From the NCBI RefSeq assembly GCF_001697185.1, contig NZ_CP014224.1, forward strand, positions 1,426,001 to 1,490,000: 64,000 nucleotides of DNA, read 5' to 3'. Under the pieces are notes generated by a model. It was not told where the DNA came from. It was given only the letters and a program-made list of their open reading frames with translations, and ran no database searches. This DNA is from Wenyingzhuangia fucanilytica. GTDB lineage: Bacteria; Bacteroidota; Bacteroidia; Flavobacteriales; Flavobacteriaceae. Below are positions 1-64,000 of the stretch, piece after piece (position 1 is the first letter of the stretch; every line of letters begins with the position of its first letter). A program made the position numbers and the translations under genes.

Positions 1-929
1 CTATGTTTGAATCTGTTGTTGGAAAAAATATAGAATTTGTTGCAAAAAAAGGTTTTGATTTAACCGATAAAAAAGGTGGGAATCCTAAATTATTAAAAAC
101 GGATTCTGCGGTTATTGATGAAATGGTAGATATAGCAAAACAAGCAGATGTAGCAGTGTTATTTGTTGGAGGAGATGAGTATACATCAAAAGAAGCATTT
201 TTTACAAACGCTATTGGAGACAGAGCTACCATAGATCCTGTAGGAGCACAAGATGAATTGGTGAAAAAAGTAAAAGCGTTAGGAAAGCCTGTTATTGTTG
301 TTTTAAAACACAGAAGAACTTTATCTATAAATACCATATCAGAACAAGCTGACGCTATTGTAGATACTTGGGATTTAAGTGAATTTGGAGACCAATCTAC
401 AGCAAAAATTATTTTTGGTGGAGTTTCACCATCAGGTAAGTTACCCGTTACAGTTCCTAGATCTATAGGTCAACTTCCATATCATTACAGCATGAAAGAA
501 ATCAATTATAAAAAAGGTTATTTGTTTTTAGAAGATGGACCTATTTACCCTTTTGGTTATGGATTAAGTTATGCTTCTTTTGAATATTCTGATTTAAAAT
601 TATCAACAAAAGAAATTTCATCAACATCAGAAATAGAGGTAAGTGTAAGAGTTAAGAATACAGGAAAAGTAAAAGCAAAAGAAGTAGTTCAAATGTATGT
701 AAAAGATCAGATTGGTTCTGTTACAAGACCAGACAAAGAATTAAAAGCATTTGAAAAAATTGAGTTAAATCCAGGAGAAAGTAAAGTTGTAACATTTAAA
801 GTAACTCCAAAAATGTTAACTTTTACAGGTCTTAAAATGGAAAAGGTTTTAGAGCCAGGAGATTATACAGTAATGGTAGGAACTTCTTCTAAAGAATATT
901 TACAAACAACATTTAAATTAATAAAATAA
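1..929 (+). CDS. Glycoside hydrolase family 3, C-terminal part (5' end outside window)
   Basis: This is the C-terminal part of a GH3 enzyme, a family that includes beta-glucosidases and beta-xylosidases. The reading frame is open to the left edge, so the N-terminal barrel and its catalytic nucleophile are not visible. The visible part has the GH3 C-terminal alpha/beta domain ([13 protein letters not shown], then [15 protein letters not shown] and [14 protein letters not shown]) and ends with a fibronectin-III-like domain over roughly the last 105 residues. The stretch where GH3 enzymes usually read NGRP is KHRRTLSI here, a family-level variation. The stop codon overlaps the start of the GH105 gene by one base (TAATG), which suggests translational coupling. 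Removal of xylose or glucose from oligomers is an inference; the specificity cannot be read from this part. Confidence 0.9.
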
Positions 930-2068
930 TGAAACATAAATTAATATTTAAAATCGCTGTTTTAACAGTACTATTTAGTTGTTTAGGGACATCAAAAATG
1001 ATGTCGCAAAAGGTTTTTAAACCCTCAGCCATAAAAGCCTCTATGCTTAAAGCTTTAGAATGGCAAGAAGCACATCCTATATTTGCACTTGCACCTACAG
1101 ATTGGACAGAAGGAGCCTATTATACAGGTGTTGTTAGAGCTCATAAAGCTACAGGAGACCAAGTTTATATGGCAGCATTAAAAAATCAAGGTTATCATAA
1201 TAATTGGGAAACCTACACAAGATTACATCATGCAGATGACGTTGCTATTTCGTACAGTTACTTATATGTTGATATGGTTGGTGGAAGAAAAGACTTTGTT
1301 GATTTAAAACCAACAGCAGATTTTTTGAATGCACATTTATATGAGCCAGATGTATGGAAAGCAGGAAAAGATAAGAGTAGCATGGGTAGAACCATTTTAT
1401 GGTGGTGGTGTGATGCTTTGTTTATGACTCCTCCTGTTTTAAACCTTTATGCTAAACATACCAATCAACCAAAATACTTAGATGAAATGCATAAGTTTTA
1501 TACGCAAACTTACAATCAATTATACGATAAAGAAGAGCGTTTGTTTGCCAGAGATATGCGTTTTGTTTGGAAAGGATCGGATAAAGATGCTAAAGAACCA
1601 AATGGAGAAAAAATATTTTGGTCTAGAGGTAACGGATGGGTGATTTCTGGTTTAGCATTAATTTTAGATGATATGCCAAAAGATTATAAACACAGAGCTT
1701 TTTACGAAAACTTGTTTAAAGAATTGTCTGCAAGAATTGTAGAATTACAACCTAAAGATGGTCTATGGAGAACTAGTTTATTATGCCCAGAAGCATATGA
1801 TCATGGAGAAGTAAGTGGTAGTGGTTTTCATACTTTTGCTTTGGCATGGGGAATTAATAATGGGTTGTTAGATAAAGAAACATACTTGCCAGCAGTTAAA
1901 AAAGCATGGAAAGCATTAGAAAAATGTCAACATGAAGATGGTAGAATTGGTTGGGTTCAAAATATTGGAGCTTCTCCAGAGCCTGCAAATAAAGATAGTT
2001 GGCAAAATTTTGGTACAGGAGCTTACTTAATGGCAGGTAGTGAAATGCTAAAATTGCAATTAAAGTAA
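929..2068 (+). CDS. GH105 unsaturated uronyl hydrolase
   Basis: The 379-residue protein is a GH105 (Pfam Glyco_hydro_88) (alpha/alpha)6-barrel enzyme. The family removes the 4,5-unsaturated uronic acid that lyases leave at the non-reducing end of oligosaccharides. Visible signature parts are [10 protein letters not shown] at 58-67 and the tryptophan-rich [15 protein letters not shown], whose Asp162 is in the place of the family's catalytic aspartate, followed by [12 protein letters not shown]. The N-terminus is a signal peptide; LFSC at 15-18 could be a lipobox, but cleavage near MMSQ is also possible. It is coupled to the upstream GH3 gene. With the lyases elsewhere in the locus the natural role is cleaving unsaturated glucuronyl residues from rhamnose, as in ulvan degradation. 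The family call is firm and the substrate is inferred. Confidence 0.93.
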
Positions 2069-2079
2069 GACTTTGATTA

Positions 2080-2766
2080 ATGAAAATTAAATTATTATTT
2101 ATTGTATTTATCATCATATCTAACCTAACGTTGGTAGCTCAAGCTAATAAGCTAGAGCTACCAATAGTTAATGACAAAGAGGTCTTTGTTGAAAAAGATG
2201 GATTTGTTGAGGTGGAAGCTGAGTTTTTTTACAAACAAAGTAAATCCAGTATTAGGAAATGGTACAGAACATCTCAGCATAACTATCCTAAGGTAGGAAG
2301 AGATGAAGATGTTCCTCATTACACAAATGCAAGTAATGGTGCTTATATAGAAATATTACCAGATACAAGAGTTAGCCATGATGACGAATTAATACGAGGA
2401 GAAAATTTCTCTGACAAACCAGGCTTAATAGCTATTGTTCACTATAAAGTAAAAATTAATACTCCTGGGCGTTATTATGTTTGGGTAAAAGCATTTTCCA
2501 CAGGAAGTGAAGATAATGGTCTTCATGCAGGAATCAATGATGAGTGGCCAGAACATGGAAAAAAAATGCAATGGTGTGATGGAAAAAATAAATGGACATG
2601 GGAAAGTAAACAAAGAACAAAAGAAGAGCATTGTGGAGTGCCTAAACAAATTTATTTAGATATTGATAAGGCTGGAATTCACGATATACAGTTTAGTATG
2701 CGAGAGGATGGTTTTGAATTTGACAAATTTATTTTAACTAACAATATAAATTACATTCCTAAGTAG
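2080..2766 (+). CDS. Secreted carbohydrate-binding-like jelly-roll protein
   Basis: The protein has 228 residues with a signal peptide (about 1-21, ending VAQ) and one domain. The domain starts FVEVEAEFFYKQ and ends HDIQFSMREDGFEFDKFILT, a pattern typical of the beta-sandwich carbohydrate-binding modules found at the C-termini of glycoside hydrolases (GH115 C-terminal or CBM6-like). Tryptophan-rich stretches (NDEWPEHGKKMQWCDGKNKWTW) could form a sugar platform. No catalytic domain is present, so it is a stand-alone module or a reduced enzyme relative. It lies 11 bases after GH105 and is the last gene before the hairpin at 2820-2849. Assignment rests on overall pattern and not on a named family match. 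Confidence 0.6.
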   Translation: MKIKLLFIVFIIISNLTLVAQANKLELPIVNDKEVFVEKDGFVEVEAEFFYKQSKSSIRKWYRTSQHNYPKVGRDEDVPHYTNASNGAYIEILPDTRVSHDDELIRGENFSDKPGLIAIVHYKVKINTPGRYYVWVKAFSTGSEDNGLHAGINDEWPEHGKKMQWCDGKNKWTWESKQRTKEEHCGVPKQIYLDIDKAGIHDIQFSMREDGFEFDKFILTNNINYIPK

Positions 2767-2811
2767 TCAAAGGTTAAAAATCTAAAAAAATATCATTATT
2801 AACAAATGTTA

Positions 2812-2856
2812 CATCACAGAACAGGACAGATACAGTCCTGTTTTTTTTTATCATTG
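2812..2856 (+). promoter_or_regulatory. Operator-promoter of the PUL regulon, site 1
   Basis: Direct repeat CATCACA-GAA-CAGGACA at 2812-2828 (10-bp period), then exactly 20 bases to TATCATTG at 2849-2856, a near match to the Bacteroidota -7 element TAnnTTTG. The sulfatase start codon at 2897 is 40 bases further on. It is one of eight elements with the same geometry in this window. It overlaps a terminator hairpin, so its function is less certain than that of sites 2, 4, 5 and 6. Confidence 0.6.
2820..2849 (+). terminator. Hairpin with T-run after the GH3-GH105 unit
   Basis: An 8-bp perfect inverted repeat (AACAGGAC / GTCCTGTT) with a 7-base loop is followed directly by a run of nine T. This is a good intrinsic terminator. 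Its left arm contains the second half-site of the operator described at 2812-2856, so the same bases may serve as terminator and regulator site. Confidence 0.75.
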
Positions 2857-2896
2857 TTTTTATATTGTTCATTTACTAAAAATAAAATCAAACTTG

Positions 2897-4339
2897 ATGT
2901 ATAAAATACTTTTTAAAACCGTTTTTGTTCTTACTGTATTCATGTTGTTTTCTTGTGATAAAAAGAAAAAAGAAACTGTCTCTATAAAAAAACAACCTAA
3001 TGTTTTAATTGTATTAACAGACCAGTTAAGAACTCAAGCAACAGGTTATGCAGGAGATCCAAATGTAAAAACACCTAATATAGATCGTTTAGAAGCTATG
3101 AGTGCAAACTTCCAAAATGCTGTGTCTGGAATGCCTGTATGCACGCCTTTTAAAGCTTCTTTATTAACCGGTCAGAGACCTTTAACAAATGGGGTTTTTA
3201 TGAATGATGTACAATTAGATACCAATGCTGTTTCTATGGGTAAAGTATATGCTCATGAAGGATACCGTACTGGTTTTATTGGTAAATGGCATATTGATGG
3301 ACGAGGAAGAGAAAGTTTTATTCCACCAGGGAATAGAAGACAAGGTTTTCAATTTTGGATGGCCAATGAATGTACTCATAATTATAACAAATCTGTTTAT
3401 TACGATAACGATGACCCAACTCCAAAAAAGTGGGAGGGCTATGATACTTTTGAACAAACCGATGCTGCTATTGAGTTTATAAATTCAAAAAATGAAAATC
3501 CATTTTTATTAGTGCTTTCTTGGGGAACACCACATGCTCCATATGGTTCTGCTCCTAAAAAATATAAAGATATGTTTAAAGCAGAGGATATGATATTAAG
3601 ACCTAATGTGCCAAAAGCAATGCACAAACAGGTTAAAAAGGATATTGCAGGTTATTATGCACATATAGCGGCTATAGATGATATGATAGGTAAATTGATA
3701 AACTCATTAAAAGAAAACAATCAATTAGATAACACTATTATTGTCTTTACATCTGATCATGGAGATTTGTTAGGGTCTCATGGAGCTTATAAAAAACAAC
3801 AACCTTATGAGGAGTCAATAAGAACTCCAATGTTGTTTTATATTCCAGAATCGTTAGGAATAAAACCAGGGGTAAGAAATGCTGTTTTTAACTCAGAAGA
3901 TATTTTTCCTACATTATTAGGATTGTCTGGAATGGCTATCCCTAAAAGTGTAGAAGGTATTAATTATAGAAATTATCTAGAAGGAAAAGATAACTCTGTA
4001 GGAAAAGAAACTATTATTACTTGTGTACAACCTTTTGGACAATGGAATAGACCCAAAAGACATGGTAAAGAATATAGAGGATTGGTAACTCAAAAATATA
4101 CTTATGTAAAAGATTTAAACGGGCCTTGGTTGTTGTTTGATAATGATGCTGATCCTTATCAGATGAATAACTTGATAAATAACAAAGAATATAAAGAAAT
4201 ACAAGCTGACTTAGAAAAACGTTTAACAAAGCGTTTAAAAGCAAATGGAGATGAGTTTTTACCAGGGTCTCATTATTTAGAAAAATGGGGAATCAAAGTA
4301 AACGATGAGGGAACAGTACCATACAGACATCTTTATTAA
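2897..4339 (+). CDS. S1-type sulfatase lipoprotein with a CxPxK active-site motif
   Basis: Type I (formylglycine) sulfatase of 480 residues. It starts at the ATG at 2897; an in-frame TTG just before it is not needed. A lipoprotein signal ends at LFSC (Cys20). Metal-site residues Asp42-Gln43 (VLTDQL) and the TSDHGD motif are present, as is GKWHIDG. The site of formylglycine formation is Cys82, but the motif reads CTPFKASLLTG: the arginine of the usual C-x-P-x-R core is lysine (residue 86). The context (GPxxNGVFMNDVQLD-like region after it) fits arylsulfatase-like S1 subfamilies. It would remove sulfate esters from rhamnose-containing oligosaccharides in the periplasm. First gene of a two-gene unit with GH106, driven by operator site 1. 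Confidence 0.9.
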   Translation: MYKILFKTVFVLTVFMLFSCDKKKKETVSIKKQPNVLIVLTDQLRTQATGYAGDPNVKTPNIDRLEAMSANFQNAVSGMPVCTPFKASLLTGQRPLTNGVFMNDVQLDTNAVSMGKVYAHEGYRTGFIGKWHIDGRGRESFIPPGNRRQGFQFWMANECTHNYNKSVYYDNDDPTPKKWEGYDTFEQTDAAIEFINSKNENPFLLVLSWGTPHAPYGSAPKKYKDMFKAEDMILRPNVPKAMHKQVKKDIAGYYAHIAAIDDMIGKLINSLKENNQLDNTIIVFTSDHGDLLGSHGAYKKQQPYEESIRTPMLFYIPESLGIKPGVRNAVFNSEDIFPTLLGLSGMAIPKSVEGINYRNYLEGKDNSVGKETIITCVQPFGQWNRPKRHGKEYRGLVTQKYTYVKDLNGPWLLFDNDADPYQMNNLINNKEYKEIQADLEKRLTKRLKANGDEFLPGSHYLEKWGIKVNDEGTVPYRHLY

Positions 4340-4486
4340 ACATTACAAAAGCTTTTTAGTCTTTGATAATTTACCATGATGAAAAGCAAATTATTTTAAA
4401 AATTAAAATCTATTTTAAGAATGACAACGTATTGCAGGTTCCTTTTATTAAAATTTAGATTTAACATAAAATATTTAACATTTAAT

Positions 4487-7400
4487 ATGGCTCTGAGACT
4501 TGTATTTTTTCTTGTATTAATTTTATTCACACAATGTAAATTAAAAGAAGATAAACACAATTCAGTTAATGAGTTCCAAGTGTTAAGCAAAGGTTTTAAA
4601 TCTCCTTCTGATAAATTTCGTCCAGAAACATGGTTTCATATCAACGGAAACAATATTAGTAAAGTAGGTTTAACTAAAGATTTAGAAGCAATAAAGGCTG
4701 CTGGATTACAAGGAATTCATCTCTTTAATAAAAGTGGGAGACCTTATCCTAACGTTAGTCAAATAAAAATTTTATCACCTGAATGGGAAGACATGATTCG
4801 TCATGCTGCAGAGGAATGTAAACGTCTTGGTTTAAAATTTACAATGCAAAATTGCCCTGGTTGGTCTATGACGGGAGGTCCATGGGTGCCAGTAGAAGAA
4901 GCACAACGAGAAGTTGTTGAAACTGTTTATCATCTCTCTGGAGGGAAAAAGTATCATGAAATTCTTAAGTTAGATTCGCTTTACAAAACCTCAGATTATA
5001 ATTATAAAGATATTCAAGTTTTAGCTTTTCCAACTCCAGAAGGAGACAATTTAGAGCCTTTTAATCCTTCAGAAATTGAAACGAATAACCAAGTCGTTCC
5101 CTGGAAGGATATTTTTAATCCTAATTCAAAAGTTTTAGTAACTCGTACCACAACTCAATTAGACAAACCACTAAATGAGTATAGAGCACAAGGTATTTCA
5201 AAAATAAATAACAAAGATACTTGGGTTAAAACTAAATTTAATGAAGCCATTACATTGCGTTCTATTGTTTTTCCACAATCTAGACATATGATTATGGGAA
5301 CAGAATATCCTAAAATAGATGTTTCTGTTAAAGTTGAAGCCTTAATGAATGGTGGATTTAGAGAAATAACAACTATTGATTTACCTGATGCAAATTGGAA
5401 TGATAGAAGAAAGCACTTAACTTTAGCTATTCCAGAGACCACATCTAATGAATTTAAATTTACTTTTAAAGGAAAGCACACTATTGTTCCAGAAATTATT
5501 CGTTTAAGTTCCAAACCAAAAAACCATAATTTTGAAGCCAAAGCAGCAAAAGTATTAAGACGTTTAGAAAAAGATGTAGCATATAATTATGCAGAAAACA
5601 CTATTGTAAAAGGGAATTCTATCATTAATTTAACTCATAAAATGGCTCCTGATGGAAAGCTAACTTGGGATGTTCCAAAAGGAAATTGGACGGTAGTTCG
5701 TTTTGGTCATATCAATATGCGATTAACCAATAAACCTGCAGTTCCAGAAGCTACGGGTTGGGAGTCTAGCAAATTAGATAAAAAAGCCATAGAAAATCAT
5801 CTTAAAAAAGGGATGATAGGAAATTTAATTAAAGACGGAGGCCCAATAGGAAATGGAAAATTACAAGGTTTGTTAATAGATAGTTGGGAAAGTCATGTAC
5901 CTACTTGGACCATGAATTCCGATGACATGTTTAAGGAATTTAAGCAAAGACGAGGTTATGATTTGGATAAATATCTACCTGCAACTATGGGATATATTGT
6001 AGATAGTCCAGAAATAACAACTAAGTTTTTGAGGGATTTACGTCAAACGATGGATGATTTATTTATCGAAAATTTCTTTGAACATTTTGCAACCATAGCT
6101 CACGAAATGGGTGCAGAGGTATATACCGAAGGTGCAGGAGGAGAAGTTCTACCCATAGACCCAATGCGTTATTATGGAGTTAGTGATATTCCAATGACTG
6201 AATTTTGGTATCCTAAAGCACCATCTAATCAAAATGAATTTGCAAAACCTATTTTGTCAGCAGCTTCAGCTACACACTTATATAATAAGCCTTTTTTAGC
6301 AGCAGAAGCATGTACACAAGTAGGAGTAAAATGGAATGAACATCCATTTAGTGTAAAATATTTAATAGATTATAATTTTACAAAAGGAGTAAACCATTTG
6401 GTTTTTCATACGTTTTCTCATACACCACAAACCAACGTATATCCTGGGTCTAGTTTTGGAGGGAATATAGGATTTCCTTTTGTTAGAGCACAAACATGGT
6501 GGAAGTACATGCCCGACTGGATTGATTATTTAACTCGTAATCAATATATGCTACAACAAGGAGAATTTGCGGCTGATGTTCTTTGGTATTATGGAGACCA
6601 TTTTGAGCGTCCGCCTTTTGATTTGAATGATTTTCCTAAAGGATATAAATATGATTACTTAAATGAGGAAATATTACAGCAAAAATTAATTGTTAGTAAT
6701 GGTAAAATTAAAGTTAAAGACGCTGGTGATTATCGGGTTATTCTTTTAAGAGATTCCGAAAAGATGTTATTATCTACAGCTAAGAAATTAAAAGAGTTAG
6801 TGTTGAACGGAGCTGTAATTGTAGGAAATAAACCTATAGATTCTCCAAGTTTAATGGATGATGAGAATGATGTAAAAGAATTATTATCAATTTCTAATGA
6901 ATTATGGGGAAATACTAAAAGTGGCATAAAAAAAGTAGGGGAAGGAAAAGTGTATTGGGGAACAACTATAGAAGAAGTATTACAAAAGGAAGCTATTATG
7001 CCAGATGTAATAGTTCCAAAAAATACCGATGTGCAGTGGATTCATCGTAAAACCGATGCTGCAGATATTTACTTTGTATCTACCAAGAGTGAGCAACCTA
7101 CAGATGTATCAATCAGTTTTAGAGCTAAAAATGCTTATCCTCAATTTTGGGATGCTTTTACAGGAAAACAATATGATGCCACTGTTTGGAGTAAAACAAA
7201 AGATAGAATTAATGTAGCTGTATCTTTTGATGCTAGCGGAAGTGCAATTGTTGTTTTTCCTAAAGGAAATAAAAAGCCGTATGCAACAAAAGTTGAATTT
7301 GAAGGCGAACCAGTATTAAGTTCGGAAAGAGGGTGGTATAGAATTCATGAAAAAGATGATTTAGTTCGTGTTAAAATAGAAAAAAACAAATTACAAGCAT

Positions 7401-7939
7401 CTGCATCTGGTATTTATAAAGTTTATCGTAAAGGAGGAACCTCATCCATTAAAGTTGATGTAAAAGAAATTTCTATTCAGAATAATTGGAAGGTCGCTTT
7501 TGAACCAGGATGGGATACTCCAGAGTCGGTTAAGATTCCCCAATTAAAATCGCTTACAGAGTTTGATAACAAAGCCATACAACACTATTCTGGTACGGTT
7601 ACTTATACTAAAGAGATAGAAATTAATGCCCTTGAAAAAAATATGGTTTTAGACATAGGGAAGGTCTATAACATAGCAGAGTTGTGGTGTAATGGTCAAA
7701 AAGTTGGTACCCGTTGGGCTCCTCCCTATAGGTTCGAGGTGGGAGATGTGCTTAAAAAAGGAAACAACTCAATAATAATTAAAGTAACCAATACGTGGAG
7801 AAATCAATTAATTTATGACAATACACGTGCCAAGGGAGAAAAGAAAACATGGACTACTAGTGCTCCTAAAAAAGGAGAAACAGAATTAGATGCTTCCGGC
7901 TTAGTAGGTCCTGTAATTTTAAAACAAAACTGCAAATAA
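4487..7939 (+). CDS. GH106 alpha-L-rhamnosidase lipoprotein
   Basis: A large (1150-residue) GH106 family enzyme. Family signatures are the N-terminal barrel region KAAGLQGIHLFNKSG, AAEECKRLGLKFTMQNCPGWS and GGPWV, later LLIDSWESHVPTWT, GAEVYTEGAGGE and ACTQVGVKWNEHPF. The C-terminal ~120 residues (KNMVLDIGKVYNIAELWCNG, YRFEVGDVLKKGNNSIIIKVTNTW) form a GH2-like galactose-binding sandwich. I place the start at the ATG at 4487, not at 4421: from 4487 the protein begins with a hydrophobic segment and lipobox LFTQC (Cys17). The gap of 147 bases after the sulfatase has no terminator, so both genes are probably co-transcribed. GH106 enzymes remove alpha-linked L-rhamnose from complex glycans. A second GH106 lies at the right edge of the window. 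Confidence 0.93.
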   Translation: MALRLVFFLVLILFTQCKLKEDKHNSVNEFQVLSKGFKSPSDKFRPETWFHINGNNISKVGLTKDLEAIKAAGLQGIHLFNKSGRPYPNVSQIKILSPEWEDMIRHAAEECKRLGLKFTMQNCPGWSMTGGPWVPVEEAQREVVETVYHLSGGKKYHEILKLDSLYKTSDYNYKDIQVLAFPTPEGDNLEPFNPSEIETNNQVVPWKDIFNPNSKVLVTRTTTQLDKPLNEYRAQGISKINNKDTWVKTKFNEAITLRSIVFPQSRHMIMGTEYPKIDVSVKVEALMNGGFREITTIDLPDANWNDRRKHLTLAIPETTSNEFKFTFKGKHTIVPEIIRLSSKPKNHNFEAKAAKVLRRLEKDVAYNYAENTIVKGNSIINLTHKMAPDGKLTWDVPKGNWTVVRFGHINMRLTNKPAVPEATGWESSKLDKKAIENHLKKGMIGNLIKDGGPIGNGKLQGLLIDSWESHVPTWTMNSDDMFKEFKQRRGYDLDKYLPATMGYIVDSPEITTKFLRDLRQTMDDLFIENFFEHFATIAHEMGAEVYTEGAGGEVLPIDPMRYYGVSDIPMTEFWYPKAPSNQNEFAKPILSAASATHLYNKPFLAAEACTQVGVKWNEHPFSVKYLIDYNFTKGVNHLVFHTFSHTPQTNVYPGSSFGGNIGFPFVRAQTWWKYMPDWIDYLTRNQYMLQQGEFAADVLWYYGDHFERPPFDLNDFPKGYKYDYLNEEILQQKLIVSNGKIKVKDAGDYRVILLRDSEKMLLSTAKKLKELVLNGAVIVGNKPIDSPSLMDDENDVKELLSISNELWGNTKSGIKKVGEGKVYWGTTIEEVLQKEAIMPDVIVPKNTDVQWIHRKTDAADIYFVSTKSEQPTDVSISFRAKNAYPQFWDAFTGKQYDATVWSKTKDRINVAVSFDASGSAIVVFPKGNKKPYATKVEFEGEPVLSSERGWYRIHEKDDLVRVKIEKNKLQASASGIYKVYRKGGTSSIKVDVKEISIQNNWKVAFEPGWDTPESVKIPQLKSLTEFDNKAIQHYSGTVTYTKEIEINALEKNMVLDIGKVYNIAELWCNGQKVGTRWAPPYRFEVGDVLKKGNNSIIIKVTNTWRNQLIYDNTRAKGEKKTWTTSAPKKGETELDASGLVGPVILKQNCK

Positions 7940-8268
7940 AGATGTAGTTTAAGATTATTACTATAGTCTAAATTACTAACGGACTTTTATAATATCCTTT
8001 AAGGATATGAAATCATATGTGTTCATATTCAAAACAGTTAGACTCTAGGTGTTCACCCAAGAAAGAAGAAGGAGTAAGCCGAGTAAAATACTTAATTTAA
8101 CATTTTAAGGTTATAGACTAATTATTTCATTTCTTAATATGTAACATAGGCCTTAAAATAGTCATTGTCTAGGAGAGTAAATAACTTGATTTATTTTATG
8201 AATTATTAAAAGAAACAGTTGTTTTATTGATTATTTGGTATTAAATATAGTGGTTTTGTTGATGCTGT
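7940..8268. other. Gene-free stretch before the first susC
   Basis: No reading frame is convincing here. A near-perfect palindrome (ATATCCTT-T-AAGGATAT, 7992-8008) follows the GH106 stop but has no T-run, so it is a weak terminator candidate. The heptamer GTGTTCA occurs twice (near 8019 and 8050). The operator for susC begins at 8269, leaving this stretch otherwise unexplained. Confidence 0.5.
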
Positions 8269-8313
8269 CAGGTCAGGTCAGGACAGGTAAACACATTTTT
8301 AAAAATATATTTA
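8269..8313 (+). promoter_or_regulatory. Operator-promoter of the PUL regulon, site 2 (susC)
   Basis: Direct repeat CAGGTCA-GGT-CAGGACA at 8269-8285, then 20 bases to TATATTTA at 8306-8313 (TAnnTTTG-like -7 box). The susC ATG at 8343 is 29 bases downstream. The whole stretch reads as a run of overlapping CAGGTCA units, the most repetitive of the eight sites. Confidence 0.75.
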
Positions 8314-8342
8314 CCAACTACTAATTATTAACTAAATATTAT

Positions 8343-11300
8343 ATGAAATTAAAAATGATGTTAAAAGTCTCGCCAGATATAAGGCGAATTTTGATTGCAG
8401 TCAGTATGATATTGTTTTGCATCACTGTTTCGAATGCGCAAACAGTCTCTGGAAAAGTAACCGCAGATGGTTTACCTGTACCGGGAGCAACAATATTGGT
8501 TAAAGGTACTACAATTGGTGTTTTTACAGACTTTGATGGTAACTATAGCATCAAAGCTGATACAAAAAGCACTCTTGTTTTTTCGTACATGGGTTATGAA
8601 ACACAGGAAGTTCTAGTGTCTAGTCGAAATCAAATTAACGTAACCTTAAAACAGGAGGGTCAAGAACTTGATGAAGTGGTAGTAGTTGGTTATGGAACCC
8701 AAAAAAAAGAGAGTGTAGTTGGGGCTATTACTCAGATTAAGGGTGAAGAACTAATGGAGAGAACTAGTGGGGTAGCTAATGTTGAAGAAGCTTTACAAGG
8801 GAACTTACCAGGTGTTACAGCAATACAAGGAAGTGGTATTCCTGGTCAATCTGATGTGCAAATTTTTATTAGAGGTCAGAGCACCTGGAATAATTCTGGA
8901 CAACCTCTTATTTTGGTTGATGGAGTTAAAAGATCTATGTCAGATGTTGACATGAATGAAATTGAAGGGATTTCTGTACTGAAAGATGCTTCTGCTACAG
9001 CGGTTTTTGGAGTAGAAGGAGCTAATGGTGTAATTTTAATTACTACTAAACGAGGAAAAACAGGGAAAGCTCAATTGTCTTTATCGGTAAATACTACTTA
9101 TAAAACAGTATCAAAACTTCCTAATAAACTAGATGCTTATGATGCTGTTTTAGAAGCGAATAAGTCTATAATGAGAGAAGTGATGTACAGTCCAGACTCA
9201 TGGGACGATTACCGACCTATGGGAATTGTAAATAAATATCGTAATCCATTAACAGAGGAAGAAAGTTATATTTATCCTAATATAAACTGGGAAGATGAAA
9301 TTCTTAAAGATTTTGCACAAGATACTAGGGTGAATTTATCCGTTCGTGGAGGATCTAAAGGAGCAAAGTATTTCGGAAGTTTATCATATCAAACAGTAAA
9401 TGATATTTTTGATGGTTCAAAATACGATAGTGGAAAAGGATATTTAGGAGAGTATAAATACGATAGATTTAATTATCGAACTAATATTGATTTTGATATT
9501 ACCAAGTCAACCGAGTTTTCGGTAAACTTATCTGGTTACTTAGGAACTCAGGAAACACCAAGTAACTTAAATACGGTTGTAAATGGTATTTATGAAATTG
9601 CTCCCAATTTATATACTCCAGTATATCCTGATGGTTTGTATGGGCAATTTGTAAATGATGTATTTGGTATTACCAACCCTATTGTAAGTTTAACCAATAC
9701 AGGTTATAACACATCTAGAAGATTTCAAGTAAATAGTGACTTTATTTTAAAACAAAAATTAGATTTTGTTACAAAAGGTTTATCTTTTAAAGGAAGGTTT
9801 TCACTGGATAATAACATGACTAGTAATCAATCCTTAACAGATAATGGAGCTGATGGTCTAGAAAATGTTGTGTATAGAGTGTATGATGGAGATAAAGAAC
9901 TTATTCTTTCTCCAAATGGAGTAAACGATTTTGATTTTGTAGTATTTCCATGGACTTTAGATCCTTCTACAATCAATGATGGAACTAGAAGTCGTCAAAT
10001 GGTTTATGATTTTTCATTAAACTACAATAGAAAGTTTGCAAAAAAACACGATGTATCAGCCTTGTTTTTATTTAGAAGACAACAATATGCAATAGGTAAT
10101 CAATTTCCAACTTTTAGAGAAGACTGGGTAGGTAGGGTAACCTATAACTATGATTCTAGATACTTTTTAGATGTTAACGGAGCATACAACGGATCAGAAA
10201 GATTTGGTCCTGGTTATCGTTTTGATCTTTTCCCTTCGGTTGCAGCTGGATGGATGATGTCAAACGAATCTTTTATAAAGAAGAATGTAAATTGGATTAA
10301 CAAACTTAAATTTAGAGGGTCTTATGGTCTTGTTGGTGATGATAAACTTCCTGGTAGATGGAATTATTTAGGGCAATGGGCTAGTGGAGGTTCTACATTT
10401 TTAAACCCAAACAAATATCATAATGGAAGATCTCCTTACACTTTTTATAAAGAGGATGTTGTAGGAAATCCTGATCTTCAGTGGGAAACTGCGATTAAAT
10501 ACAATTTTGGTGCTGAATTGTCATTGTTTAACAATATGATAACTGCCGAGTTTGATTATTTTGGAGAAAATCGTGATAATATTTTAATTAGAGGTTCTCA
10601 ACGTAGTGTACCTGAATTTTATGGAAATACCCCACCAGATTTTAACGGAGGAAAGGTAGAGGTAAGAGGTTTTGAATTAGTAATTGGCGGAAAGTATAAG
10701 TTTTCTAACGGAATAGATATTTGGGGTAACTATAGTTTTACTCAAGCTAAAGATGTTGTGTTAGAGAGAGATGATCCTGAGTTTAGACCTTTTTACCAAA
10801 AAAATGAAGGATATCCAATAGGTCAGAATAGATCAGCAATTCCAACAAATATTTTAACCAGTTGGGATGATATATATATGTCTACACCACAAATTTCAGG
10901 TCAAGAATATAGAAGGCCGGGGTATTATGATGTGGTAGATTTTGATGGAGATGGAACTTATAACAGTGCTTATGATAATGCGCCATTTGGTCAACCTATT
11001 CGTCCACAAAGAAACTGGAATGTAAATTTAGGAGCTGGGTATAAAGGTTTTAATATTATGGCTCAGTTTTATGGAACACAAAATAGTTTAAGAAGATTTG
11101 GAGATAGAACTTTTACCAACCAAACTGATTTGATTTTTGAACAAGATATAGATTATTGGACTAAGGAAAATCCAGGAAATACAGATACAATGCCAACTTG
11201 GAAGTTTAGTCAAGCGGCAACCAATCCAAGAAACAATTATTATGATTCATCAGTTGTAAGGTTTAAAACTTTACAATTATCATATGACATTCCTAAAACT

Positions 11301-11480
11301 ATATGTGAAAAATTGGGTGTGAGTTCTTTCAAAGTGTTTGCAAATGGTAACAACTTATACCTTTGGTCAGATTTACCTGATGATAGAGAATTCAATGGTA
11401 ACATCACAGCAGATTCAGATTTTAGAGGAGATTATCCTACTTTAAAGAGGTTTAATTTTGGTTTTAATATGAATTTTTAA
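8343..11480 (+). CDS. SusC-type TonB-dependent outer-membrane transporter (first pair)
   Basis: The 1045-residue protein imports oligosaccharides across the outer membrane together with the SusD partner encoded next. In order it shows a signal peptide (to about SNAQ, residue 33), a carboxypeptidase-D-like regulatory domain (VSGKVTADGLPVPGATILVKGT to about residue 105), a canonical TonB-box/plug start LDEVVVVGYGTQKKESVVGAI, the plug (LILVDGVKRSMSDVDMNEIEGISVLKDASATAVFG) and a long beta-barrel ending in Phe (FNFGFNMNF). There is no N-terminal STN domain, so anti-sigma signalling is not expected. It is the first gene of a five-gene unit (susC-susD-susC-susD-surface lipoprotein). The 12-base gap to susD shows tight coupling. 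Confidence 0.97.
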   Translation: MKLKMMLKVSPDIRRILIAVSMILFCITVSNAQTVSGKVTADGLPVPGATILVKGTTIGVFTDFDGNYSIKADTKSTLVFSYMGYETQEVLVSSRNQINVTLKQEGQELDEVVVVGYGTQKKESVVGAITQIKGEELMERTSGVANVEEALQGNLPGVTAIQGSGIPGQSDVQIFIRGQSTWNNSGQPLILVDGVKRSMSDVDMNEIEGISVLKDASATAVFGVEGANGVILITTKRGKTGKAQLSLSVNTTYKTVSKLPNKLDAYDAVLEANKSIMREVMYSPDSWDDYRPMGIVNKYRNPLTEEESYIYPNINWEDEILKDFAQDTRVNLSVRGGSKGAKYFGSLSYQTVNDIFDGSKYDSGKGYLGEYKYDRFNYRTNIDFDITKSTEFSVNLSGYLGTQETPSNLNTVVNGIYEIAPNLYTPVYPDGLYGQFVNDVFGITNPIVSLTNTGYNTSRRFQVNSDFILKQKLDFVTKGLSFKGRFSLDNNMTSNQSLTDNGADGLENVVYRVYDGDKELILSPNGVNDFDFVVFPWTLDPSTINDGTRSRQMVYDFSLNYNRKFAKKHDVSALFLFRRQQYAIGNQFPTFREDWVGRVTYNYDSRYFLDVNGAYNGSERFGPGYRFDLFPSVAAGWMMSNESFIKKNVNWINKLKFRGSYGLVGDDKLPGRWNYLGQWASGGSTFLNPNKYHNGRSPYTFYKEDVVGNPDLQWETAIKYNFGAELSLFNNMITAEFDYFGENRDNILIRGSQRSVPEFYGNTPPDFNGGKVEVRGFELVIGGKYKFSNGIDIWGNYSFTQAKDVVLERDDPEFRPFYQKNEGYPIGQNRSAIPTNILTSWDDIYMSTPQISGQEYRRPGYYDVVDFDGDGTYNSAYDNAPFGQPIRPQRNWNVNLGAGYKGFNIMAQFYGTQNSLRRFGDRTFTNQTDLIFEQDIDYWTKENPGNTDTMPTWKFSQAATNPRNNYYDSSVVRFKTLQLSYDIPKTICEKLGVSSFKVFANGNNLYLWSDLPDDREFNGNITADSDFRGDYPTLKRFNFGFNMNF

Positions 11481-11492
11481 AAAAGAAATAAG

Positions 11493-13316
11493 ATGAAAAA
11501 ATATATACTAATATCATTATTAATAATAACATCTTTATTTACATCTTCATGTGAGGATTATTTAGATGTAGCACCAGAAGCAACTTTAGGACAAGAAGAA
11601 GTATTTCAAAACTTTGACAATGCACAGGGTTTTGTAGAAGAAATGTATGCTTTAGTAGTAGATTACGGTACAGCAGGGCACACCTTTCAAGATTATATTT
11701 ATGGAGATGATGGATATGTTCCACCTGGATTTAAATCTAGTTCACAAATAGATAATGGAAATTTAGTTTTTTGGTCAAGTCATAAATATTCTTATTTAAA
11801 TGATAATGGTCAGAATAACACCAGTCAAACAAACGCAAGAAACAGACCAGGACTGTGGAATGGTAGTTTAATGGGAATTCGTAAAGCAAATATTGTTATT
11901 GAAAGTATCGATTTAATGGTAGATGCTACTGAAGATGAAAAAAATGTAATTCTAGGACAAGCTTATTTTTTTAGAGCTTTTTTTCATAATGAAATCATGA
12001 AGTTTTGGGGACGTTTTCCATATATAAAAGAAGTAATAAAAGGTGATGATTTTAGGTTAGCTAGACCAGCAACTTATAAAGAGTGTGCATTAGAAGCTAA
12101 CGAAGATTACAAGAGAGCAGCAGCTTTATTACCAGTTGATTGGGATAATGAGACTTATGGACAAAAAACGTTGGGACAAAATATGGGTAGGCTTACGAAA
12201 GGAGCTGCTTATGCTTTTCAAGGAAAGAATCTTTTATTGGCAGCAAGTCCATTAATGAAAATTAATAACCAACCAGGGATAAATACTTATGATTACGATG
12301 TTGATTTGTGTAACATGGCTGTTGATGCTTTTGCAGAAGTATTAAAGTTAGCAGATCAAGGTAGATATGCATTGGTTCCTTTTAGTGATTATGAATCTGT
12401 ATTTTGGGAAACACCAAATGCTGATATGTGGCCAGGAAGTACAGAATTTATTTTTGCTGCCCCTGGAGGAAATAGACCTTCTGCTCAAAGGTTTATGGCA
12501 AATGGTATGCTAAAAAGCTTTTCTGGAATTAATGGTGTAGGGCATACAAGTCCAACACATAATTTTATACACAACAACTTTGGAATGGCCAATGGTCTTT
12601 CTATAGAAGATGATATGAGTGGGCAATACGGAGCTCCTACTTATGACCCAACAAAACCATTTGACAATAGAGATCCTAGATTTTATATGTGGGTTGTTGC
12701 AGATGGAGATGTGTTAGCTACTAAAGCTACAGCACCTGCTCAACACAAATTTGCACAACTTTATGAAGGTGGTGAGCACAGAAATGGTGGTTCAGAAACA
12801 GGTTATCTTTATAAAAAGTTCTATCCTACACTACACAGTAATTGGAATAGAATTATTAACAGGTATGTAGGAATGCTTTTACACATGAGACTTACAGATG
12901 TGTATTTAATGTATGCAGAAGCTTTACATGCAGCAAATGGAGCAACAGCAATACCAACATCTTATCCTTTATCAGCAGAACAGGCGATTAATACATTACG
13001 ACTTAGAGTAGGAATCCCTACTGTTCCTTCAGCAATTGTAGCTGATAATAATAAGTTTATGGATGAATTAAGAAGAGAAAGAAGTGTAGAGTTATCATGG
13101 GAGGCACATAGATGGGTAGATATTCGTCGTTGGGGAGTAGCACACTTAGATAAGTATAAAAATAAGACTGAGCTTAGCTTTCCACAAGATCATTCATACT
13201 TTGAAGAAAAACTACTTATATCAAGAGTGTGTGAGTATCCAAAGCATTATTGGTTGCCTTTTCAGGCAAATCAAACTCAGATATATGCTGGTTTTGAACA
13301 AAACCCAGGATGGTAG
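11493..13316 (+). CDS. SusD-type surface glycan-binding lipoprotein (first pair)
   Basis: SusD/RagB family protein of 607 residues, the lid of the first SusC transporter. It has a lipoprotein signal ending at SSC (Cys20) followed by acidic residues (EDYLDVAPEATLG), fitting surface export. The SusD core is visible in LGQAYFFRAFFHNEIMKFWGRFPYIKE, RLTKGAAYAFQGKNLLLAASPL, and the C-terminal RLTDVYLMYAEALH and FMDELRRERSVELSWEAHRWVDIRRWG. It ends in the family's NPGW. The partner is the SusC immediately upstream. Confidence 0.97.
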   Translation: MKKYILISLLIITSLFTSSCEDYLDVAPEATLGQEEVFQNFDNAQGFVEEMYALVVDYGTAGHTFQDYIYGDDGYVPPGFKSSSQIDNGNLVFWSSHKYSYLNDNGQNNTSQTNARNRPGLWNGSLMGIRKANIVIESIDLMVDATEDEKNVILGQAYFFRAFFHNEIMKFWGRFPYIKEVIKGDDFRLARPATYKECALEANEDYKRAAALLPVDWDNETYGQKTLGQNMGRLTKGAAYAFQGKNLLLAASPLMKINNQPGINTYDYDVDLCNMAVDAFAEVLKLADQGRYALVPFSDYESVFWETPNADMWPGSTEFIFAAPGGNRPSAQRFMANGMLKSFSGINGVGHTSPTHNFIHNNFGMANGLSIEDDMSGQYGAPTYDPTKPFDNRDPRFYMWVVADGDVLATKATAPAQHKFAQLYEGGEHRNGGSETGYLYKKFYPTLHSNWNRIINRYVGMLLHMRLTDVYLMYAEALHAANGATAIPTSYPLSAEQAINTLRLRVGIPTVPSAIVADNNKFMDELRRERSVELSWEAHRWVDIRRWGVAHLDKYKNKTELSFPQDHSYFEEKLLISRVCEYPKHYWLPFQANQTQIYAGFEQNPGW

Positions 13317-13356
13317 AGTTTTGTGATTTTGTTTTAATTAATTTAAAGAAAAAAAA

Positions 13357-16300
13357 ATGAAAATAAATAAATTATATAGGCTATTTACACTATTCTGCCT
13401 AACACTATTTTGCTTTTGCGATTTTGCAATAGCTCAAACAACGGGCTCTAGTGCAAATGCAACTGTGGTTGATGAGCAAGGAAATCCTATTAGGAATGTA
13501 AATATTTTTGGGCCTAATGGAGTACAAACTATTACAGATGATAATGGAAATTTTGAAGTTGATTTACCTTATGAACAATCAGTAGTTATACAAAAAGAGG
13601 GGTTTGAATCAGAACTACTTAAAGTTATTGATTTAACAGGTAAGATTGTCTTAGAAAAATCACCTTTTTTAGCTTCTGAAGATGACGAAATAAAAATGGG
13701 AGTTACAACTAAAGACAGACGAGATATTGTAGGTTCTGTTGCTTCTATTAACACAAAAGATCGTGTTGTTTACGACAACACCCAGTGGGTAAGAGATTAT
13801 ATTAACGGTTTAATGTTAGGTGTTAAAGGTTCTGCAAATGTTAGAGGATTAGGTAATGCACTTTTTGTTATTGATGGTGTTATTGGTCGTAATCCCAATA
13901 TTTTAAATATGCAAGAAGTTGAGCAGATAACAGTACTTAAAGATGCAAATTCGGTTGCTTTATATGGAAGTCAAGGAAGAAATGGGGTAATTATTATCAA
14001 TACCAAAAGAGGAAAAATAAATCAAAAACAGGTTAATGTAAATGTACTTTCAGGAGTTAGAATGCCAATTTCATTACCTAATTATTTAGGATCTGTTGAT
14101 TATATGGAACTTTATAATGAGGCTAGAAGAAATGATGGTTTAACAGATTTTTATGCTCCAACTCTTATTGAAGAGTTTAAAAATAGCACAAACAAATATC
14201 GTTACCCTGATACAGATTTTTATTCAGATGAGTATTTACGTCCATTTGTTAATACTGCAAATATTGTTGCAGATTTTTCTGGAGGAGATGAAAAAACACA
14301 GTATTATGTAAATATGGGGTGGAATCATGACCAATCTTTGGTTAAAATAAATCCAGATGCAAATGTAGGAACTAATAGATTTAATGTAAGGGGAAATATA
14401 GATTTTAAAATAAATGATTGGATTACAAGTTCTCTTGATGGTGTTGCTATTTTGAGTAATACAAAAAGTGCTTTATCAAATTTATTAAATAGCGGTACTA
14501 GTTTTAAGCCTAATAGTTATGCTCCTTTATTACCTGTTTCTATGATAGATGCAACTGGGAATCCAGCATTGGCTGCTCAATTAAAAGGAGCTGGAATATT
14601 TGACGGAATGTTATTAGGAGGATCTCAGCAGTTTCAAAATAATACTCCAATAGCAAATATTATTGGAGGTGGATATCAAAAATCAGTTTTTCGTTCTACA
14701 CAGTTTAACAATTCTGTAAATTTTGATTTAGATATGATTACCGAAGGGTTGTCTGCTAAGACTTACCTAAGTTTTGATTTTTATGATGCTTATAACATAT
14801 CTGTAAGAAATGACTATGCTGTTTATGAGCCTACCTGGCAAGATGATAAAATTATTGGTTTAACACCGTTCGGTGGGCCAGATAAAAAGGACTTAACAGA
14901 AAATATTAGTACAAATGATTTTGTTTCTAGGTTAGGTTTTTACGGGTTGGTAAACTATAAAAGAACATTTAACAAAAAGCATTCATTCAACAGTACCTTC
15001 TTAGGTTACTTTAATTCGCAAAAAGAAAATAATACGATTCAATCAGATATCAACTCACATTTAGGGTTCCAATTAGCTTATGATTATAAGAAAAAAATGT
15101 TTGTTGATTTTAGTGCTGCATATGTTAACTCTATTAAATTACCAGATGGAAATAGAACAGCACTTTCACCAACGTTAGGATTGGCATATGCACTTAGTGA
15201 AGAACAATTTTTTAAAAATATAGATTTTGTTGACTACTTAAAGATTAAAGCATCGGCGGGAATTATTAATTCAGATTTAGGAATAGATAGTTATTATTTA
15301 TATGGCGAAAACTTTTCTGATGGTTCTGCATTTAACTGGGCTGATGGACAAAGTACTAATAGAAGACAAAATGTTTCTCAGGGAGCAAATCCAAACTTAG
15401 GTTATGAACAACGTGTAGATTTAAATGTTGGTTTTGAGAGTTATTTAATGAAATCAATTTGGTTAGAGTTTAATTACTTTAAATCAGATTTAGACAAACA
15501 AGTAACTTTTTTAAATAGTAAATATCCTTCTTTTTATAACACTTTTAAACCTTATGATAATTATAATAAGAATACCTATAGTGGTTTTGAGTTAGGTTTG
15601 AATTATAATAAAAATATTAATGACTTTAGCGTTAATCTAGGAGCTAACATTCTTTATAATAAAGCTGAAATAACTAAAAGAGATGAAATAAATGAGTATG
15701 CTTACCAAAATAGAGTAGGTACAGCTACTACAGCAATTGTAGGTTTAGTTGATCAAGGTTTTTATTCAGAAAATGATTTTGATGTAGCTGGTAATGGTGA
15801 TTTATCTTTAAAAAGTAATTTCCCTGTTCCTGCTTTTGGATCAGTTCAACCTGGAGATATAAAATATAAGGATCAAAATGGTGATAATATTATCGATAAT
15901 AACGATAGAGTTGTTATTGGTATGGGGAATAGCCCTTGGTCTTATGGATTAAATCTTAACCTAAAATATAAAAGACTTAATTTATTTGTGTTAGGAACAG
16001 GTCAGATTGGAGGTGAAGCAATGAAGTCTAATAATTACTATAAGGTAAATGGTAATGATAAATATTCTGAAGTTGTTTTAGGGCGTTGGACTCCTCAAAC
16101 AGCAAATACCGCTACTTATCCAAGATTGTCTTCTGGATCAAATCAAAATAACTTTCAAAATTCAACTTTTTGGATGTATGACAATAGTTTCTTTAAAATC
16201 AACCGAGCTCAGTTAACTTATGAATTTAATGAGAAAGTATGTAGTGATTTAGGAATGAAAGATTTTAGTATTAACGTTTCGGGGACTAATCTTTTTGAAA

Positions 16301-16389
16301 TTGCTGAAAATAGAGATGTTCGTCAGTTAAGTATTGGAGGAAGTCCTCTATACAGAACCTTCACGTTAGGTTTAAGAACATCATTTTAA
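13357..16389 (+). CDS. SusC-type TonB-dependent transporter (second pair), reduced TonB-box/plug region
   Basis: A second SusC-like transporter of 1010 residues with signal peptide (to about IAQ, residue 27), a carboxypeptidase-D-like domain (TVVDEQGNPIRNVNIFGPNG), plug core (ALFVIDGVIGRNPNILNMQEVEQITVLKDANSVALYG) and a beta-barrel ending FTLGLRTSF. The usual EVVVVGYG TonB-box segment is not recognisable. In its place stands a polar stretch (DDEIKMGVTTKDRRDIVGS), and the part of the plug that normally reads LQGRVAGV..SGxPG..xIRIRG is shortened to NGLMLGVKGSANVRGLG. It may take a different oligomer from the first transporter, or be energised in a less standard way. It lies 40 bases after susD1 and 26 before susD2. 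Confidence 0.95.
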   Translation: MKINKLYRLFTLFCLTLFCFCDFAIAQTTGSSANATVVDEQGNPIRNVNIFGPNGVQTITDDNGNFEVDLPYEQSVVIQKEGFESELLKVIDLTGKIVLEKSPFLASEDDEIKMGVTTKDRRDIVGSVASINTKDRVVYDNTQWVRDYINGLMLGVKGSANVRGLGNALFVIDGVIGRNPNILNMQEVEQITVLKDANSVALYGSQGRNGVIIINTKRGKINQKQVNVNVLSGVRMPISLPNYLGSVDYMELYNEARRNDGLTDFYAPTLIEEFKNSTNKYRYPDTDFYSDEYLRPFVNTANIVADFSGGDEKTQYYVNMGWNHDQSLVKINPDANVGTNRFNVRGNIDFKINDWITSSLDGVAILSNTKSALSNLLNSGTSFKPNSYAPLLPVSMIDATGNPALAAQLKGAGIFDGMLLGGSQQFQNNTPIANIIGGGYQKSVFRSTQFNNSVNFDLDMITEGLSAKTYLSFDFYDAYNISVRNDYAVYEPTWQDDKIIGLTPFGGPDKKDLTENISTNDFVSRLGFYGLVNYKRTFNKKHSFNSTFLGYFNSQKENNTIQSDINSHLGFQLAYDYKKKMFVDFSAAYVNSIKLPDGNRTALSPTLGLAYALSEEQFFKNIDFVDYLKIKASAGIINSDLGIDSYYLYGENFSDGSAFNWADGQSTNRRQNVSQGANPNLGYEQRVDLNVGFESYLMKSIWLEFNYFKSDLDKQVTFLNSKYPSFYNTFKPYDNYNKNTYSGFELGLNYNKNINDFSVNLGANILYNKAEITKRDEINEYAYQNRVGTATTAIVGLVDQGFYSENDFDVAGNGDLSLKSNFPVPAFGSVQPGDIKYKDQNGDNIIDNNDRVVIGMGNSPWSYGLNLNLKYKRLNLFVLGTGQIGGEAMKSNNYYKVNGNDKYSEVVLGRWTPQTANTATYPRLSSGSNQNNFQNSTFWMYDNSFFKINRAQLTYEFNEKVCSDLGMKDFSINVSGTNLFEIAENRDVRQLSIGGSPLYRTFTLGLRTSF

Positions 16390-16415
16390 TTTAATTATAA
16401 ATTCAGATAAATAAA

Positions 16416-18137
16416 ATGAAAAATTTAATAAAATATATGTTAGTTGTTTCAGTTTTTACAGGAGTAATTTCCTGTGAAAAACTGGAACCTATTGATGAAA
16501 ATAGGCTGGATTATGACTATGTTAGTACCGATCCAGAATCTGCAGAAGGAATATTACTACAGGGATATGCTGGTTTAGAAGATCAATATTCTTTTTCAGA
16601 AACTGCAACAGATGATGCTGTTAATAATAAATTGAATAACGGATATAAAAGAATGGCTCTTGGGGAGCTGTCTGCTTTATACAATCCTGCTTCAAGTTGG
16701 AATAGTTTTGAAAAAGTATTCTATGTTAATCGATTTATAGAAATTGTTGATGCAGGTACTGTACAATGGAATAGAGATGCAGAAATTAATGAATTATTTA
16801 ATAAACGTTTAAAAGGAGAAGCTTTAGCGTTAAGAGCTTTACATCACTTTTATGTATTACAGGCTCATGCAGGTGAAGCTGCTTCAGGACAATTATTAGG
16901 AATTCCATATTTTACAGAGTTTATAAAAGCTGATGGTAATTTTAATATTCCTCGTTTAACTCTTAAAGAATCTGTTAATGCAATAATGAAAGATTTTGAT
17001 GATGCTCTTGCTTTGTTACCAACAGATTATTCCGATAATTTAGCAGATGTAGATCCATGGTATTCATCTGTTGATTTTGGAAAATACAAAGTAGTAAACG
17101 GTTCTCAATATAATTTAAGAATTTCTGGTAGAATTGTAAAAGCTTTAAAAGCACGTTTGGCGCTGTATGTTGCTAGTCCGTCTTTTTTTAATGGTCAAGA
17201 AGGTTATTATAATATTGCTGCTGATGTTTCAAGTGAATTATTAAATAGTATTGGTGGTGTTGCTGGTTTAGCAGCTGATGGTCTAGAGTTTTATGCATCA
17301 GATAATGATTTAAGTGGTGATGAATTGTTATGGCGTAGTTCAGTAGGAGGAAGTAATTCAACATATGAGAAAAGAATGTTTCCACCTTCTGTAAATGGTA
17401 CTGGAGAGGTAAATCCAACTCATAATTTAGTGATGTCTTTTCCAATGAAAAACGGATTTCCAGCAACAGTTACAAATGGTTTCGATCCTCAGGATCCATA
17501 CACAAATAGAGATCCTCGTTTAGAAAAATATATTGTAGTTAATGGATCTTCTTTTGGAGGAGGAGTTATTAATACAGGTTACGGAGGTAAGATTGATAGA
17601 CTAGATTCTATTTCTGAATTTTCAACAACCACGGGGTATTACCTAAAGAAATTACTTCGTCCTGATGTGAGAATTAATAATGATGGAACTACATCTGATC
17701 AAAAACATGTAAATGTTTATTTTAGATATACGGAATTATTTTTAATATTAGCAGAAGCTGCTAATGAAATTGGAGGGCCAGATCATCAGGTAAACGGAAT
17801 TTCTGCTCGTGATGTTATTGCTGCCATCCGTAATAGAGCAGGAATAACACAACCAGATGTTTATTTAACAACCATTACAACTCAATCTGCTATGCGAGAT
17901 CTTATTAGAAATGAACGTCGTATTGAATTAAGTTTTGAAGGACATAGATTTTGGGATCTTAGACGTTGGGGAACATCCTTAAACGAAACAGCAAAAGGTT
18001 ATTTTAATGATGGTAGTAACTATGTAGAACTGCCTTCTGTTGAAATAAGGAATTATCCAAGTCATGCTGTTTATATGCCAATTCCAAATTCAGAAACACT
18101 AAAATTTCCTGAAATACAACAAAATAAAGGTTGGTAA
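16416..18137 (+). CDS. SusD-type surface glycan-binding lipoprotein (second pair)
   Basis: A 573-residue SusD/RagB protein, partner of the second SusC. The lipobox is VISC followed by EKLEPIDENR. Core SusD features are FNKRLKGEALALRALHHFYVLQAHAG, the SGRIVKALKARLALYVASPSFF helix pair, FRYTELFLILAEAANEIGG, and RDLIRNERRIELSFEGHRFWDLRRWG near the C-terminus. It ends in NKGW. Divergence from the first SusD, visible by eye, supports two distinct transporter complexes and not a recent copy. Confidence 0.96.
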   Translation: MKNLIKYMLVVSVFTGVISCEKLEPIDENRLDYDYVSTDPESAEGILLQGYAGLEDQYSFSETATDDAVNNKLNNGYKRMALGELSALYNPASSWNSFEKVFYVNRFIEIVDAGTVQWNRDAEINELFNKRLKGEALALRALHHFYVLQAHAGEAASGQLLGIPYFTEFIKADGNFNIPRLTLKESVNAIMKDFDDALALLPTDYSDNLADVDPWYSSVDFGKYKVVNGSQYNLRISGRIVKALKARLALYVASPSFFNGQEGYYNIAADVSSELLNSIGGVAGLAADGLEFYASDNDLSGDELLWRSSVGGSNSTYEKRMFPPSVNGTGEVNPTHNLVMSFPMKNGFPATVTNGFDPQDPYTNRDPRLEKYIVVNGSSFGGGVINTGYGGKIDRLDSISEFSTTTGYYLKKLLRPDVRINNDGTTSDQKHVNVYFRYTELFLILAEAANEIGGPDHQVNGISARDVIAAIRNRAGITQPDVYLTTITTQSAMRDLIRNERRIELSFEGHRFWDLRRWGTSLNETAKGYFNDGSNYVELPSVEIRNYPSHAVYMPIPNSETLKFPEIQQNKGW

Positions 18138-18180
18138 AACCATTAGGTATTATAAAAGAATCATAAAATATTAGAAAGAT

Positions 18181-19227
18181 ATGAAAACAAAATTATTAAT
18201 AATATTCGCTTTAGCTTTTAGTATAATTGCTTGCGAAAATCAGGATATAGAGTTTGAAGATTTTGGTTCAACCTCAGTTTATTTCCCATTTCAGACTCCT
18301 ATTAGAACTTTAATTTTAGGAGAGTATGATTTAGGTTTTAATGAAAATGACAATAATCATAGATTTGAAATAGGTGTGACTATGTCTGGAGTCTATGAAA
18401 ATAAAAAGGATAGAAAAGTGTATTTTGAATTAGCCCCTGAGTTAATAGATACCCTTTTAATTGGAGCAGATACTATAAATGTACAATCATTACCTTCTCA
18501 ATATTATACTATTGAGCAAACTAGTCCAGTAACAATACCATCAGGTTCAATTAAAGGACGCATTCCGGTACAGCTTAAAGATGCTTTTTTTGATGATCCA
18601 CTTTCATTTGCGTCAGAAAAAGATGTTCATTATGTAATTCCATTAAAAATCACAAAATATGAAGGGTTAGATTCTCTTTTAACTGGTGTTCCTATGGTTG
18701 CAAACCCTGTAAAGGTAAAACCTGAAGATTGGGAAACTGCTCCAAAAGATTACACTCTTTTTGGAATTAAATTTATGAATAAGTATCAAGGAATGTATTT
18801 ACGAAGAGGTGCTGATGAAATGACCGATGCTGGTGGACAAAAAGTAACGACTGAATATAGAGATGAATATGTAGTAAGAGATGAATTAGTTGAAATCATG
18901 ACTACTGGAAAAGATAATGTTGAATTGTCTAATGTGGTTCGTAGAGGAGCACTTTCTAGTCCAGGGAATGTGAATATTGAATTAGAATTTGATCAAAATG
19001 GAGATTGTAACATAGTTAGTTTTGATAATGATCCATATAATGTATCGGGATCAGGAAGGTTTGTAAAAGATGGTGACGAATGGGGTGGAGAAAAACGTGA
19101 TGTAATTCACCTTGAGTATAATTATACAGATACAGTTAATAACGAAACTCATAAAGTAAATGATACTTTAGTCTTGAGAAATAGGAATGTTAAATTCGAA
19201 GAGTTTGTAGTTAATTTAAATAAATAG
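18181..19227 (+). CDS. DUF1735/DUF4973-type surface lipoprotein (SusE-position glycan-binding candidate)
   Basis: A 348-residue lipoprotein (lipobox SIIAC followed by ENQD) with an N-terminal DUF1735-like beta domain (STSVYFPFQTPIRTLILGEYDLGFNENDNNHRFEIGVTMSG) and a C-terminal DUF4973/lipocalin-like part (GRFVKDGDEWGGEKRDVIHLEYNYTD). Such proteins sit directly after susD and usually act as accessory surface glycan-binding proteins. It is the last gene of the transporter unit; a hairpin with a T-run follows 28 bases after the stop. Confidence 0.85.
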   Translation: MKTKLLIIFALAFSIIACENQDIEFEDFGSTSVYFPFQTPIRTLILGEYDLGFNENDNNHRFEIGVTMSGVYENKKDRKVYFELAPELIDTLLIGADTINVQSLPSQYYTIEQTSPVTIPSGSIKGRIPVQLKDAFFDDPLSFASEKDVHYVIPLKITKYEGLDSLLTGVPMVANPVKVKPEDWETAPKDYTLFGIKFMNKYQGMYLRRGADEMTDAGGQKVTTEYRDEYVVRDELVEIMTTGKDNVELSNVVRRGALSSPGNVNIELEFDQNGDCNIVSFDNDPYNVSGSGRFVKDGDEWGGEKRDVIHLEYNYTDTVNNETHKVNDTLVLRNRNVKFEEFVVNLNK

Positions 19228-19254
19228 TTTTTTTCATAATTTACAATAGAGTAT

Positions 19255-19290
19255 AAAAAATAGTGGGAGTTTACTCTCACTATTTTTTTT
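19255..19290 (+). terminator. Terminator of the susCD unit
   Basis: AAAAAATAGTGGGAG / CTCTCACTATTTTTTTT forms a stem with one G-T mismatch and a short loop, flanked by A- and T-runs. It lies 28 bases after the last gene of the unit. Confidence 0.85.
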
Positions 19291-19384
19291 ATACTTTCTT
19301 TTCTATCCAATCAGTTGTATTTATTAATACAGAGGGAATTACTTTTATTAAAATTTTCTCTTTTCATGTCGTTAATAATTAAGC

Positions 19385-19420
19385 AAAAAAAAGCTGCTAT
19401 AAAAAGCAGCTTTTTCTTTT
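19385..19420 (-). terminator. Terminator of the minus-strand lyase-like gene
   Basis: A-rich flank, AAGCTGCT, loop, AGCAGCTT and a T-rich flank form a strong hairpin usable in both directions. It lies 30 bases past the stop of the gene at 19450-20370, read on the - strand, and separates it from the convergent susCD unit. Confidence 0.85.
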
Positions 19421-19449
19421 GTAAATAGATCTTTTTAGGGTTGTTTATG

Positions 19450-20370
19450 TTAAGATGTTGGAACTTTTTTCACGACTTTGTTAACACCATCCCATAAAAT
19501 TTCTGCTTCACCACCATGACAACGATAAGCACCAAAACGAATTTTTGCTTGTAATGCACGTTCAGGGCTAGGTACATCCCAATTGTAATCTGTGGCTCCA
19601 ATTCTTACGTTTACATAATGTCTTCTACTTGTCCCTGATCCAGTAAAACCATTTTCTATTTTAAAAAACTTTCTGGTATTCGCAGGTATGTTTGTTAAAT
19701 AAACCAATTGTCTTCCGGTAACTCCTGATCCTCCTCTTTCTGTTATTTCTTCTCTATAAATATCATAAGATACTTGTGTACTTCCAGAAAAGATAGGTTT
19801 AGCTACAATTAAACATATTGCTGGGTCTGCAGATCCGCCACCTCCAGAGTGTTTGCCTTTTGCTTGGGCTATATATGTTCCTGATTTATCTCTTATATCA
19901 TCACGGTCATATGAGTCACTTAGATGTCCTGCTCTTTTTATTGTTACATATCCTGTAAAACGAACATAACTTCCATCCCCTATATCATTAGAATTAATGG
20001 ATGGTGTTGTTCGTTCTATTCTCGGTTGTAAATCATCGATATGATTGGTACCTGCAGCTATTTTGTATACTCCATAAGTTCTATTGTTAAAAGTTGTTTG
20101 TGAGTAATCTGCAAAACAGGTTCTGTCATCAATTATTTTATTCACGTTTTTATTTACATCAAAGCCTGCGGTATACTCATATTCTCTATCTGTATTTTTA
20201 AATTGATCAAAACACTTAGAGTTATTGGTAACCTTATTTAAGGTGTTTGTTGAATAAGTAGAATTCGAACCTGAAGTTTCTTTTTCGCCAAAAGTAATTT
20301 CGTTTTCACTAGAACAAGAAGCAATAAGTCCTAGTGGTAGAATAATAAGTTTAGATAATTTGTTTTTCAT
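19450..20370 (-). CDS. Jelly-roll polysaccharide lyase-like lipoprotein (PL28 ulvan-lyase candidate)
   Basis: The only convincing minus-strand gene: 306 residues with a lipoprotein signal ending at LIASC (Cys19) and a low-complexity linker. The rest looks like an all-beta jelly roll of the PL7/PL20/PL28 type: GDGSYVRFTGYVTIKRAG, a central strand GTYIAQAKGKHSG in the place of the lyases' catalytic QxxG strand, CLIVAKPIFSGSTQVSYDIYREEI, and RHYVNVRIGATDYNWDV. The C-terminal KIRFGAYRCHGGEAEILWDGV is the closing strand seen in these lyases. The length equals a PL28 catalytic module. PL28 enzymes cut ulvan between sulfated rhamnose and glucuronic acid, which suits the locus. I am fairly sure of the fold type and less sure of the family number. 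It has its own operator (site 3) and terminator. Confidence 0.55.
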   Translation of the reverse strand: MKNKLSKLIILPLGLIASCSSENEITFGEKETSGSNSTYSTNTLNKVTNNSKCFDQFKNTDREYEYTAGFDVNKNVNKIIDDRTCFADYSQTTFNNRTYGVYKIAAGTNHIDDLQPRIERTTPSINSNDIGDGSYVRFTGYVTIKRAGHLSDSYDRDDIRDKSGTYIAQAKGKHSGGGGSADPAICLIVAKPIFSGSTQVSYDIYREEITERGGSGVTGRQLVYLTNIPANTRKFFKIENGFTGSGTSRRHYVNVRIGATDYNWDVPSPERALQAKIRFGAYRCHGGEAEILWDGVNKVVKKVPTS

Positions 20371-20431
20371 TTTGTTTGTTTTTTTTTGGTGTTTAAGTAT
20401 TGAATTGATAAATAATAGATCTATTTATTAC

Positions 20432-20475
20432 TAAATTCATACTTACTTATAGTTTATCTGTCCTGTCTTGTACTG
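20432..20475 (-). promoter_or_regulatory. Operator-promoter of the PUL regulon, site 3 (minus strand)
   Basis: Read on the - strand: CAGTACA-AGA-CAGGACA (20475 to 20459), then 19 bases to TGAATTTA (20439 to 20432), a weaker TAnnTTTG-like box. The start codon at 20370 is 61 bases downstream. It shows that the shared element also marks the one gene on the opposite strand. Confidence 0.65.
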
Positions 20476-20650
20476 ATGATTTTGTTTTGTGTTAGACACG
20501 GTTTTACTCTTTATTAAGGTTTATGCAATAAAGAAATTTTGAGGTTTTAAAATTTATTCAATCAATTGATGAGTTGCTTATCAATGATAACAAACAGGTT
20601 ACTCGAAAAAAATAATGAAGGATAACTGTTTATTGAATAATAGAATTAAG
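20476..20650. other. Spacer between two divergent regulon promoters
   Basis: AT-rich non-coding DNA between operator sites 3 (-) and 4 (+). I see no reading frame, hairpin or further repeat of the operator here. Confidence 0.6.
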
Positions 20651-20695
20651 CAAGACAAATCAGGACAGATTCACAAATACCATTTACTATGTTTA
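20651..20695 (+). promoter_or_regulatory. Operator-promoter of the PUL regulon, site 4
   Basis: Direct repeat CAAGACA-AAT-CAGGACA at 20651-20667, then 20 bases to TATGTTTA at 20688-20695. The start codon of the cytochrome/DUF1553 gene is at 20761, giving a 65-base gap after the -7 box. Confidence 0.75.
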
Positions 20696-20760
20696 ACAGC
20701 TAGTTTGCTTATTGTTTTTTGATAGGATAGTTTAGAAAGCAATAGTTTTTAATAAATAGT

Positions 20761-23598
20761 ATGGAGGATATAAATTGGGTTTTTCAATTATTAGGCCGTA
20801 TGCATCCTTTATTGGTGCATTTTCCGGTAGGGTTATTAGTTGTTGCTTTATTTCTTGAAATTCTTTCGTTTAGAGATAAAAAAAGTGAATTGCGTGGAGG
20901 TATCAAATGGATGGTTTACTTAGGTGCTTTATCTGCTTTTTTTTCTGCAGTTTTTGGTTGGCTACTACGTACCCAAGAAAATTATAGTGGTAGCTTGGTT
21001 AATAATCACCAGTATACAGGAATAGCAACAACTGTTTTGGCTGTAATTACTGCTTTTGTTTTAAGAAATACTTTAAATAAAAAAAATAAAGATTTACGTT
21101 TATATAGATTGATGCTTATGATAACAGTTGTTGTTTTAAGTATTGCAGGACATTTAGGAGCAAATTTAACCCATGGTGAAGATTATTTAACTGCTGTTTT
21201 GCCAAGTAAAAACAATCGTTATAATGATAAAAAATCAGAAGAGTTACTTTCTGATTTAAAAAAAACAGAAACTTTATCCGAATTACAACTAGATAAATTA
21301 AATCTAGAAGTCAGGGGGATATTTGCACATAAATGTTATCAATGTCATAGTGAAAACAAACAAAAAGGAGAGCTAATTCTAGAGCATAAGGAAGGTGTTT
21401 TTAAAGGAGGTAAGTCTGGTCCATCTATTGTTGCAGGAAAACCAGAACAAAGCGAAGTTTATAGAAGAATTACACTTCCTGCTGGTCATAAAAAAGTAAT
21501 GCCAACCAAAGGAAAACTATTAACTGCTAACGAAATTGCTTTGGTTAAGCTTTGGATTCAAAAAGGAGCACATTGGTCCGATAAAGAAGTTAAGGTGTTT
21601 CCAGAAGCAGCATTGGCACTTCATAAACCTACGTTACCAAAAGTAGAAGAACAAAACCATCCTGTAGATAAATTAATTGATAAATATTTTGATACTCATC
21701 AATTAGATTGGCCAAATGTAGTTGATGATAGAACTTTTATAAAACGTGTTTATATGGATGTTATAGGATTGTTACCAGATCCTAATGCTATTCAAAAATT
21801 TATACAAGATGAAACTACTAATAAACGTGAAGAGTTAATAGATTTTCTGCTTAATGACGATAAAAACTACACACAACATTGGCTAAGTTTTTGGAATGAT
21901 TTACTAAGAAATGATTATAGTGGAACTGGATTTATTACTGGAGGAAGAAAACAAATTACAGGTTGGTTATATAAATCTTTAATAAATAATCACTCTTATG
22001 ATCAAATGGTCAAAGAATTAATAAACCCTGTAAAAGGTTCAGAAGGGTTTATTAAAGGGATTCAATGGCGTGGAGTTGTAAATGCAAGTCAAAGAACAGA
22101 AATGCAAGCAGCACAGAACATAGGACAATCTTTGTTAGGAGCAAATGTTAAATGTGCTTCATGTCATAATAGTTTTGTTAGTAATATGACTTTAGATCAG
22201 GCTTATGGTTTTGCAACTATTTTTTCAGATTCTATACTTGAATTAAACCGCTGTGATAAACCTATTGGAAAAATGGCAAAACCTAATTTTTTATACCCTG
22301 AATTAGGTAGTGTTGATGATAAAACAGTAAAGGAACGCTTGGTAAAATTATCTAAGGTAATGGTGCAAAGAGAAAACGGAAGATTGTATCGTACTTTAAC
22401 CAATCGTTTTTGGGATCGCTTAATGGGGAGAGGTATTATTGTTCCTCTTGATGAAATGGATAATACTCCTTGGAATGCTGAGTTGTTAGACTGGTTAGCT
22501 GCTGATTTTGTAGATTCAGGTTCAGACTTAAAACACTTGTTAAAACAAATTTTAACATCAAAGGCGTACCAACTACCAGTAGTAAATTATCAAAAAATAA
22601 AAGAGGTTAAAGATAATTATGTTTTTAAAGGACCTGTTTTAAGACGTTTGAGTGCAGAGCAATTCTCAGATGCCGTAAGTCAGGTTATTTCTCCTCTTTA
22701 TAAGGCTGTTGAATATAATCCTAATGGCGAAAAAATAAATGCACAACGTGTATGGCATAAAGAAATGAGCGTTAATCGGGTGGTACTTCCTGAACCAGGA
22801 AAGAGATATTTCAGAAAAAGTTTTAATCTATCTAAAATAGATATAAGATCTGCTAAAGTTTTAATTTCTGTAGATCATAGTTATCAATTGTACTTAAATG
22901 GAAAAAAAATATCTGAAGCTGATGATTGGACTAAAGTAAATAAGTTAGATGTTTCTTCTTATTTAAAATTAGGACAAAATACCATTGCTATTAAAGGTGA
23001 AAACGAAGGGACTATAGGAAACCCAGCAGGAGTTTTGTTTTCTATGCAAATTATTTTTCAATCAGGAGAAAAGTTATATATAAACTCAGATGAGAGTTGG
23101 AAAAGTACAGATCAATTGCCAAATAAAACATGGGTAACTAATCAATTTGATGATAAATCGTGGAATCTAGTTAAAAATTATGGCACTCAAAATTGGGGAC
23201 ATTTAATCAATTTTACATTTAAAAATAAAGAAGGAACATTTGCAAGAGCAAGTCTTGTAAAACAACATCCTTTTATGAAAGCTTTAGGTAGGCCAAGTAG
23301 AGAAATTGTAACCACTTCTAGAGAGGAACAAGCTACATTATTACAAGCTTTAGAGTTAACAAATGGAGCTTTTTTTAATAGAACTTTAGAAGTTGGAGCT
23401 CAAGAATGGATTGATAATTACGGTCATAATAGTAAAAAAATTATAGAGGAATTATATTTAAGAGCATTGGGAAGAAATCCTACTAAGGAAGAAAAGAATA
23501 TGCTAATGAATGCCTTAGGAGATCATCCACAAAAAGAGCAATTACAAGATGTCTTTTGGGCGATTTTAATGTCTCCAGAATTTCAGTTTATCTATTAA
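20761..23598 (+). CDS. Multidomain membrane cytochrome protein: DUF2231 - PSCyt1 - PSCyt2/DUF1549 - PSD1/DUF1553
   Basis: A 945-residue protein with a hydrophobic N-terminal part of about four membrane segments (residues ~15-140, DUF2231 type, starting GRMHPLLVHFPVGLLVVALFLEI). Next comes a planctomycete-type cytochrome-c domain with haem motif CYQCH (Cys192) and KVMPTKGKLLTANEIALVKLWIQKGA. A DUF1549 domain (FIKRVYMDVIGLLPDPNAIQKF) and a DUF1553 domain (LLDWLAADFVDSGSDLKHLLKQILTSKAYQLP, RRLSAEQFSDAVSQ) follow. A second haem-type motif, CASCH (Cys465), lies between them. An inserted galactose-binding-like sandwich (RYFRKSFNLSKIDIRSAKVLISVD, YQLYLNGKKI) splits the C-terminal part. This set is best known from Planctomycetes and its reaction is not established. 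Together with the DUF1501 and NHL genes it may form a periplasmic redox complex acting on sugar. Confidence 0.88.
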   Translation: MEDINWVFQLLGRMHPLLVHFPVGLLVVALFLEILSFRDKKSELRGGIKWMVYLGALSAFFSAVFGWLLRTQENYSGSLVNNHQYTGIATTVLAVITAFVLRNTLNKKNKDLRLYRLMLMITVVVLSIAGHLGANLTHGEDYLTAVLPSKNNRYNDKKSEELLSDLKKTETLSELQLDKLNLEVRGIFAHKCYQCHSENKQKGELILEHKEGVFKGGKSGPSIVAGKPEQSEVYRRITLPAGHKKVMPTKGKLLTANEIALVKLWIQKGAHWSDKEVKVFPEAALALHKPTLPKVEEQNHPVDKLIDKYFDTHQLDWPNVVDDRTFIKRVYMDVIGLLPDPNAIQKFIQDETTNKREELIDFLLNDDKNYTQHWLSFWNDLLRNDYSGTGFITGGRKQITGWLYKSLINNHSYDQMVKELINPVKGSEGFIKGIQWRGVVNASQRTEMQAAQNIGQSLLGANVKCASCHNSFVSNMTLDQAYGFATIFSDSILELNRCDKPIGKMAKPNFLYPELGSVDDKTVKERLVKLSKVMVQRENGRLYRTLTNRFWDRLMGRGIIVPLDEMDNTPWNAELLDWLAADFVDSGSDLKHLLKQILTSKAYQLPVVNYQKIKEVKDNYVFKGPVLRRLSAEQFSDAVSQVISPLYKAVEYNPNGEKINAQRVWHKEMSVNRVVLPEPGKRYFRKSFNLSKIDIRSAKVLISVDHSYQLYLNGKKISEADDWTKVNKLDVSSYLKLGQNTIAIKGENEGTIGNPAGVLFSMQIIFQSGEKLYINSDESWKSTDQLPNKTWVTNQFDDKSWNLVKNYGTQNWGHLINFTFKNKEGTFARASLVKQHPFMKALGRPSREIVTTSREEQATLLQALELTNGAFFNRTLEVGAQEWIDNYGHNSKKIIEELYLRALGRNPTKEEKNMLMNALGDHPQKEQLQDVFWAILMSPEFQFIY

Positions 23599-23626
23599 AT
23601 AAATTTTTCATTAAACATAAAAGGAT

Positions 23627-25081
23627 ATGGAACTACATAATTCACGTAGAGAATTTATAAAAAAAATGGCAGCAGCTAGTTTAGCCACTTCGGCAAGTAG
23701 TATTCCTTTGGCTAGCTTTTTAAGTTCATGTTCACCGGAAGTTCAAAAAAGAGCAGCTACAGCTGATACTGTTATTTTGTTGTGGATGGCTGGAGGAATG
23801 GCACATACAGAAACCTTTGATCCAAAAGCATATGTTCCTTATGAAAAAGGATTAAATATGAATAGGGTTTTAAGTACTTTTCCAAAAATACCTACTGTAG
23901 TTGATGGACTAGAGTTTTCAGAGGGTTTAGAATCTATAGGAAGTGTTATGGATAAAGGTGCTATTATACGTTCGTATAAATCAGCTGACCTTGGGCATAT
24001 ATTACATACTCGTCATCAATATCATTGGCATACTTGTTATGAACCACCACAATCTGTACAGGCCCCTCATATAGGTGCTTGGATAGCCAAAGAGCTTGGA
24101 CCAGCTAATCCTGTAATTCCTCCTTTTATTTCAATTGGTCAACGTTTTACTATGGGAGAGGCTGAAGAATTAAAAGCTTTTCATTCCGCAGGTTTTTTAG
24201 GTACTGAATTTGGTCCTTTTTTAATTCCTGATCCTTCAGGAGGTTTAGAAAGTGTCCGTCCGCCACAGGGAATGTCTTTAAAAAGGTTTGAGGCTCGCTA
24301 TAAATTGTTTAAAGAATTAGCGAACAAGAATAAAGTCATGGAGCAAGCAAGTGATTATCAACGTGAATCTTTAATGAGATCTATGGAGCAATCTTATCGC
24401 TTATTAAATTCCCCAGAAGCTAAAGTGTTTGATTTGTCACAAGAACCCAAAGAAGTTTATGATACATATAATACGGGACGTTTTGGCTTAGGATGTTTGT
24501 TGGCAAAACGTTTGGCAATGAATGGTGGGAGGTTTATTAGTGTGTCTACAGAATATGAGCCTTTTTTAGGATGGGATACTCATGAAAACGGGCATACACG
24601 TGCAAAAAAAATGAAACAATTAATAGATAAACCGGTAGCTCAATTAATTAAGGATTTAGATGAAAGTGGACATTTAGATAGAACACTAGTTATTTTAGCG
24701 AGTGAATTTAGTCGTGATGCCATTATGGAAGGTAGACCAGGTGAAACGGTTAAAGATCAAGTTTCAAGACAGCCAGATGTTATTAATGATGAAAAATTTT
24801 ATGGAATGCATCGTCATTTTACAGATGGAAGTTCCATTCTTATGTGGGGTGGAGGTGTTAAAAAAGGATTGATTTATGGAAAGACTGCAGATGAACGTCC
24901 ATGTTGTTCTATAGAGAATCCGGTTGTTATAGATCAGGTACACCAATCAGTTTATCATGCTTTAGGAATAGATCCACAAACTCATTATGAAATAGAAAGT
25001 AGACCTTTTTATACTACCCCAGATGGAAAAGGAAAACCCATTTTAGATTTATTTGGAAATCCAATTACAAAATCGGTTTAA
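23627..25081 (+). CDS. DUF1501 (alkaline-phosphatase/sulfatase-fold) protein with Tat-like signal
   Basis: The 484-residue protein belongs to DUF1501, distant relatives of the alkaline phosphatase/sulfatase superfamily. The N-terminus has a twin-arginine-like motif (RREFIKK, Arg7-Arg8) followed by a hydrophobic stretch and a possible lipobox (LSSC, Cys35). Typical parts are TVILLWMAGGMAHTETFDPK, RSYKSADLGHILHTRHQYHWHT, LGWDTHENGH and LVILASEFSRDA. It has no C-x-P-x-R sulfatase motif, so sulfatase activity should not be assumed. Genes of this family usually stand next to DUF1549/DUF1553 genes, as here (28-base gap), so the two probably act together. The reaction is unknown. Confidence 0.88.
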   Translation: MELHNSRREFIKKMAAASLATSASSIPLASFLSSCSPEVQKRAATADTVILLWMAGGMAHTETFDPKAYVPYEKGLNMNRVLSTFPKIPTVVDGLEFSEGLESIGSVMDKGAIIRSYKSADLGHILHTRHQYHWHTCYEPPQSVQAPHIGAWIAKELGPANPVIPPFISIGQRFTMGEAEELKAFHSAGFLGTEFGPFLIPDPSGGLESVRPPQGMSLKRFEARYKLFKELANKNKVMEQASDYQRESLMRSMEQSYRLLNSPEAKVFDLSQEPKEVYDTYNTGRFGLGCLLAKRLAMNGGRFISVSTEYEPFLGWDTHENGHTRAKKMKQLIDKPVAQLIKDLDESGHLDRTLVILASEFSRDAIMEGRPGETVKDQVSRQPDVINDEKFYGMHRHFTDGSSILMWGGGVKKGLIYGKTADERPCCSIENPVVIDQVHQSVYHALGIDPQTHYEIESRPFYTTPDGKGKPILDLFGNPITKSV

Positions 25082-25115
25082 AAACAAACGGAATTTCTAT
25101 TAAAATTACATCAAA

Positions 25116-26198
25116 ATGAAACGTAGAACATTTATAAACACCACCGCAAAAGCTGGAGCAGGTATAGTTGCCATTCCACATTTTAATATTTTAAAATCTA
25201 AGCCTAAATTATCAGACTCTGTTATTGGTCATGGAGATTTTAAATATAGGATACATAAATCATGGGGTGATTTAGATAGAACAACAACTCCCGTAAAGAA
25301 TTGTCATGAAATGGTGATGGATTCTAAAGGAAGGCTTATTATGGTTGGTGATGATGTTCATAATAATATTTTGATTTATGATAAATCAGGAAAATTGTTA
25401 GACTCATGGGGAATCCGTTACAAAGGAGGTCATGGTCTTTCGTTATGGAATGATGGATCAGAAGATTTTCTATTTATTTGCGATACCAATGGAAGCCTGA
25501 TAAAAACGACTACTGATGGTAGAGAGTTAATGTTGATTGGTCACCCATCAGAATATGGGGCTTATAAAAAAGAGGATCCTTTTAAACCTACAGAATCTGC
25601 TATTGCACCTAATGGTGATATTTATATTGCCGATGGTTATGGATCCAATTACATATTACAATTTACTAAAGATGGTGAGTTTGTCAGAAAAATTGGTGGA
25701 GGTAGAGGTGTCGGAGAAAATCAATTCCAAACAGCACATGGTGTTTGTATAGATAATAGAGGAAGTGGAAATCCAACATTGTTAATTACTTCGAGAGCAG
25801 CCAATTGTTTTAAGCGTTTTACTTTGGATGGAAATTATATAGAAACAATTTCACTTCCTGGAGCTTTTGTGTGTCGCCCTGTAATTCATAATGACAATTT
25901 ATACTCAGGAGTATGTTGGTCTTCGGATATAAAATTTGAAGAAGGTAATATGAAAACTCATCCTACTCGTACTAGTAAACAGTCTGGATTTGTTACAATT
26001 TTAGATAAGAGTGGAAAGGTAGTTTCTAATCCTGGAGGAACAAAACCTACTTATAAAAATGGAGAACTACAAACCATGTTACAAAGTCAACCAATATTTA
26101 AACACTGTCATGATGTTTGTGTAGATAATGATGAAAATTTATATGTGTGTCAGTGGAATGCAAATAAAGCATATCCTATTAAACTAGAGAGGGTTTAA
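25116..26198 (+). CDS. NHL-repeat six-bladed beta-propeller protein, exported
   Basis: A 360-residue protein whose start (MKRRTFINTTAKAGAGIVAIP) looks like a Tat-type or similar export signal. The rest is made of NHL-like blades: HEMVMDSKGRLIMVGDDVHNNILIYDKSGKLLDSWG, SAIAPNGDIYIADGYGSNYILQFTKDGEFVRKIGG, HGVCIDNRG and HDVCVDNDENLYVCQWN. Histidines recur at equivalent blade positions (NCHEM, GGHGLS, TAHGV, KHCHDV). This pattern, with the ~360-residue length, resembles the metal-binding core of peptidyl-hydroxyglycine lyase-like propellers. It is the third gene of the cytochrome cassette (34-base gap). A role as a metal-dependent enzyme or docking propeller is inferred. Confidence 0.82.
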   Translation: MKRRTFINTTAKAGAGIVAIPHFNILKSKPKLSDSVIGHGDFKYRIHKSWGDLDRTTTPVKNCHEMVMDSKGRLIMVGDDVHNNILIYDKSGKLLDSWGIRYKGGHGLSLWNDGSEDFLFICDTNGSLIKTTTDGRELMLIGHPSEYGAYKKEDPFKPTESAIAPNGDIYIADGYGSNYILQFTKDGEFVRKIGGGRGVGENQFQTAHGVCIDNRGSGNPTLLITSRAANCFKRFTLDGNYIETISLPGAFVCRPVIHNDNLYSGVCWSSDIKFEEGNMKTHPTRTSKQSGFVTILDKSGKVVSNPGGTKPTYKNGELQTMLQSQPIFKHCHDVCVDNDENLYVCQWNANKAYPIKLERV

Positions 26199-26213
26199 AC
26201 TCTTTGTAAATGT

Positions 26214-26258
26214 CGTAACAGTACAGAATAGTTATAATTATAGTCATCATTAAATTTG
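26214..26258 (+). promoter_or_regulatory. Operator-promoter of the PUL regulon, site 8
   Basis: Weaker direct repeat CGTAACA-GTA-CAGAATA at 26214-26230, but with a perfect TAnnTTTG box (TAAATTTG, 26251-26258) at the standard 20-base distance. The start codon at 26286 is 27 bases on. Geometry, more than half-site sequence, supports this one. Confidence 0.55.
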
Positions 26259-26285
26259 AACAATTCCCTTTAAATTAAAAGAAAG

Positions 26286-28049
26286 ATGTTAAATAAGTTA
26301 TTTGTTTTTTGTTTTACAATGTTAATGTCAACAATGTTTTTTGCTCAAGATTATCCATTTAGTCTACCATCAGGCATGGAAGCTACAATTAACATAACGT
26401 CTTCTTCAAAAGAAGTTTATAATAATTTATTGTTAGGAACAAATACGCATCATTTTTCAACCACAACAGAAAAGAATTTAATAAACAAATTAGAACCTAT
26501 AACCATAAGATTTCCGCATGGTTTATGGGCTAATTGGTATGATTGGCGACGTGATGTTACTAGACTATTTGGAACAGAAAGTTTTGAATATAAACAGGGA
26601 ACTAATGAGACAATTAAAACAAAAACAGTTGATAAGTTAGCAAATATTAAAATATTTGACACCAACAATATAAAAGTAGGAATAGACGGACTGACAAGTT
26701 TAAATGCAACTAGAGAATCCAATACAGGTAAAGGGTTTGATATGATGTGGACATTTAATATGAGTGCCGATGGTATTGATTTTAATAACGGATGTCCAGA
26801 AACCATTGCACGATACGATGATTTGATTGCTAGAGGCTTTGAAGTAAAAGCTGTTGAAATGGGTAATGAATGTTTTTATCCAGGACAAAGAAGTTCTATT
26901 ATACCCAATGCCGAAGATTATATTGCTAGAGCAAAAGCTATGTCGGCAGCACTTAAAGCCAAAGATTCAAATATTAAAGTGTCTATTCCATTGTTAAGAA
27001 GAGATAATTGGGCTAATCCTAATTGGAATACTGATTTAACAGAAGACTTAACATATTTTGATGCGGTTACCGTACATACCTATGTAGGTTCAGATCCAGA
27101 CGATGCTACAAATAGCGATGAAGCATACGGAACTGCACTTACTGCTCGTAAACACCTAGGGAATTCTATTTATGATTATGCTCATCAAGTAACTCCTAAT
27201 AAACCTATTTGGTTAACTGAGTGGGGAGTAAAATCTGGTGGGCCAAATGCGGTCTCTGCTTTAGGTATGGTAGATTGCTATATTTTTATGAGTGAAAACC
27301 AAGATGTTTTTGAGCGTGCTAATTGGTTTAGTGTAAATGGACAATTAAACTCACATTATGTTTGGGAAACTTATATTTCTCCAAGTGGTGTTGAGCGACC
27401 AAGAATTAAATATCCTTTAGAAAAAACATTGTTTGGTTCGGCTTATGAAATTATTCGCTTGGCACTTGAAAATACTACATTGGTTGAAAGTAATATACAA
27501 GTACCTAATTTGGTTGATGGAGTAAAAGCTGTGAATGCCAGAGTAGTTGTTAAAGATGGGAAAACGTCCGTTTTTGTGGTAAACCTTAGCAACCAAGATG
27601 TTCCTTTTAATGTAAATATTGATGGGGCTGCATATACAGGTTCTACAGTTCATAAAGCTATGTCATTTAACAGTATGGACGAAGAAAGAGCTATTGGGAT
27701 AGATGTAGATCCATTAAGTTTAGTTAGTCAAGGAAGTGGAGCTATTACTTTACCAAAATTTTCAATAAACATTATTGAGCTAACTAATGCTTTGTTATCC
27801 ACTTCAGAAATTACAAAACAAGAGGAGGTAAGTATATATCCTAACCCTAACCAAGGAACATTTAAAATAAAACTGAAACACGGAAAATCTGTAAAATACA
27901 GTATTTATTCCGCAAATGGTGTAGAGCTTCAAAAAGGAAATATTGAATCAACCAAGGAGATTAACTTAAACCATAATCAAACGGGGATTTATATATTGAA
28001 AGTAGAAGGGAATCAGGGAGTTTCAACACACAAAATAGTGGTTAAATAA
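26286..28049 (+). CDS. Clan GH-A glycosidase (GH39/GH51-like) with T9SS sorting domain
   Basis: A 587-residue secreted enzyme: signal peptide ending FAQ, a (beta/alpha)8 barrel, a beta-sandwich and a C-terminal type A T9SS sorting domain (SIYPNPNQGTFKIKL to the end, about 75 residues). Likely catalytic acid/base is Glu195 in MGNECFYPG and nucleophile Glu312 in LTEWGV, the clan GH-A spacing. VKAVEMGNE and RAKAMSAALKAKDSNIKVSIP are typical of arabinofuranosidase-like members. The T9SS tail predicts surface attachment or release, so it probably acts early on the polymer. It begins the unit that continues with GH78, GH43 and a GH39-like gene. The exact family could be GH39, GH51 or an unnumbered relative. 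Confidence 0.7.
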   Translation: MLNKLFVFCFTMLMSTMFFAQDYPFSLPSGMEATINITSSSKEVYNNLLLGTNTHHFSTTTEKNLINKLEPITIRFPHGLWANWYDWRRDVTRLFGTESFEYKQGTNETIKTKTVDKLANIKIFDTNNIKVGIDGLTSLNATRESNTGKGFDMMWTFNMSADGIDFNNGCPETIARYDDLIARGFEVKAVEMGNECFYPGQRSSIIPNAEDYIARAKAMSAALKAKDSNIKVSIPLLRRDNWANPNWNTDLTEDLTYFDAVTVHTYVGSDPDDATNSDEAYGTALTARKHLGNSIYDYAHQVTPNKPIWLTEWGVKSGGPNAVSALGMVDCYIFMSENQDVFERANWFSVNGQLNSHYVWETYISPSGVERPRIKYPLEKTLFGSAYEIIRLALENTTLVESNIQVPNLVDGVKAVNARVVVKDGKTSVFVVNLSNQDVPFNVNIDGAAYTGSTVHKAMSFNSMDEERAIGIDVDPLSLVSQGSGAITLPKFSINIIELTNALLSTSEITKQEEVSIYPNPNQGTFKIKLKHGKSVKYSIYSANGVELQKGNIESTKEINLNHNQTGIYILKVEGNQGVSTHKIVVK

Positions 28050-28126
28050 GTCCATAAAACCATTTAATAAGTAGTTAGTTTACTTAATATATAAGTAAGA
28101 TAATACATAAAATTAAAACTGTAATA

Positions 28127-30988
28127 ATGAAAAAAAATCAATTACTACTATCTATTTTACTATTAGCTTTTTTGTGCTTCTCTTGTAAAGAGAAAAAAAC
28201 GCTAAACACATCATTGTCTTTTAACAAGTTATTAATTAACTCAAAAACAAACCCAACTACTATTGAAAGTGAAACTCCTCTTTTTTCATGGGAAATAAAA
28301 GCAGAAGGTTTTCATAAATCTCAATCTACATACCATGTATTGGTGTCATCCTCAAAAGAAAAATTGAATAATAATGAAGGGGATATATGGAACTCTAAAG
28401 AACAGAAAATCTCACAATCTACTTATGTAAAATATCAAGGTAAAAAGTTAGAGCCTTTACAAACTTATTATTGGAAAGTAAAAATTTGGGATGAAGCAAA
28501 CCAAGCATCAAATTGGTCTGAGCCACAAAGTTTTCAAATGGGGTTAATGAACAATGAAAACTGGGGAGCATCAAAATGGATTACTTTAAACAAAGATATT
28601 AGAACTTCAGAACATCGTTTTCGTGAATATAAAACAGGAAAGATGAAAAAAGCAAAGCCGGTTGATGGGTTTGCTGCAAGTTATTTTAGAAATGAGATAA
28701 ATCTTAATAAAGATATTGAAAATGCGCAAGTTTATATTTGTGGTTTAGGTTATTATGAATTGTATTTAAATGGTAATAAAGTAGGTGATCATGTATTAGA
28801 TCCTGCACCATCAAACTATGATAAACAAGCTTATTATGTGAATTACGATATTACGGAACAGATAAAATCTGGTAAAAATGCTTTTGGAATTATATTAGGA
28901 AATGGTTTTTATGGACAAAATATTTCTTGGAATCGTGATCCAGAATCCAATAAATCAGGAGTGTCTTACGGTCCACCTACGGTACGTTGTTTGGTAAAGC
29001 TAAATTATGTTGATGGATCATCATCAGATTTTTACACAGATAAAACATGGAGAGAAGCTACAGGTCCTATAGTATTTAATAATATTTATGGAGGTGATAC
29101 CTATGATGCACGTTACGAATTAGGTAATTGGACAAGTGTTGGTTATGATGATCATTCATGGGGAAATGCGAAGGAAGTTCATCCTAAAATAAATAAAATA
29201 AGTGCACAACAAATACCTGCCATTAAAAAATTAAAAGAGTTTAACCCTACAAATGTCTTTCAAGCACCAGATGGTGATTGGATTGTAGATTTTGGGCAAA
29301 ATATTGCAGGTTGGATAAAATTAAATGTGACTGAAAAAGAAGGTCAACTTATAGAAATCACAACTGTAGAAACATTATTAAGAAATGGAAAAGACATTTT
29401 TCAAGGTTCTACAGGAGGTGGAGCTAATGGCATGCCTCAAATTTATAAATACATCTGTAAAGGAAATAAAGAGGAAAGCTGGGAACCAAAATTTAGTTAT
29501 CATGGATTTAGGTATGCTAAAATAAAAGGCTTATCAAAAAAGCCAGATGCTAACACTATTAAATCTGTTTTGGTAGCTACAGATATTCAAGAAAAAGGAA
29601 GTTTTAAATCTAATGACTCTCTTTTTAACAAAATGCATAGTATTAGTAAATGGACTATAGAAGATAATGTTCATGGTATTCCAGAAGATTGCCCTCATCG
29701 TGAAAAATGTGGATGGTTAGGTGATGCACATGCTTTTTGTGAATATGCATTGTATAATTATGATATGTATGATTTTTATAAAAAGTATATGGAAGATATA
29801 CGTACACAAATGCGACCAACAAAAGGGCATAACAATCCTGAAATTAAGTTTCAGGTACCTACTATGATTGCACCTGGAAAACGTACCTCTACGTATGCTA
29901 AGATAGATTGGGGTGTGGCTACAATGTATTTGCCTTGGTACAATTATTTATATTATGGTGATGATGCTATAGTAAAAGAATACTACGAGGAAATGAAAAA
30001 TTTAACCAACTTTTATCTCAATTTTAAAGGTAAAAATGGCATTATGCAAGACGGTATGGGAGATTGGTGTCCACCACGATGGGATAGAAGACTAAATCCA
30101 AGTGCTATGGAGTGTGATCCTATAATTTCTGCTAATGCATATTTTTATGATGTTTTAGGAATCATGGAAAAGTTTGCTGAGATAAATAATGATAAAGATT
30201 TTTCTCAAAAAATGAAAAATGAAAAAAACGCTTTAAAAACAGCCTTTAATAAAGAGTTTTTAGTGAATATTAATGATACGGAAAACAAATGGTATCAAAG
30301 TCAAACAGCAACTGTACAGGCTTTACAATTTGGTTTAGCACCAGAAAACGAAATTGAAAACATTGTAAATGGTTTGGTGTATGATATTGTTCAGGTTAAA
30401 GGAGGTCATCATTCTACAGGAATTCATGGTAACAGATATATTTATACGGTTTTAAGTAAGTACGGAAAAGCAGATTTGGCATATGAAATTTTAACAACTC
30501 CAGATTTTCCGAGTCAAATCTATATTATGAATTCAGGTTTTACCACATGGCCAGAACGTCAGTTTGAGTGGGAAACTATGGAGGGACCAACCAATTCTTT
30601 AAATCATCCAATGCATAGTGGTTTTGCTGCGTATTTCTTTGAGTCTTTAGGAGGAATAAAGTCTTCTAAAACTCAAGTAGGTTATAAAATGTTTACTGTA
30701 AAACCAGAATTCCCATCAAAAATTAATAAAACTACTGTTGACGTACCTACACCTTATGGTACCATTCATAATAGTTGGGAGTTAAAACAGAATGATTTAG
30801 TAATGAAATTAGAAGTGCCTTTTAATACAAAAGCTAAGCTTGTTTTAACTGAAAAAGAACTGGAAACATTAACTATTAATAATGAGCTTTTAATAGATGT
30901 TAAAGAAACATACAATTTAGAAGTTGTAGAAAATACGAACGTAATTTTAGGTTCAGGTAATTATCAAATTAAGTATAAAAAGTTTTAA
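28127..30988 (+). CDS. GH78 alpha-L-rhamnosidase lipoprotein, divergent copy
   Basis: A 953-residue GH78 enzyme, lipobox CFSC. Domain order is N-terminal Ig-like module (ESETPLFSWEIKAEGFHKSQSTYHVLVSSS), galactose-binding-like sandwich (AASYFRNEINLNKDIENAQVYICGLGYYELYLNGNKVG), second sandwich, (alpha/alpha)6 barrel and C-terminal sandwich (TVDVPTPYGTIHNSWEL). The family's acidic motif reads EDCPHREKCGWLGDAH (Asp521, Glu526, Asp533). The usual TIWERW glutamate region is TTWPERQFEWETMEGPTNSLNH. It differs clearly from the two GH78 copies at 47690-53263, so a different rhamnosyl linkage is likely. It releases terminal alpha-L-rhamnose in the periplasm. Confidence 0.93.
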   Translation: MKKNQLLLSILLLAFLCFSCKEKKTLNTSLSFNKLLINSKTNPTTIESETPLFSWEIKAEGFHKSQSTYHVLVSSSKEKLNNNEGDIWNSKEQKISQSTYVKYQGKKLEPLQTYYWKVKIWDEANQASNWSEPQSFQMGLMNNENWGASKWITLNKDIRTSEHRFREYKTGKMKKAKPVDGFAASYFRNEINLNKDIENAQVYICGLGYYELYLNGNKVGDHVLDPAPSNYDKQAYYVNYDITEQIKSGKNAFGIILGNGFYGQNISWNRDPESNKSGVSYGPPTVRCLVKLNYVDGSSSDFYTDKTWREATGPIVFNNIYGGDTYDARYELGNWTSVGYDDHSWGNAKEVHPKINKISAQQIPAIKKLKEFNPTNVFQAPDGDWIVDFGQNIAGWIKLNVTEKEGQLIEITTVETLLRNGKDIFQGSTGGGANGMPQIYKYICKGNKEESWEPKFSYHGFRYAKIKGLSKKPDANTIKSVLVATDIQEKGSFKSNDSLFNKMHSISKWTIEDNVHGIPEDCPHREKCGWLGDAHAFCEYALYNYDMYDFYKKYMEDIRTQMRPTKGHNNPEIKFQVPTMIAPGKRTSTYAKIDWGVATMYLPWYNYLYYGDDAIVKEYYEEMKNLTNFYLNFKGKNGIMQDGMGDWCPPRWDRRLNPSAMECDPIISANAYFYDVLGIMEKFAEINNDKDFSQKMKNEKNALKTAFNKEFLVNINDTENKWYQSQTATVQALQFGLAPENEIENIVNGLVYDIVQVKGGHHSTGIHGNRYIYTVLSKYGKADLAYEILTTPDFPSQIYIMNSGFTTWPERQFEWETMEGPTNSLNHPMHSGFAAYFFESLGGIKSSKTQVGYKMFTVKPEFPSKINKTTVDVPTPYGTIHNSWELKQNDLVMKLEVPFNTKAKLVLTEKELETLTINNELLIDVKETYNLEVVENTNVILGSGNYQIKYKKF

Positions 30989-31008
30989 TAAATTTTAAAA
31001 AGAAGAAG

Positions 31009-32790
31009 ATGTCGTATTCAGGAGTATATAAAATATTAATGGTTATATCAGCAGCAACTTTTTTTGCTTGTAATTTAAAACCCAAAAAAAATACAATACC
31101 AACTAAAGAAATAGTCAAAGTACAAACAGGTAGTTGGGGAGATCAAGGAGATGGAACTTATATCAATCCTATCCTAAATGCAGATTATCCAGATTCTGAT
31201 ATAGAGCAAGTAGGAGATACTTATTATATGATTACTTCCAAACAACACATGTCTCCAGGAATGCCAATTTTGGAATCTAAAGACATGGTAAACTGGACTA
31301 ATGTAGGGCATGTTTTTAATAGCTTGTCATGGGCACCTGAGTACAATTGGGATAGAATGAATGGTTATTCTTTTGGAGTTTGGGCTGGAGATTTTGCATA
31401 TCATGAAGGTACTTGGTATTGTTACCAAATAGATTACCAACACGGTTTAATGGTTTCAACAGCAAAGGATATTAAAGGACCGTGGAGCAAACCTATTTTT
31501 ATGCTATCTAAATCTAAAGTTTTAGATGATCCGGCTGTATTTTGGGATGAAGAAACTCATAAAGCTTATGTTATTGTAAATACGGCAGGAAAACAAAAAG
31601 GCGCAAATAATACTATTGAAGGAAACGAAAATAGAATTTATGAAATGAGTTGGGATGGTACCAAAATTTTGGATGAAGGAAAATTGGTATACACAGGAAT
31701 GGGAGCAGAAGCTGCTAAAATTTATAAAATAGATGGTGTTTGGTATATCTTTTTAGCACAATGGACCATTGGAGATAAGTCTACAAAACCAGGGGTTAAA
31801 AATCCTAAAAATGATAGGAAACAAATTGTTTTACGTTCAAAAGAAAGTATTTATGGCCCGTATGAAGTAAAAACGGTTTTAGAAAAAGGAACAGTATTTA
31901 ATAATCGAAGTGCAAGTCAAGGAGCATTAATGCAAGCTCCAGATAAATCTTGGTGGTATATGCATCAATTAATTCAAAATGATGATATTCCGTTTCAAGG
32001 TCGCCCGCAATGTTTAGAACCTGTAAATTGGGTAGATGGTTGGCCTATTATTGGGGTTGATGAGGATAATGATGGTATAGGAGAACCTGTAAAACAACAT
32101 AAAAAACCTATAGAAGGTTACCCAATTTCAGCTCCAAGTTCAGACGATGATTTTTCATCAGCTAAGTTAGGATTGCAATGGGAATGGAATCATAACCCAA
32201 GAAATAGTCATTGGTCTTTAACAGAACGAAAAGGTTGGTTGCGTTTAAAAGCAAGTAAAGTATTGCCTAATAAAAAAGGTTATGGACCCAATATTAATGA
32301 GTGGACAAATAATGATGGTTCTGATTCAGATTTCTGGAGAGCATCTAATACTTTAAGTCAACGTATTATGGGAATTACTACAGGAACTGCTGTGGCTAAA
32401 TTTGACATATCAGGTATGAAACCACATCAATTAGCTGGATTTGTGCGTTATGGAGGAGTCTTTAATTTATTAGGTATTGAGGTTGATGCACATGGTAAAA
32501 AGCATTTGTTTTATATGAATCCTATGGCAGAAAAGGTAACAGGGCCTGAATTAACAGGGAATGATTTATATGTAAAAACATCTAACAATAGTAATCAAGC
32601 AACTTATGAATATAGTTTTGATGGAAAAGATTTTAAATCTTTTGGTCCTACGTTTACCATTGCTTTTGGAAAATGGACAGGTGATAGATTAGGTTTTTTC
32701 TCATGGAATGAAAAAGAAGATGCAGGTTACATTGATGTAGATTGGTTTACATATGACTACGATGGACCTAAGGCAACTAATAAAGAATAA
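31009..32790 (+). CDS. GH43 glycosidase lipoprotein (xylosidase/arabinosidase type)
   Basis: A 593-residue lipoprotein (FFACNLK). It contains a five-bladed GH43 propeller with the three expected acids: Asp64 in YPDSDIEQ, Asp174 in LDDPAVF and Glu234 in MGAEAAKIY. A C-terminal concanavalin-like sandwich (SDDDFSSAKLGLQWEWNHNPR to YIDVDWFTYDY) follows, as in beta-xylosidase-type GH43 members. Ulvan contains xylose in place of some glucuronate, so beta-xylosidase activity would be useful; that is an inference. It stands 20 bases after GH78 and 31 before the GH39-like gene, in one operon. Confidence 0.92.
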   Translation: MSYSGVYKILMVISAATFFACNLKPKKNTIPTKEIVKVQTGSWGDQGDGTYINPILNADYPDSDIEQVGDTYYMITSKQHMSPGMPILESKDMVNWTNVGHVFNSLSWAPEYNWDRMNGYSFGVWAGDFAYHEGTWYCYQIDYQHGLMVSTAKDIKGPWSKPIFMLSKSKVLDDPAVFWDEETHKAYVIVNTAGKQKGANNTIEGNENRIYEMSWDGTKILDEGKLVYTGMGAEAAKIYKIDGVWYIFLAQWTIGDKSTKPGVKNPKNDRKQIVLRSKESIYGPYEVKTVLEKGTVFNNRSASQGALMQAPDKSWWYMHQLIQNDDIPFQGRPQCLEPVNWVDGWPIIGVDEDNDGIGEPVKQHKKPIEGYPISAPSSDDDFSSAKLGLQWEWNHNPRNSHWSLTERKGWLRLKASKVLPNKKGYGPNINEWTNNDGSDSDFWRASNTLSQRIMGITTGTAVAKFDISGMKPHQLAGFVRYGGVFNLLGIEVDAHGKKHLFYMNPMAEKVTGPELTGNDLYVKTSNNSNQATYEYSFDGKDFKSFGPTFTIAFGKWTGDRLGFFSWNEKEDAGYIDVDWFTYDYDGPKATNKE

Positions 32791-32821
32791 AACTATTGTA
32801 TAATCTAAATAAAACTAAACA

Positions 32822-34477
32822 ATGAAAACAATAAAATATAATAATATTATTTATAATATACTTTTCATCTTTTTTATATCATTTCTTCTAGCATGTTCTA
32901 ACGATGTCCAAAAAGAAATTAATGAAGTAGAATCTGATGAGGAGGAAACAGAAGAAATTATTATAGATCCAGCTAAAGCAGTTCATATTAATGCAGGGTC
33001 GGTAGTAGGACAGATGTATAATTTTTGGTCTACTAGACCTATGGTTAATCAAACACGTTTTAATAGTTCTAGTTTTGTTGCTAGTGTAAATGAGGTTAAG
33101 GATTATGTAGAAAGTTATAACCTAGTAAGGGTATTAGGAGGAAGAAAAGATGATTTAAATACCTTTTACAAAGGTGTTGATGCTTCAGGGAAGATTATCA
33201 CAGATTTTAGTGGTTTAATTTCTAGTATGCGAGGTTTTATGCAAACAGGTCTAAAACCTAGAATAGTTTTAGATAACGTGCCATGGGAGATGAGTGGAGA
33301 GAGAATAGAAGATACTTATGGAAACTCTAAACCTGCAAATGATTATGGTATTTGGAGGCAATATATAAATGCTTTTTTACAAACTTTGATAAATGAGTTT
33401 GGAATGCATGAAGTTAAAACTTGGCGATTTAGAGTAGCAACAGAACCTAATTACACTCCGAGTCACTGGAGAGGAACTAGAGATGAATATTTTAAACACT
33501 ATGATATTACTGTAGATGAAGTTTTAAAAGTAATTCCTGATGCTATTATTGGTCCAGGAAATTTACTAACAGAAAACGTTGCAGAGTGGACTACAGATAT
33601 TATTGATCATTGTGCTACAGGTACAAATTATGCAACAGGTGAAACAGGAACTAGAATGAACTTTTTCTGTCTTTCTTATTACGAGAAAATAGATCAAAAC
33701 ACAGTAAGGTTTCATGAAGTTGTAGAGCCTTATAGAGCAAAATTAAATAGTTATCCGCAGTTTAGTGATATTCCTTTTGATATTCAAGAATTTGGAATGT
33801 TAAGAGATGAAAATTCAGTAAGAGGTATTAGTTTAAATGATGCAACAGAGCTAGGAGCAAGTTGGTATGCTACAATAGCAGATTTGGCCTATCAATATAG
33901 AATTACAGAAATATATGATTGGGGGCAAGAAGTAGAGGGGAGTGATTTACGACAAGCTAGAAATAATGTAACCAAAATGCTCCAAAAAATGGAAGGAGGA
34001 AATAGAGTAGAGGCTATAGATAATGTTAATGGATATAATGGTGTTATACCTGTGGTAAAAGGAGATGTTATTTATTTATTAGTGTATAACCACAATACAA
34101 CAAGAAACAGTAGTTCAAAGCAAACCCTTTATCCTGTGATTAATGGCGGATTGGTTTCTGGTAGTACAAAATGGAAAATGAATGAATATACTATTGATGC
34201 AAACCATGGAGTGTTTATGCATGAACTTTATAAAGATGTTAGAGCAGCAGGTGTAGGTGAGAAAACGAATGGACGTATTTATGGGAATAGACCTTCTGAT
34301 CGTTTTGAAGATGGTTGGAAAGATGTTTTAAACGCAAACATCAATAAATACCAAATCCTGGCACAATTGCCACAAACAACTACAAACTCGATTATAAATA
34401 CCAAAGATGATAAAATCACATTAAAAGTAGATTTAGAAGCACATAGTGTTAAGTTAATTGAGTTACGTCCTTATTAA
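32822..34477 (+). CDS. GH39-like clan GH-A glycosidase lipoprotein
   Basis: A 551-residue protein with lipobox LLAC and an acidic linker (ESDEEETEEI) suited to surface display. The barrel shows SYNLVRVLGG near the start, then EVKTWRFRVATEPNYT with Glu208 as probable acid/base, and FDIQEFGML with Glu323 as probable nucleophile. A C-terminal beta-sandwich (VIPVVKGDVIYLLVYNHNTTRN) completes the GH39/GH51-like architecture. Beta-xylosidase or related activity is possible. Last gene of its unit; a strong terminator lies 35 bases downstream. Confidence 0.68.
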   Translation: MKTIKYNNIIYNILFIFFISFLLACSNDVQKEINEVESDEEETEEIIIDPAKAVHINAGSVVGQMYNFWSTRPMVNQTRFNSSSFVASVNEVKDYVESYNLVRVLGGRKDDLNTFYKGVDASGKIITDFSGLISSMRGFMQTGLKPRIVLDNVPWEMSGERIEDTYGNSKPANDYGIWRQYINAFLQTLINEFGMHEVKTWRFRVATEPNYTPSHWRGTRDEYFKHYDITVDEVLKVIPDAIIGPGNLLTENVAEWTTDIIDHCATGTNYATGETGTRMNFFCLSYYEKIDQNTVRFHEVVEPYRAKLNSYPQFSDIPFDIQEFGMLRDENSVRGISLNDATELGASWYATIADLAYQYRITEIYDWGQEVEGSDLRQARNNVTKMLQKMEGGNRVEAIDNVNGYNGVIPVVKGDVIYLLVYNHNTTRNSSSKQTLYPVINGGLVSGSTKWKMNEYTIDANHGVFMHELYKDVRAAGVGEKTNGRIYGNRPSDRFEDGWKDVLNANINKYQILAQLPQTTTNSIINTKDDKITLKVDLEAHSVKLIELRPY

Positions 34478-34511
34478 ATAATTATAAGATTTAATTTTAT
34501 TATAAATATAG

Positions 34512-34542
34512 AAGGTCAGAATATTATTATTCTGACCTTTTT
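34512..34542 (+). terminator. Terminator after the GH-A/GH78/GH43/GH39 unit
   Basis: AAGGTCAGA, a 10-base loop and TCTGACCTT form a perfect 9-bp stem followed by T residues. Confidence 0.88.
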
Positions 34543-34557
34543 ATATGAAATATCTGT

Positions 34558-34602
34558 CGGTACTGAGCAGTACAGTAATCACGTTTGTTAAAATTATCTT
34601 GC
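34558..34602 (+). promoter_or_regulatory. Operator-promoter of the PUL regulon, site 7
   Basis: Direct repeat CGGTACT-GAG-CAGTACA at 34558-34574, then 20 bases to TATCTTGC at 34595-34602, an imperfect TAnnTTTG box. The start codon is at 34625. The centre (GTACTGAGCAGTAC) is also an inverted repeat, which none of the other sites show. Confidence 0.55.
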
Positions 34603-34624
34603 TTAAATTATAAAATAGTTAATT

Positions 34625-36019
34625 ATGAAATTAAGGTTTGTTTTTTTAACGTTTGTTCTGTCAACATTAACGAGTTTTTCACAAATAAAACATGGTTTAA
34701 GAGATGAACAAGGTCGTCATGTAATTTCAAGAGGATTTGTAATCAATACAAATGACCACAAAGGAGAAGTGTTTTTTAACAGTGATGATTATGTTAGAAT
34801 GGTTAGAATGGGAGCTAACACTCAAGTAATACGTTTAGAGTTGGGGAAATTAAGTAGCTTTCCTGGAGGAAAATTAGACACTAATTATCTTAACAAATTA
34901 GATTCACTGGTTACTTTAGGTAAAAACTCGGGTATGAAAACAGTTTTTAAAATGACCGTTTATGGAGTGAGAAAATTTGTTTGGGAAGAGTTCTGGAAAA
35001 ACGAAAAAAACGAATATGACACCTATATTGATGCTTGGAAAGTAATTTGGAAAAGATATGCAAATAATACATCTGTATTGGGATATGATGTGGTAAATGA
35101 ACCAAGAAAATTAACCATGGATATCTCATATTCAGATCTTACTAAAAAATACTTGATTCCTTTATATCAAAAAATTATAGATGAAAGTCAAAAGATAAAC
35201 GAAGATAAGATGATTCTTTTCCAGTCTATTTTTATGAATAAAGGAGAGGCTATAGATAACAATCAATATGCGGAAGTTACAGTACCTATAAATAGAAAAA
35301 ATATTCTTTTTGCACCTCATATTTATCAAGGTAAAATTGATTTAATAAAACCTGTCATGGATCGTTTTGATGAGGAGTCTAAAATGCTAAAAACACCTAT
35401 TTTTATTGGAGAATGGGGAATGCCAACTTTTGCGGTAACAGATACTATTCTTGAAGGAAATTTAGGACAATTAAAATACAGAGAACTTTATATAAAAACA
35501 GCTGAGGTTTTTGATCAAATGGGAGTAGGTTCTATAAAAGCTTGGTTTTTAGGAAATAGAAGTATGCAAAACTTTCTGCCAGGAGGTCTATCAACATGGG
35601 CTATATTTAGCGATAAAACAGCTGCAGGAACCGTAGAGCGTAAATATATTACAGATATTATTGCAAGACCTTTTCCACAAGTAATTGCAGGAGATATTTA
35701 TTCTTTTATGTTTCATCATGCTACTAGAACATTAGATTTAAACATCAAATCAAATAACTCCAAAGGAGCTTCTAAAATATTTGTAGGTGCAAATAGACAT
35801 TATCCTGATGGTTTTTCTGTGTTAATAAATGATGATACTGTGTTGTTTTATAATCCATTAAAAAACGTTGGTTTAGAGGTGTATAAATGTCCAGAAAATG
35901 TAAATCCATCAGATTTTATATGGGATTCTCAAAGCCAAAAATTAATTGTTTTAAAATGGCCAAAAGATAAAGAAATGTTAAGTGTTAAAATAGTTCCAGG
36001 TTTAATGAATTTTGAGTAA
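34625..36019 (+). CDS. GH5-like (beta/alpha)8 glycosidase, secreted
   Basis: A 464-residue protein with a signal peptide ending SFSQ. The barrel has the GH5/cellulase-type landmarks: GLRDEQGRHVISRGFVINTND at the start, DVVNEPRK with acid/base Glu159, and FIGEWGMPTF with nucleophile Glu263. A C-terminal beta-sandwich (YSFMFHHATRTLDLNIKSNN onwards) resembles that of endoglycoceramidase-like GH5 members. It is a single-gene unit between two terminators with its own regulon promoter. It probably cuts an internal or branch beta-linkage; the bond cannot be told from sequence. Confidence 0.83.
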   Translation: MKLRFVFLTFVLSTLTSFSQIKHGLRDEQGRHVISRGFVINTNDHKGEVFFNSDDYVRMVRMGANTQVIRLELGKLSSFPGGKLDTNYLNKLDSLVTLGKNSGMKTVFKMTVYGVRKFVWEEFWKNEKNEYDTYIDAWKVIWKRYANNTSVLGYDVVNEPRKLTMDISYSDLTKKYLIPLYQKIIDESQKINEDKMILFQSIFMNKGEAIDNNQYAEVTVPINRKNILFAPHIYQGKIDLIKPVMDRFDEESKMLKTPIFIGEWGMPTFAVTDTILEGNLGQLKYRELYIKTAEVFDQMGVGSIKAWFLGNRSMQNFLPGGLSTWAIFSDKTAAGTVERKYITDIIARPFPQVIAGDIYSFMFHHATRTLDLNIKSNNSKGASKIFVGANRHYPDGFSVLINDDTVLFYNPLKNVGLEVYKCPENVNPSDFIWDSQSQKLIVLKWPKDKEMLSVKIVPGLMNFE

Positions 36020-36027
36020 TTAAGTTT

Positions 36028-36064
36028 AGGCTTAACAACTTTTATAAGTGTTAAGCCTTTTTTT
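36028..36064 (+). terminator. Terminator of the GH5-like gene
   Basis: AGGCTTAACA, an 11-base loop and TGTTAAGCCT form a perfect 10-bp stem followed by seven T. Confidence 0.92.
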
Positions 36065-36072
36065 GTAAACAA

Positions 36073-36080
36073 TAAATTTG
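36073..36080 (+). promoter_or_regulatory. -7 promoter element without regulon operator
   Basis: TAAATTTG matches TAnnTTTG exactly, 19 bases before the sulfatase start at 36100. No CAGGACA-type repeat lies at the expected distance upstream, where the GH5 terminator sits instead. Confidence 0.4.
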
Positions 36081-36099
36081 AAATAAGGATACAAGAATT

Positions 36100-37851
36100 A
36101 TGATTAGAATTTTATCAATAGTCTTTTTTGTGAGTACACTTTTAATCAGTTGTAAAACACAAAAAGAAAATAATCCATCAGAAATAAAAATTCCTAAAAA
36201 GCCAAATATTTTATGGTTAGTTACAGAAGATATGGGGGCATATATTCCACCTTTTGGAGACACAACTGTAGAAACCCCAAATTTAAGTAGATTGGCAAAA
36301 GAAGGAGTTATTTATCCTAATTTATATTCAACTTCAGGTGTTTGTGCCCCAAGTAGAGCTGCTATTGCTACAGGTATGTATCCTTCAAGCATTGGTGCCA
36401 ATCATATGAGAGTAAATTCTAACATGAAACAAACAGGATTAAAAGCTTATGAATCTGTACCTCCATCAGAAGTAAAAATGATTAGTGAGTTATTGCGTAT
36501 GAATGGATATTATTGTTCTAATAATTATAAAGAAGATTATCAATTTAGAGCACCTGTAACTGCTTGGGATGAAAGTAGTCCGTATGCACATTGGAGAAAT
36601 AGAAAAAAAGATCAACCTTTTTATGCTGTTTTTAATTTTACAGAAACACATGAGTCTGGTTTGTTTGAACCTTATGGTTTTAGAAATATTGAAACAAGGC
36701 ATTATTATGAAGGAGATACAACTTATGTATGGAAACAAAATGGATTGCCAGATGCAAAAAACAGGTTTTCTGAAGAAGATACTCCTAAACACTTACCTAA
36801 AAACACTAAGTTCAATATACCTCCTTATTTACCAGATACTAAAGAAGTACGTAATGACATGTGGAAGTTGTATAACAATATAGCTGAAATGGACAAACAA
36901 GTTGGGGCTGTTTTAAAACAATTAGAAGAAGACGGCTTGTTGGAGAATACCATTATTTTTTTCTATGGTGACCATGGAGGGCCTTTGCCAAGAGAAAAAA
37001 GATTAATTTACGATTCTGGATTAAACACTCCAATGATTATTAGATTTCCTTATCAAAAAAACGCTGGAACCAAAGACAATCAGTTGATTAGTTTTGTGGA
37101 TTTTGCACCAACATTATTATCCTTAATTGGTGTTGAACCTCCAAAATATATGCAAGGAAAAGCTTTTTTAGGAAAGTATAAATCAGAAAAAGAAAGAAAG
37201 TATATACATGCAGCAGCAGATAGGTTTGATGAAGTAACCGATGTTATTAGAGCAGTAAGAGATTCGCAATTTAAATACATAAGAAATTATAGGCCAGAGC
37301 AAGGTTATTATTTGCCTTTAGCGTACCGAGAAAAAATACCTTCTATGCAAGAATTATTACGATTACGTGATGAAGGAAAATTAAACGATGTACAAATGCA
37401 ATGGTTTAGAGATCATAAACCTAAAGAGGAATTATTCGATTGTAAAGAAGATCCGTTTGAGTTGGTTAATTTGGCTGATAAGCCAGAGTACAATCAAAAA
37501 TTACAGGAACTAAGTAAAGAAATGGATCGATGGTTAACTACTATTCATGATGATCCTAATTTACCTGAAGAAAAACTGATTGAAAAACTTTGGAATGGTA
37601 AAGAAAATCAACCTGTAACCGCTACTCCAAAAATAACTACTTTAAACAATAAAGTTATTTTAAATTGTAAAACAAAAGGAGCTTCTATTGGATATAAAAT
37701 TAAAGAAGCAAATGGTATATATCCTAAATCTTGGACAGTGTATCAGGAGGCATTTACACTTCCAAAAAATTCAACATTATTGGTAAAAGCTCATAGAATT
37801 GGGTTTAAAGCAAGTAAAACTGTTGAAGAAAAAGAAGTTAATTTAAAGTAA
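36100..37851 (+). CDS. S1-type sulfatase lipoprotein with C-terminal chitobiase-like domain
   Basis: A 583-residue sulfatase with lipobox LISC and formylglycine site Cys82 in the canonical CAPSRAAIATG. Metal residues are in VTEDMG and FYGDHGG. After the sulfatase core (to about residue 500) comes an Ig-like chitobiase/hexosaminidase C-terminal-type domain (GASIGYKIKEANGIYPKSWTVYQEAFTLPKNSTLLVKAHRIG). It opens a unit of sulfatase, nucleoside-hydrolase-like protein and sulfatase. It should desulfate oligosaccharides in the periplasm; the position attacked is unknown. Confidence 0.93.
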   Translation: MIRILSIVFFVSTLLISCKTQKENNPSEIKIPKKPNILWLVTEDMGAYIPPFGDTTVETPNLSRLAKEGVIYPNLYSTSGVCAPSRAAIATGMYPSSIGANHMRVNSNMKQTGLKAYESVPPSEVKMISELLRMNGYYCSNNYKEDYQFRAPVTAWDESSPYAHWRNRKKDQPFYAVFNFTETHESGLFEPYGFRNIETRHYYEGDTTYVWKQNGLPDAKNRFSEEDTPKHLPKNTKFNIPPYLPDTKEVRNDMWKLYNNIAEMDKQVGAVLKQLEEDGLLENTIIFFYGDHGGPLPREKRLIYDSGLNTPMIIRFPYQKNAGTKDNQLISFVDFAPTLLSLIGVEPPKYMQGKAFLGKYKSEKERKYIHAAADRFDEVTDVIRAVRDSQFKYIRNYRPEQGYYLPLAYREKIPSMQELLRLRDEGKLNDVQMQWFRDHKPKEELFDCKEDPFELVNLADKPEYNQKLQELSKEMDRWLTTIHDDPNLPEEKLIEKLWNGKENQPVTATPKITTLNNKVILNCKTKGASIGYKIKEANGIYPKSWTVYQEAFTLPKNSTLLVKAHRIGFKASKTVEEKEVNLK

Positions 37852-37887
37852 TTATTAAGTTTTATCACGAATAAAATAAAAGACAGT

Positions 37888-38730
37888 ATGAATAAATTTG
37901 TTTTTATGTTGATGTTTACCTTTTTAGGAACATCAGTAATGTCATCACAAAATATCAATCCTCCGTTAGGTAGAATAGCAGTTGTTGCAGATGGTAATTC
38001 TCCTGATCCTGATGATCTTGGAGGTACAGCAGTGACTTTGGCATTGTTACAAGCTTCAGGTTTGTCTAATCGTTTGGTACACTATTCTCATAGTTGCGAT
38101 TTAGTGGTGATGCACAGAATATCTGAAGCAGCAGAAAAAGAACGTCACGCCATGATGCAAACCGCCTGTGATGGTACTGCAAGAAGGTGGGGAGGTTTTG
38201 ATCATATTACGTTTTTAGACGCCAAATGGCAAACAGATGAAACCATTAAAGATTTATGTAAAGCTATTAATGAATCTACAGAAAATAATCCACTATGGAT
38301 TGTAGAGGCAGGTGAACCTGATATTATTGGTTTAGCATTGGCAGCTACTCCCAAAGAAAAACATCAATATGTAAAAGTAATTACACATCATCCTGCAAAT
38401 GATAACGCTGGTGATTTTTTTACGTGGCAAGAAATTTTAGATTTTGGTGTAGAAGAAGTTCGTATTCCAGATCAAAATACTCACTTAAAAGTAAAAGAGT
38501 CAGAATGGAATTGGGCAATGAATCATTCTGACAATCGTCTTCAGTTTATTTGGTTGATGGGAAAAATGGCTGAAATAGACAATGTAGTTAAATTTCAGAA
38601 AGGTAAATGGGATTGTTCCGATGCAGGAATGGCCTTGTACTGGATTACAGGGGCTACAAATGGAGGATTAAAAGAAGGAACAGTTGATGATGTAAAAACA
38701 TTGTTGCTTAATTATATAGATAAAAAATAG
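37888..38730 (+). CDS. Exported nucleoside-hydrolase-like (DUF1593-like) protein of unknown function
   Basis: A 280-residue protein with a signal peptide (to about SSQ, residue 22). The mature part begins RIAVVADGNSPDPDDLGGTAVTLALL, which resembles the aspartate cluster of the inosine-uridine nucleoside hydrolase fold, and continues with PLWIVEAGEPDIIGLALAAT, VKVITHHPANDN and CSDAGMALYWITGATNGG. Such proteins recur in algal-polysaccharide loci, but I know of no demonstrated reaction. Its place between two sulfatases (36 and 22 bases) suggests a step on the same oligomers. The fold call is moderate and the function unknown. Confidence 0.7.
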   Translation: MNKFVFMLMFTFLGTSVMSSQNINPPLGRIAVVADGNSPDPDDLGGTAVTLALLQASGLSNRLVHYSHSCDLVVMHRISEAAEKERHAMMQTACDGTARRWGGFDHITFLDAKWQTDETIKDLCKAINESTENNPLWIVEAGEPDIIGLALAATPKEKHQYVKVITHHPANDNAGDFFTWQEILDFGVEEVRIPDQNTHLKVKESEWNWAMNHSDNRLQFIWLMGKMAEIDNVVKFQKGKWDCSDAGMALYWITGATNGGLKEGTVDDVKTLLLNYIDKK

Positions 38731-38752
38731 AGGTTTTTAAAATAAATAAAAG

Positions 38753-40198
38753 ATGAAAAAAAGTTTTTTAATTTTTGCCACATTCTTAAGTTTTGGCTTA
38801 GGTTTATATGCTCAAGATCAACCTAATATTGTTGTTTTTTTAGTAGATGATTTACGTCCTGAGTTGGGTTGTTATGGAAATAAAACCATAAAAACACCTA
38901 ATATTGATGCTTTGTCAAAAGACGGGGTAAGGTTTAATAATGCCTATGCCCAAGAAGCTTTATGTGCACCTTCTAGAATGAGTTTATTGTCTGGATTAAG
39001 ACCAGAAAACATCGGGATTTATTCTTTATTTACTCCATTAAGATCTAAACGTAAAGATATTGTTACCATGCCACAATTTTTTAAGGAAAAAGGCTACAAA
39101 ACAGTTAGTGTTGGTAAAGTATATCACCACGGTATTGATGATAAAGAAAGTTGGAGCACTTTAATTCCTAAAGAACCAAATTCTTGGGTAAAACCCGAAA
39201 ATTTAGCATTGATAGACAGTCTTAAAAAAGCAGGAATAAAAAGGAATGGGCCTCCATATGAATGTATAGATGTAGCCGATGATGCTTATAAAGATGGAAG
39301 AGCTGTTAACCATGCTATTAAAATTCTTGAAAATATAAAAAATGATAAGTTTATGATGGTTTTAGGTTTAACCAAACCGCATCTTCCGTTTAATGTTCCT
39401 AAAAAATATTGGGATTTATATGATGAAAATGATTTTGAAGTGCCATTAAAAGAAGCTCCAAAAGATATGTATAGACTTTCTTTAACTCATTGGGGGGAAT
39501 TACGAGCGTATCACGGTATTCCAAAAGAAGGAGTTTTAGATGATAAATTATCAAAAAAACTAATACATGGTTATCATGCTAGTGTTAGTTATACCGATGC
39601 GCAAATGGATAAAGTAATGGATGCTTTAGAAAGATTAGATTTACGTAAAAACACCATGATTGTTTTTATGAGCGATCATGGATGGAAGTTAGGAGAATAC
39701 GGAGCTTGGTGTAAACACAGTAATTTTGAGATTGATGTAAAAGTACCTTTAATAGTAAGTAGAGAAACAAATTTTAAAAACAGAATGACCAATGTAACAT
39801 CAGATGCTTTGGTAGAAAATGTTGATTTATTTCCAACACTTGCAGAAGTTTGTGGATTTAAAAACTTACCAAACTTAGATGGAAAAAGTATTTTACCATT
39901 AGTTAATAATCCAAAATTAGATTGGAATAAAGGAGCTTATAGTGTTTATCCTAAAGGGAAAAATATTATGGGGTTTACGTGTACTGATGGAACTTTAAGA
40001 TATACCGAGTGGTGGGATAATAAGGCTCAAAAAGTAATAGAAAACGAATTGTATTTATGTGAGCAAAATTATATGGAAAGAACTGTAAATTTTGCTAATC
40101 ATTCAAATTATCAAAACGAGGTAAAAAGGATGCAGGCGTTATTAAAAAGACAGTTTCCTTTAAAAAGTAGATCTACCTACCCACAAAATGATAAATAA
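38753..40198 (+). CDS. Iduronate-2-sulfatase-like S1 sulfatase, secreted
   Basis: A 481-residue sulfatase with signal peptide (ending YAQ) and formylglycine site Cys71 in [58 protein letters not shown] and [15 protein letters not shown] are typical of iduronate-2-sulfatase-like members (S1_7 type). This subfamily is common in ulvan loci, where it acts on sulfated rhamnose; here that remains an inference. It ends the unit before the terminator at 40218-40258. Confidence 0.92.
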
Positions 40199-40217
40199 AA
40201 AAACTGTTGTTCGTTGT

Positions 40218-40258
40218 TACCCTCTTTTTCGATTATGTGAATTAGAGGGTATTTTTTT
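40218..40258 (+). terminator. Terminator after the second sulfatase unit
   Basis: TACCCTCT, an 18-base loop and AGAGGGTA form a perfect 8-bp stem with a seven-T tail. Confidence 0.85.
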
Positions 40259-40506
40259 ATAAAATATATTACTTAAAAAAGTAAAACCCTAGTGAAAATA
40301 AGGTACAGTTATGTAAAATTAAATTACATCAAATAAAAGTAAAGGATGGAGTTTATAACAATTTTGTATAGAAAATCCCATAAATATAGAGTGTGATTCA
40401 AACTACTAAATATGCAATTTTGTAGTTATTTGTTTGTGTTATGTTTGTTTTTTTAGTCTTTTTTTTGTGATTAAATTATTTAACAGGTGTTTTTATTGGT
40501 TTTTTA
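40259..40506. other. AT-rich spacer before the lectin gene
   Basis: I see no reading frame, hairpin or repeat with support in this stretch. The regulon operator begins at its right end. Confidence 0.6.
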
Positions 40507-40551
40507 CAGGACAAATCAGGATAAGAATAATAATAATGAATGATAAGTTTG
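40507..40551 (+). promoter_or_regulatory. Operator-promoter of the PUL regulon, site 5
   Basis: Direct repeat CAGGACA-AAT-CAGGATA at 40507-40523, then 20 bases to a perfect -7 box TAAGTTTG at 40544-40551. The lectin start codon at 40575 is 23 bases further. This is the cleanest example of the full arrangement. Confidence 0.8.
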
Positions 40552-40574
40552 AAAAAACTTAAACATTTATAATT

Positions 40575-41354
40575 ATGAAAAAAATTACTTTAAAAATTAG
40601 TGCTTTTTTATTGCTAAGCATGTCTGCTCTCCAGATACAAGCACAAGCTTTTGTAACAGGAACAACAGGTGTTTATAAAATTAAAGTACAAGGGGAGAAT
40701 CTTTATTTAACTCAATCTACGACCACAGATGCTTTAACTTATGAGCAAGAAAATGGTAGTAGTGATACTCAGTTATTTATCATTGACAATCATCCAGATG
40801 GAGATAATTATTCTATAACTTCTAAAGTGTCGGGGAAAGGAGCGTTAGAAGTATTAGATATAAATGATGTAGCTAGTGCAATAGGGGCAAAAGGTAATGC
40901 AGCAGGTGGCTCAGGGCAACAAGATAAATGGAATCCTACTAGAGGAACTGGAACTCAAATTTTTCTAGAGAGTGATAAAACAGGAACAGCTTGGGAAGGT
41001 TTAGGAGCAAAAAGAAGACTTCAAGATTATGCAGTAGGGGATCCTGTTAAAATCAGTGGTGGTACCCCTGTAGCATTTGATTTTGTGTTTGTAGAAACTT
41101 TAAGTTCAAAAGAATTTAACGTTAGTTCTGTATTTGTTGCTAACCCTGTGGATAATAGTTTAGCTGTTAGCGGATTAACAAATCAAATTAATGAAATTAA
41201 AGTATACAGCATATTAGGTAAAGAAGTTTTAAGGCATAAATTAAACAATCAAAACACTCTTTCTTTAGATGTAAGCGGTTTGGTAAGTGGTGTTTATATT
41301 GTTGTTTTTAGTGGAGAAAAAGGAAGCTTTACCAAAAAAATTATTAAAAACTAA
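40575..41354 (+). CDS. Small secreted lectin-like protein with T9SS sorting domain
   Basis: A 259-residue protein: signal peptide (to about IQAQA, residue 24), a single ricin-type beta-trefoil-like module (GVYKIKVQGENLYLTQSTTTDALTYEQE, TQLFIIDNHPDGDNYSITSKVSGKGALEVLD), and a T9SS sorting domain over the last ~70 residues (VFVANPVDNSLAVSGLTNQINEIKVYSILGKEVLR, GVYIVVFSGEKGSFTKKIIKN). There is no catalytic domain. A similar module sits near the C-terminus of the propeller lyase at 43049. It may bind the polymer at the cell surface. Monocistronic, between its own promoter and a strong terminator. Confidence 0.75.
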   Translation: MKKITLKISAFLLLSMSALQIQAQAFVTGTTGVYKIKVQGENLYLTQSTTTDALTYEQENGSSDTQLFIIDNHPDGDNYSITSKVSGKGALEVLDINDVASAIGAKGNAAGGSGQQDKWNPTRGTGTQIFLESDKTGTAWEGLGAKRRLQDYAVGDPVKISGGTPVAFDFVFVETLSSKEFNVSSVFVANPVDNSLAVSGLTNQINEIKVYSILGKEVLRHKLNNQNTLSLDVSGLVSGVYIVVFSGEKGSFTKKIIKN

Positions 41355-41383
41355 TATTTAGAATTTTAATTTAAAAGTAGTTA

Positions 41384-41415
41384 AAACATTCTTCTTTTTT
41401 TAGAAGAATGTTTTT
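41384..41415 (+). terminator. Terminator of the lectin gene
   Basis: AAACATTCTTCT, a six-T loop and AGAAGAATGTTT form a perfect 12-bp stem with a T tail. Confidence 0.93.
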
Positions 41416-41451
41416 GTGGTAAAATAGATTAAGCCATTTCAAATTTAAATT

Positions 41452-42663
41452 ATGAGAAAAACACCAAAAATAATTTTTTTAGGATTTGTTTTAGTTTGGT
41501 CTATGGCAAATAGTCAAATATCATTATCTAAAAGAGATGAAAATAATTTATCACTTTTAAATGGTACTTCACTTTTAAAAACCAAAGAAAACTTAAACAC
41601 CCCTAAGTTTAATAAAACATATAATGAATTATTAGAGAGTGCAAACAAAGCATTAAAAGAAGGTGTTTTTTCTGTAATGCAAAAAACACAAACACCACAT
41701 AGTGGTACTAAGCATGATTATATTTCTTTAGGACCTTATTGGTGGCCAGATCCTACTAAACCAGATGGTTTACCATGGATTAGAAAAGATGGGGAGGTAA
41801 ATCCTTTAACAAGAAAAGGAAATACAGATTTTGAAACTAAAAGGCAAATGATTCATAATACCAATGTGTTATCGATGGCTTATTTTTTTTCAGGAAAAAT
41901 TCAATATGCCAATAAAGCTTTAGAATTGTTAAAAGTTTGGTTTTTAAATAAGGAAACTAAAATGAATCCTAATTTAAATTTTGCTCAAGCCATTCCTGGA
42001 AAAAATAAAGGGAGAGGTATTGGTATCATAGAATTTTCGAATATCACCGATGTCATTACAGCTATTGAGATTTTAGAGATGAACAAGGTGATGGAGGTAA
42101 AAACTAGTCAAGAATTAAGACAGTGGTTTTCAGATTACCTTCATTGGTTACAGACAAGTGAAAACGGAATTTTTGAAAAAAAGACTAAAAACAATCACGG
42201 AACTCATTATGATGTGCAAGTAGCAAGTATTTTATTGTTTTTAGATAGAAAGGAAGAGGTTAGAGAAGTTTTAGAATCTGTAAAGAAACGTATTGCTAAA
42301 CAAATTTCATCTGATGGAAAACAGCCACATGAATTGGCAAGAACTAAAGCATTATCATACAGTACCATGAATTTAAGAGGGTTTACAGAGCTAGCTTTTA
42401 TAGGAACAAAAGTTGGAGTTGATTTATGGAATTACAGAGCCGAAAATGGAGCTAGTATTATAAATGCATATGAGTTTTTAAAACCTTATGCAAAAGGATT
42501 TAAAACATGGGATTACAAACAAATTCATGATCCAAAGGGAAGTATAAAAAAGTTAAAAGACTTGTTTACAGTAGCAGGAAGCCTATTTAATATTAGAGAG
42601 TATTGTGAAATAGGTAAAGATAAAAATGGAGTAGCTAGCTCCTTAATTTACTATTGTAACTAA
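41452..42663 (+). CDS. Alginate_lyase-fold polysaccharide lyase (PL38-type candidate)
   Basis: A 403-residue protein with signal peptide (to about NSQ) and the (alpha/alpha) barrel of the Pfam alginate_lyase family. Landmarks are HDYISLGPYWWPDPTKPDG, MIHNTNVLSMAYFFSGKIQYANKALELL, RGIGIIEFSNI and NNHGTHYDVQ (Asn248, His249, His252, Tyr253), the last being the likely catalytic centre, followed by QPHELARTKALSYS. Members in PL38 cut beta-1,4-glucuronan. With glucuronic acid as the expected uronate of this locus, a glucuronate-specific lyase fits better than an alginate lyase. It is the first gene of a lyase-rhaM-lyase unit; no regulon operator precedes it. Confidence 0.8.
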   Translation: MRKTPKIIFLGFVLVWSMANSQISLSKRDENNLSLLNGTSLLKTKENLNTPKFNKTYNELLESANKALKEGVFSVMQKTQTPHSGTKHDYISLGPYWWPDPTKPDGLPWIRKDGEVNPLTRKGNTDFETKRQMIHNTNVLSMAYFFSGKIQYANKALELLKVWFLNKETKMNPNLNFAQAIPGKNKGRGIGIIEFSNITDVITAIEILEMNKVMEVKTSQELRQWFSDYLHWLQTSENGIFEKKTKNNHGTHYDVQVASILLFLDRKEEVREVLESVKKRIAKQISSDGKQPHELARTKALSYSTMNLRGFTELAFIGTKVGVDLWNYRAENGASIINAYEFLKPYAKGFKTWDYKQIHDPKGSIKKLKDLFTVAGSLFNIREYCEIGKDKNGVASSLIYYCN

Positions 42664-42679
42664 ATAAATACAAAAGATT

Positions 42680-42994
42680 ATGCAAAGATTAGCTTTTAAA
42701 ATGAAGTTGAATAAAGGCCAAAAAGAAACGTATAAAAAAAGACATGATGAGTTGTGGCCAGAACTTAAAAAGCTCTTAAAAGAGAACGGAGTTAGTGAAT
42801 ATTCTATTTTTTTAGACGAAGAAACAAGTACTCTTTTTGCTTTTCAAAAAATTTCTGGTAATGGAGGGTCTCAAGATTTGTCAAGTAATCCCATAGTAAA
42901 AAAATGGTGGGATTTTATGTCTGATATTATGGAGGTAAACTCTGATAATTCTCCTGTTTCTATTCCGTTACAAGAGTTGTTTTATATGAAATAG
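42680..42994 (+). CDS. rhaM: L-rhamnose mutarotase
   Basis: A 104-residue cytoplasmic protein without signal peptide. It matches L-rhamnose mutarotase along its full length: MQRLAFKMKLNKGQKETYKKRHDELWPEL with the active-site Tyr/His region, SIFLDEETSTLFAFQKI, and VKKWWDFMSDIMEVN. It interconverts alpha and beta anomers of L-rhamnose before isomerisation. It is the only cytoplasmic sugar-metabolism gene in the window and the most direct evidence that free rhamnose is the product. It follows the upstream lyase by 16 bases. Confidence 0.95.
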   Translation: MQRLAFKMKLNKGQKETYKKRHDELWPELKKLLKENGVSEYSIFLDEETSTLFAFQKISGNGGSQDLSSNPIVKKWWDFMSDIMEVNSDNSPVSIPLQELFYMK

Positions 42995-43048
42995 TATAGA
43001 GCTTTTTAACAGTAATTAATTTTACGCCAATAAATTAAATATAATAAA

Positions 43049-45499
43049 ATGAAAAAAAAATATTTAAAGTTTATGTATGGATTTAAATCCATGCAATTAT
43101 ATCTTATACTTCTTTGTGCATTTATTTCACATGCACAGGTTGTGTTAGAAAATGAAATAAAAATAACAGATTTCGGGTTACATTTTGATGGATCAAAAGT
43201 TACTAGTGGAGCAACAAATACTGGAGATAGTTCTCCTTATGACTATTATTTTGGTCGAAATATTTCAGCACATGGAGATTGTATAAAAACATATAATGAA
43301 TATGTTTTTATGACATGGTATCGTGGGGGTAAAGACGATCGTCATGTGATGCTAACACGATATAATACAAATACAGGAAGTCAAGTAACTGTTGAGTTTC
43401 CACATAGGCATACAGGTTATCAAAATAAATATTGGATAGGAGAATCTCATAACAGCATAGCCGTAGCAGTTAGTCCTATAGATGGCACAATTCATTTATT
43501 ATATGATATGCATGCATATAGTAACACAAGACCTTCTGATGGTAGTTTAAGTAATGACTACTTTAGATACTCTTATTCTGTAAAAAATGCAGCATCTGTA
43601 CCTGATGGAGAATTTACTTTAAATCAATTTGTTCAAAATAATACAGGAGGGTACAAACATTTAAGTTTAAATGGAGGAGAAGATTATACCAATTTTGCAG
43701 CTTTAACTTATCCACAATTTTTTCTAAACGATGCAGGTGATATTTTTATGTATATGAGAGAAGGAGGGAATAATAATGGTGCATATAAATTTTCAAAATA
43801 TGATGCTACTACTTCTACATGGTCAAGTTTTACACACTTTAATGTTTTAAATGCTAAAAATCAATCTGGGATAGATTACAATTGGGGACTTTACGGAAAC
43901 ATGAAATATGTAAATGGAAAAATAAGAATTGGTTTTCAAAGAAGATTGGCTAATAATAATGATAAATACCAATATCAAAATGGTGTATATTATGCCTATT
44001 CAGATAATCAAAATGGTACAAATGCGTGGAAAAATCATCAAGGTCAAAATATTTCTTTACCTCTTTATGATGCTGATTTAATTAAAGTAATGGAACCAGG
44101 TGATTATGTGCAATCAACGGAAGCAAATAAAGTTTACATTGTTGGTGATTTTGATTGGACAGTTACTAATAATGGAGATGTACATATTATTAGTAAGGTA
44201 AAAGACAATCAATACAATGTAACTAAATATTTACACACCTATAAGCCTGCTGGTTCTACTGATTTTATTACTACTGAAGATTTTTCAAGAGCCACTTCAA
44301 TTTACACAGCTGGAGATAATATATATATTATTGGTTTAACCAGTGCTGGTCGTGTTTTTGTAGAAAAGGCAGAAGGGGGAACTAATAATTTTACTAGAGT
44401 TTATGAAGCTACCTCAGGTAGAACTTTTGATCATGGTAGAGTGCATATTGCTGATGGTAAATTGTATTATTACCTTATGGAGGATAGTTCTGGTGATGCA
44501 CGTCCTTTATATCTTCAGATAGTAGATTTAGATATTCATCAAGATCCTTTTAGAGTTTCTTTAACATCTCCTACTAGTGGGGAAGTTTTTGAGGTTGGTG
44601 AAACTGTTCAAATTTCAGCAAATGCTATTGATGAAAATAATGGTATTTCTAAAGTTGAATTTAGGGTAAACGGTTCTTATCATGGAGAGGATAACACAGA
44701 ACCATATACTATTAATTTTATTTCAAATACAGAAGGGGATCAGAGCATACAAGCCGTAGCTTATAATACAAACAATGAGACTGTAAGTTCTGCTGAAATC
44801 ACCATCAATTTTAAGATTCATGATCCTACAGATTTAACCAATGATGTTTATAAGTTAAAAAATGTGGCTACAGGAAAATATTTAACTTCAGATGATTCAA
44901 ACCTTATAGGAAGTGATTCTGGTGATGGAGTCGCTAAAGAGTGGGAGTTTGTGAATGCTGGAACAGGGGATTTTGTCAACATCAATAGTCGTACAAGTAA
45001 GGGGGTTTTAAGGTTTACTGGAGGTTCTGCAGGAACTATGATTAATACATCTTTTTCTCCTCCAAGAACAGATACTGATAAAATATGGACCGTTCATTAT
45101 CATCAAGCAGATGACAATTATTCTTTCGAAACTAATAATGTAAATAGGTATTTATATCACGATGTAAATGAAGGAATTATTCATTCATCATCTTCAGATA
45201 ACGGAAGTAGATGGGTTTTAGAATCTACTTCAGAAGATTTAAGTACAGATGATGTTCAAATAAATAGTATTAAAGTATTTCCAAATCCTGCAAGTGAAAG
45301 TTTTACGATTTCTTTTAAAGGAGCAACCAATGCTAGTGTAATAATTTATAATATACTTGGTGAAACTATATATAAAGAGGTAACCTCTAACCAAACCATT
45401 ACAATAAACAATCATGACAGGTTTAAACCAGGAGTGTACTTAATTAGAATTGTAGGAGATTATCATAAAGTGTTGAATACTAAATTAATTATAGAATAA
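43049..45499 (+). CDS. BNR_4 seven-bladed propeller lyase (PL24/PL25 ulvan-lyase type) with lectin and T9SS domains
   Basis: An 816-residue secreted enzyme. After a signal peptide (to about SHAQ, residue 30) it has a BNR_4 beta-propeller with the conserved stretch YVFMTWYRGGKDDRHVMLTRYN, EFPHRHTGYQNKYWIGESHNSI and IHLLYDMHAY, to about residue 490. This matches the ulvan lyases of PL24/PL25, where His and Tyr in these strands are catalytic. Then come an Ig-like domain (SLTSPTSGEVFEVGETVQI), a ricin-like module (DVYKLKNVATGKYLTSDD to RWVLEST, about 600-725) and a T9SS sorting domain (SIKVFPNPASESFTISF to the end). It would cut the polymer at or outside the cell surface. The PL24 versus PL25 choice is open. 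Confidence 0.85.
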   Translation: MKKKYLKFMYGFKSMQLYLILLCAFISHAQVVLENEIKITDFGLHFDGSKVTSGATNTGDSSPYDYYFGRNISAHGDCIKTYNEYVFMTWYRGGKDDRHVMLTRYNTNTGSQVTVEFPHRHTGYQNKYWIGESHNSIAVAVSPIDGTIHLLYDMHAYSNTRPSDGSLSNDYFRYSYSVKNAASVPDGEFTLNQFVQNNTGGYKHLSLNGGEDYTNFAALTYPQFFLNDAGDIFMYMREGGNNNGAYKFSKYDATTSTWSSFTHFNVLNAKNQSGIDYNWGLYGNMKYVNGKIRIGFQRRLANNNDKYQYQNGVYYAYSDNQNGTNAWKNHQGQNISLPLYDADLIKVMEPGDYVQSTEANKVYIVGDFDWTVTNNGDVHIISKVKDNQYNVTKYLHTYKPAGSTDFITTEDFSRATSIYTAGDNIYIIGLTSAGRVFVEKAEGGTNNFTRVYEATSGRTFDHGRVHIADGKLYYYLMEDSSGDARPLYLQIVDLDIHQDPFRVSLTSPTSGEVFEVGETVQISANAIDENNGISKVEFRVNGSYHGEDNTEPYTINFISNTEGDQSIQAVAYNTNNETVSSAEITINFKIHDPTDLTNDVYKLKNVATGKYLTSDDSNLIGSDSGDGVAKEWEFVNAGTGDFVNINSRTSKGVLRFTGGSAGTMINTSFSPPRTDTDKIWTVHYHQADDNYSFETNNVNRYLYHDVNEGIIHSSSSDNGSRWVLESTSEDLSTDDVQINSIKVFPNPASESFTISFKGATNASVIIYNILGETIYKEVTSNQTITINNHDRFKPGVYLIRIVGDYHKVLNTKLIIE

Positions 45500-45526
45500 G
45501 TTTTAACCCATAATTTACTTCATATT

Positions 45527-45561
45527 AATCATCCAGTTTCATTTAAGCTGGATGATTTTTT
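45527..45561 (+). terminator. Terminator after the lyase-rhaM-lyase unit
   Basis: AATCATCCAG, an 11-base loop and CTGGATGATT form a perfect 10-bp stem with a T tail. Confidence 0.9.
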
Positions 45562-45670
45562 GTTTGATAACTAAGCGTTTTTGTACTGTTAGGTATTATT
45601 AATAAGTAAAAACAACACCTCTATTTTATTATAAAAACACAGTATAGTTTCAGGTGTTATGAAATTTTGC

Positions 45671-45715
45671 CCATGCAATACAGGACAGAAAATTTAGAGA
45701 TGCTAATTAACTTTA
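45671..45715 (+). promoter_or_regulatory. Operator-promoter of the PUL regulon, site 6
   Basis: Direct repeat CCATGCA-ATA-CAGGACA at 45671-45687 (left half weak, right half perfect), then 20 bases to TAACTTTA at 45708-45715. The start codon at 45748 follows 32 bases later. It precedes the longest unit of the window, seven genes to the right edge. Confidence 0.7.
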
Positions 45716-45747
45716 TCTGTTGGATAAAATTAAAATAATTAGAAAAG

Positions 45748-47655
45748 ATGAAAAGACGCTCATTTGTACAGTTATCAGCATTTGGAACTATGGGATTAAT
45801 GTTACCAATATACGCTTGTAAAGGTAGTCAACAAGGACATACTGTAGTTGAGTTTTCCAAATTTCAAGAAGCATCATTTAACTTATTAAAAACTTGGTGT
45901 GATGCCATGATTCGTGATCAAGTTAACAATCCTAACGATCCTGTTTTAGATGGTTCATTGTATTGTGATGCTTGTGACAAAGTTCATGGTAGGTGTACAG
46001 ATTCTGTATACCCTTTTCTGTATATGGCTGATAAAACAGGAGAGCAAAAATATTTAGATGCAGCAATAAAAGTTATGGATTGGTCTGTAAATGTTGATAA
46101 GCCAGATGGAAGTTGGACAAATATGATTGACCCTAAATCTTGGTATGGAACTACCGTTTTTGGAGTTATTGCTTTGGGAGAGGCATTACATCATCATGGT
46201 CATGTTCTATCTAAAGAAACCAAACAGAAATGGGAAAATAGACTAAAAGAAGCTATAGAGTTTGTTTATAATAGGTTTGATATAAATTTTAGTCATATCA
46301 ACTATAGATTTACAGCTATTTACGCATTAAATTTTTTAGGAAAGTACTTTAATGAAGAAAAATATATAAAAAGGAGTAAGGAGTTTGCGGCATTAATTCC
46401 AAAATATTTAACAACACCTAATAAATTAATTTTTGGAGAAGATCACCCCGATAACGAAAAAAGTGCAAAAGGATTTTATCCTGTAGATTTAGGTTATAAT
46501 GTAGAGGAATCTTTAAACGCAGTAGTACAATATGCAGTTCAAGAAAAAGATGAAGAATTATTAGCATTGCTAACAAAATCGTTAAATGGACATTTAGAAT
46601 TTATGTTGCCAGATGGGGCTTGGGATAATAGTTGGGGAACCAGACAAAATAAATGGACGTATTGGGGAAGTAGAACTACAGATGGTTGTCAACCTGCATT
46701 TGCTTTTATGGCAAATAGAAACCCTGCATTTGGAACAGCAGCAGTTTTAAGTACAGAATTGTTAGAACGTTGTACAGTAAATGGTTTATTAGCAGGTGGT
46801 ATGCATTATGCAACACATGGAGTAAAACCTTGTATGCATCATACTTTTGCACATGCTAAAAATTTAGCTGTTGTATTAGACAATGCAGAAGTTTTAAAAG
46901 ATGTTGATAAAAGAACACCAATTCCAAGAAGCATTAGTAATGGTGTTAAGCATTTTGCTGAGCTAGATGTATGGTTAGCAGCAAGAGGTCCTTGGAAGAG
47001 TACAGTATCTTCTTACGATCAAATATGGAAGAAAAAATATTCTGTTGCCGCTACAGGAGGTTCTTTAGCTGTTTTATGGCATAATAAAGTTGGCCCTTTG
47101 TTTACAGCAAGTATGGTAGAATATTTCTTGGTAGAGCCTTACAATCAACAACCACAACCAGGAGAAGATTTCTGTTTAACTCCAAGAGTTGAACGCTTTG
47201 TTAATGATGTTTGGTATACAAATATTCAGGATTTAAAAGCAGATGTAAAAAATACCGATGAAAAAGGTATAATCAATTTTGAAATCAATACTGTATTAAC
47301 CAATAGAGAAAAAGAAACCTTACAAAAAGATGGAGATTTTAAATTAAATTATCTGTTTGATAAAGAAAAAACAACCATTAAAGCGTTAAGGTCAAGTACA
47401 AAAGAGAATGGAGATAGATTGGTGCTTCCTGTAATTTCTCCTACAGGAGAAAAAGTGGTTAAAGTTTCTGAGGAAAAAATAGAAATACATAAAAAGAGAG
47501 GTGTTGTAATTGTAGAGGCTAATGTACCAATGACTATTAAAAAATCTGAAAAGGAACGCATCTTTAATCAAGTTCCTGGAATGGAAGTGCTACCAATTTT
47601 GATTTCTTTTCCTAAAGGAATTAAAGAACTTGTTTGTACAATTAAGGTTGTTTAA
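45748..47655 (+). CDS. (alpha/alpha)-barrel lyase/dehydratase-like enzyme, exported (GH154-like or heparinase-like)
   Basis: A 635-residue protein with export signal MKRRSFVQLSAFGTMGLMLPIYAC (possible lipoprotein Cys). The N-terminal ~400 residues look like an (alpha/alpha) toroid: YLDAAIKVMDWSVN, INYRFTAIYALNFLGKYFNEEKYIKRS, LGYNVEESLNAVVQYAVQ and GAWDNSWGTRQNKWTYWGSRTTDG. Conserved-looking histidines follow (GMHYATHGVKPCMHHTFAHAKNL). A beta-sandwich makes up the C-terminus. This resembles GH154-type and heparinase-II/III-like enzymes. One characterised type from ulvan loci with comparable build is an oligosaccharide dehydratase that makes unsaturated ends for GH105. I cannot decide between lyase, dehydratase and hydrolase from sequence alone. 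Confidence 0.6.
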   Translation: MKRRSFVQLSAFGTMGLMLPIYACKGSQQGHTVVEFSKFQEASFNLLKTWCDAMIRDQVNNPNDPVLDGSLYCDACDKVHGRCTDSVYPFLYMADKTGEQKYLDAAIKVMDWSVNVDKPDGSWTNMIDPKSWYGTTVFGVIALGEALHHHGHVLSKETKQKWENRLKEAIEFVYNRFDINFSHINYRFTAIYALNFLGKYFNEEKYIKRSKEFAALIPKYLTTPNKLIFGEDHPDNEKSAKGFYPVDLGYNVEESLNAVVQYAVQEKDEELLALLTKSLNGHLEFMLPDGAWDNSWGTRQNKWTYWGSRTTDGCQPAFAFMANRNPAFGTAAVLSTELLERCTVNGLLAGGMHYATHGVKPCMHHTFAHAKNLAVVLDNAEVLKDVDKRTPIPRSISNGVKHFAELDVWLAARGPWKSTVSSYDQIWKKKYSVAATGGSLAVLWHNKVGPLFTASMVEYFLVEPYNQQPQPGEDFCLTPRVERFVNDVWYTNIQDLKADVKNTDEKGIINFEINTVLTNREKETLQKDGDFKLNYLFDKEKTTIKALRSSTKENGDRLVLPVISPTGEKVVKVSEEKIEIHKKRGVVIVEANVPMTIKKSEKERIFNQVPGMEVLPILISFPKGIKELVCTIKVV

Positions 47656-47689
47656 TCGGGTAGTCATAAAATATTTTATTATTAAAAGA

Positions 47690-50473
47690 ATGGGACGTTT
47701 AGCTTTTATTTTCATTATTACTTGTTTGTTAGCGGTTCTAAATTCATGTTATCAGTCTAAGGTTTTAAAACCAAAAGAATTAACTGTTTCCGAGAATTTT
47801 AAGAACCCTATTGGTTTTTATAATAATACACCAACTTTTTCATGGAAATTACCGGTTTCTGAAAGCATAAAAAGTCAATCAGCTTATCAAATAGTCGTTG
47901 CATCTAGTAAAAAACTTTTACCAGATCATGCAGATTTATGGAATACAAATAAGCAAGAAAGTAAACAATCTACGTTTGTTAAATACCAGGGGAAAGAATT
48001 AAAATCTAGACAAAAAGTATATTGGCAAGTAAAATATTGGAATCAAGATAAAAAGGTTTCCGAATGGAGTGAAATCAATTCTTTTGAATTAGGGTTATTA
48101 AAAAATACAGATTGGAAAGGAAAATGGATAGGATTAAACACTGCAAAAGATAGTATTAAAGGCGTTAGAAATTTTTTAATGCATAGGCCTCAATATTTAA
48201 GAAAAGAATTTGAGTTGTTATCAGAGGTTACATCCGCAAGATTATACATTACAGCCAAAGGAGGTTTTGATGTGCATTTAAACGGAAATAATGTAAGTGA
48301 TGATGTAATGCCTCCCGGATGGACTCCTTATAATCATCGTATTGAAACGTTAACTTATGATGTTACAGATTTAATAGCTACTGGAGAAAATACTTTGGGA
48401 GTAGAGTTGGCTTCTGGGTGGCATTCTGGAAGGATAAGCAGAGGAAGAGCTCTTTATGAAAATTTTGCATCACCCAAAGTTTTATGTCAATTAGAAATTT
48501 TGTTAAAAGATGGTAACAAACAGGTAATACTTTCTGATAAAAGTTGGAAAGGAACTACCAATGGTCCTTTAAGATTAGCAAGTGTATATGATGGTGAAAT
48601 ATATGATGCAAATTTAGAGATGCCCAATTGGACAACAAATAATTTTAATGATGAACGTTGGAATGTTGTAGAAACAGAAAATGTTTCTGAGGTAGTAAAA
48701 TTAGAACCAAAACGTCATAAAACAGTTAAAACAAAAGTTGTTTTAGAAAATACAGAAGTAGTTTCTGTAAACAACAACACAGCTATTTTTAATATAAAAC
48801 AGAACATGGTAGGGGTGCCAAAATTGGAAGTGCCTATGAAAAAAGGAGATACTTTAAAAATCCGTTTTTCAGAAATGATCCTTTCTGATGGCACGTTCTA
48901 TACAACTAACTATCGTTCTGCAAAATCTACAGATTATTATATTGCGGCTAAAGACGGTATAATAGAATACATGCCTAAATTTACTTTTCATGGATTTCAA
49001 TTTGTTGAGTTAAGTGGTTATGATAAGAATGCAAAACCAGAATCTACTTGGGTAAAAGGAATTGTTCAACATTCAGATTTTAAAAAGAATGGAAAGTTTA
49101 CTTCATCACACAATAAATTAAATCAACTTCAAAGCAATATTACATGGGGTTTACGTGATAACTTTTTTGATGTACCCACAGATTGTCCACAAAGAGACGA
49201 ACGTTTAGGTTGGACAGGTGATGCACAAGTAATTGCTCCAACAGCTATGTTTAATTATAATACACACGCCTTCTGGGTAGCATGGCTACAAAGTTTAAGA
49301 GAAAACCAATCGGAACACAAAAATGGTTTGGTACCTTATATTGTGCCAGATGTGCTTCAGAATAAAAATGCCAGCTCTGGTTGGGGAGATGCTGCTGTTA
49401 TTATTCCTTGGGACATTTATAATATTACTGGAGATGTTACAATACTTGAGGAAAGCTACGAATCTGCTAAAAAATGGGTGTCATACTATCAAACTAAAGT
49501 TAAAAATAAAGCATACATACCTATAATGCATTCTTTTGGTGATTGGTTACAACCTTATCCGTCTAAAACTCTTAAAAAGGCTAACAGAGGAGATACACCA
49601 AAGGAGTTAATCAGTACAGCTTTTTTTGCACATTCGGCAAATTTACTTTCAAAAATAGCAGGTGTTTTAGGTAAAGTAGAAGATGAAAACAAATATCAAA
49701 AATTATATAAAGAGGTAGTAAATGCTTTTGAAAATGAGTTTTTTGATGTTAATGGAAAGTTTAAAGGCCAAATACAAACTCAAACAAGTTATTTACTAGC
49801 CATATATTTTGATTTGTTAAAACCAGAAATTAAAGAAAAAGCTCAAAAACATTTGCTTAAAGAAATTAAGAATGCAAACAATCATTTAGGAACAGGATTT
49901 TTGGGAACACCAATTTTACCAAAAGTTTTGGATGATATGGGAGAAATAGATTTGATGTATGAAATTCTTTTCAAAGAAACGTACCCTTCTTGGTTTTATT
50001 CAATTAACCAAGGAGCCACTACTATATGGGAACGTTGGAATAGTTTTAGTAAAAAAGATGGATTTAACTCTCAAAGCATGAATAGCTTAAATCATTATGC
50101 TTATGGAGCTGTTGGTCAGTGGATGTACGAGCGTATTGCAGGGCTTTCTCCTTTAAAACCAGGATATAAAAAAATAAAAATTGCTCCTGTACCTAATACA
50201 AAATTTTTAAACAGTGCATCTGCGAGTGTAAATACTCCTTATGGAGAAGCATCGTCTTCTTGGAATATAGAGAACAACACTTTTTATCTTGATGTTGTTA
50301 TTCCTCCTAATACCACAGCAGAAATACATATTCCAAATACAACTCAAAATAAGGTGCTTGTAAATGGAAACACATTAAGCAATAATTCAGATTTAAAACT
50401 GATTAATTCTGATAAAAATTCAATCGTAATTATAGCAGAATCGGGAACATATAATTTTCAAACCAAACTATAA
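47690..50473 (+). CDS. GH78 alpha-L-rhamnosidase lipoprotein, tandem copy A
   Basis: A 927-residue GH78 enzyme. The ATG at 47690 gives a proper lipoprotein signal (MGRLAFIFIITCLLAVLNSC); an earlier in-frame TTG would overlap the upstream gene. Canonical family motifs are present: FFDVPTDCPQRDERLGWTGDAQ (first acidic cluster) and SINQGATTIWERWNSF (second glutamate). N-terminal Ig-like and galactose-binding domains and a C-terminal sandwich (SVNTPYGEASSSWNIENN) flank the barrel. It is closely similar to the next gene, from which it is separated by 3 bases. It releases alpha-L-rhamnose from oligosaccharides. Confidence 0.95.
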   Translation: MGRLAFIFIITCLLAVLNSCYQSKVLKPKELTVSENFKNPIGFYNNTPTFSWKLPVSESIKSQSAYQIVVASSKKLLPDHADLWNTNKQESKQSTFVKYQGKELKSRQKVYWQVKYWNQDKKVSEWSEINSFELGLLKNTDWKGKWIGLNTAKDSIKGVRNFLMHRPQYLRKEFELLSEVTSARLYITAKGGFDVHLNGNNVSDDVMPPGWTPYNHRIETLTYDVTDLIATGENTLGVELASGWHSGRISRGRALYENFASPKVLCQLEILLKDGNKQVILSDKSWKGTTNGPLRLASVYDGEIYDANLEMPNWTTNNFNDERWNVVETENVSEVVKLEPKRHKTVKTKVVLENTEVVSVNNNTAIFNIKQNMVGVPKLEVPMKKGDTLKIRFSEMILSDGTFYTTNYRSAKSTDYYIAAKDGIIEYMPKFTFHGFQFVELSGYDKNAKPESTWVKGIVQHSDFKKNGKFTSSHNKLNQLQSNITWGLRDNFFDVPTDCPQRDERLGWTGDAQVIAPTAMFNYNTHAFWVAWLQSLRENQSEHKNGLVPYIVPDVLQNKNASSGWGDAAVIIPWDIYNITGDVTILEESYESAKKWVSYYQTKVKNKAYIPIMHSFGDWLQPYPSKTLKKANRGDTPKELISTAFFAHSANLLSKIAGVLGKVEDENKYQKLYKEVVNAFENEFFDVNGKFKGQIQTQTSYLLAIYFDLLKPEIKEKAQKHLLKEIKNANNHLGTGFLGTPILPKVLDDMGEIDLMYEILFKETYPSWFYSINQGATTIWERWNSFSKKDGFNSQSMNSLNHYAYGAVGQWMYERIAGLSPLKPGYKKIKIAPVPNTKFLNSASASVNTPYGEASSSWNIENNTFYLDVVIPPNTTAEIHIPNTTQNKVLVNGNTLSNNSDLKLINSDKNSIVIIAESGTYNFQTKL

Positions 50474-50476
50474 AAC

Positions 50477-53263
50477 ATGTTAAAAAGAATAATTTTAAAA
50501 AATTGGATTGTTGCCATAGGAATTTTTATTTCTCTAGGTTTTATATCGTGTAAAGATGCAGTTCTTTTGTCAAAAGCTCAGGATTTAGAAATTTCAGAAG
50601 GGTTTAAAAATCCTATAGGATTTTATGATGCTAACCCAACTTTTTCATGGAAACTACCTGTTTCTGATAATATAAAAAGTCAATCGGCATATCAAATTAT
50701 AGCAGCTAGTCATCCAGATTTATTACCTAATCATCCTGATGTATGGGATACTCAAAAACAAGTTTCGGAGCAGTCTACTTGGGTAAAATATGCGGGAAAA
50801 CCTTTAAAATCACGTCAAAAAGTGTATTGGCAAGTTAGGTATTGGAATCAAAATAATGAACTATCTAGTTGGAGTGATGTTCAAAATTTTGAATTAGGGT
50901 TATTAACTAATAATGATTGGAAAGCCCAATGGATTGGTTTAAATACTGCTAAGGATAGTATACAAGGAAGAGCAAATACACTTATTCATAAACCTCAATA
51001 TTTAAGAAAGAATTTTAGTACTTCAGGTAAAGTTACTTCAGCAAAATTATACATTACAGCCAAAGGAGTTTTTGATGTTTATATAAATGGAAAAGATGTA
51101 AGTGATGATGTAATGCCACCAGGATTTACAACCTATGACAAGCGTATAGAAACCATTACTTACGATGTGAAAGATTTGATAACCTCAGGACAAAACACCA
51201 TTGGTGTTGAATTAGCTTCTGGTTGGTATTCTGGAAGATTGTTGTGGGGAAATACACCATGGAATAACACAGTTTCACCAAAAGTGTTGTGTCAGTTAGA
51301 AATAATGATGGAAGATGGATCCAAGAAAACGGTAGTTTCTGATGATAGTTGGAAGGGGAATACAAATGGACCACTTCAGTTTGCAGAAATTTATGATGGT
51401 GAAATTTACAATGCCAATTTAGAAATACCAGAATGGACAACTAATAATTTTAATGATAAAAAATGGGTGTCTGTTGAGGTTGATAATTTAGATAAAAAAG
51501 TTAGTGTTGAGCCCAAAAGGCATCATACAGTTAAAGGGAAAATTAAATTACAACCTAAAAGCTTAGTCCAAAGAGAGGCTGCAGTAATATTTGATTTAGA
51601 ACAAAATATGGTTGGAGTTCCTTTGGTAAAAGTACCGATGAAAAAAGGAGACACGCTTAAAATAAGATTTGCAGAAATGTTATCACCAAATGGAAGTTTT
51701 TACACCAAAAATTACCGTTCTGCACATTCTACAGATTATTATATAGCGGCAAAAGATGGAAACATTACCTATATGCCAAAATTTACATTCCATGGATTTA
51801 GATATGTAGAACTTAGTGGTTTTGATACATCAAAACAACCAAGTAAAGATTGGGTAACAGGTATTGTACAATATTCAGATTTTGATGACAATGGTACGTT
51901 TACATCTTCTCATAAAAAAATAAACCAATTACAGAGTAACATTGTTTGGGGATTACGTGGTAATTTTTTTGATATTCCTACAGACTGTCCACAACGTAAC
52001 GAAAGATTAGGTTGGACAGGAGATGCTCAAGTGTTTGGGCCAACTTCTATGTTTAATGCAGATGTTTATCAATTTTGGGCAAGTTGGATGCAAAGTGTAA
52101 GAGAAGCTCAATTAGAGAATGGAGCCATACCATGGACGGTTCCCGACACAAGAGGAAATAAAATAGCAAGTTCTGGTTGGGGAGATGTTTGTGTTATTAT
52201 TCCTTGGGAAATTTATAGACGTACTGGTGATATAGGGTTTTTAGAAGATAATTTTGATATGATGAAGCAATGGGTTGCTCATCATGAGCAAATGTCTAAA
52301 AATTATATCTCAAATATGATGTCTTTTTCAGATTGGCTACAGCCATATCCAGAGCATGGTAAAACAAAAGGAGATACTTCTAAAAACTTAATTGGTACAG
52401 CTTTTTTTGCACATTCAGCCAATTTAACTGCTCAATCTGCAGAAATACTAGGAAAAACCAAAGAGGCTAAAAAATATAAGGAATTATACAAAAAAGTAGC
52501 TTTGGCTTTTGAGCAGGAGTATTTTGATAAAGACGGTAAAATTAAAAATGTTTATGAAACCCAAACATCATATTTATTAGCCTTGGCGTTTGATTTATTG
52601 TCTGATCACAAAAAACAAAATGCACAAAAAAATCTATTAGCAAAAATACATGAAGCCGATGACCACTTGCGTACAGGATTTTTAGGAACACCATTATTGT
52701 CTAAGGTTTTAGATGAAATGGGCGAAATAGATCTGATGTATAAACTATTGTTTAACGAAACATATCCCTCTTGGTTTTATTCTATCAACCAAGGAGCTAC
52801 TACCATTTGGGAACGTTGGAATAGTTATAGTAAAACAGAAGGATTTAATCCGCAAAATATGAATAGTTTAAATCACTATGCATATGGAGCAATCGGACAA
52901 TGGATGTACGAACGTGTAGCTGGTATAAAACCCCTTAAAGCAGGGTATAAAACTATTAAAATAGCTCCTATGCCAGGTGGACCATTAACATCAGCTTCAG
53001 CAAGTTTAAATACATCATACGGGAAAGTATTGTCTTCTTGGGAAATTATTGATGGGAAATTTGAATTGATAGTAATTGTTCCTCCAAATACAACGGCAGA
53101 AATTGAAATTCCAGCAGATACCTTGGAATCATTAATGCTTAATGATAAGGTTTTTAAAGAAACTGAAACATTAAAATTAATTGAAAAAACTAAAAATGTT
53201 TATAAAGTATCTGTTCAACCAGGGAATTATAAATTTCAAACAAAAATTAAACCTTTCAAGTAG
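50477..53263 (+). CDS. GH78 alpha-L-rhamnosidase lipoprotein, tandem copy B
   Basis: A 928-residue GH78 lipoprotein (GFISCKD), the tandem paralogue of the gene before it. Long stretches are the same or nearly so (NPIGFY..PTFSWKLPVS, KSRQKVYWQV, WIGLNTAKDSI). The catalytic motifs are FFDIPTDCPQRNERLGWTGDAQ and SINQGATTIWERWNSYS. Differences cluster in loops such as the YSGRLLWGNTPWN region (HSGRISRGRALYE in copy A) and CPQRN against CPQRD, so the substrate pocket may have shifted. Both copies stand in one operon. Confidence 0.95.
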   Translation: MLKRIILKNWIVAIGIFISLGFISCKDAVLLSKAQDLEISEGFKNPIGFYDANPTFSWKLPVSDNIKSQSAYQIIAASHPDLLPNHPDVWDTQKQVSEQSTWVKYAGKPLKSRQKVYWQVRYWNQNNELSSWSDVQNFELGLLTNNDWKAQWIGLNTAKDSIQGRANTLIHKPQYLRKNFSTSGKVTSAKLYITAKGVFDVYINGKDVSDDVMPPGFTTYDKRIETITYDVKDLITSGQNTIGVELASGWYSGRLLWGNTPWNNTVSPKVLCQLEIMMEDGSKKTVVSDDSWKGNTNGPLQFAEIYDGEIYNANLEIPEWTTNNFNDKKWVSVEVDNLDKKVSVEPKRHHTVKGKIKLQPKSLVQREAAVIFDLEQNMVGVPLVKVPMKKGDTLKIRFAEMLSPNGSFYTKNYRSAHSTDYYIAAKDGNITYMPKFTFHGFRYVELSGFDTSKQPSKDWVTGIVQYSDFDDNGTFTSSHKKINQLQSNIVWGLRGNFFDIPTDCPQRNERLGWTGDAQVFGPTSMFNADVYQFWASWMQSVREAQLENGAIPWTVPDTRGNKIASSGWGDVCVIIPWEIYRRTGDIGFLEDNFDMMKQWVAHHEQMSKNYISNMMSFSDWLQPYPEHGKTKGDTSKNLIGTAFFAHSANLTAQSAEILGKTKEAKKYKELYKKVALAFEQEYFDKDGKIKNVYETQTSYLLALAFDLLSDHKKQNAQKNLLAKIHEADDHLRTGFLGTPLLSKVLDEMGEIDLMYKLLFNETYPSWFYSINQGATTIWERWNSYSKTEGFNPQNMNSLNHYAYGAIGQWMYERVAGIKPLKAGYKTIKIAPMPGGPLTSASASLNTSYGKVLSSWEIIDGKFELIVIVPPNTTAEIEIPADTLESLMLNDKVFKETETLKLIEKTKNVYKVSVQPGNYKFQTKIKPFK

Positions 53264-53318
53264 GTTAATTTTATAAGGTCTTGTCAATCAAAATAATTAT
53301 TAAAAAGTGCTATAAAAT

Positions 53319-56012
53319 ATGAGAAGGAACTTACTTATCATTATTGTACTTGTTTTAAGTATAATATATAACCCAGTAAATGCCCAATTAAAATATACAA
53401 TAAATGAATCTTGGCATTTTACAAAAGACAGTACAATTGTAAATATTAATCAGTTTTTAGCCCAAAAAAATAGAGGAGAGTTGGTTAACATTCCTCATAC
53501 TTGGAATGATAAAGATGTGGTAGACGAGAATAAAGGTTTTTATCGTGGGGCTGGTTGGTATACTAAAAAAGTAAGAATTCCATCATCTTATAAAAACAAA
53601 CAAGTTTTTTTGTTTTTTGAAGGAGTGTCTACTGCTGCGGAGGTATATATTAATAAGAAGTTAGCAAAAACACATATAGGAGGTTTTACTCGTTTTGTGG
53701 TTCCTGTTTCAAAATTTATAGCTTTTGATGAAGGTAAAGAGTTTACCTCGTTTGATATTATAGTAAAAGCAGATAATTCTTATCATGAAGATTGGCCAGC
53801 TTTACAAGCCGATTTTACTTTTTTTGGTGGAATGTACCGTGATGTAAATATTGTAGTCACAGAAGCTATCCATTTTAATATTGAAGACTATGCTGCCAAT
53901 GGTGTGTTTATTACTACTCCAAGCGTAACAGAACAAAAGGGAGAAGTCCATGTAAAGGTTAAAATTAAAAACGATGCTTCTTCAACTAAAAAAATAAAAT
54001 TAATCACAAAAATATATGATCCTAATCAAAAATTAGTTCAGGAAAAAAGCAACTCATTAAAATTAAAATCTAATATATCTAATGAATTTAATTTAAAAAT
54101 GAAGCCTGTTTTAAATCCTAAGTTATGGTCTCCTGATACTCCTGATTTGTATAAAGTAGTCTGTGAAATATTTGATGAAACATCAAATAAAAAAATAGAT
54201 GAATCTGTTAATTCCTTAGGATTTAGATGGTTTAAGTTTGATGTAGATAAAGGTTTTTTCTTAAATGGAAAACACTTAAAGTTGATAGGAACCAATCGTC
54301 ATCAAGATTTTAAAGATATTGGAAATGCAGTGCCAGATCATATTCATGTTGAAGATGTTATGCGTATGAAAGCTATGGGAAGTAATTTTTTACGTATTGC
54401 CCATTATCCTCAAGATCCAATAATTTTAGAAATGTGTGATAAACTAGGAATTATTACATCTGTAGAAACTCCAATTGTAGATACTGTAACCGAATCAGAA
54501 GCTTTTACTAAAAATTGTTTAAGTGCTCAGTTAGAAATGATTCGTCAAAACTATAATCATCCTAGTTTGGTTATTTGGGCATATATGAACGAAGTTATTT
54601 TACATCCTAAATATAAAAATGATAAAGTGCGTTATAAAGCCTATACAGATTATATTGTTCAGCTAGCTCAAAAAATAGAAAATCTTACTCGTAAAGAAGA
54701 TCCGTATAGATATACTATGATTCCTAATCATAACAGTTTAGAAAGATATCAATCTGCGGGATTAACAGAGATTCCTATGATTGTTGGATGGAATATATAC
54801 AATGGTTGGTATGGAGGTTCCTATGAACTTTTACCAAGCAAAATAGAAGCGATTTATAATGCTATAAAAAAACCAATGATTATTACAGAATATGGAGCGG
54901 GAGTAGATCCAAGATTACATACATTAACTCCTACACGTTTTGATTTTACACAAGAGTATGGGGTAGAATATCATAAATATTATTTAGAATATTTTAAAAA
55001 GAAAGATTTTATAGCAGGTGTAAATGCATGGAATTATGCAGATTTTAGTTCTGAGGGACGAGTAGATGCTGTTCAAAGTATTAATAATAAAGGATTAATA
55101 GGAATTGACAGAACACCTAAAGATGTTTTCTATTATTATCAAGCTTCTTTGTTAAAGAAACCTTTTATTTCCCTAGCAACCAAAACTTGGGGACAACGTT
55201 CTAACTTAGAAGATAAAATAGATTCAGGTATTTCTACCATGCCTGTTCAGGTGTTTTCTAATCAACCAGAAGTAGAACTTATTTTAAATGGTAAAAGTTT
55301 AGGAACAAAAAAAGTTGAAGGAGCCATAGCGGTGTTTAATGTGCCTTTTGTAAATGGAAGTAACCAATTAATAGCCAAAGCAAGCAAAGATATATATTTA
55401 GAAGATTTCTCAGAAATTAGAGTTAATGTACTACCTATATCTTTAAAGAATTTTCCAGTAAATGGATTGTCAATCAATGTAGGAGATCAACGTTTCTTTT
55501 ATGATAATAAAATAGATCAAGCTTGGATGTTTGATAAAGTTTATACTAAAGGAAGTTGGGGACATATAGAAGGAGAACCTTATGTAAGGCCAAATAAAAA
55601 TAAACAACAACCTTATGGAACTAAACAAACTATAAAGGGAACCGCAAATGATCCTCTTTACCAAACACAACTGGTAGGAATAAAACAATATAGGTTTGAT
55701 GTGCCTGCTGGGGTGTATGATATAAAATTACATTTTGCAGAATTAGAAGGATCAAAAGCAAAACATTTACCATACGACCTTTCCGAAAAAACTACAGAAA
55801 AGATAAAAACAGCCAATAGAACATTTTCTGTAGATATTAATGATCATAAAATCATCAATACATTAGATTTATTAGGTCAGTATGGAGAATATCAGGCAGT
55901 AAAAATAAAATCAGAAATAGTTGTAAAAGAAGGAGAGCCATTAATTATAAATTTTAAGAAGATAGTTGGTGAGCCTGTTTTAAATGCTATTGAGGTATAC
56001 AAAAAGTTATAA
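53319..56012 (+). CDS. GH2 glycosidase with C-terminal malectin domain
   Basis: An 897-residue GH2 enzyme with signal peptide (ending VNAQ). It has the sugar-binding sandwich (NIPHTWNDKDV, GAGWYTKKVRIP, FLFFEGVSTAAEVYINKKL), Ig-like domain, and the barrel with acid/base Glu425 in WAYMNEVILHP and nucleophile Glu524 in IITEYGAGVD. After a DUF4982-like segment (VFSNQPEVELILNGKSLG) a malectin-type domain closes the protein (QYRFDVPAGVYDIKLHFAELEG to VLNAIEVYKKL). GH2 members are beta-galactosidases, beta-glucuronidases and others; I cannot choose from the sequence. The acid pair is intact. Confidence 0.92.
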   Translation: MRRNLLIIIVLVLSIIYNPVNAQLKYTINESWHFTKDSTIVNINQFLAQKNRGELVNIPHTWNDKDVVDENKGFYRGAGWYTKKVRIPSSYKNKQVFLFFEGVSTAAEVYINKKLAKTHIGGFTRFVVPVSKFIAFDEGKEFTSFDIIVKADNSYHEDWPALQADFTFFGGMYRDVNIVVTEAIHFNIEDYAANGVFITTPSVTEQKGEVHVKVKIKNDASSTKKIKLITKIYDPNQKLVQEKSNSLKLKSNISNEFNLKMKPVLNPKLWSPDTPDLYKVVCEIFDETSNKKIDESVNSLGFRWFKFDVDKGFFLNGKHLKLIGTNRHQDFKDIGNAVPDHIHVEDVMRMKAMGSNFLRIAHYPQDPIILEMCDKLGIITSVETPIVDTVTESEAFTKNCLSAQLEMIRQNYNHPSLVIWAYMNEVILHPKYKNDKVRYKAYTDYIVQLAQKIENLTRKEDPYRYTMIPNHNSLERYQSAGLTEIPMIVGWNIYNGWYGGSYELLPSKIEAIYNAIKKPMIITEYGAGVDPRLHTLTPTRFDFTQEYGVEYHKYYLEYFKKKDFIAGVNAWNYADFSSEGRVDAVQSINNKGLIGIDRTPKDVFYYYQASLLKKPFISLATKTWGQRSNLEDKIDSGISTMPVQVFSNQPEVELILNGKSLGTKKVEGAIAVFNVPFVNGSNQLIAKASKDIYLEDFSEIRVNVLPISLKNFPVNGLSINVGDQRFFYDNKIDQAWMFDKVYTKGSWGHIEGEPYVRPNKNKQQPYGTKQTIKGTANDPLYQTQLVGIKQYRFDVPAGVYDIKLHFAELEGSKAKHLPYDLSEKTTEKIKTANRTFSVDINDHKIINTLDLLGQYGEYQAVKIKSEIVVKEGEPLIINFKKIVGEPVLNAIEVYKKL

Positions 56013-56041
56013 TTATTAAAGAAATTAAATAAGAAAATTTT

Positions 56042-59000
56042 ATGATAGGTAAATCTAAAAGGCTTAAATCGTTTTTGTTGATATGCTATTTTATATTAAT
56101 CAGTTTTGTTAACGCACAACGTACAGAAGTAAATTTTAATAATCATTGGCATTTTATATTAGAAGACAATGTTTCTTTCTCAAAAGAAAATTACAATGCT
56201 TCTTCTTGGAAAACTTTAAATATTCCACATGATTGGTCTTTTGAAAAAGGGGTTCGTAACGGAGGAGATCAAGGTCAAGGAGGAGGTTATCACGATGGTG
56301 GTATTGGATGGTATCGTAAATCTTTTGAAGTAAAAAAACAGAGTTTAAGTAAAATTACATATATCCATTTTGATGGAGTGTATATGAATAGTGAAGTTTG
56401 GATTAACGGAACTTATTTAGGAAAAAGACCTTATGGATATATTAGTTTTAGATACGATATTTCTAAATATTTAAAACAAGGAAAAAACACTATTGCAGTA
56501 AGGGTTAATAACAGTTTAGAACCTTCGGCTAGGTGGTATCATCCTTGTGGAATTTATGCTCCTGTAAAATTAGTAGAGGTAAATAAAACTCATATAGCTC
56601 CCAATAGTGTTTTTGTAACAACTCCCATAATTAAAACATCACAAGCCACAGTTAATGTAAAAGCAGACTTTTTAAATATTTCAAAAAAACAGAAATGTAA
56701 AGTATCTATATATTCATCAAAAGGAGTTCTTTTAAGCACCATTACTCAAAAAATTAAATATTCAAAAAGTAATATAAATTTAGAAGTTAAGAATCCAAAA
56801 TTATGGAGCCCAGAAACACCAAACCTATACAAATTGGTAACCCAAATTTTAGAAGATAAAAAAGTTATTGATGAGGTAGAAACTACTTTTGGTTTCAGAA
56901 CTATTGCATGGAAAACAGCAACAGGTTTTTGGTTAAATGGAGAAAACGTAAAATTGAAAGGCGTTTGTGAACATTGGGAAGGAGGTCCTGTAGGAGGAGC
57001 TTGGACAAAACCTATGTTGCGTTGGAAATTACAATCTTTAAAAGATATGGGAATTAATGCTATTCGTCCTTCTCATAACCCAACACCACCAATGTTTTAT
57101 GATATCTGCGATGAAATTGGATTATTAGTAATGGATGAGATATTTGATGGTTGGCATAAAAAAGCACCACAAGATTACGGAAAACAAGCTTTTGATGAAT
57201 GGTGGCAGCGCGATGTAAAAGAATGGATTACAAGAGATCGCAATCATCCAAGTATTTTTGTATGGAGTTTAGGAAATGAAACACATGGAGATATTGCTCC
57301 AGAATTGGTAAAGTATGGTAAAAGTATAGATAATACTAGATTGTTTACTTCTGGTGCAGGAAATCCTGAAGATATGGATATTGAAGGTGTTAATGGAGGT
57401 TCCGAAACCCAAGCTTTTATAGAAAGTAAAACCTTTGATAAACCTTTTATTTCTACCGAAGCACCACATACTTGGCAAACAAGAGGATACTACAGAACTC
57501 AAACATGGTGGAGAGATAATGAATTGCCTGGGACTTATGAGTTACCAAATTTAACAGACAAAGAAATTTTCTTTTACGAAGGAATAAATCCGAAAAAATG
57601 GAAAAATAGAAAACAAAGATTTAATTCTTCGTACGACAATGCAACAGTAAGAGTATCTGCTAGAAAATATTGGGAAGTAATGAGAGATAATCCATGGCAT
57701 AGCGGTCATTTCCGTTGGACTGGTTTTGATTATTATGGAGAAGCAGGTTTGGTACACGGAGGTTTGCCTTTTAATTTATTTATGGGAGGTGCTTTAGATG
57801 TAGCTGGTTTTAAAAAAGATTTATATTACTTCTATCAAAGCCAATGGACAAAAGAACCAATGGTACATATTTTGCCACATTGGACACATCCAAGAATGAA
57901 AAAAGGGACAGTAATTCCTGTTTGGGTATATTCTAATGCAGATGAAGTAGAATTGTTTTTAAACGGAAAATCTTTAGGAAAAGATAAACCAGGAACTGTT
58001 TGGAACGAAATGCAATGCGAATGGATGGTGCCTTATGAAGATGGAAAATTAGAAGCGGTAGCTTATATAAAAGGAAAAGAAGTAAAAAGAACTTCGTTTT
58101 CTACAAGTAAACAACCTTCAAAATTAAGAACCAACATTCAAAAATTAGCAGCCGAAGATGCTTTTACTACAAGTTATATTATCACCTCAGAAGGATTAGA
58201 CGAGAATGATAATTTATATCCTTATGGAGAAAATAAAGTTTATTATAATATTCAGGGGGATGTAAAGAAAATTTCCATGGAAAATGGAAATCCTATTGAT
58301 CCCACAAGCAGAACAAAATCAGATTATAGAGCTCTGTTTTTTGGTAAATCTAGATTGTTTTTAAGAGCATTACCTAATGCCAAAAAGGCATCAATAATAA
58401 TAGCATCTATCTTAGGAGATAAAGCATTATACACTTCAAATAAAATCACTATTGATGTTAAACAGATTCAGGTTTTAGGAAAATCAAATCCTTCAGATTT
58501 AGAAATTTATTATACAATCAATGGAGAAAATCCAATCACAAAAGGAATGAATTATAAAGGTCCTTTTGAAGTTAATGATGGAACTACAGTAAAAGCTATT
58601 GTTAAGCAAAATGGAAAAATTGTTCTTACTATGGAAGAACGATTTGGAAAAAATGAAGGATTGTTTTGGGGTGATGAACACTCAGCAGATATGTGGATTG
58701 GTAGAGGTGTAAATATAGCTGCTGAAGAGGGAATTCTTACAGGAGAAGCAAAAATAAGCAAAGAGGCTCATCGCTATAAAGGAAGTGGATTTGTTCGTTT
58801 TGATGGTAAAGAAGGAGCTATTACTTTTTATCAAGAAAATGATGGAGAAAGAGGCGATTACAGCATCCGTTTTAGATATATGCACAATAATCCAAATAAA
58901 TTACATCCTATGAAATTGTATGTAAACGACGAGTATGTACAAACGTTAGAATTTAAGCCAACTGGTGGTTGGGAAAAGGAATGGAAATTTGTTCCCACAA

Positions 59001-59089
59001 TTATCACCTTAAAAGCTGGGGCCAATAATATCAGAATAGAAACTGATGGACAAAGCGGACCTTTTATAGATGAATTGTTTATAGATTAA
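56042..59089 (+). CDS. GH2 glycosidase with chitobiase-like and CBM6-like C-terminal domains
   Basis: A 1015-residue GH2 enzyme, signal peptide ending VNAQ. Sandwich (NIPHDWSFEKGVRNG, GIGWYRKSFEVKKQ, HFDGVYMNSEVWINGTYLG), Ig-like domain and barrel with acid/base Glu413 in WSLGNETHGD and nucleophile Glu473 in FISTEAPHTW. Further downstream are a DUF4982-like segment (VYSNADEVELFLNGKSLG), a chitobiase C-terminal-like domain (DLEIYYTINGENPITKGMNYKG) and a CBM6-like sandwich at the end (GSGFVRFDGKEGAITFYQ to DGQSGPFIDELFID). It differs in C-terminal modules from the GH2 29 bases upstream, so two separate linkages are likely. Beta-galactosidase-like by overall pattern. Confidence 0.92.
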   Translation: MIGKSKRLKSFLLICYFILISFVNAQRTEVNFNNHWHFILEDNVSFSKENYNASSWKTLNIPHDWSFEKGVRNGGDQGQGGGYHDGGIGWYRKSFEVKKQSLSKITYIHFDGVYMNSEVWINGTYLGKRPYGYISFRYDISKYLKQGKNTIAVRVNNSLEPSARWYHPCGIYAPVKLVEVNKTHIAPNSVFVTTPIIKTSQATVNVKADFLNISKKQKCKVSIYSSKGVLLSTITQKIKYSKSNINLEVKNPKLWSPETPNLYKLVTQILEDKKVIDEVETTFGFRTIAWKTATGFWLNGENVKLKGVCEHWEGGPVGGAWTKPMLRWKLQSLKDMGINAIRPSHNPTPPMFYDICDEIGLLVMDEIFDGWHKKAPQDYGKQAFDEWWQRDVKEWITRDRNHPSIFVWSLGNETHGDIAPELVKYGKSIDNTRLFTSGAGNPEDMDIEGVNGGSETQAFIESKTFDKPFISTEAPHTWQTRGYYRTQTWWRDNELPGTYELPNLTDKEIFFYEGINPKKWKNRKQRFNSSYDNATVRVSARKYWEVMRDNPWHSGHFRWTGFDYYGEAGLVHGGLPFNLFMGGALDVAGFKKDLYYFYQSQWTKEPMVHILPHWTHPRMKKGTVIPVWVYSNADEVELFLNGKSLGKDKPGTVWNEMQCEWMVPYEDGKLEAVAYIKGKEVKRTSFSTSKQPSKLRTNIQKLAAEDAFTTSYIITSEGLDENDNLYPYGENKVYYNIQGDVKKISMENGNPIDPTSRTKSDYRALFFGKSRLFLRALPNAKKASIIIASILGDKALYTSNKITIDVKQIQVLGKSNPSDLEIYYTINGENPITKGMNYKGPFEVNDGTTVKAIVKQNGKIVLTMEERFGKNEGLFWGDEHSADMWIGRGVNIAAEEGILTGEAKISKEAHRYKGSGFVRFDGKEGAITFYQENDGERGDYSIRFRYMHNNPNKLHPMKLYVNDEYVQTLEFKPTGGWEKEWKFVPTIITLKAGANNIRIETDGQSGPFIDELFID

Positions 59090-59168
59090 AATAGATATTC
59101 AGCGTTTTAGTAATCGGTAAAAATGGTAGTTGCTATATCATTTTCAATTATTTAAAAGTATTGGTGTT

Positions 59169-61499
59169 ATGAAAAAAATAGTGTTTTTTATGTTCTTTAT
59201 GTGTTTATATGCACATGCAATGGAAGTGAAAGATTTAAGGTGCGAATCAAAAATAAATCCAATAGGTATCACTATAAATAAACCTCATTTTGGATGGGTT
59301 TTTATTGGTGATGCAACTAGTCCAAAACAAGGGGGGTATAGAATTGTAATGGCAACTTCTCCTGAAAAATTAAAATATCCAGATATTTGGGATACAGGAC
59401 CTACTAGTTCATCACAATCTAGTGATATAGAATATGCTGGAGAACCTTTAAAAAATAGACAACGTGTGTATTGGAAAGTTACCGTTTGGGGAAATAATAG
59501 AGGTGTAGTTCACAGTGAAATTTCGTGGTTTGAAATGGGGAACATAGAAAATCCTGAAAAAGCATTTGAACCTTATGTGTTTTCTAAATCCAAAACAGGT
59601 GTCGTTAAAATTAATATAAGTAATAAAAACAAAGGAAGAACTTTTGAAGGTATAGGTGCAGTAAGTGCAGGTGCTTCAACAGATTTATTGTACGACTATA
59701 AAGGTTCTACAAGAAGTCAAATTTTAGACCTTTTATTTAAACCAAAATTTGGTGCAGGTTTTCAGCATTTAAAAGTAGAAATGGGTGGAGGAGAAAACTC
59801 TACTTGCGGATCAGAACCTTCACATGCATTTACCAAAGAGGAATTAAAAAATCCTGTTTCTCGTGGATATGAGTTTTGGTTAATGAAAGAAGCCAAAAAT
59901 AGAAATCCCAATATGATTCTTGAATATTTGCCTTGGAGTTTTCCTGGGTGGTTAAAACCAAATATATTTTCAAAAGAATCTGCTGAATATTTTGTTGCTT
60001 TTTTAGATGTTGCAAAAAAACAATGGGGTTTAGATATAGATTGGGTAGCAGCTGCAGAAAATGAAAATGGTACAGATCGTAATTGGTTGGTAAATTATAT
60101 GAGACCAATGTTAGATGCTCGTGGATATAAAGATGTAAAAATTCAAGGACCCGATGATAATAGTGGTGATTGGAAAATATTTAATGATTTAGAAAAAGAT
60201 AGAGAATTTGACAACGTAATTAAGGCTGTAGGTTATCACTATGTTACAGGAAGAGAATTTACAGAAGACATGGTAGATGGTAGAGGACGTCCAACTACAG
60301 AAAAAGCAAAGAAATCAGGAAAACCACTTTGGGCAAGTGAAGATTGGAGTTGGACAGGTAAAGATTGGGGTGGAGCAGGAGCGTTAAACTTAGCACGATT
60401 GTATAACAAATTTTACATTCGAGATAAAATAACCAAAACGCTCATTTGGGCACCTATTGGATCTATTTATAAGTCTGTAACATGGGATAAAGCAGGAGCT
60501 ATGAAAGCGAATGAACCTTGGAGCGGATATTATGAAGTTTGGCCAACAATTTGGGCTACAGCACATACTACACAATTTGCAACACCACAAAACTGGGAAT
60601 ATTTAGACAATGCATGTGGATTGTTTAATGCATCTACTTACAAAGGGAGTGTTGTTACGCTAAAAGATAAAAATAGTGCTAATTGGAGTATGATTATTTG
60701 TACAGATAAAGCAGAAACTTTAGAAGTAAATATTCAAAAAGGGTTGGCTGATGAAAAGGTATATGTTTGGAAATCTGATGAAAAAAATCAATTTATTGAG
60801 TTAGCTAATATTATTCCTAAAAGTAGGTCGTTTAAAATTCAACTAGACCCTAAAAGTATTTATTCTTTAACAACAACTACTGGTCAACAAAAAGGGAAAT
60901 ATAAAATTCCTAAATCTAAAGCATTTCCATTTCCATACAAAGAAGATTACGAAGATAGAAAGGTTGGAGATTTACCAAAATATCATTCAGATCAAAAAGG
61001 GAGTTTTGAAATAGCCTTAAGAGAAGATGGAACAAAGTGTTTAAAACAAATAGCACCAGAATCGGGTTATGATTGGATGCGAATTTATAGAAAAACTAAC
61101 ATAAAACCACACACGTTAATAGGAGATGTAAATTGGAAAAATTTTACCTGTAGCGCAGATGTATTTATGGAAGATGGTAATGTAGAACTAGGCGGACGTA
61201 TTAAAGGAAGTTATTTAAAAGGATATCGATTTATGATAGAAAAAAATGGAAACTGGACATTAATCTATAATAAAGATATTTTAAGTAAAGGAAACATTAT
61301 CGATTTTAATGGGAATATTTGGCATCAATTGAAAATAAAATTTCAACATAAAAATGTTGAGGTTTTTGTTGATAATAAATCTGTAGTTAAAACAGCACAT
61401 GTTATTAGTAATGGTTACGTCTCCTTTGCCAGTTCTTATCATGGTAATCTTTTCGATAATTTGGAAGTGACAAGTAATGAGGATAAACCTAAAAATTAA
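59169..61499 (+). CDS. GH59-type glycosidase with an N-terminal GH78-like Ig module
   Basis: A 776-residue protein. The ATG at 59169 gives a clean signal peptide (MKKIVFFMFFMCLYAHA); an in-frame TTG further upstream is rejected. Residues ~20-125 are the Ig-like N-terminal module usually seen in GH78 enzymes (VKDLRCESKINPIGI, GYRIVMATSPEKL, RQRVYWKVTVWG). The core is GH59 (galactocerebrosidase family): RTFEGIGAVSAGASTDLLYDY, QILDLLFKPKFGAGFQHLKVEMGGGE, AAENENG with acid/base Glu299, and LWASEDWSW with nucleophile Glu391. A concanavalin-like sandwich ends the protein (NWKNFTCSADVFMEDGNVELGGRI). GH59 enzymes remove beta-galactose, an unusual activity in a rhamnose-uronate locus. Confidence 0.9.
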   Translation: MKKIVFFMFFMCLYAHAMEVKDLRCESKINPIGITINKPHFGWVFIGDATSPKQGGYRIVMATSPEKLKYPDIWDTGPTSSSQSSDIEYAGEPLKNRQRVYWKVTVWGNNRGVVHSEISWFEMGNIENPEKAFEPYVFSKSKTGVVKINISNKNKGRTFEGIGAVSAGASTDLLYDYKGSTRSQILDLLFKPKFGAGFQHLKVEMGGGENSTCGSEPSHAFTKEELKNPVSRGYEFWLMKEAKNRNPNMILEYLPWSFPGWLKPNIFSKESAEYFVAFLDVAKKQWGLDIDWVAAAENENGTDRNWLVNYMRPMLDARGYKDVKIQGPDDNSGDWKIFNDLEKDREFDNVIKAVGYHYVTGREFTEDMVDGRGRPTTEKAKKSGKPLWASEDWSWTGKDWGGAGALNLARLYNKFYIRDKITKTLIWAPIGSIYKSVTWDKAGAMKANEPWSGYYEVWPTIWATAHTTQFATPQNWEYLDNACGLFNASTYKGSVVTLKDKNSANWSMIICTDKAETLEVNIQKGLADEKVYVWKSDEKNQFIELANIIPKSRSFKIQLDPKSIYSLTTTTGQQKGKYKIPKSKAFPFPYKEDYEDRKVGDLPKYHSDQKGSFEIALREDGTKCLKQIAPESGYDWMRIYRKTNIKPHTLIGDVNWKNFTCSADVFMEDGNVELGGRIKGSYLKGYRFMIEKNGNWTLIYNKDILSKGNIIDFNGNIWHQLKIKFQHKNVEVFVDNKSVVKTAHVISNGYVSFASSYHGNLFDNLEVTSNEDKPKN

Positions 61500-61513
61500 G
61501 CAATATTATATTC

Positions 61514-64000
61514 ATGAAAAATAAGTGTATAAATAGTAAGTGTTTGTTAATGAGAATAATGAAAGCTCTGTTTTTTTTGAGTAGTTTTTTATTGATGACA
61601 AATCTATGTCATGGACAAAATTCTATTCATAGCTATACTGAAACCAACAATCTTGAAAAAGGTTTTAACTCACCACCTAAAGAGGCTAAAGCTAGAACTT
61701 GGTGGCATTGGGTTAGCGGAAATGTATCTAAGTCTGGAATTACAAAAGATTTAGAAGCAATGAAAGAAGTGGGCATTCAAGAAGCACAATTGTTTAATGT
61801 ACATCTTGGCTTTCCAAAAGGTTCAGTAATATATTTAAGTGATGAATGGTTAGAGTTATTTCATTTTGCTGCAAAAGAAGCAGAACGTTTAGGTTTAGAA
61901 TTAACATTTCACAATAGCGCAGGTTGGTCATCTAGTGGAGGTCCTTGGGTAACTCCAGAAAATGCCATGCAAACAACGGTTTTTAGTGAAATGATTGTAG
62001 CTGGAGGAAATACAGTTAAAATTCAATTACCACAACCTAAAACCAAATTAAATTATTACAGAGATATTGCTGTGTTGGCGTTTCCAAAGCCAAAAGAAGA
62101 TATAAAAATAGAAGGCTTAGATTTTAAAAATTTAACAGGTCGTATTCGTAATCACTTATTACCAGACACCAAACAAATACCAAATTCAGGAATTATCAAT
62201 AAAAATGAAATTATTGATTTGACTTTAAAAATGAATAAAGATGGTGTTTTAGAATGGAAAGCTCCTAAAGGAGAATGGGTTGTTTTAAGATTAGGGCATA
62301 CTCCAACAGGTAAAAATAATCATCCTGCACCAGATGGAGGTCATGGATTAGAGGTTGACAAAATGAGTACAAAAGCGCTTGATGTTTATTGGCAAGGAGG
62401 CATACAACCTATTCTTAATAAGTTAGGAGATCTGGTGGGAACTACAGTTAATAATTGTTTGATAGATAGTTACGAGGTTGGAACAGCCAATTGGACTCCA
62501 GGATTTGATAAAAAGTTTGAAAAATTAAGAGGATATCATCTTTTTTCATATTTACCAATTTTGGCTGGTTATTATGTAGAAAGTGGTGAAGTTTCCGAGC
62601 GTTTTTTATGGGATTTTAGAAGGACTATAGGTGATTTAATGGCCAAAAATTATTATGCTCATTTTGGAGAATTGTGTCATAAAAATAACATGAAATTTTC
62701 TGTAGAACCTTATTGGGGACCTTTTGATAACATGCAAGTTGGAGCTACAGGAGATATTGTAATGTGTGAGTTTTGGAGCGGTGGATATCCTTTTTTTGAT
62801 TCTCCAAAATTTGTATCTTCTATAGCACATTTAAACGGTAGTGCTATTGTTGGAGCAGAATCCTTTACCGGTATTGGTGGTTGGGATGAGCATCCAGCCA
62901 TGTTAAAATCTATAGGAGATAGAGCTTGGGGGCAAGGAATTACACGTTTTATTTTTCATACTTATGTGCATCAGCCATGGGATGTTGCTCCAGGGTTAGG
63001 ATTGAGTTATCATGGTACCGATTTTAATCGTTTAAATACTTGGTGGAAACAAGGAAAGGCTTACATGGATTATATTGCTCGTTCTCAGTTTTTATTACAA
63101 CAAGGTCAAAATGTTGCTGATGTTTTGGTGTTTACAGGAGAGTCATCACCAAACGATGCTCTTTTATTACCAGAAATTAAAGCCATGGGATTTGATTATG
63201 ATTTAATTGGAGCTAATAAATTATCCAGTTTAACAGTTAAAAATGGAACTATTTATTCCTCTGTAGGTAATAAATATCGTGTATTGGTTTTGCCAGAATC
63301 TAGTTGGATGAAACCTGAAACGCTTTATAAAATAAAAGAACTTACAAAAGCAGGAGCAAGAGTAATTGGAACACGTCCTAAAAAATCACCAAGTTTAGAA
63401 AACTATCCAAATAGTGATGTAATAGTTCAAAAACTGTCAGATGAATTATGGAGTTCAGGTTTGGTTAAAGATATTTCTATCAATCAATTCTTAAAAGAAA
63501 GCAAGGTGCCTACAGATTTTAAGATAGAAGAAGGTAATGCTGCAGATATTAGTTTTATCCATAGAAAAACAAAGAATACTGATATTTATTTTATAGCCAA
63601 CGCAAAAAAAGAAAGTAGAGAAATTTCTGTACGTTTTAGAGTGTTTGGCAAGCAACCAGAGTTGTGGAGTTCTGAAAAAGGAAAAATTAAAAATATTGCT
63701 GTTTGGAAAGAAAATATTGATGGTACTACTACAATCCCTATTTCATTAGGAATGGAAGAATCTGTGTTTGTTGTTTTTAGAAAACCTTCCATAAATAAAA
63801 ATCATTTAGTAAAAACTTCTGTAGAATTAGAGAATATAAAGGCTGAAAAGCTTTCAGGTTTGGAAATTGTTAAGGCAGAATATGGAACATTTTTACAAGA
63901 GGGATTGGTGGATATTACTGATAAAGTAGCTGCGGAAGTAAAAGATAATGAATTACATATTCAGGCCTCTAGACATTTTTGCGATTGTGATCCTGCTATG
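61514..64000 (+). CDS. GH106 alpha-L-rhamnosidase, second copy (3' end outside window)
   Basis: An open frame of 829 codons runs to the right edge without a stop. The ATG at 61514 is the first start; in-frame ATGs at 61550 and 61559 are alternatives and put the signal peptide (MKALFFLSSFLLMTNLCHGQ) closer to the N-terminus. GH106 signatures are ARTWWHWVSGNVSKSG, AAKEAERLGLELTFHNSAGWSSSGGPWV, DSYEVGTANWTPGFD and HFGELCHKNNMKFSVEPYWGP. It lacks close similarity to the GH106 at 4487 outside these motifs, so the two probably cut different rhamnosyl links. It lies 14 bases after the GH59 gene in the same operon. Confidence 0.93.
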   Translation, partial: MKNKCINSKCLLMRIMKALFFLSSFLLMTNLCHGQNSIHSYTETNNLEKGFNSPPKEAKARTWWHWVSGNVSKSGITKDLEAMKEVGIQEAQLFNVHLGFPKGSVIYLSDEWLELFHFAAKEAERLGLELTFHNSAGWSSSGGPWVTPENAMQTTVFSEMIVAGGNTVKIQLPQPKTKLNYYRDIAVLAFPKPKEDIKIEGLDFKNLTGRIRNHLLPDTKQIPNSGIINKNEIIDLTLKMNKDGVLEWKAPKGEWVVLRLGHTPTGKNNHPAPDGGHGLEVDKMSTKALDVYWQGGIQPILNKLGDLVGTTVNNCLIDSYEVGTANWTPGFDKKFEKLRGYHLFSYLPILAGYYVESGEVSERFLWDFRRTIGDLMAKNYYAHFGELCHKNNMKFSVEPYWGPFDNMQVGATGDIVMCEFWSGGYPFFDSPKFVSSIAHLNGSAIVGAESFTGIGGWDEHPAMLKSIGDRAWGQGITRFIFHTYVHQPWDVAPGLGLSYHGTDFNRLNTWWKQGKAYMDYIARSQFLLQQGQNVADVLVFTGESSPNDALLLPEIKAMGFDYDLIGANKLSSLTVKNGTIYSSVGNKYRVLVLPESSWMKPETLYKIKELTKAGARVIGTRPKKSPSLENYPNSDVIVQKLSDELWSSGLVKDISINQFLKESKVPTDFKIEEGNAADISFIHRKTKNTDIYFIANAKKESREISVRFRVFGKQPELWSSEKGKIKNIAVWKENIDGTTTIPISLGMEESVFVVFRKPSINKNHLVKTSVELENIKAEKLSGLEIVKAEYGTFLQEGLVDITDKVAAEVKDNELHIQASRHFCDCDPAM

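Follow-up and report, generated by a model that had tools for sequence, protein, structure and literature searches.

Which protein reads the operator that recurs through the ulvan-type locus of Wenyingzhuangia fucanilytica, and does it turn the genes on or off? Ulvan is a green-algal polysaccharide, and rhamnose is its main sugar. The window analysed here is a 64-kb stretch of the genome with eight transcription units, each of which the initial annotation had described as preceded by two short repeats with a 10-bp period at a fixed distance from a -7 box.

A single operator–promoter design across the ulvan-type locus

Direct re-inspection of the sequence bore out all eight sites, both in coordinates and in spacing. 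The repeat is better described as two octamers, CAG(T/G)ACAG-nn-CAGGACAG, followed by 19 nt and TAnnTTTG. The arrangement CAGTACAG-nn-CAGGACAG plus 19 nt plus TAnnTTTG is common to 15 promoters of a 108-kb ulvan-type locus, with a gap of 18 nt at two of them, 20475(-) and one site beyond the window.

In window coordinates, and on the plus strand unless stated, the operator CATCACAGAACAGGACAG (2812–2829) lies 5' of a sulfatase/GH106 unit (ORF 2894) and is followed after 19 nt by the -7 box TATCATTG (2849–2856). CAGGTCAGGTCAGGACAG (8269–8286), with the box TATATTTA (8306–8313), precedes a SusC gene (ORF 8343) and two SusC/SusD-like pairs. On the minus strand, CAGTACAAGACAGGACAG (20458–20475) stands 5' of a PL28 ulvan lyase gene (ORF 19450–20370, minus strand), 18 nt before the box TGAATTTA (20432–20439); CAAGACAAATCAGGACAG (20651–20668) and its box TATGTTTA (20688–20695) precede a PSCyt/DUF1553 gene (ORF 20761). 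The operator CGTAACAGTACAGAATAG (26214–26231; box TAAATTTG, 26251–26258) is found 5' of ORF 26286, a secretion-tail protein, and GH78, and CGGTACTGAGCAGTACAG (34558–34575) 5' of the GH5-like ORF 34625, with the weakest box of the window, TATCTTGC (34595–34602). CAGGACAAATCAGGATAA (40507–40524; box TAAGTTTG, 40544–40551) precedes ORF 40575, and CCATGCAATACAGGACAG (45671–45688; box TAACTTTA, 45708–45715) precedes ORF 45748 and GH78/GH2 genes.

The design is not restricted to these eight units. Further sites are located at genome positions 1393021, 1400459, 1405142, 1412552, 1420735, 1492602 and 1501039. An extra operator at 1420832 precedes the same gene as 1420735, and a degenerate copy is present at 1509277. 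The latter forms a visible duplicate pair with 1393021, flanks included. Together with the box of 34558, the weakest -7 box is that of 1405142 (TTCTTTTG). When 16 sites are aligned, only the operator and the -7 box are strongly conserved. Column counts of the own sites contain a 10-bp direct repeat and no inverted partner or palindrome, and no operator copy with a 21-bp period was seen at these sites.

Whole-genome matches to the composite pattern with at most 2 mismatches fall inside the 108-kb locus in 12 of 13 cases. We also scanned with a matrix built from the 15 own sites (leave-one-out operator scores 12.1–25.3), requiring an operator score of at least 12 plus a box score of at least 4. 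The 13 matches in a 184-kb region all avoid ORFs of at least 80 codons, which leave 8.2% of its length free. At the same thresholds the reversed region gave 0 matches, as did 540 kb around the other HTCS genes of the genome. The scan is partly circular, since the matrix derives from these same sites. A less circular search, using the initially annotated pattern plus one G and allowing 2 mismatches, found 12 places genome-wide, seven of them outside the window. Of these seven, four lie within 120 kb of flanking sequence, which makes up 3.6% of the remaining genome (binomial 5e-5), and each precedes a gene.

Among 397 genomes of Flavobacteriaceae, 83 contain the composite pattern when the gap is set to exactly 19 nt, and one (G042) contains a backwards control pattern. 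For operator matches not selected for spacing, the best -7 box among 44 possible gaps lies at exactly 19 nt in 31 of 54 intergenic cases (a number that includes overlapping matches and a tandem array, L110, so that a binomial value for it serves just as a guide) and in 1/9 intragenic ones.

A GntR-family protein as the candidate regulator

As had been noted, the regulator is absent from the window; GntR copies and HTCS genes sit around or upstream of it. Three copies of a GntR gene are found at genome positions 1403991–1405043, 1415232–1416266 and 1499958–1500995. The N-terminal wHTH matches GntR (Pfam PF00392, 43.2 bits against a cut-off of 27) and, in a PDB profile search, the AraR DNA-binding domain (4egy, E 1.2e-8) as well as GntR structures. 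The C-terminal domain is probably a periplasmic-binding-protein-like sensor, as suggested by a Peripla_BP_3 match of 22.9 bits, below the cut-off of 26.5, and by a PDB profile match to 2qu7 (E 1.1e-4, profile positions 275–347). The other strand of the octamer, CTGTACTG, contains TGTAC, which forms part of the AraR half-site.

The third GntR copy (1499958–1500995) is followed by the operator at 1501039 and then by a rhamnose operon. This operon encodes RhaEW, whose TIGR02632 match exceeds the cut-off, along with genes resembling rhamnose isomerase and rhamnulokinase, whose matches fall below it. In relatives, we located 63 operator-plus-box sites in 36 stretches, four of which overlap a called ORF internally. 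RhaEW comes first after 20 of the 63 sites, a sulfatase-GH78 fusion after 9 and a SusC-like gene after 6. The operator thus often stands 5' of the L-rhamnose operon and of ulvan-type genes in relatives, and in the own genome it stands 5' of the rhamnose operon too. Of the 20 RhaEW sites, 13 have this GntR gene no more than 500 bp away. These stretches are not a random sample: L157–L176 were chosen for sites, and L237–L252 for sites or GntR genes. Where sites alone guided the choice, GntR is found within 500 bp at 6 of 11 RhaEW loci and is missing from that distance at the other five.

All 60 of the 60 genomes with at least two composite matches have a full-length GntR homolog at 49% identity or more, as do 14/23 with one match and 3/33 with none. 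The next full-length matches reach at most 46%; with a limit of 54% the counts are 36/36, 28/47 (other motif-bearing genomes) and 3/33 (motif-free). Pooled, 74/83 motif-bearing genomes compare with 3/33 motif-free ones, hand-picked mostly for large size (Fisher 2e-16, relatedness ignored). A fragment in G110 (123 codons, 52% identity) was not counted apart, and one counted match, in G224, has an internal stop codon. Two of the three motif-free genomes with GntR contain a weaker operator beside the gene (scores 19.0 in L225 and 18.8 in L231). The nine motif-bearing genomes without a homolog at this limit (G019, G022, G038, G064, G112, G120, G150, G255 and G357) have one composite match each. 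In G173, GntR is present (60%) with no operator of score 18 or more within about 1.5 kb.

On this strong but correlative evidence, we assign the operator and the rhamnose–ulvan regulon to the GntR-family protein with a probability of about 0.8. The co-occurrence could be indirect, with GntR and operator both travelling with rhamnose/ulvan genes.

Activation or repression

GntR regulators are mostly repressors with palindromic sites. Each site here would be an operator for a GntR-family sugar regulator composed of a wHTH and a probable periplasmic-binding-protein-like sensor domain. The octamers are half-sites that point the same way at a distance of one helical turn, so a dimer would be expected to sit on them head-to-tail. 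The operator is fixed over the -33/-35 element, with 13 of the 15 own sites at 19 nt, and its centre is at about -41 if transcription starts some 5 nt beyond the -7 box. No TTTG-like -33 box is seen in these promoters, its place being filled by the operator. The operator thus stands in for the -33 box at a fixed distance from the -7 box, the position of a class II activator. The earlier proposal of a single design placed over the -33 region, as fits an activator contacting RNA polymerase, agrees with these data.

What the sequences show directly is how the sites are built and spaced, how they are distributed among genomes, that they co-occur with this GntR clade and precede rhamnose genes, and that 10-bp repeats stand next to paralogous GntR genes; we infer binding, the head-to-tail dimer, activation instead of repression and the ligand. 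Digestion of ulvan would supply L-rhamnose, and the sensor domain would take up either this sugar or one of its products. Ligand-bound GntR would then turn on the ulvan locus together with the operon through which rhamnose is used. The protein is thus proposed to respond to rhamnose, probably as a class II activator, and to link the digestion of ulvan with the catabolism of its main sugar; if the operator binds a GntR sugar sensor, ulvan-digestion genes would be co-controlled with rhamnose genes.

The same GntR might instead act as a repressor that blocks the -33 region and is released by rhamnose. AraR-like GntR proteins with such sensor domains are repressors. Overlap of the operator with the -33 position would suit this mode, as would the second operator at 1420832, downstream of the first promoter, and the operators of xylose-type paralogs at the start codon. 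A repressor would not need the -7 box at exactly 19 nt from its operator, yet relatives keep this distance, and the operator fills the place of the missing TTTG-like box. Within the GntR assignment, we favour activation and leave repression a minor share of its probability.

Other candidate regulators

The initial annotation had suggested an AraC-type or HTCS regulator, an identity that our analysis does not support: no copy of the operator with a 21-bp period was seen, and the clade of the local HTCS genes does not occur in 21/36 motif-bearing genomes. The operator would then belong to HTCS-A (1396152–1400237) and HTCS-B (1416380–1420429), ulvan-oligosaccharide sensors binding as AraC-type activators. 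Both sit within the operator-bearing locus, upstream of the window, and their DNA-binding domains share 56–57% identity, against no more than 43% with the corresponding domains of the other HTCS genes in the comparison. The clade is enriched, at 15/36 motif-bearing against 2/33 motif-free genomes tested (Fisher 7e-4). The 36, out of 83, comprise the own genome, 33 with at least three matches (G094, with three, is not included) and two congeners with one or two. Against this, G268 has four sites and no HTCS-clade match at E<=1e-15. An HTCS, with 38–41% DNA-binding identity, was found in 2 of the 20 stretches compared from motif-bearing relatives; of the 11 RhaEW loci in these stretches, only L165 has one. 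In addition, PMC3878776 gives predicted HTCS operators a period of about 21 bp, and no such copy is found here. A related-locus search with HTCS-B as query returned 8 loci, none useful. We rejected HTCS as the main regulator on neighbourhood (2/20) and co-occurrence (15/36 versus 2/33), and consider this assignment improbable.

An OmpR/PhoB-type response regulator on the tandem 10-bp repeat is still less probable. Operators of that family are tandem 10–11 bp repeats over the -35 region; none of the 60 Pfam-scanned ORFs of the window and flanks, a part of the ORFs of the region, encodes such a protein, and little is left to account for once GntR is associated with the operator. That the repeats arose by chance, or were copied along with genes as in the duplicate pair at 1393021 and 1509277, is hardly credible given conservation confined to operator and -7 box in the 16-site alignment and a backwards control in 1/397 genomes against 83 for the true pattern.

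Comparison with known systems

AraR of Bacillus (GntR wHTH plus LacI-like sensor) is comparable in its related wHTH, the weak Peripla_BP_3 match, the sugar regulon and TGTAC on one strand of the site. AraR binds a palindrome, whereas the direct repeats here are 10 bp apart, and sugar and phylum differ; the fixed operator–promoter distance suggests activation, unlike AraR. MocR/GabR regulators bind direct repeats whose spacing differs from the 10-bp repeat here. This branch has the GntR wHTH in common with the present regulator but a different, aminotransferase-like sensor domain (PMC5320631, available text).

In Bacteroides, FucR (BT1272) and ManR (BT2103) are GntR-family monosaccharide regulators (PMC3878776). 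They are likened to our candidate by family only: the FucR regulon is described there as a single operon, whereas the present one would take in an entire polysaccharide locus as well as the sugar operon. Bacteroides HTCS regulons resemble ours in having direct repeats upstream of polysaccharide loci but differ in the membrane sensor and in the periodicity of about 21 bp (PMC3878776), which is also that of predicted AraC-type operators (PMC3878776, PMC3870299). DeoR-family RhaR controls rhamnose regulons through imperfect direct repeats of 10–11 bp (PMC3870299), and is a different protein family. The available main text of PMC3870299 has no occurrence of GntR or Flavobacteri, and a rhamnose GntR regulator is not found in the available text of PMC5507952 or PMC8511951; PMC12858550 concerns an E. 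coli RhaS biosensor and is irrelevant to this question. In the open-access PMC texts consulted we found no report of this rhamnose–ulvan GntR operator.

With this assignment, marine Bacteroidota that digest ulvan would have a regulator that can be tested, and the control point would shift from membrane sensing to cytoplasmic monomer sensing. The promoter architecture, an operator for the -33 box and 19 nt to TAnnTTTG, could be used in these bacteria.

Direct repeats in GntR paralogs

We compared 40 paralogs (34–46% identity), a part of the weaker homologue matches and some from related genomes; their clade names rest on the best BLAST match to few representatives. The best direct-repeat period upstream is 10 in 23/40 (ties shared), against 47/351 control regions and a mean of 1.6/40 in shuffles. 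Period 10 is also the commonest best period among the control regions, partly because many of these derive from operator-bearing stretches. For nine rhamnose-like paralogs (32–50% identity in the DNA-binding region), we saw no convincing repeat of 10 bp in front of the regulator gene itself (score 9.4 for L281, at most 7.8 for the others). The rhamnose operator matrix finds no match beside the gene in the galactose-type loci L253 and L256–L258; its single match is inside an ORF elsewhere in L258.

Since 10-bp direct repeats of their own also accompany the galactose-, xylose- and uronate-type paralogs, a head-to-tail order of half-sites seems to be general in the subfamily. It is an evenly balanced proposal that a Flavobacteriaceae-like GntR subfamily reads 10-bp repeats head-to-tail with clade-specific half-sites (rhamnose, uronate, xylose, galactose), its rhamnose branch having become a class II activator that governs an entire polysaccharide locus through the monomer. 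The cell would then sense the final product of ulvan digestion in its cytoplasm, in place of or in addition to oligosaccharide sensing by an HTCS, and the rule could help to annotate sugar regulons in many genomes.

Uronate-type CAGGAYRSAGCAGGACRG stands beside 5 GntR genes among the matches listed, pairs that were spotted through the closeness of site and gene in match lists, with 4 of the 5 sites from a search requiring 19 nt; the operon of L238 was identified with NCBIfam and the others by eye. Galactose-type paralogs have CTAGTA/TACYAG half-sites in 18/19 cases (by eye). A ACCAGAACAG-like half-site is present in 10 of 12 xylose-type paralogs, where the repeat adjoins the start codon, a repressor-like place.

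An operator-promoter composite across the ulvan-type locus

By its Pfam matches, the locus is of the ulvan type. The matches comprise a PL28 ulvan lyase, an ulvan-lyase beta-trefoil protein, and GH78 and GH106 rhamnosidases, together with GH88, GH3, GH39, GH43, GH2, GH59, many sulfatases and a sulfatase-GH78 fusion. Three SusC/SusD-like pairs are present; the SusC-like protein at window positions 13357-16389 is identified only from its size, its position and a weak match. Two hybrid two-component system (HTCS) genes lie upstream of the window. Downstream, at 1501121, a rhamnose operon contains RhaEW (TIGR02632) and isomerase-like, kinase-like and L-lactate dehydrogenase-like genes, each of the latter below its cut-off.

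The window spans bases 1426001-1490000 of the home genome. The initial annotation described eight window sites at which a 10-bp-period direct repeat precedes a -7 box, and all eight are there as stated. In the 184 kb around the window, the operator and box occur at 15 promoters, spaced by 19 bases in 13 and by 18 in two. Alignment of 16 sites from inside and outside the window gives the consensus C-A-G-T-A-C-A-G, two free bases, C-A-G-G-A-C-A-G, 19 bases, TAnnTTT(G/A). Between -70 and +70, the top column outside the operator and box holds 0.51 bits, compared with 2.5 at the conserved C. When the home genome, a single contig of 3.43 Mb, is scanned with a degenerate composite pattern (≤2 mismatches), 12 of the 13 matching places fall within 1.393-1.501 Mb. 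At ≤3 mismatches there are 26 matches versus 6 for a backwards control. Because the pattern was shaped on these very sites, the cross-genome tests are less circular.

Two operators, at 1420735 and 1420832 (L003:4735 and 4832 in the home flank), precede the sulfatase-GH78 fusion gene; the second is located 97 bases downstream of the first, past the first -7 box, and its own box is only weak. Between convergent genes at 1509277 (L005:9277), the 1393021 promoter and its flanks recur in degenerate form, in what looks like a duplication relic. The 385 bases (window 42664-43048) upstream of the ulvan-lyase-type gene 43049-45499 contain no operator in the scan of the 184-kb region; a homolog in L168, a stretch from a relative, does carry one (CGGTACAGTACAGGATAC). 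Transcription of the gene may start at the 40507 promoter, or another regulator may control it. Planctomycete-type cytochrome/DUF1553 genes occur inside and beside the locus (window 20761-26198 and L005:9383-18706); the window set also includes DUF1501 and has an operator before it.

A GntR-family gene accompanies the operator

The nearest HTCS pair is the natural candidate regulator and was therefore put to the test. HTCS regulation in Bacteroides is the subject of PMC11253607, and the operators predicted there for HTCS repeat with a period of ~21 bp (PMC3878776). A selection of 69 genomes was examined for the clade of the HTCS DNA-binding domain (≥53% identity; next matches among those listed ≤47%), which is found in 15/36 motif-bearing and 2/33 motif-free genomes. 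The AraC-type or HTCS identity suggested initially is not supported. In 20 stretches of 20 kb from 19 other genomes, HTCS genes neighbour the motif in two. The home HTCS genes, 1396152-1400237 (L002:152-4237) and 1416380-1420429 (L003:380-4429), belong to one locus and have DNA-binding domains 56-57% alike. The pair may act on this locus via other sites.

What does recur around the motif in the 20 stretches is the RhaEW rhamnose operon with a GntR gene of ~349 codons, often divergent. Three genes of this kind lie in the home genome, at 1403991-1405043, 1415232-1416266 and 1499958-1500995. Full-length homologs with at least 49% identity to the first are present in 36/36 of the first motif-bearing set, in 38 of the 47 remaining motif-bearing genomes and in 3/33 motif-free genomes (74/83 versus 3/33, Fisher 2e-16, relatedness ignored). 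By number of composite matches, the gene is found in 60/60 genomes with two or more, 14/23 with one and 3/33 with none. The nine motif-bearing genomes in which no homolog of ≥49% was found each have a single composite match; in one of them, G019, the match directly adjoins a GntR gene of 35% identity. When scored with the matrix, two of the three motif-free exceptions have a weaker operator adjoining their GntR gene, and the third, G173, has none at that score.

The candidate regulator's GntR wHTH exceeds its cut-off; its Peripla_BP_3 match is weak and falls short of the threshold. A profile built from 30 homologs matches GntR wHTH structures, that of the AraR DNA-binding domain included; its match to the C-terminal part of 2qu7, an entry whose title says no more than putative transcriptional regulator, is weak. 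Judged by eye, the conserved portion at the C-terminus looks like a LacI-type sensor.

Many GntR paralogs keep the 10-bp period

Weaker GntR homologs adjoin other sugar genes: galactose (mutarotase-, galK- and galT-like neighbours, picked out by eye), xylulokinase-like (below cut-off) and uronate genes, the last above cut-off in L238 (mannonate oxidoreductase, uxuA, kduI, gluconate 5-dehydrogenase). Among periods 6-30, ties shared, 10 is the top direct-repeat period upstream of 23/40 paralogs, against 47/351 control regions and a mean of 1.6/40 in shuffles. Galactose-type genes carry CTAGTAGGGTCTAGTAGG-like or TACTAGTACCTACCAGTT-like repeats in 18/19 cases (by eye), xylose-type genes ACCAGAACAG-like repeats near the start codon in 10/12, and CAGGAYRSAGCAGGACRG adjoins five uronate-type paralogs. 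No clear 10-bp repeat was found upstream of nine rhamnose-like outliers. Since half-sites differ by clade and period 10 recurs, the half-site tracks the protein clade at constant period. This is support separate from co-occurrence, and argues for GntR as the putative operator binder. The xylose-type paralogs in L286-L288, L290, L291 and L293-L297 have ACCAGAACAGAACAGAACGG-kind repeats near the start codon, a position that would suit a repressor.

Comparative genomics assigned rhamnose regulators to AraC, DeoR and LacI types, with 10-11-bp direct repeats for DeoR and 21-bp repeats for novel AraC regulators (PMC3870299). FucR and ManR of Bacteroides are GntR types (PMC3878776), and a Vibrio AraC-type regulator uses direct repeats (PMC12125979). 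No report of an ulvan locus under a GntR rhamnose regulator was found in the open-access literature (PMC) searched.

Spacing, targets and distribution

The whole case is built from sequence evidence, from which we infer the direction of control, the ligand and the dimer geometry. When operators were located without a spacing requirement and the best -7 box chosen among 44 possible gaps, gap 19 was best for 31/54 intergenic versus 1/9 intragenic hits. Exact spacing is needed by a class II activator, not by a repressor. Transcription starts ~5 nt after the -7 box in this promoter type, which would put the operator centre near -41; the second octamer occupies the position of the -33 box.

The 36 stretches of relatives contain 63 operator-plus-box sites, four of which fall within a called ORF. 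RhaEW comes first after 20 of the sites, the sulfatase-GH78 fusion after nine, a SusC-like gene after six and a GntR gene after four. GH2, GH5, a lyase, a ricin-domain protein and a transporter are single cases, 14 first genes have no match in the reference set, and five sites have no gene within reach.

Composite matches occur in 83/397 genomes of the family, presumably Flavobacteriaceae. A phylum draw of 118 genomes contains five with matches, four in the family (home genome included) and one, G403, in a different family of the class. Three clustered sites in G403 (G403:C2:2404549, 2427687 and 2435562) account for all of the sample's matches beyond the family.
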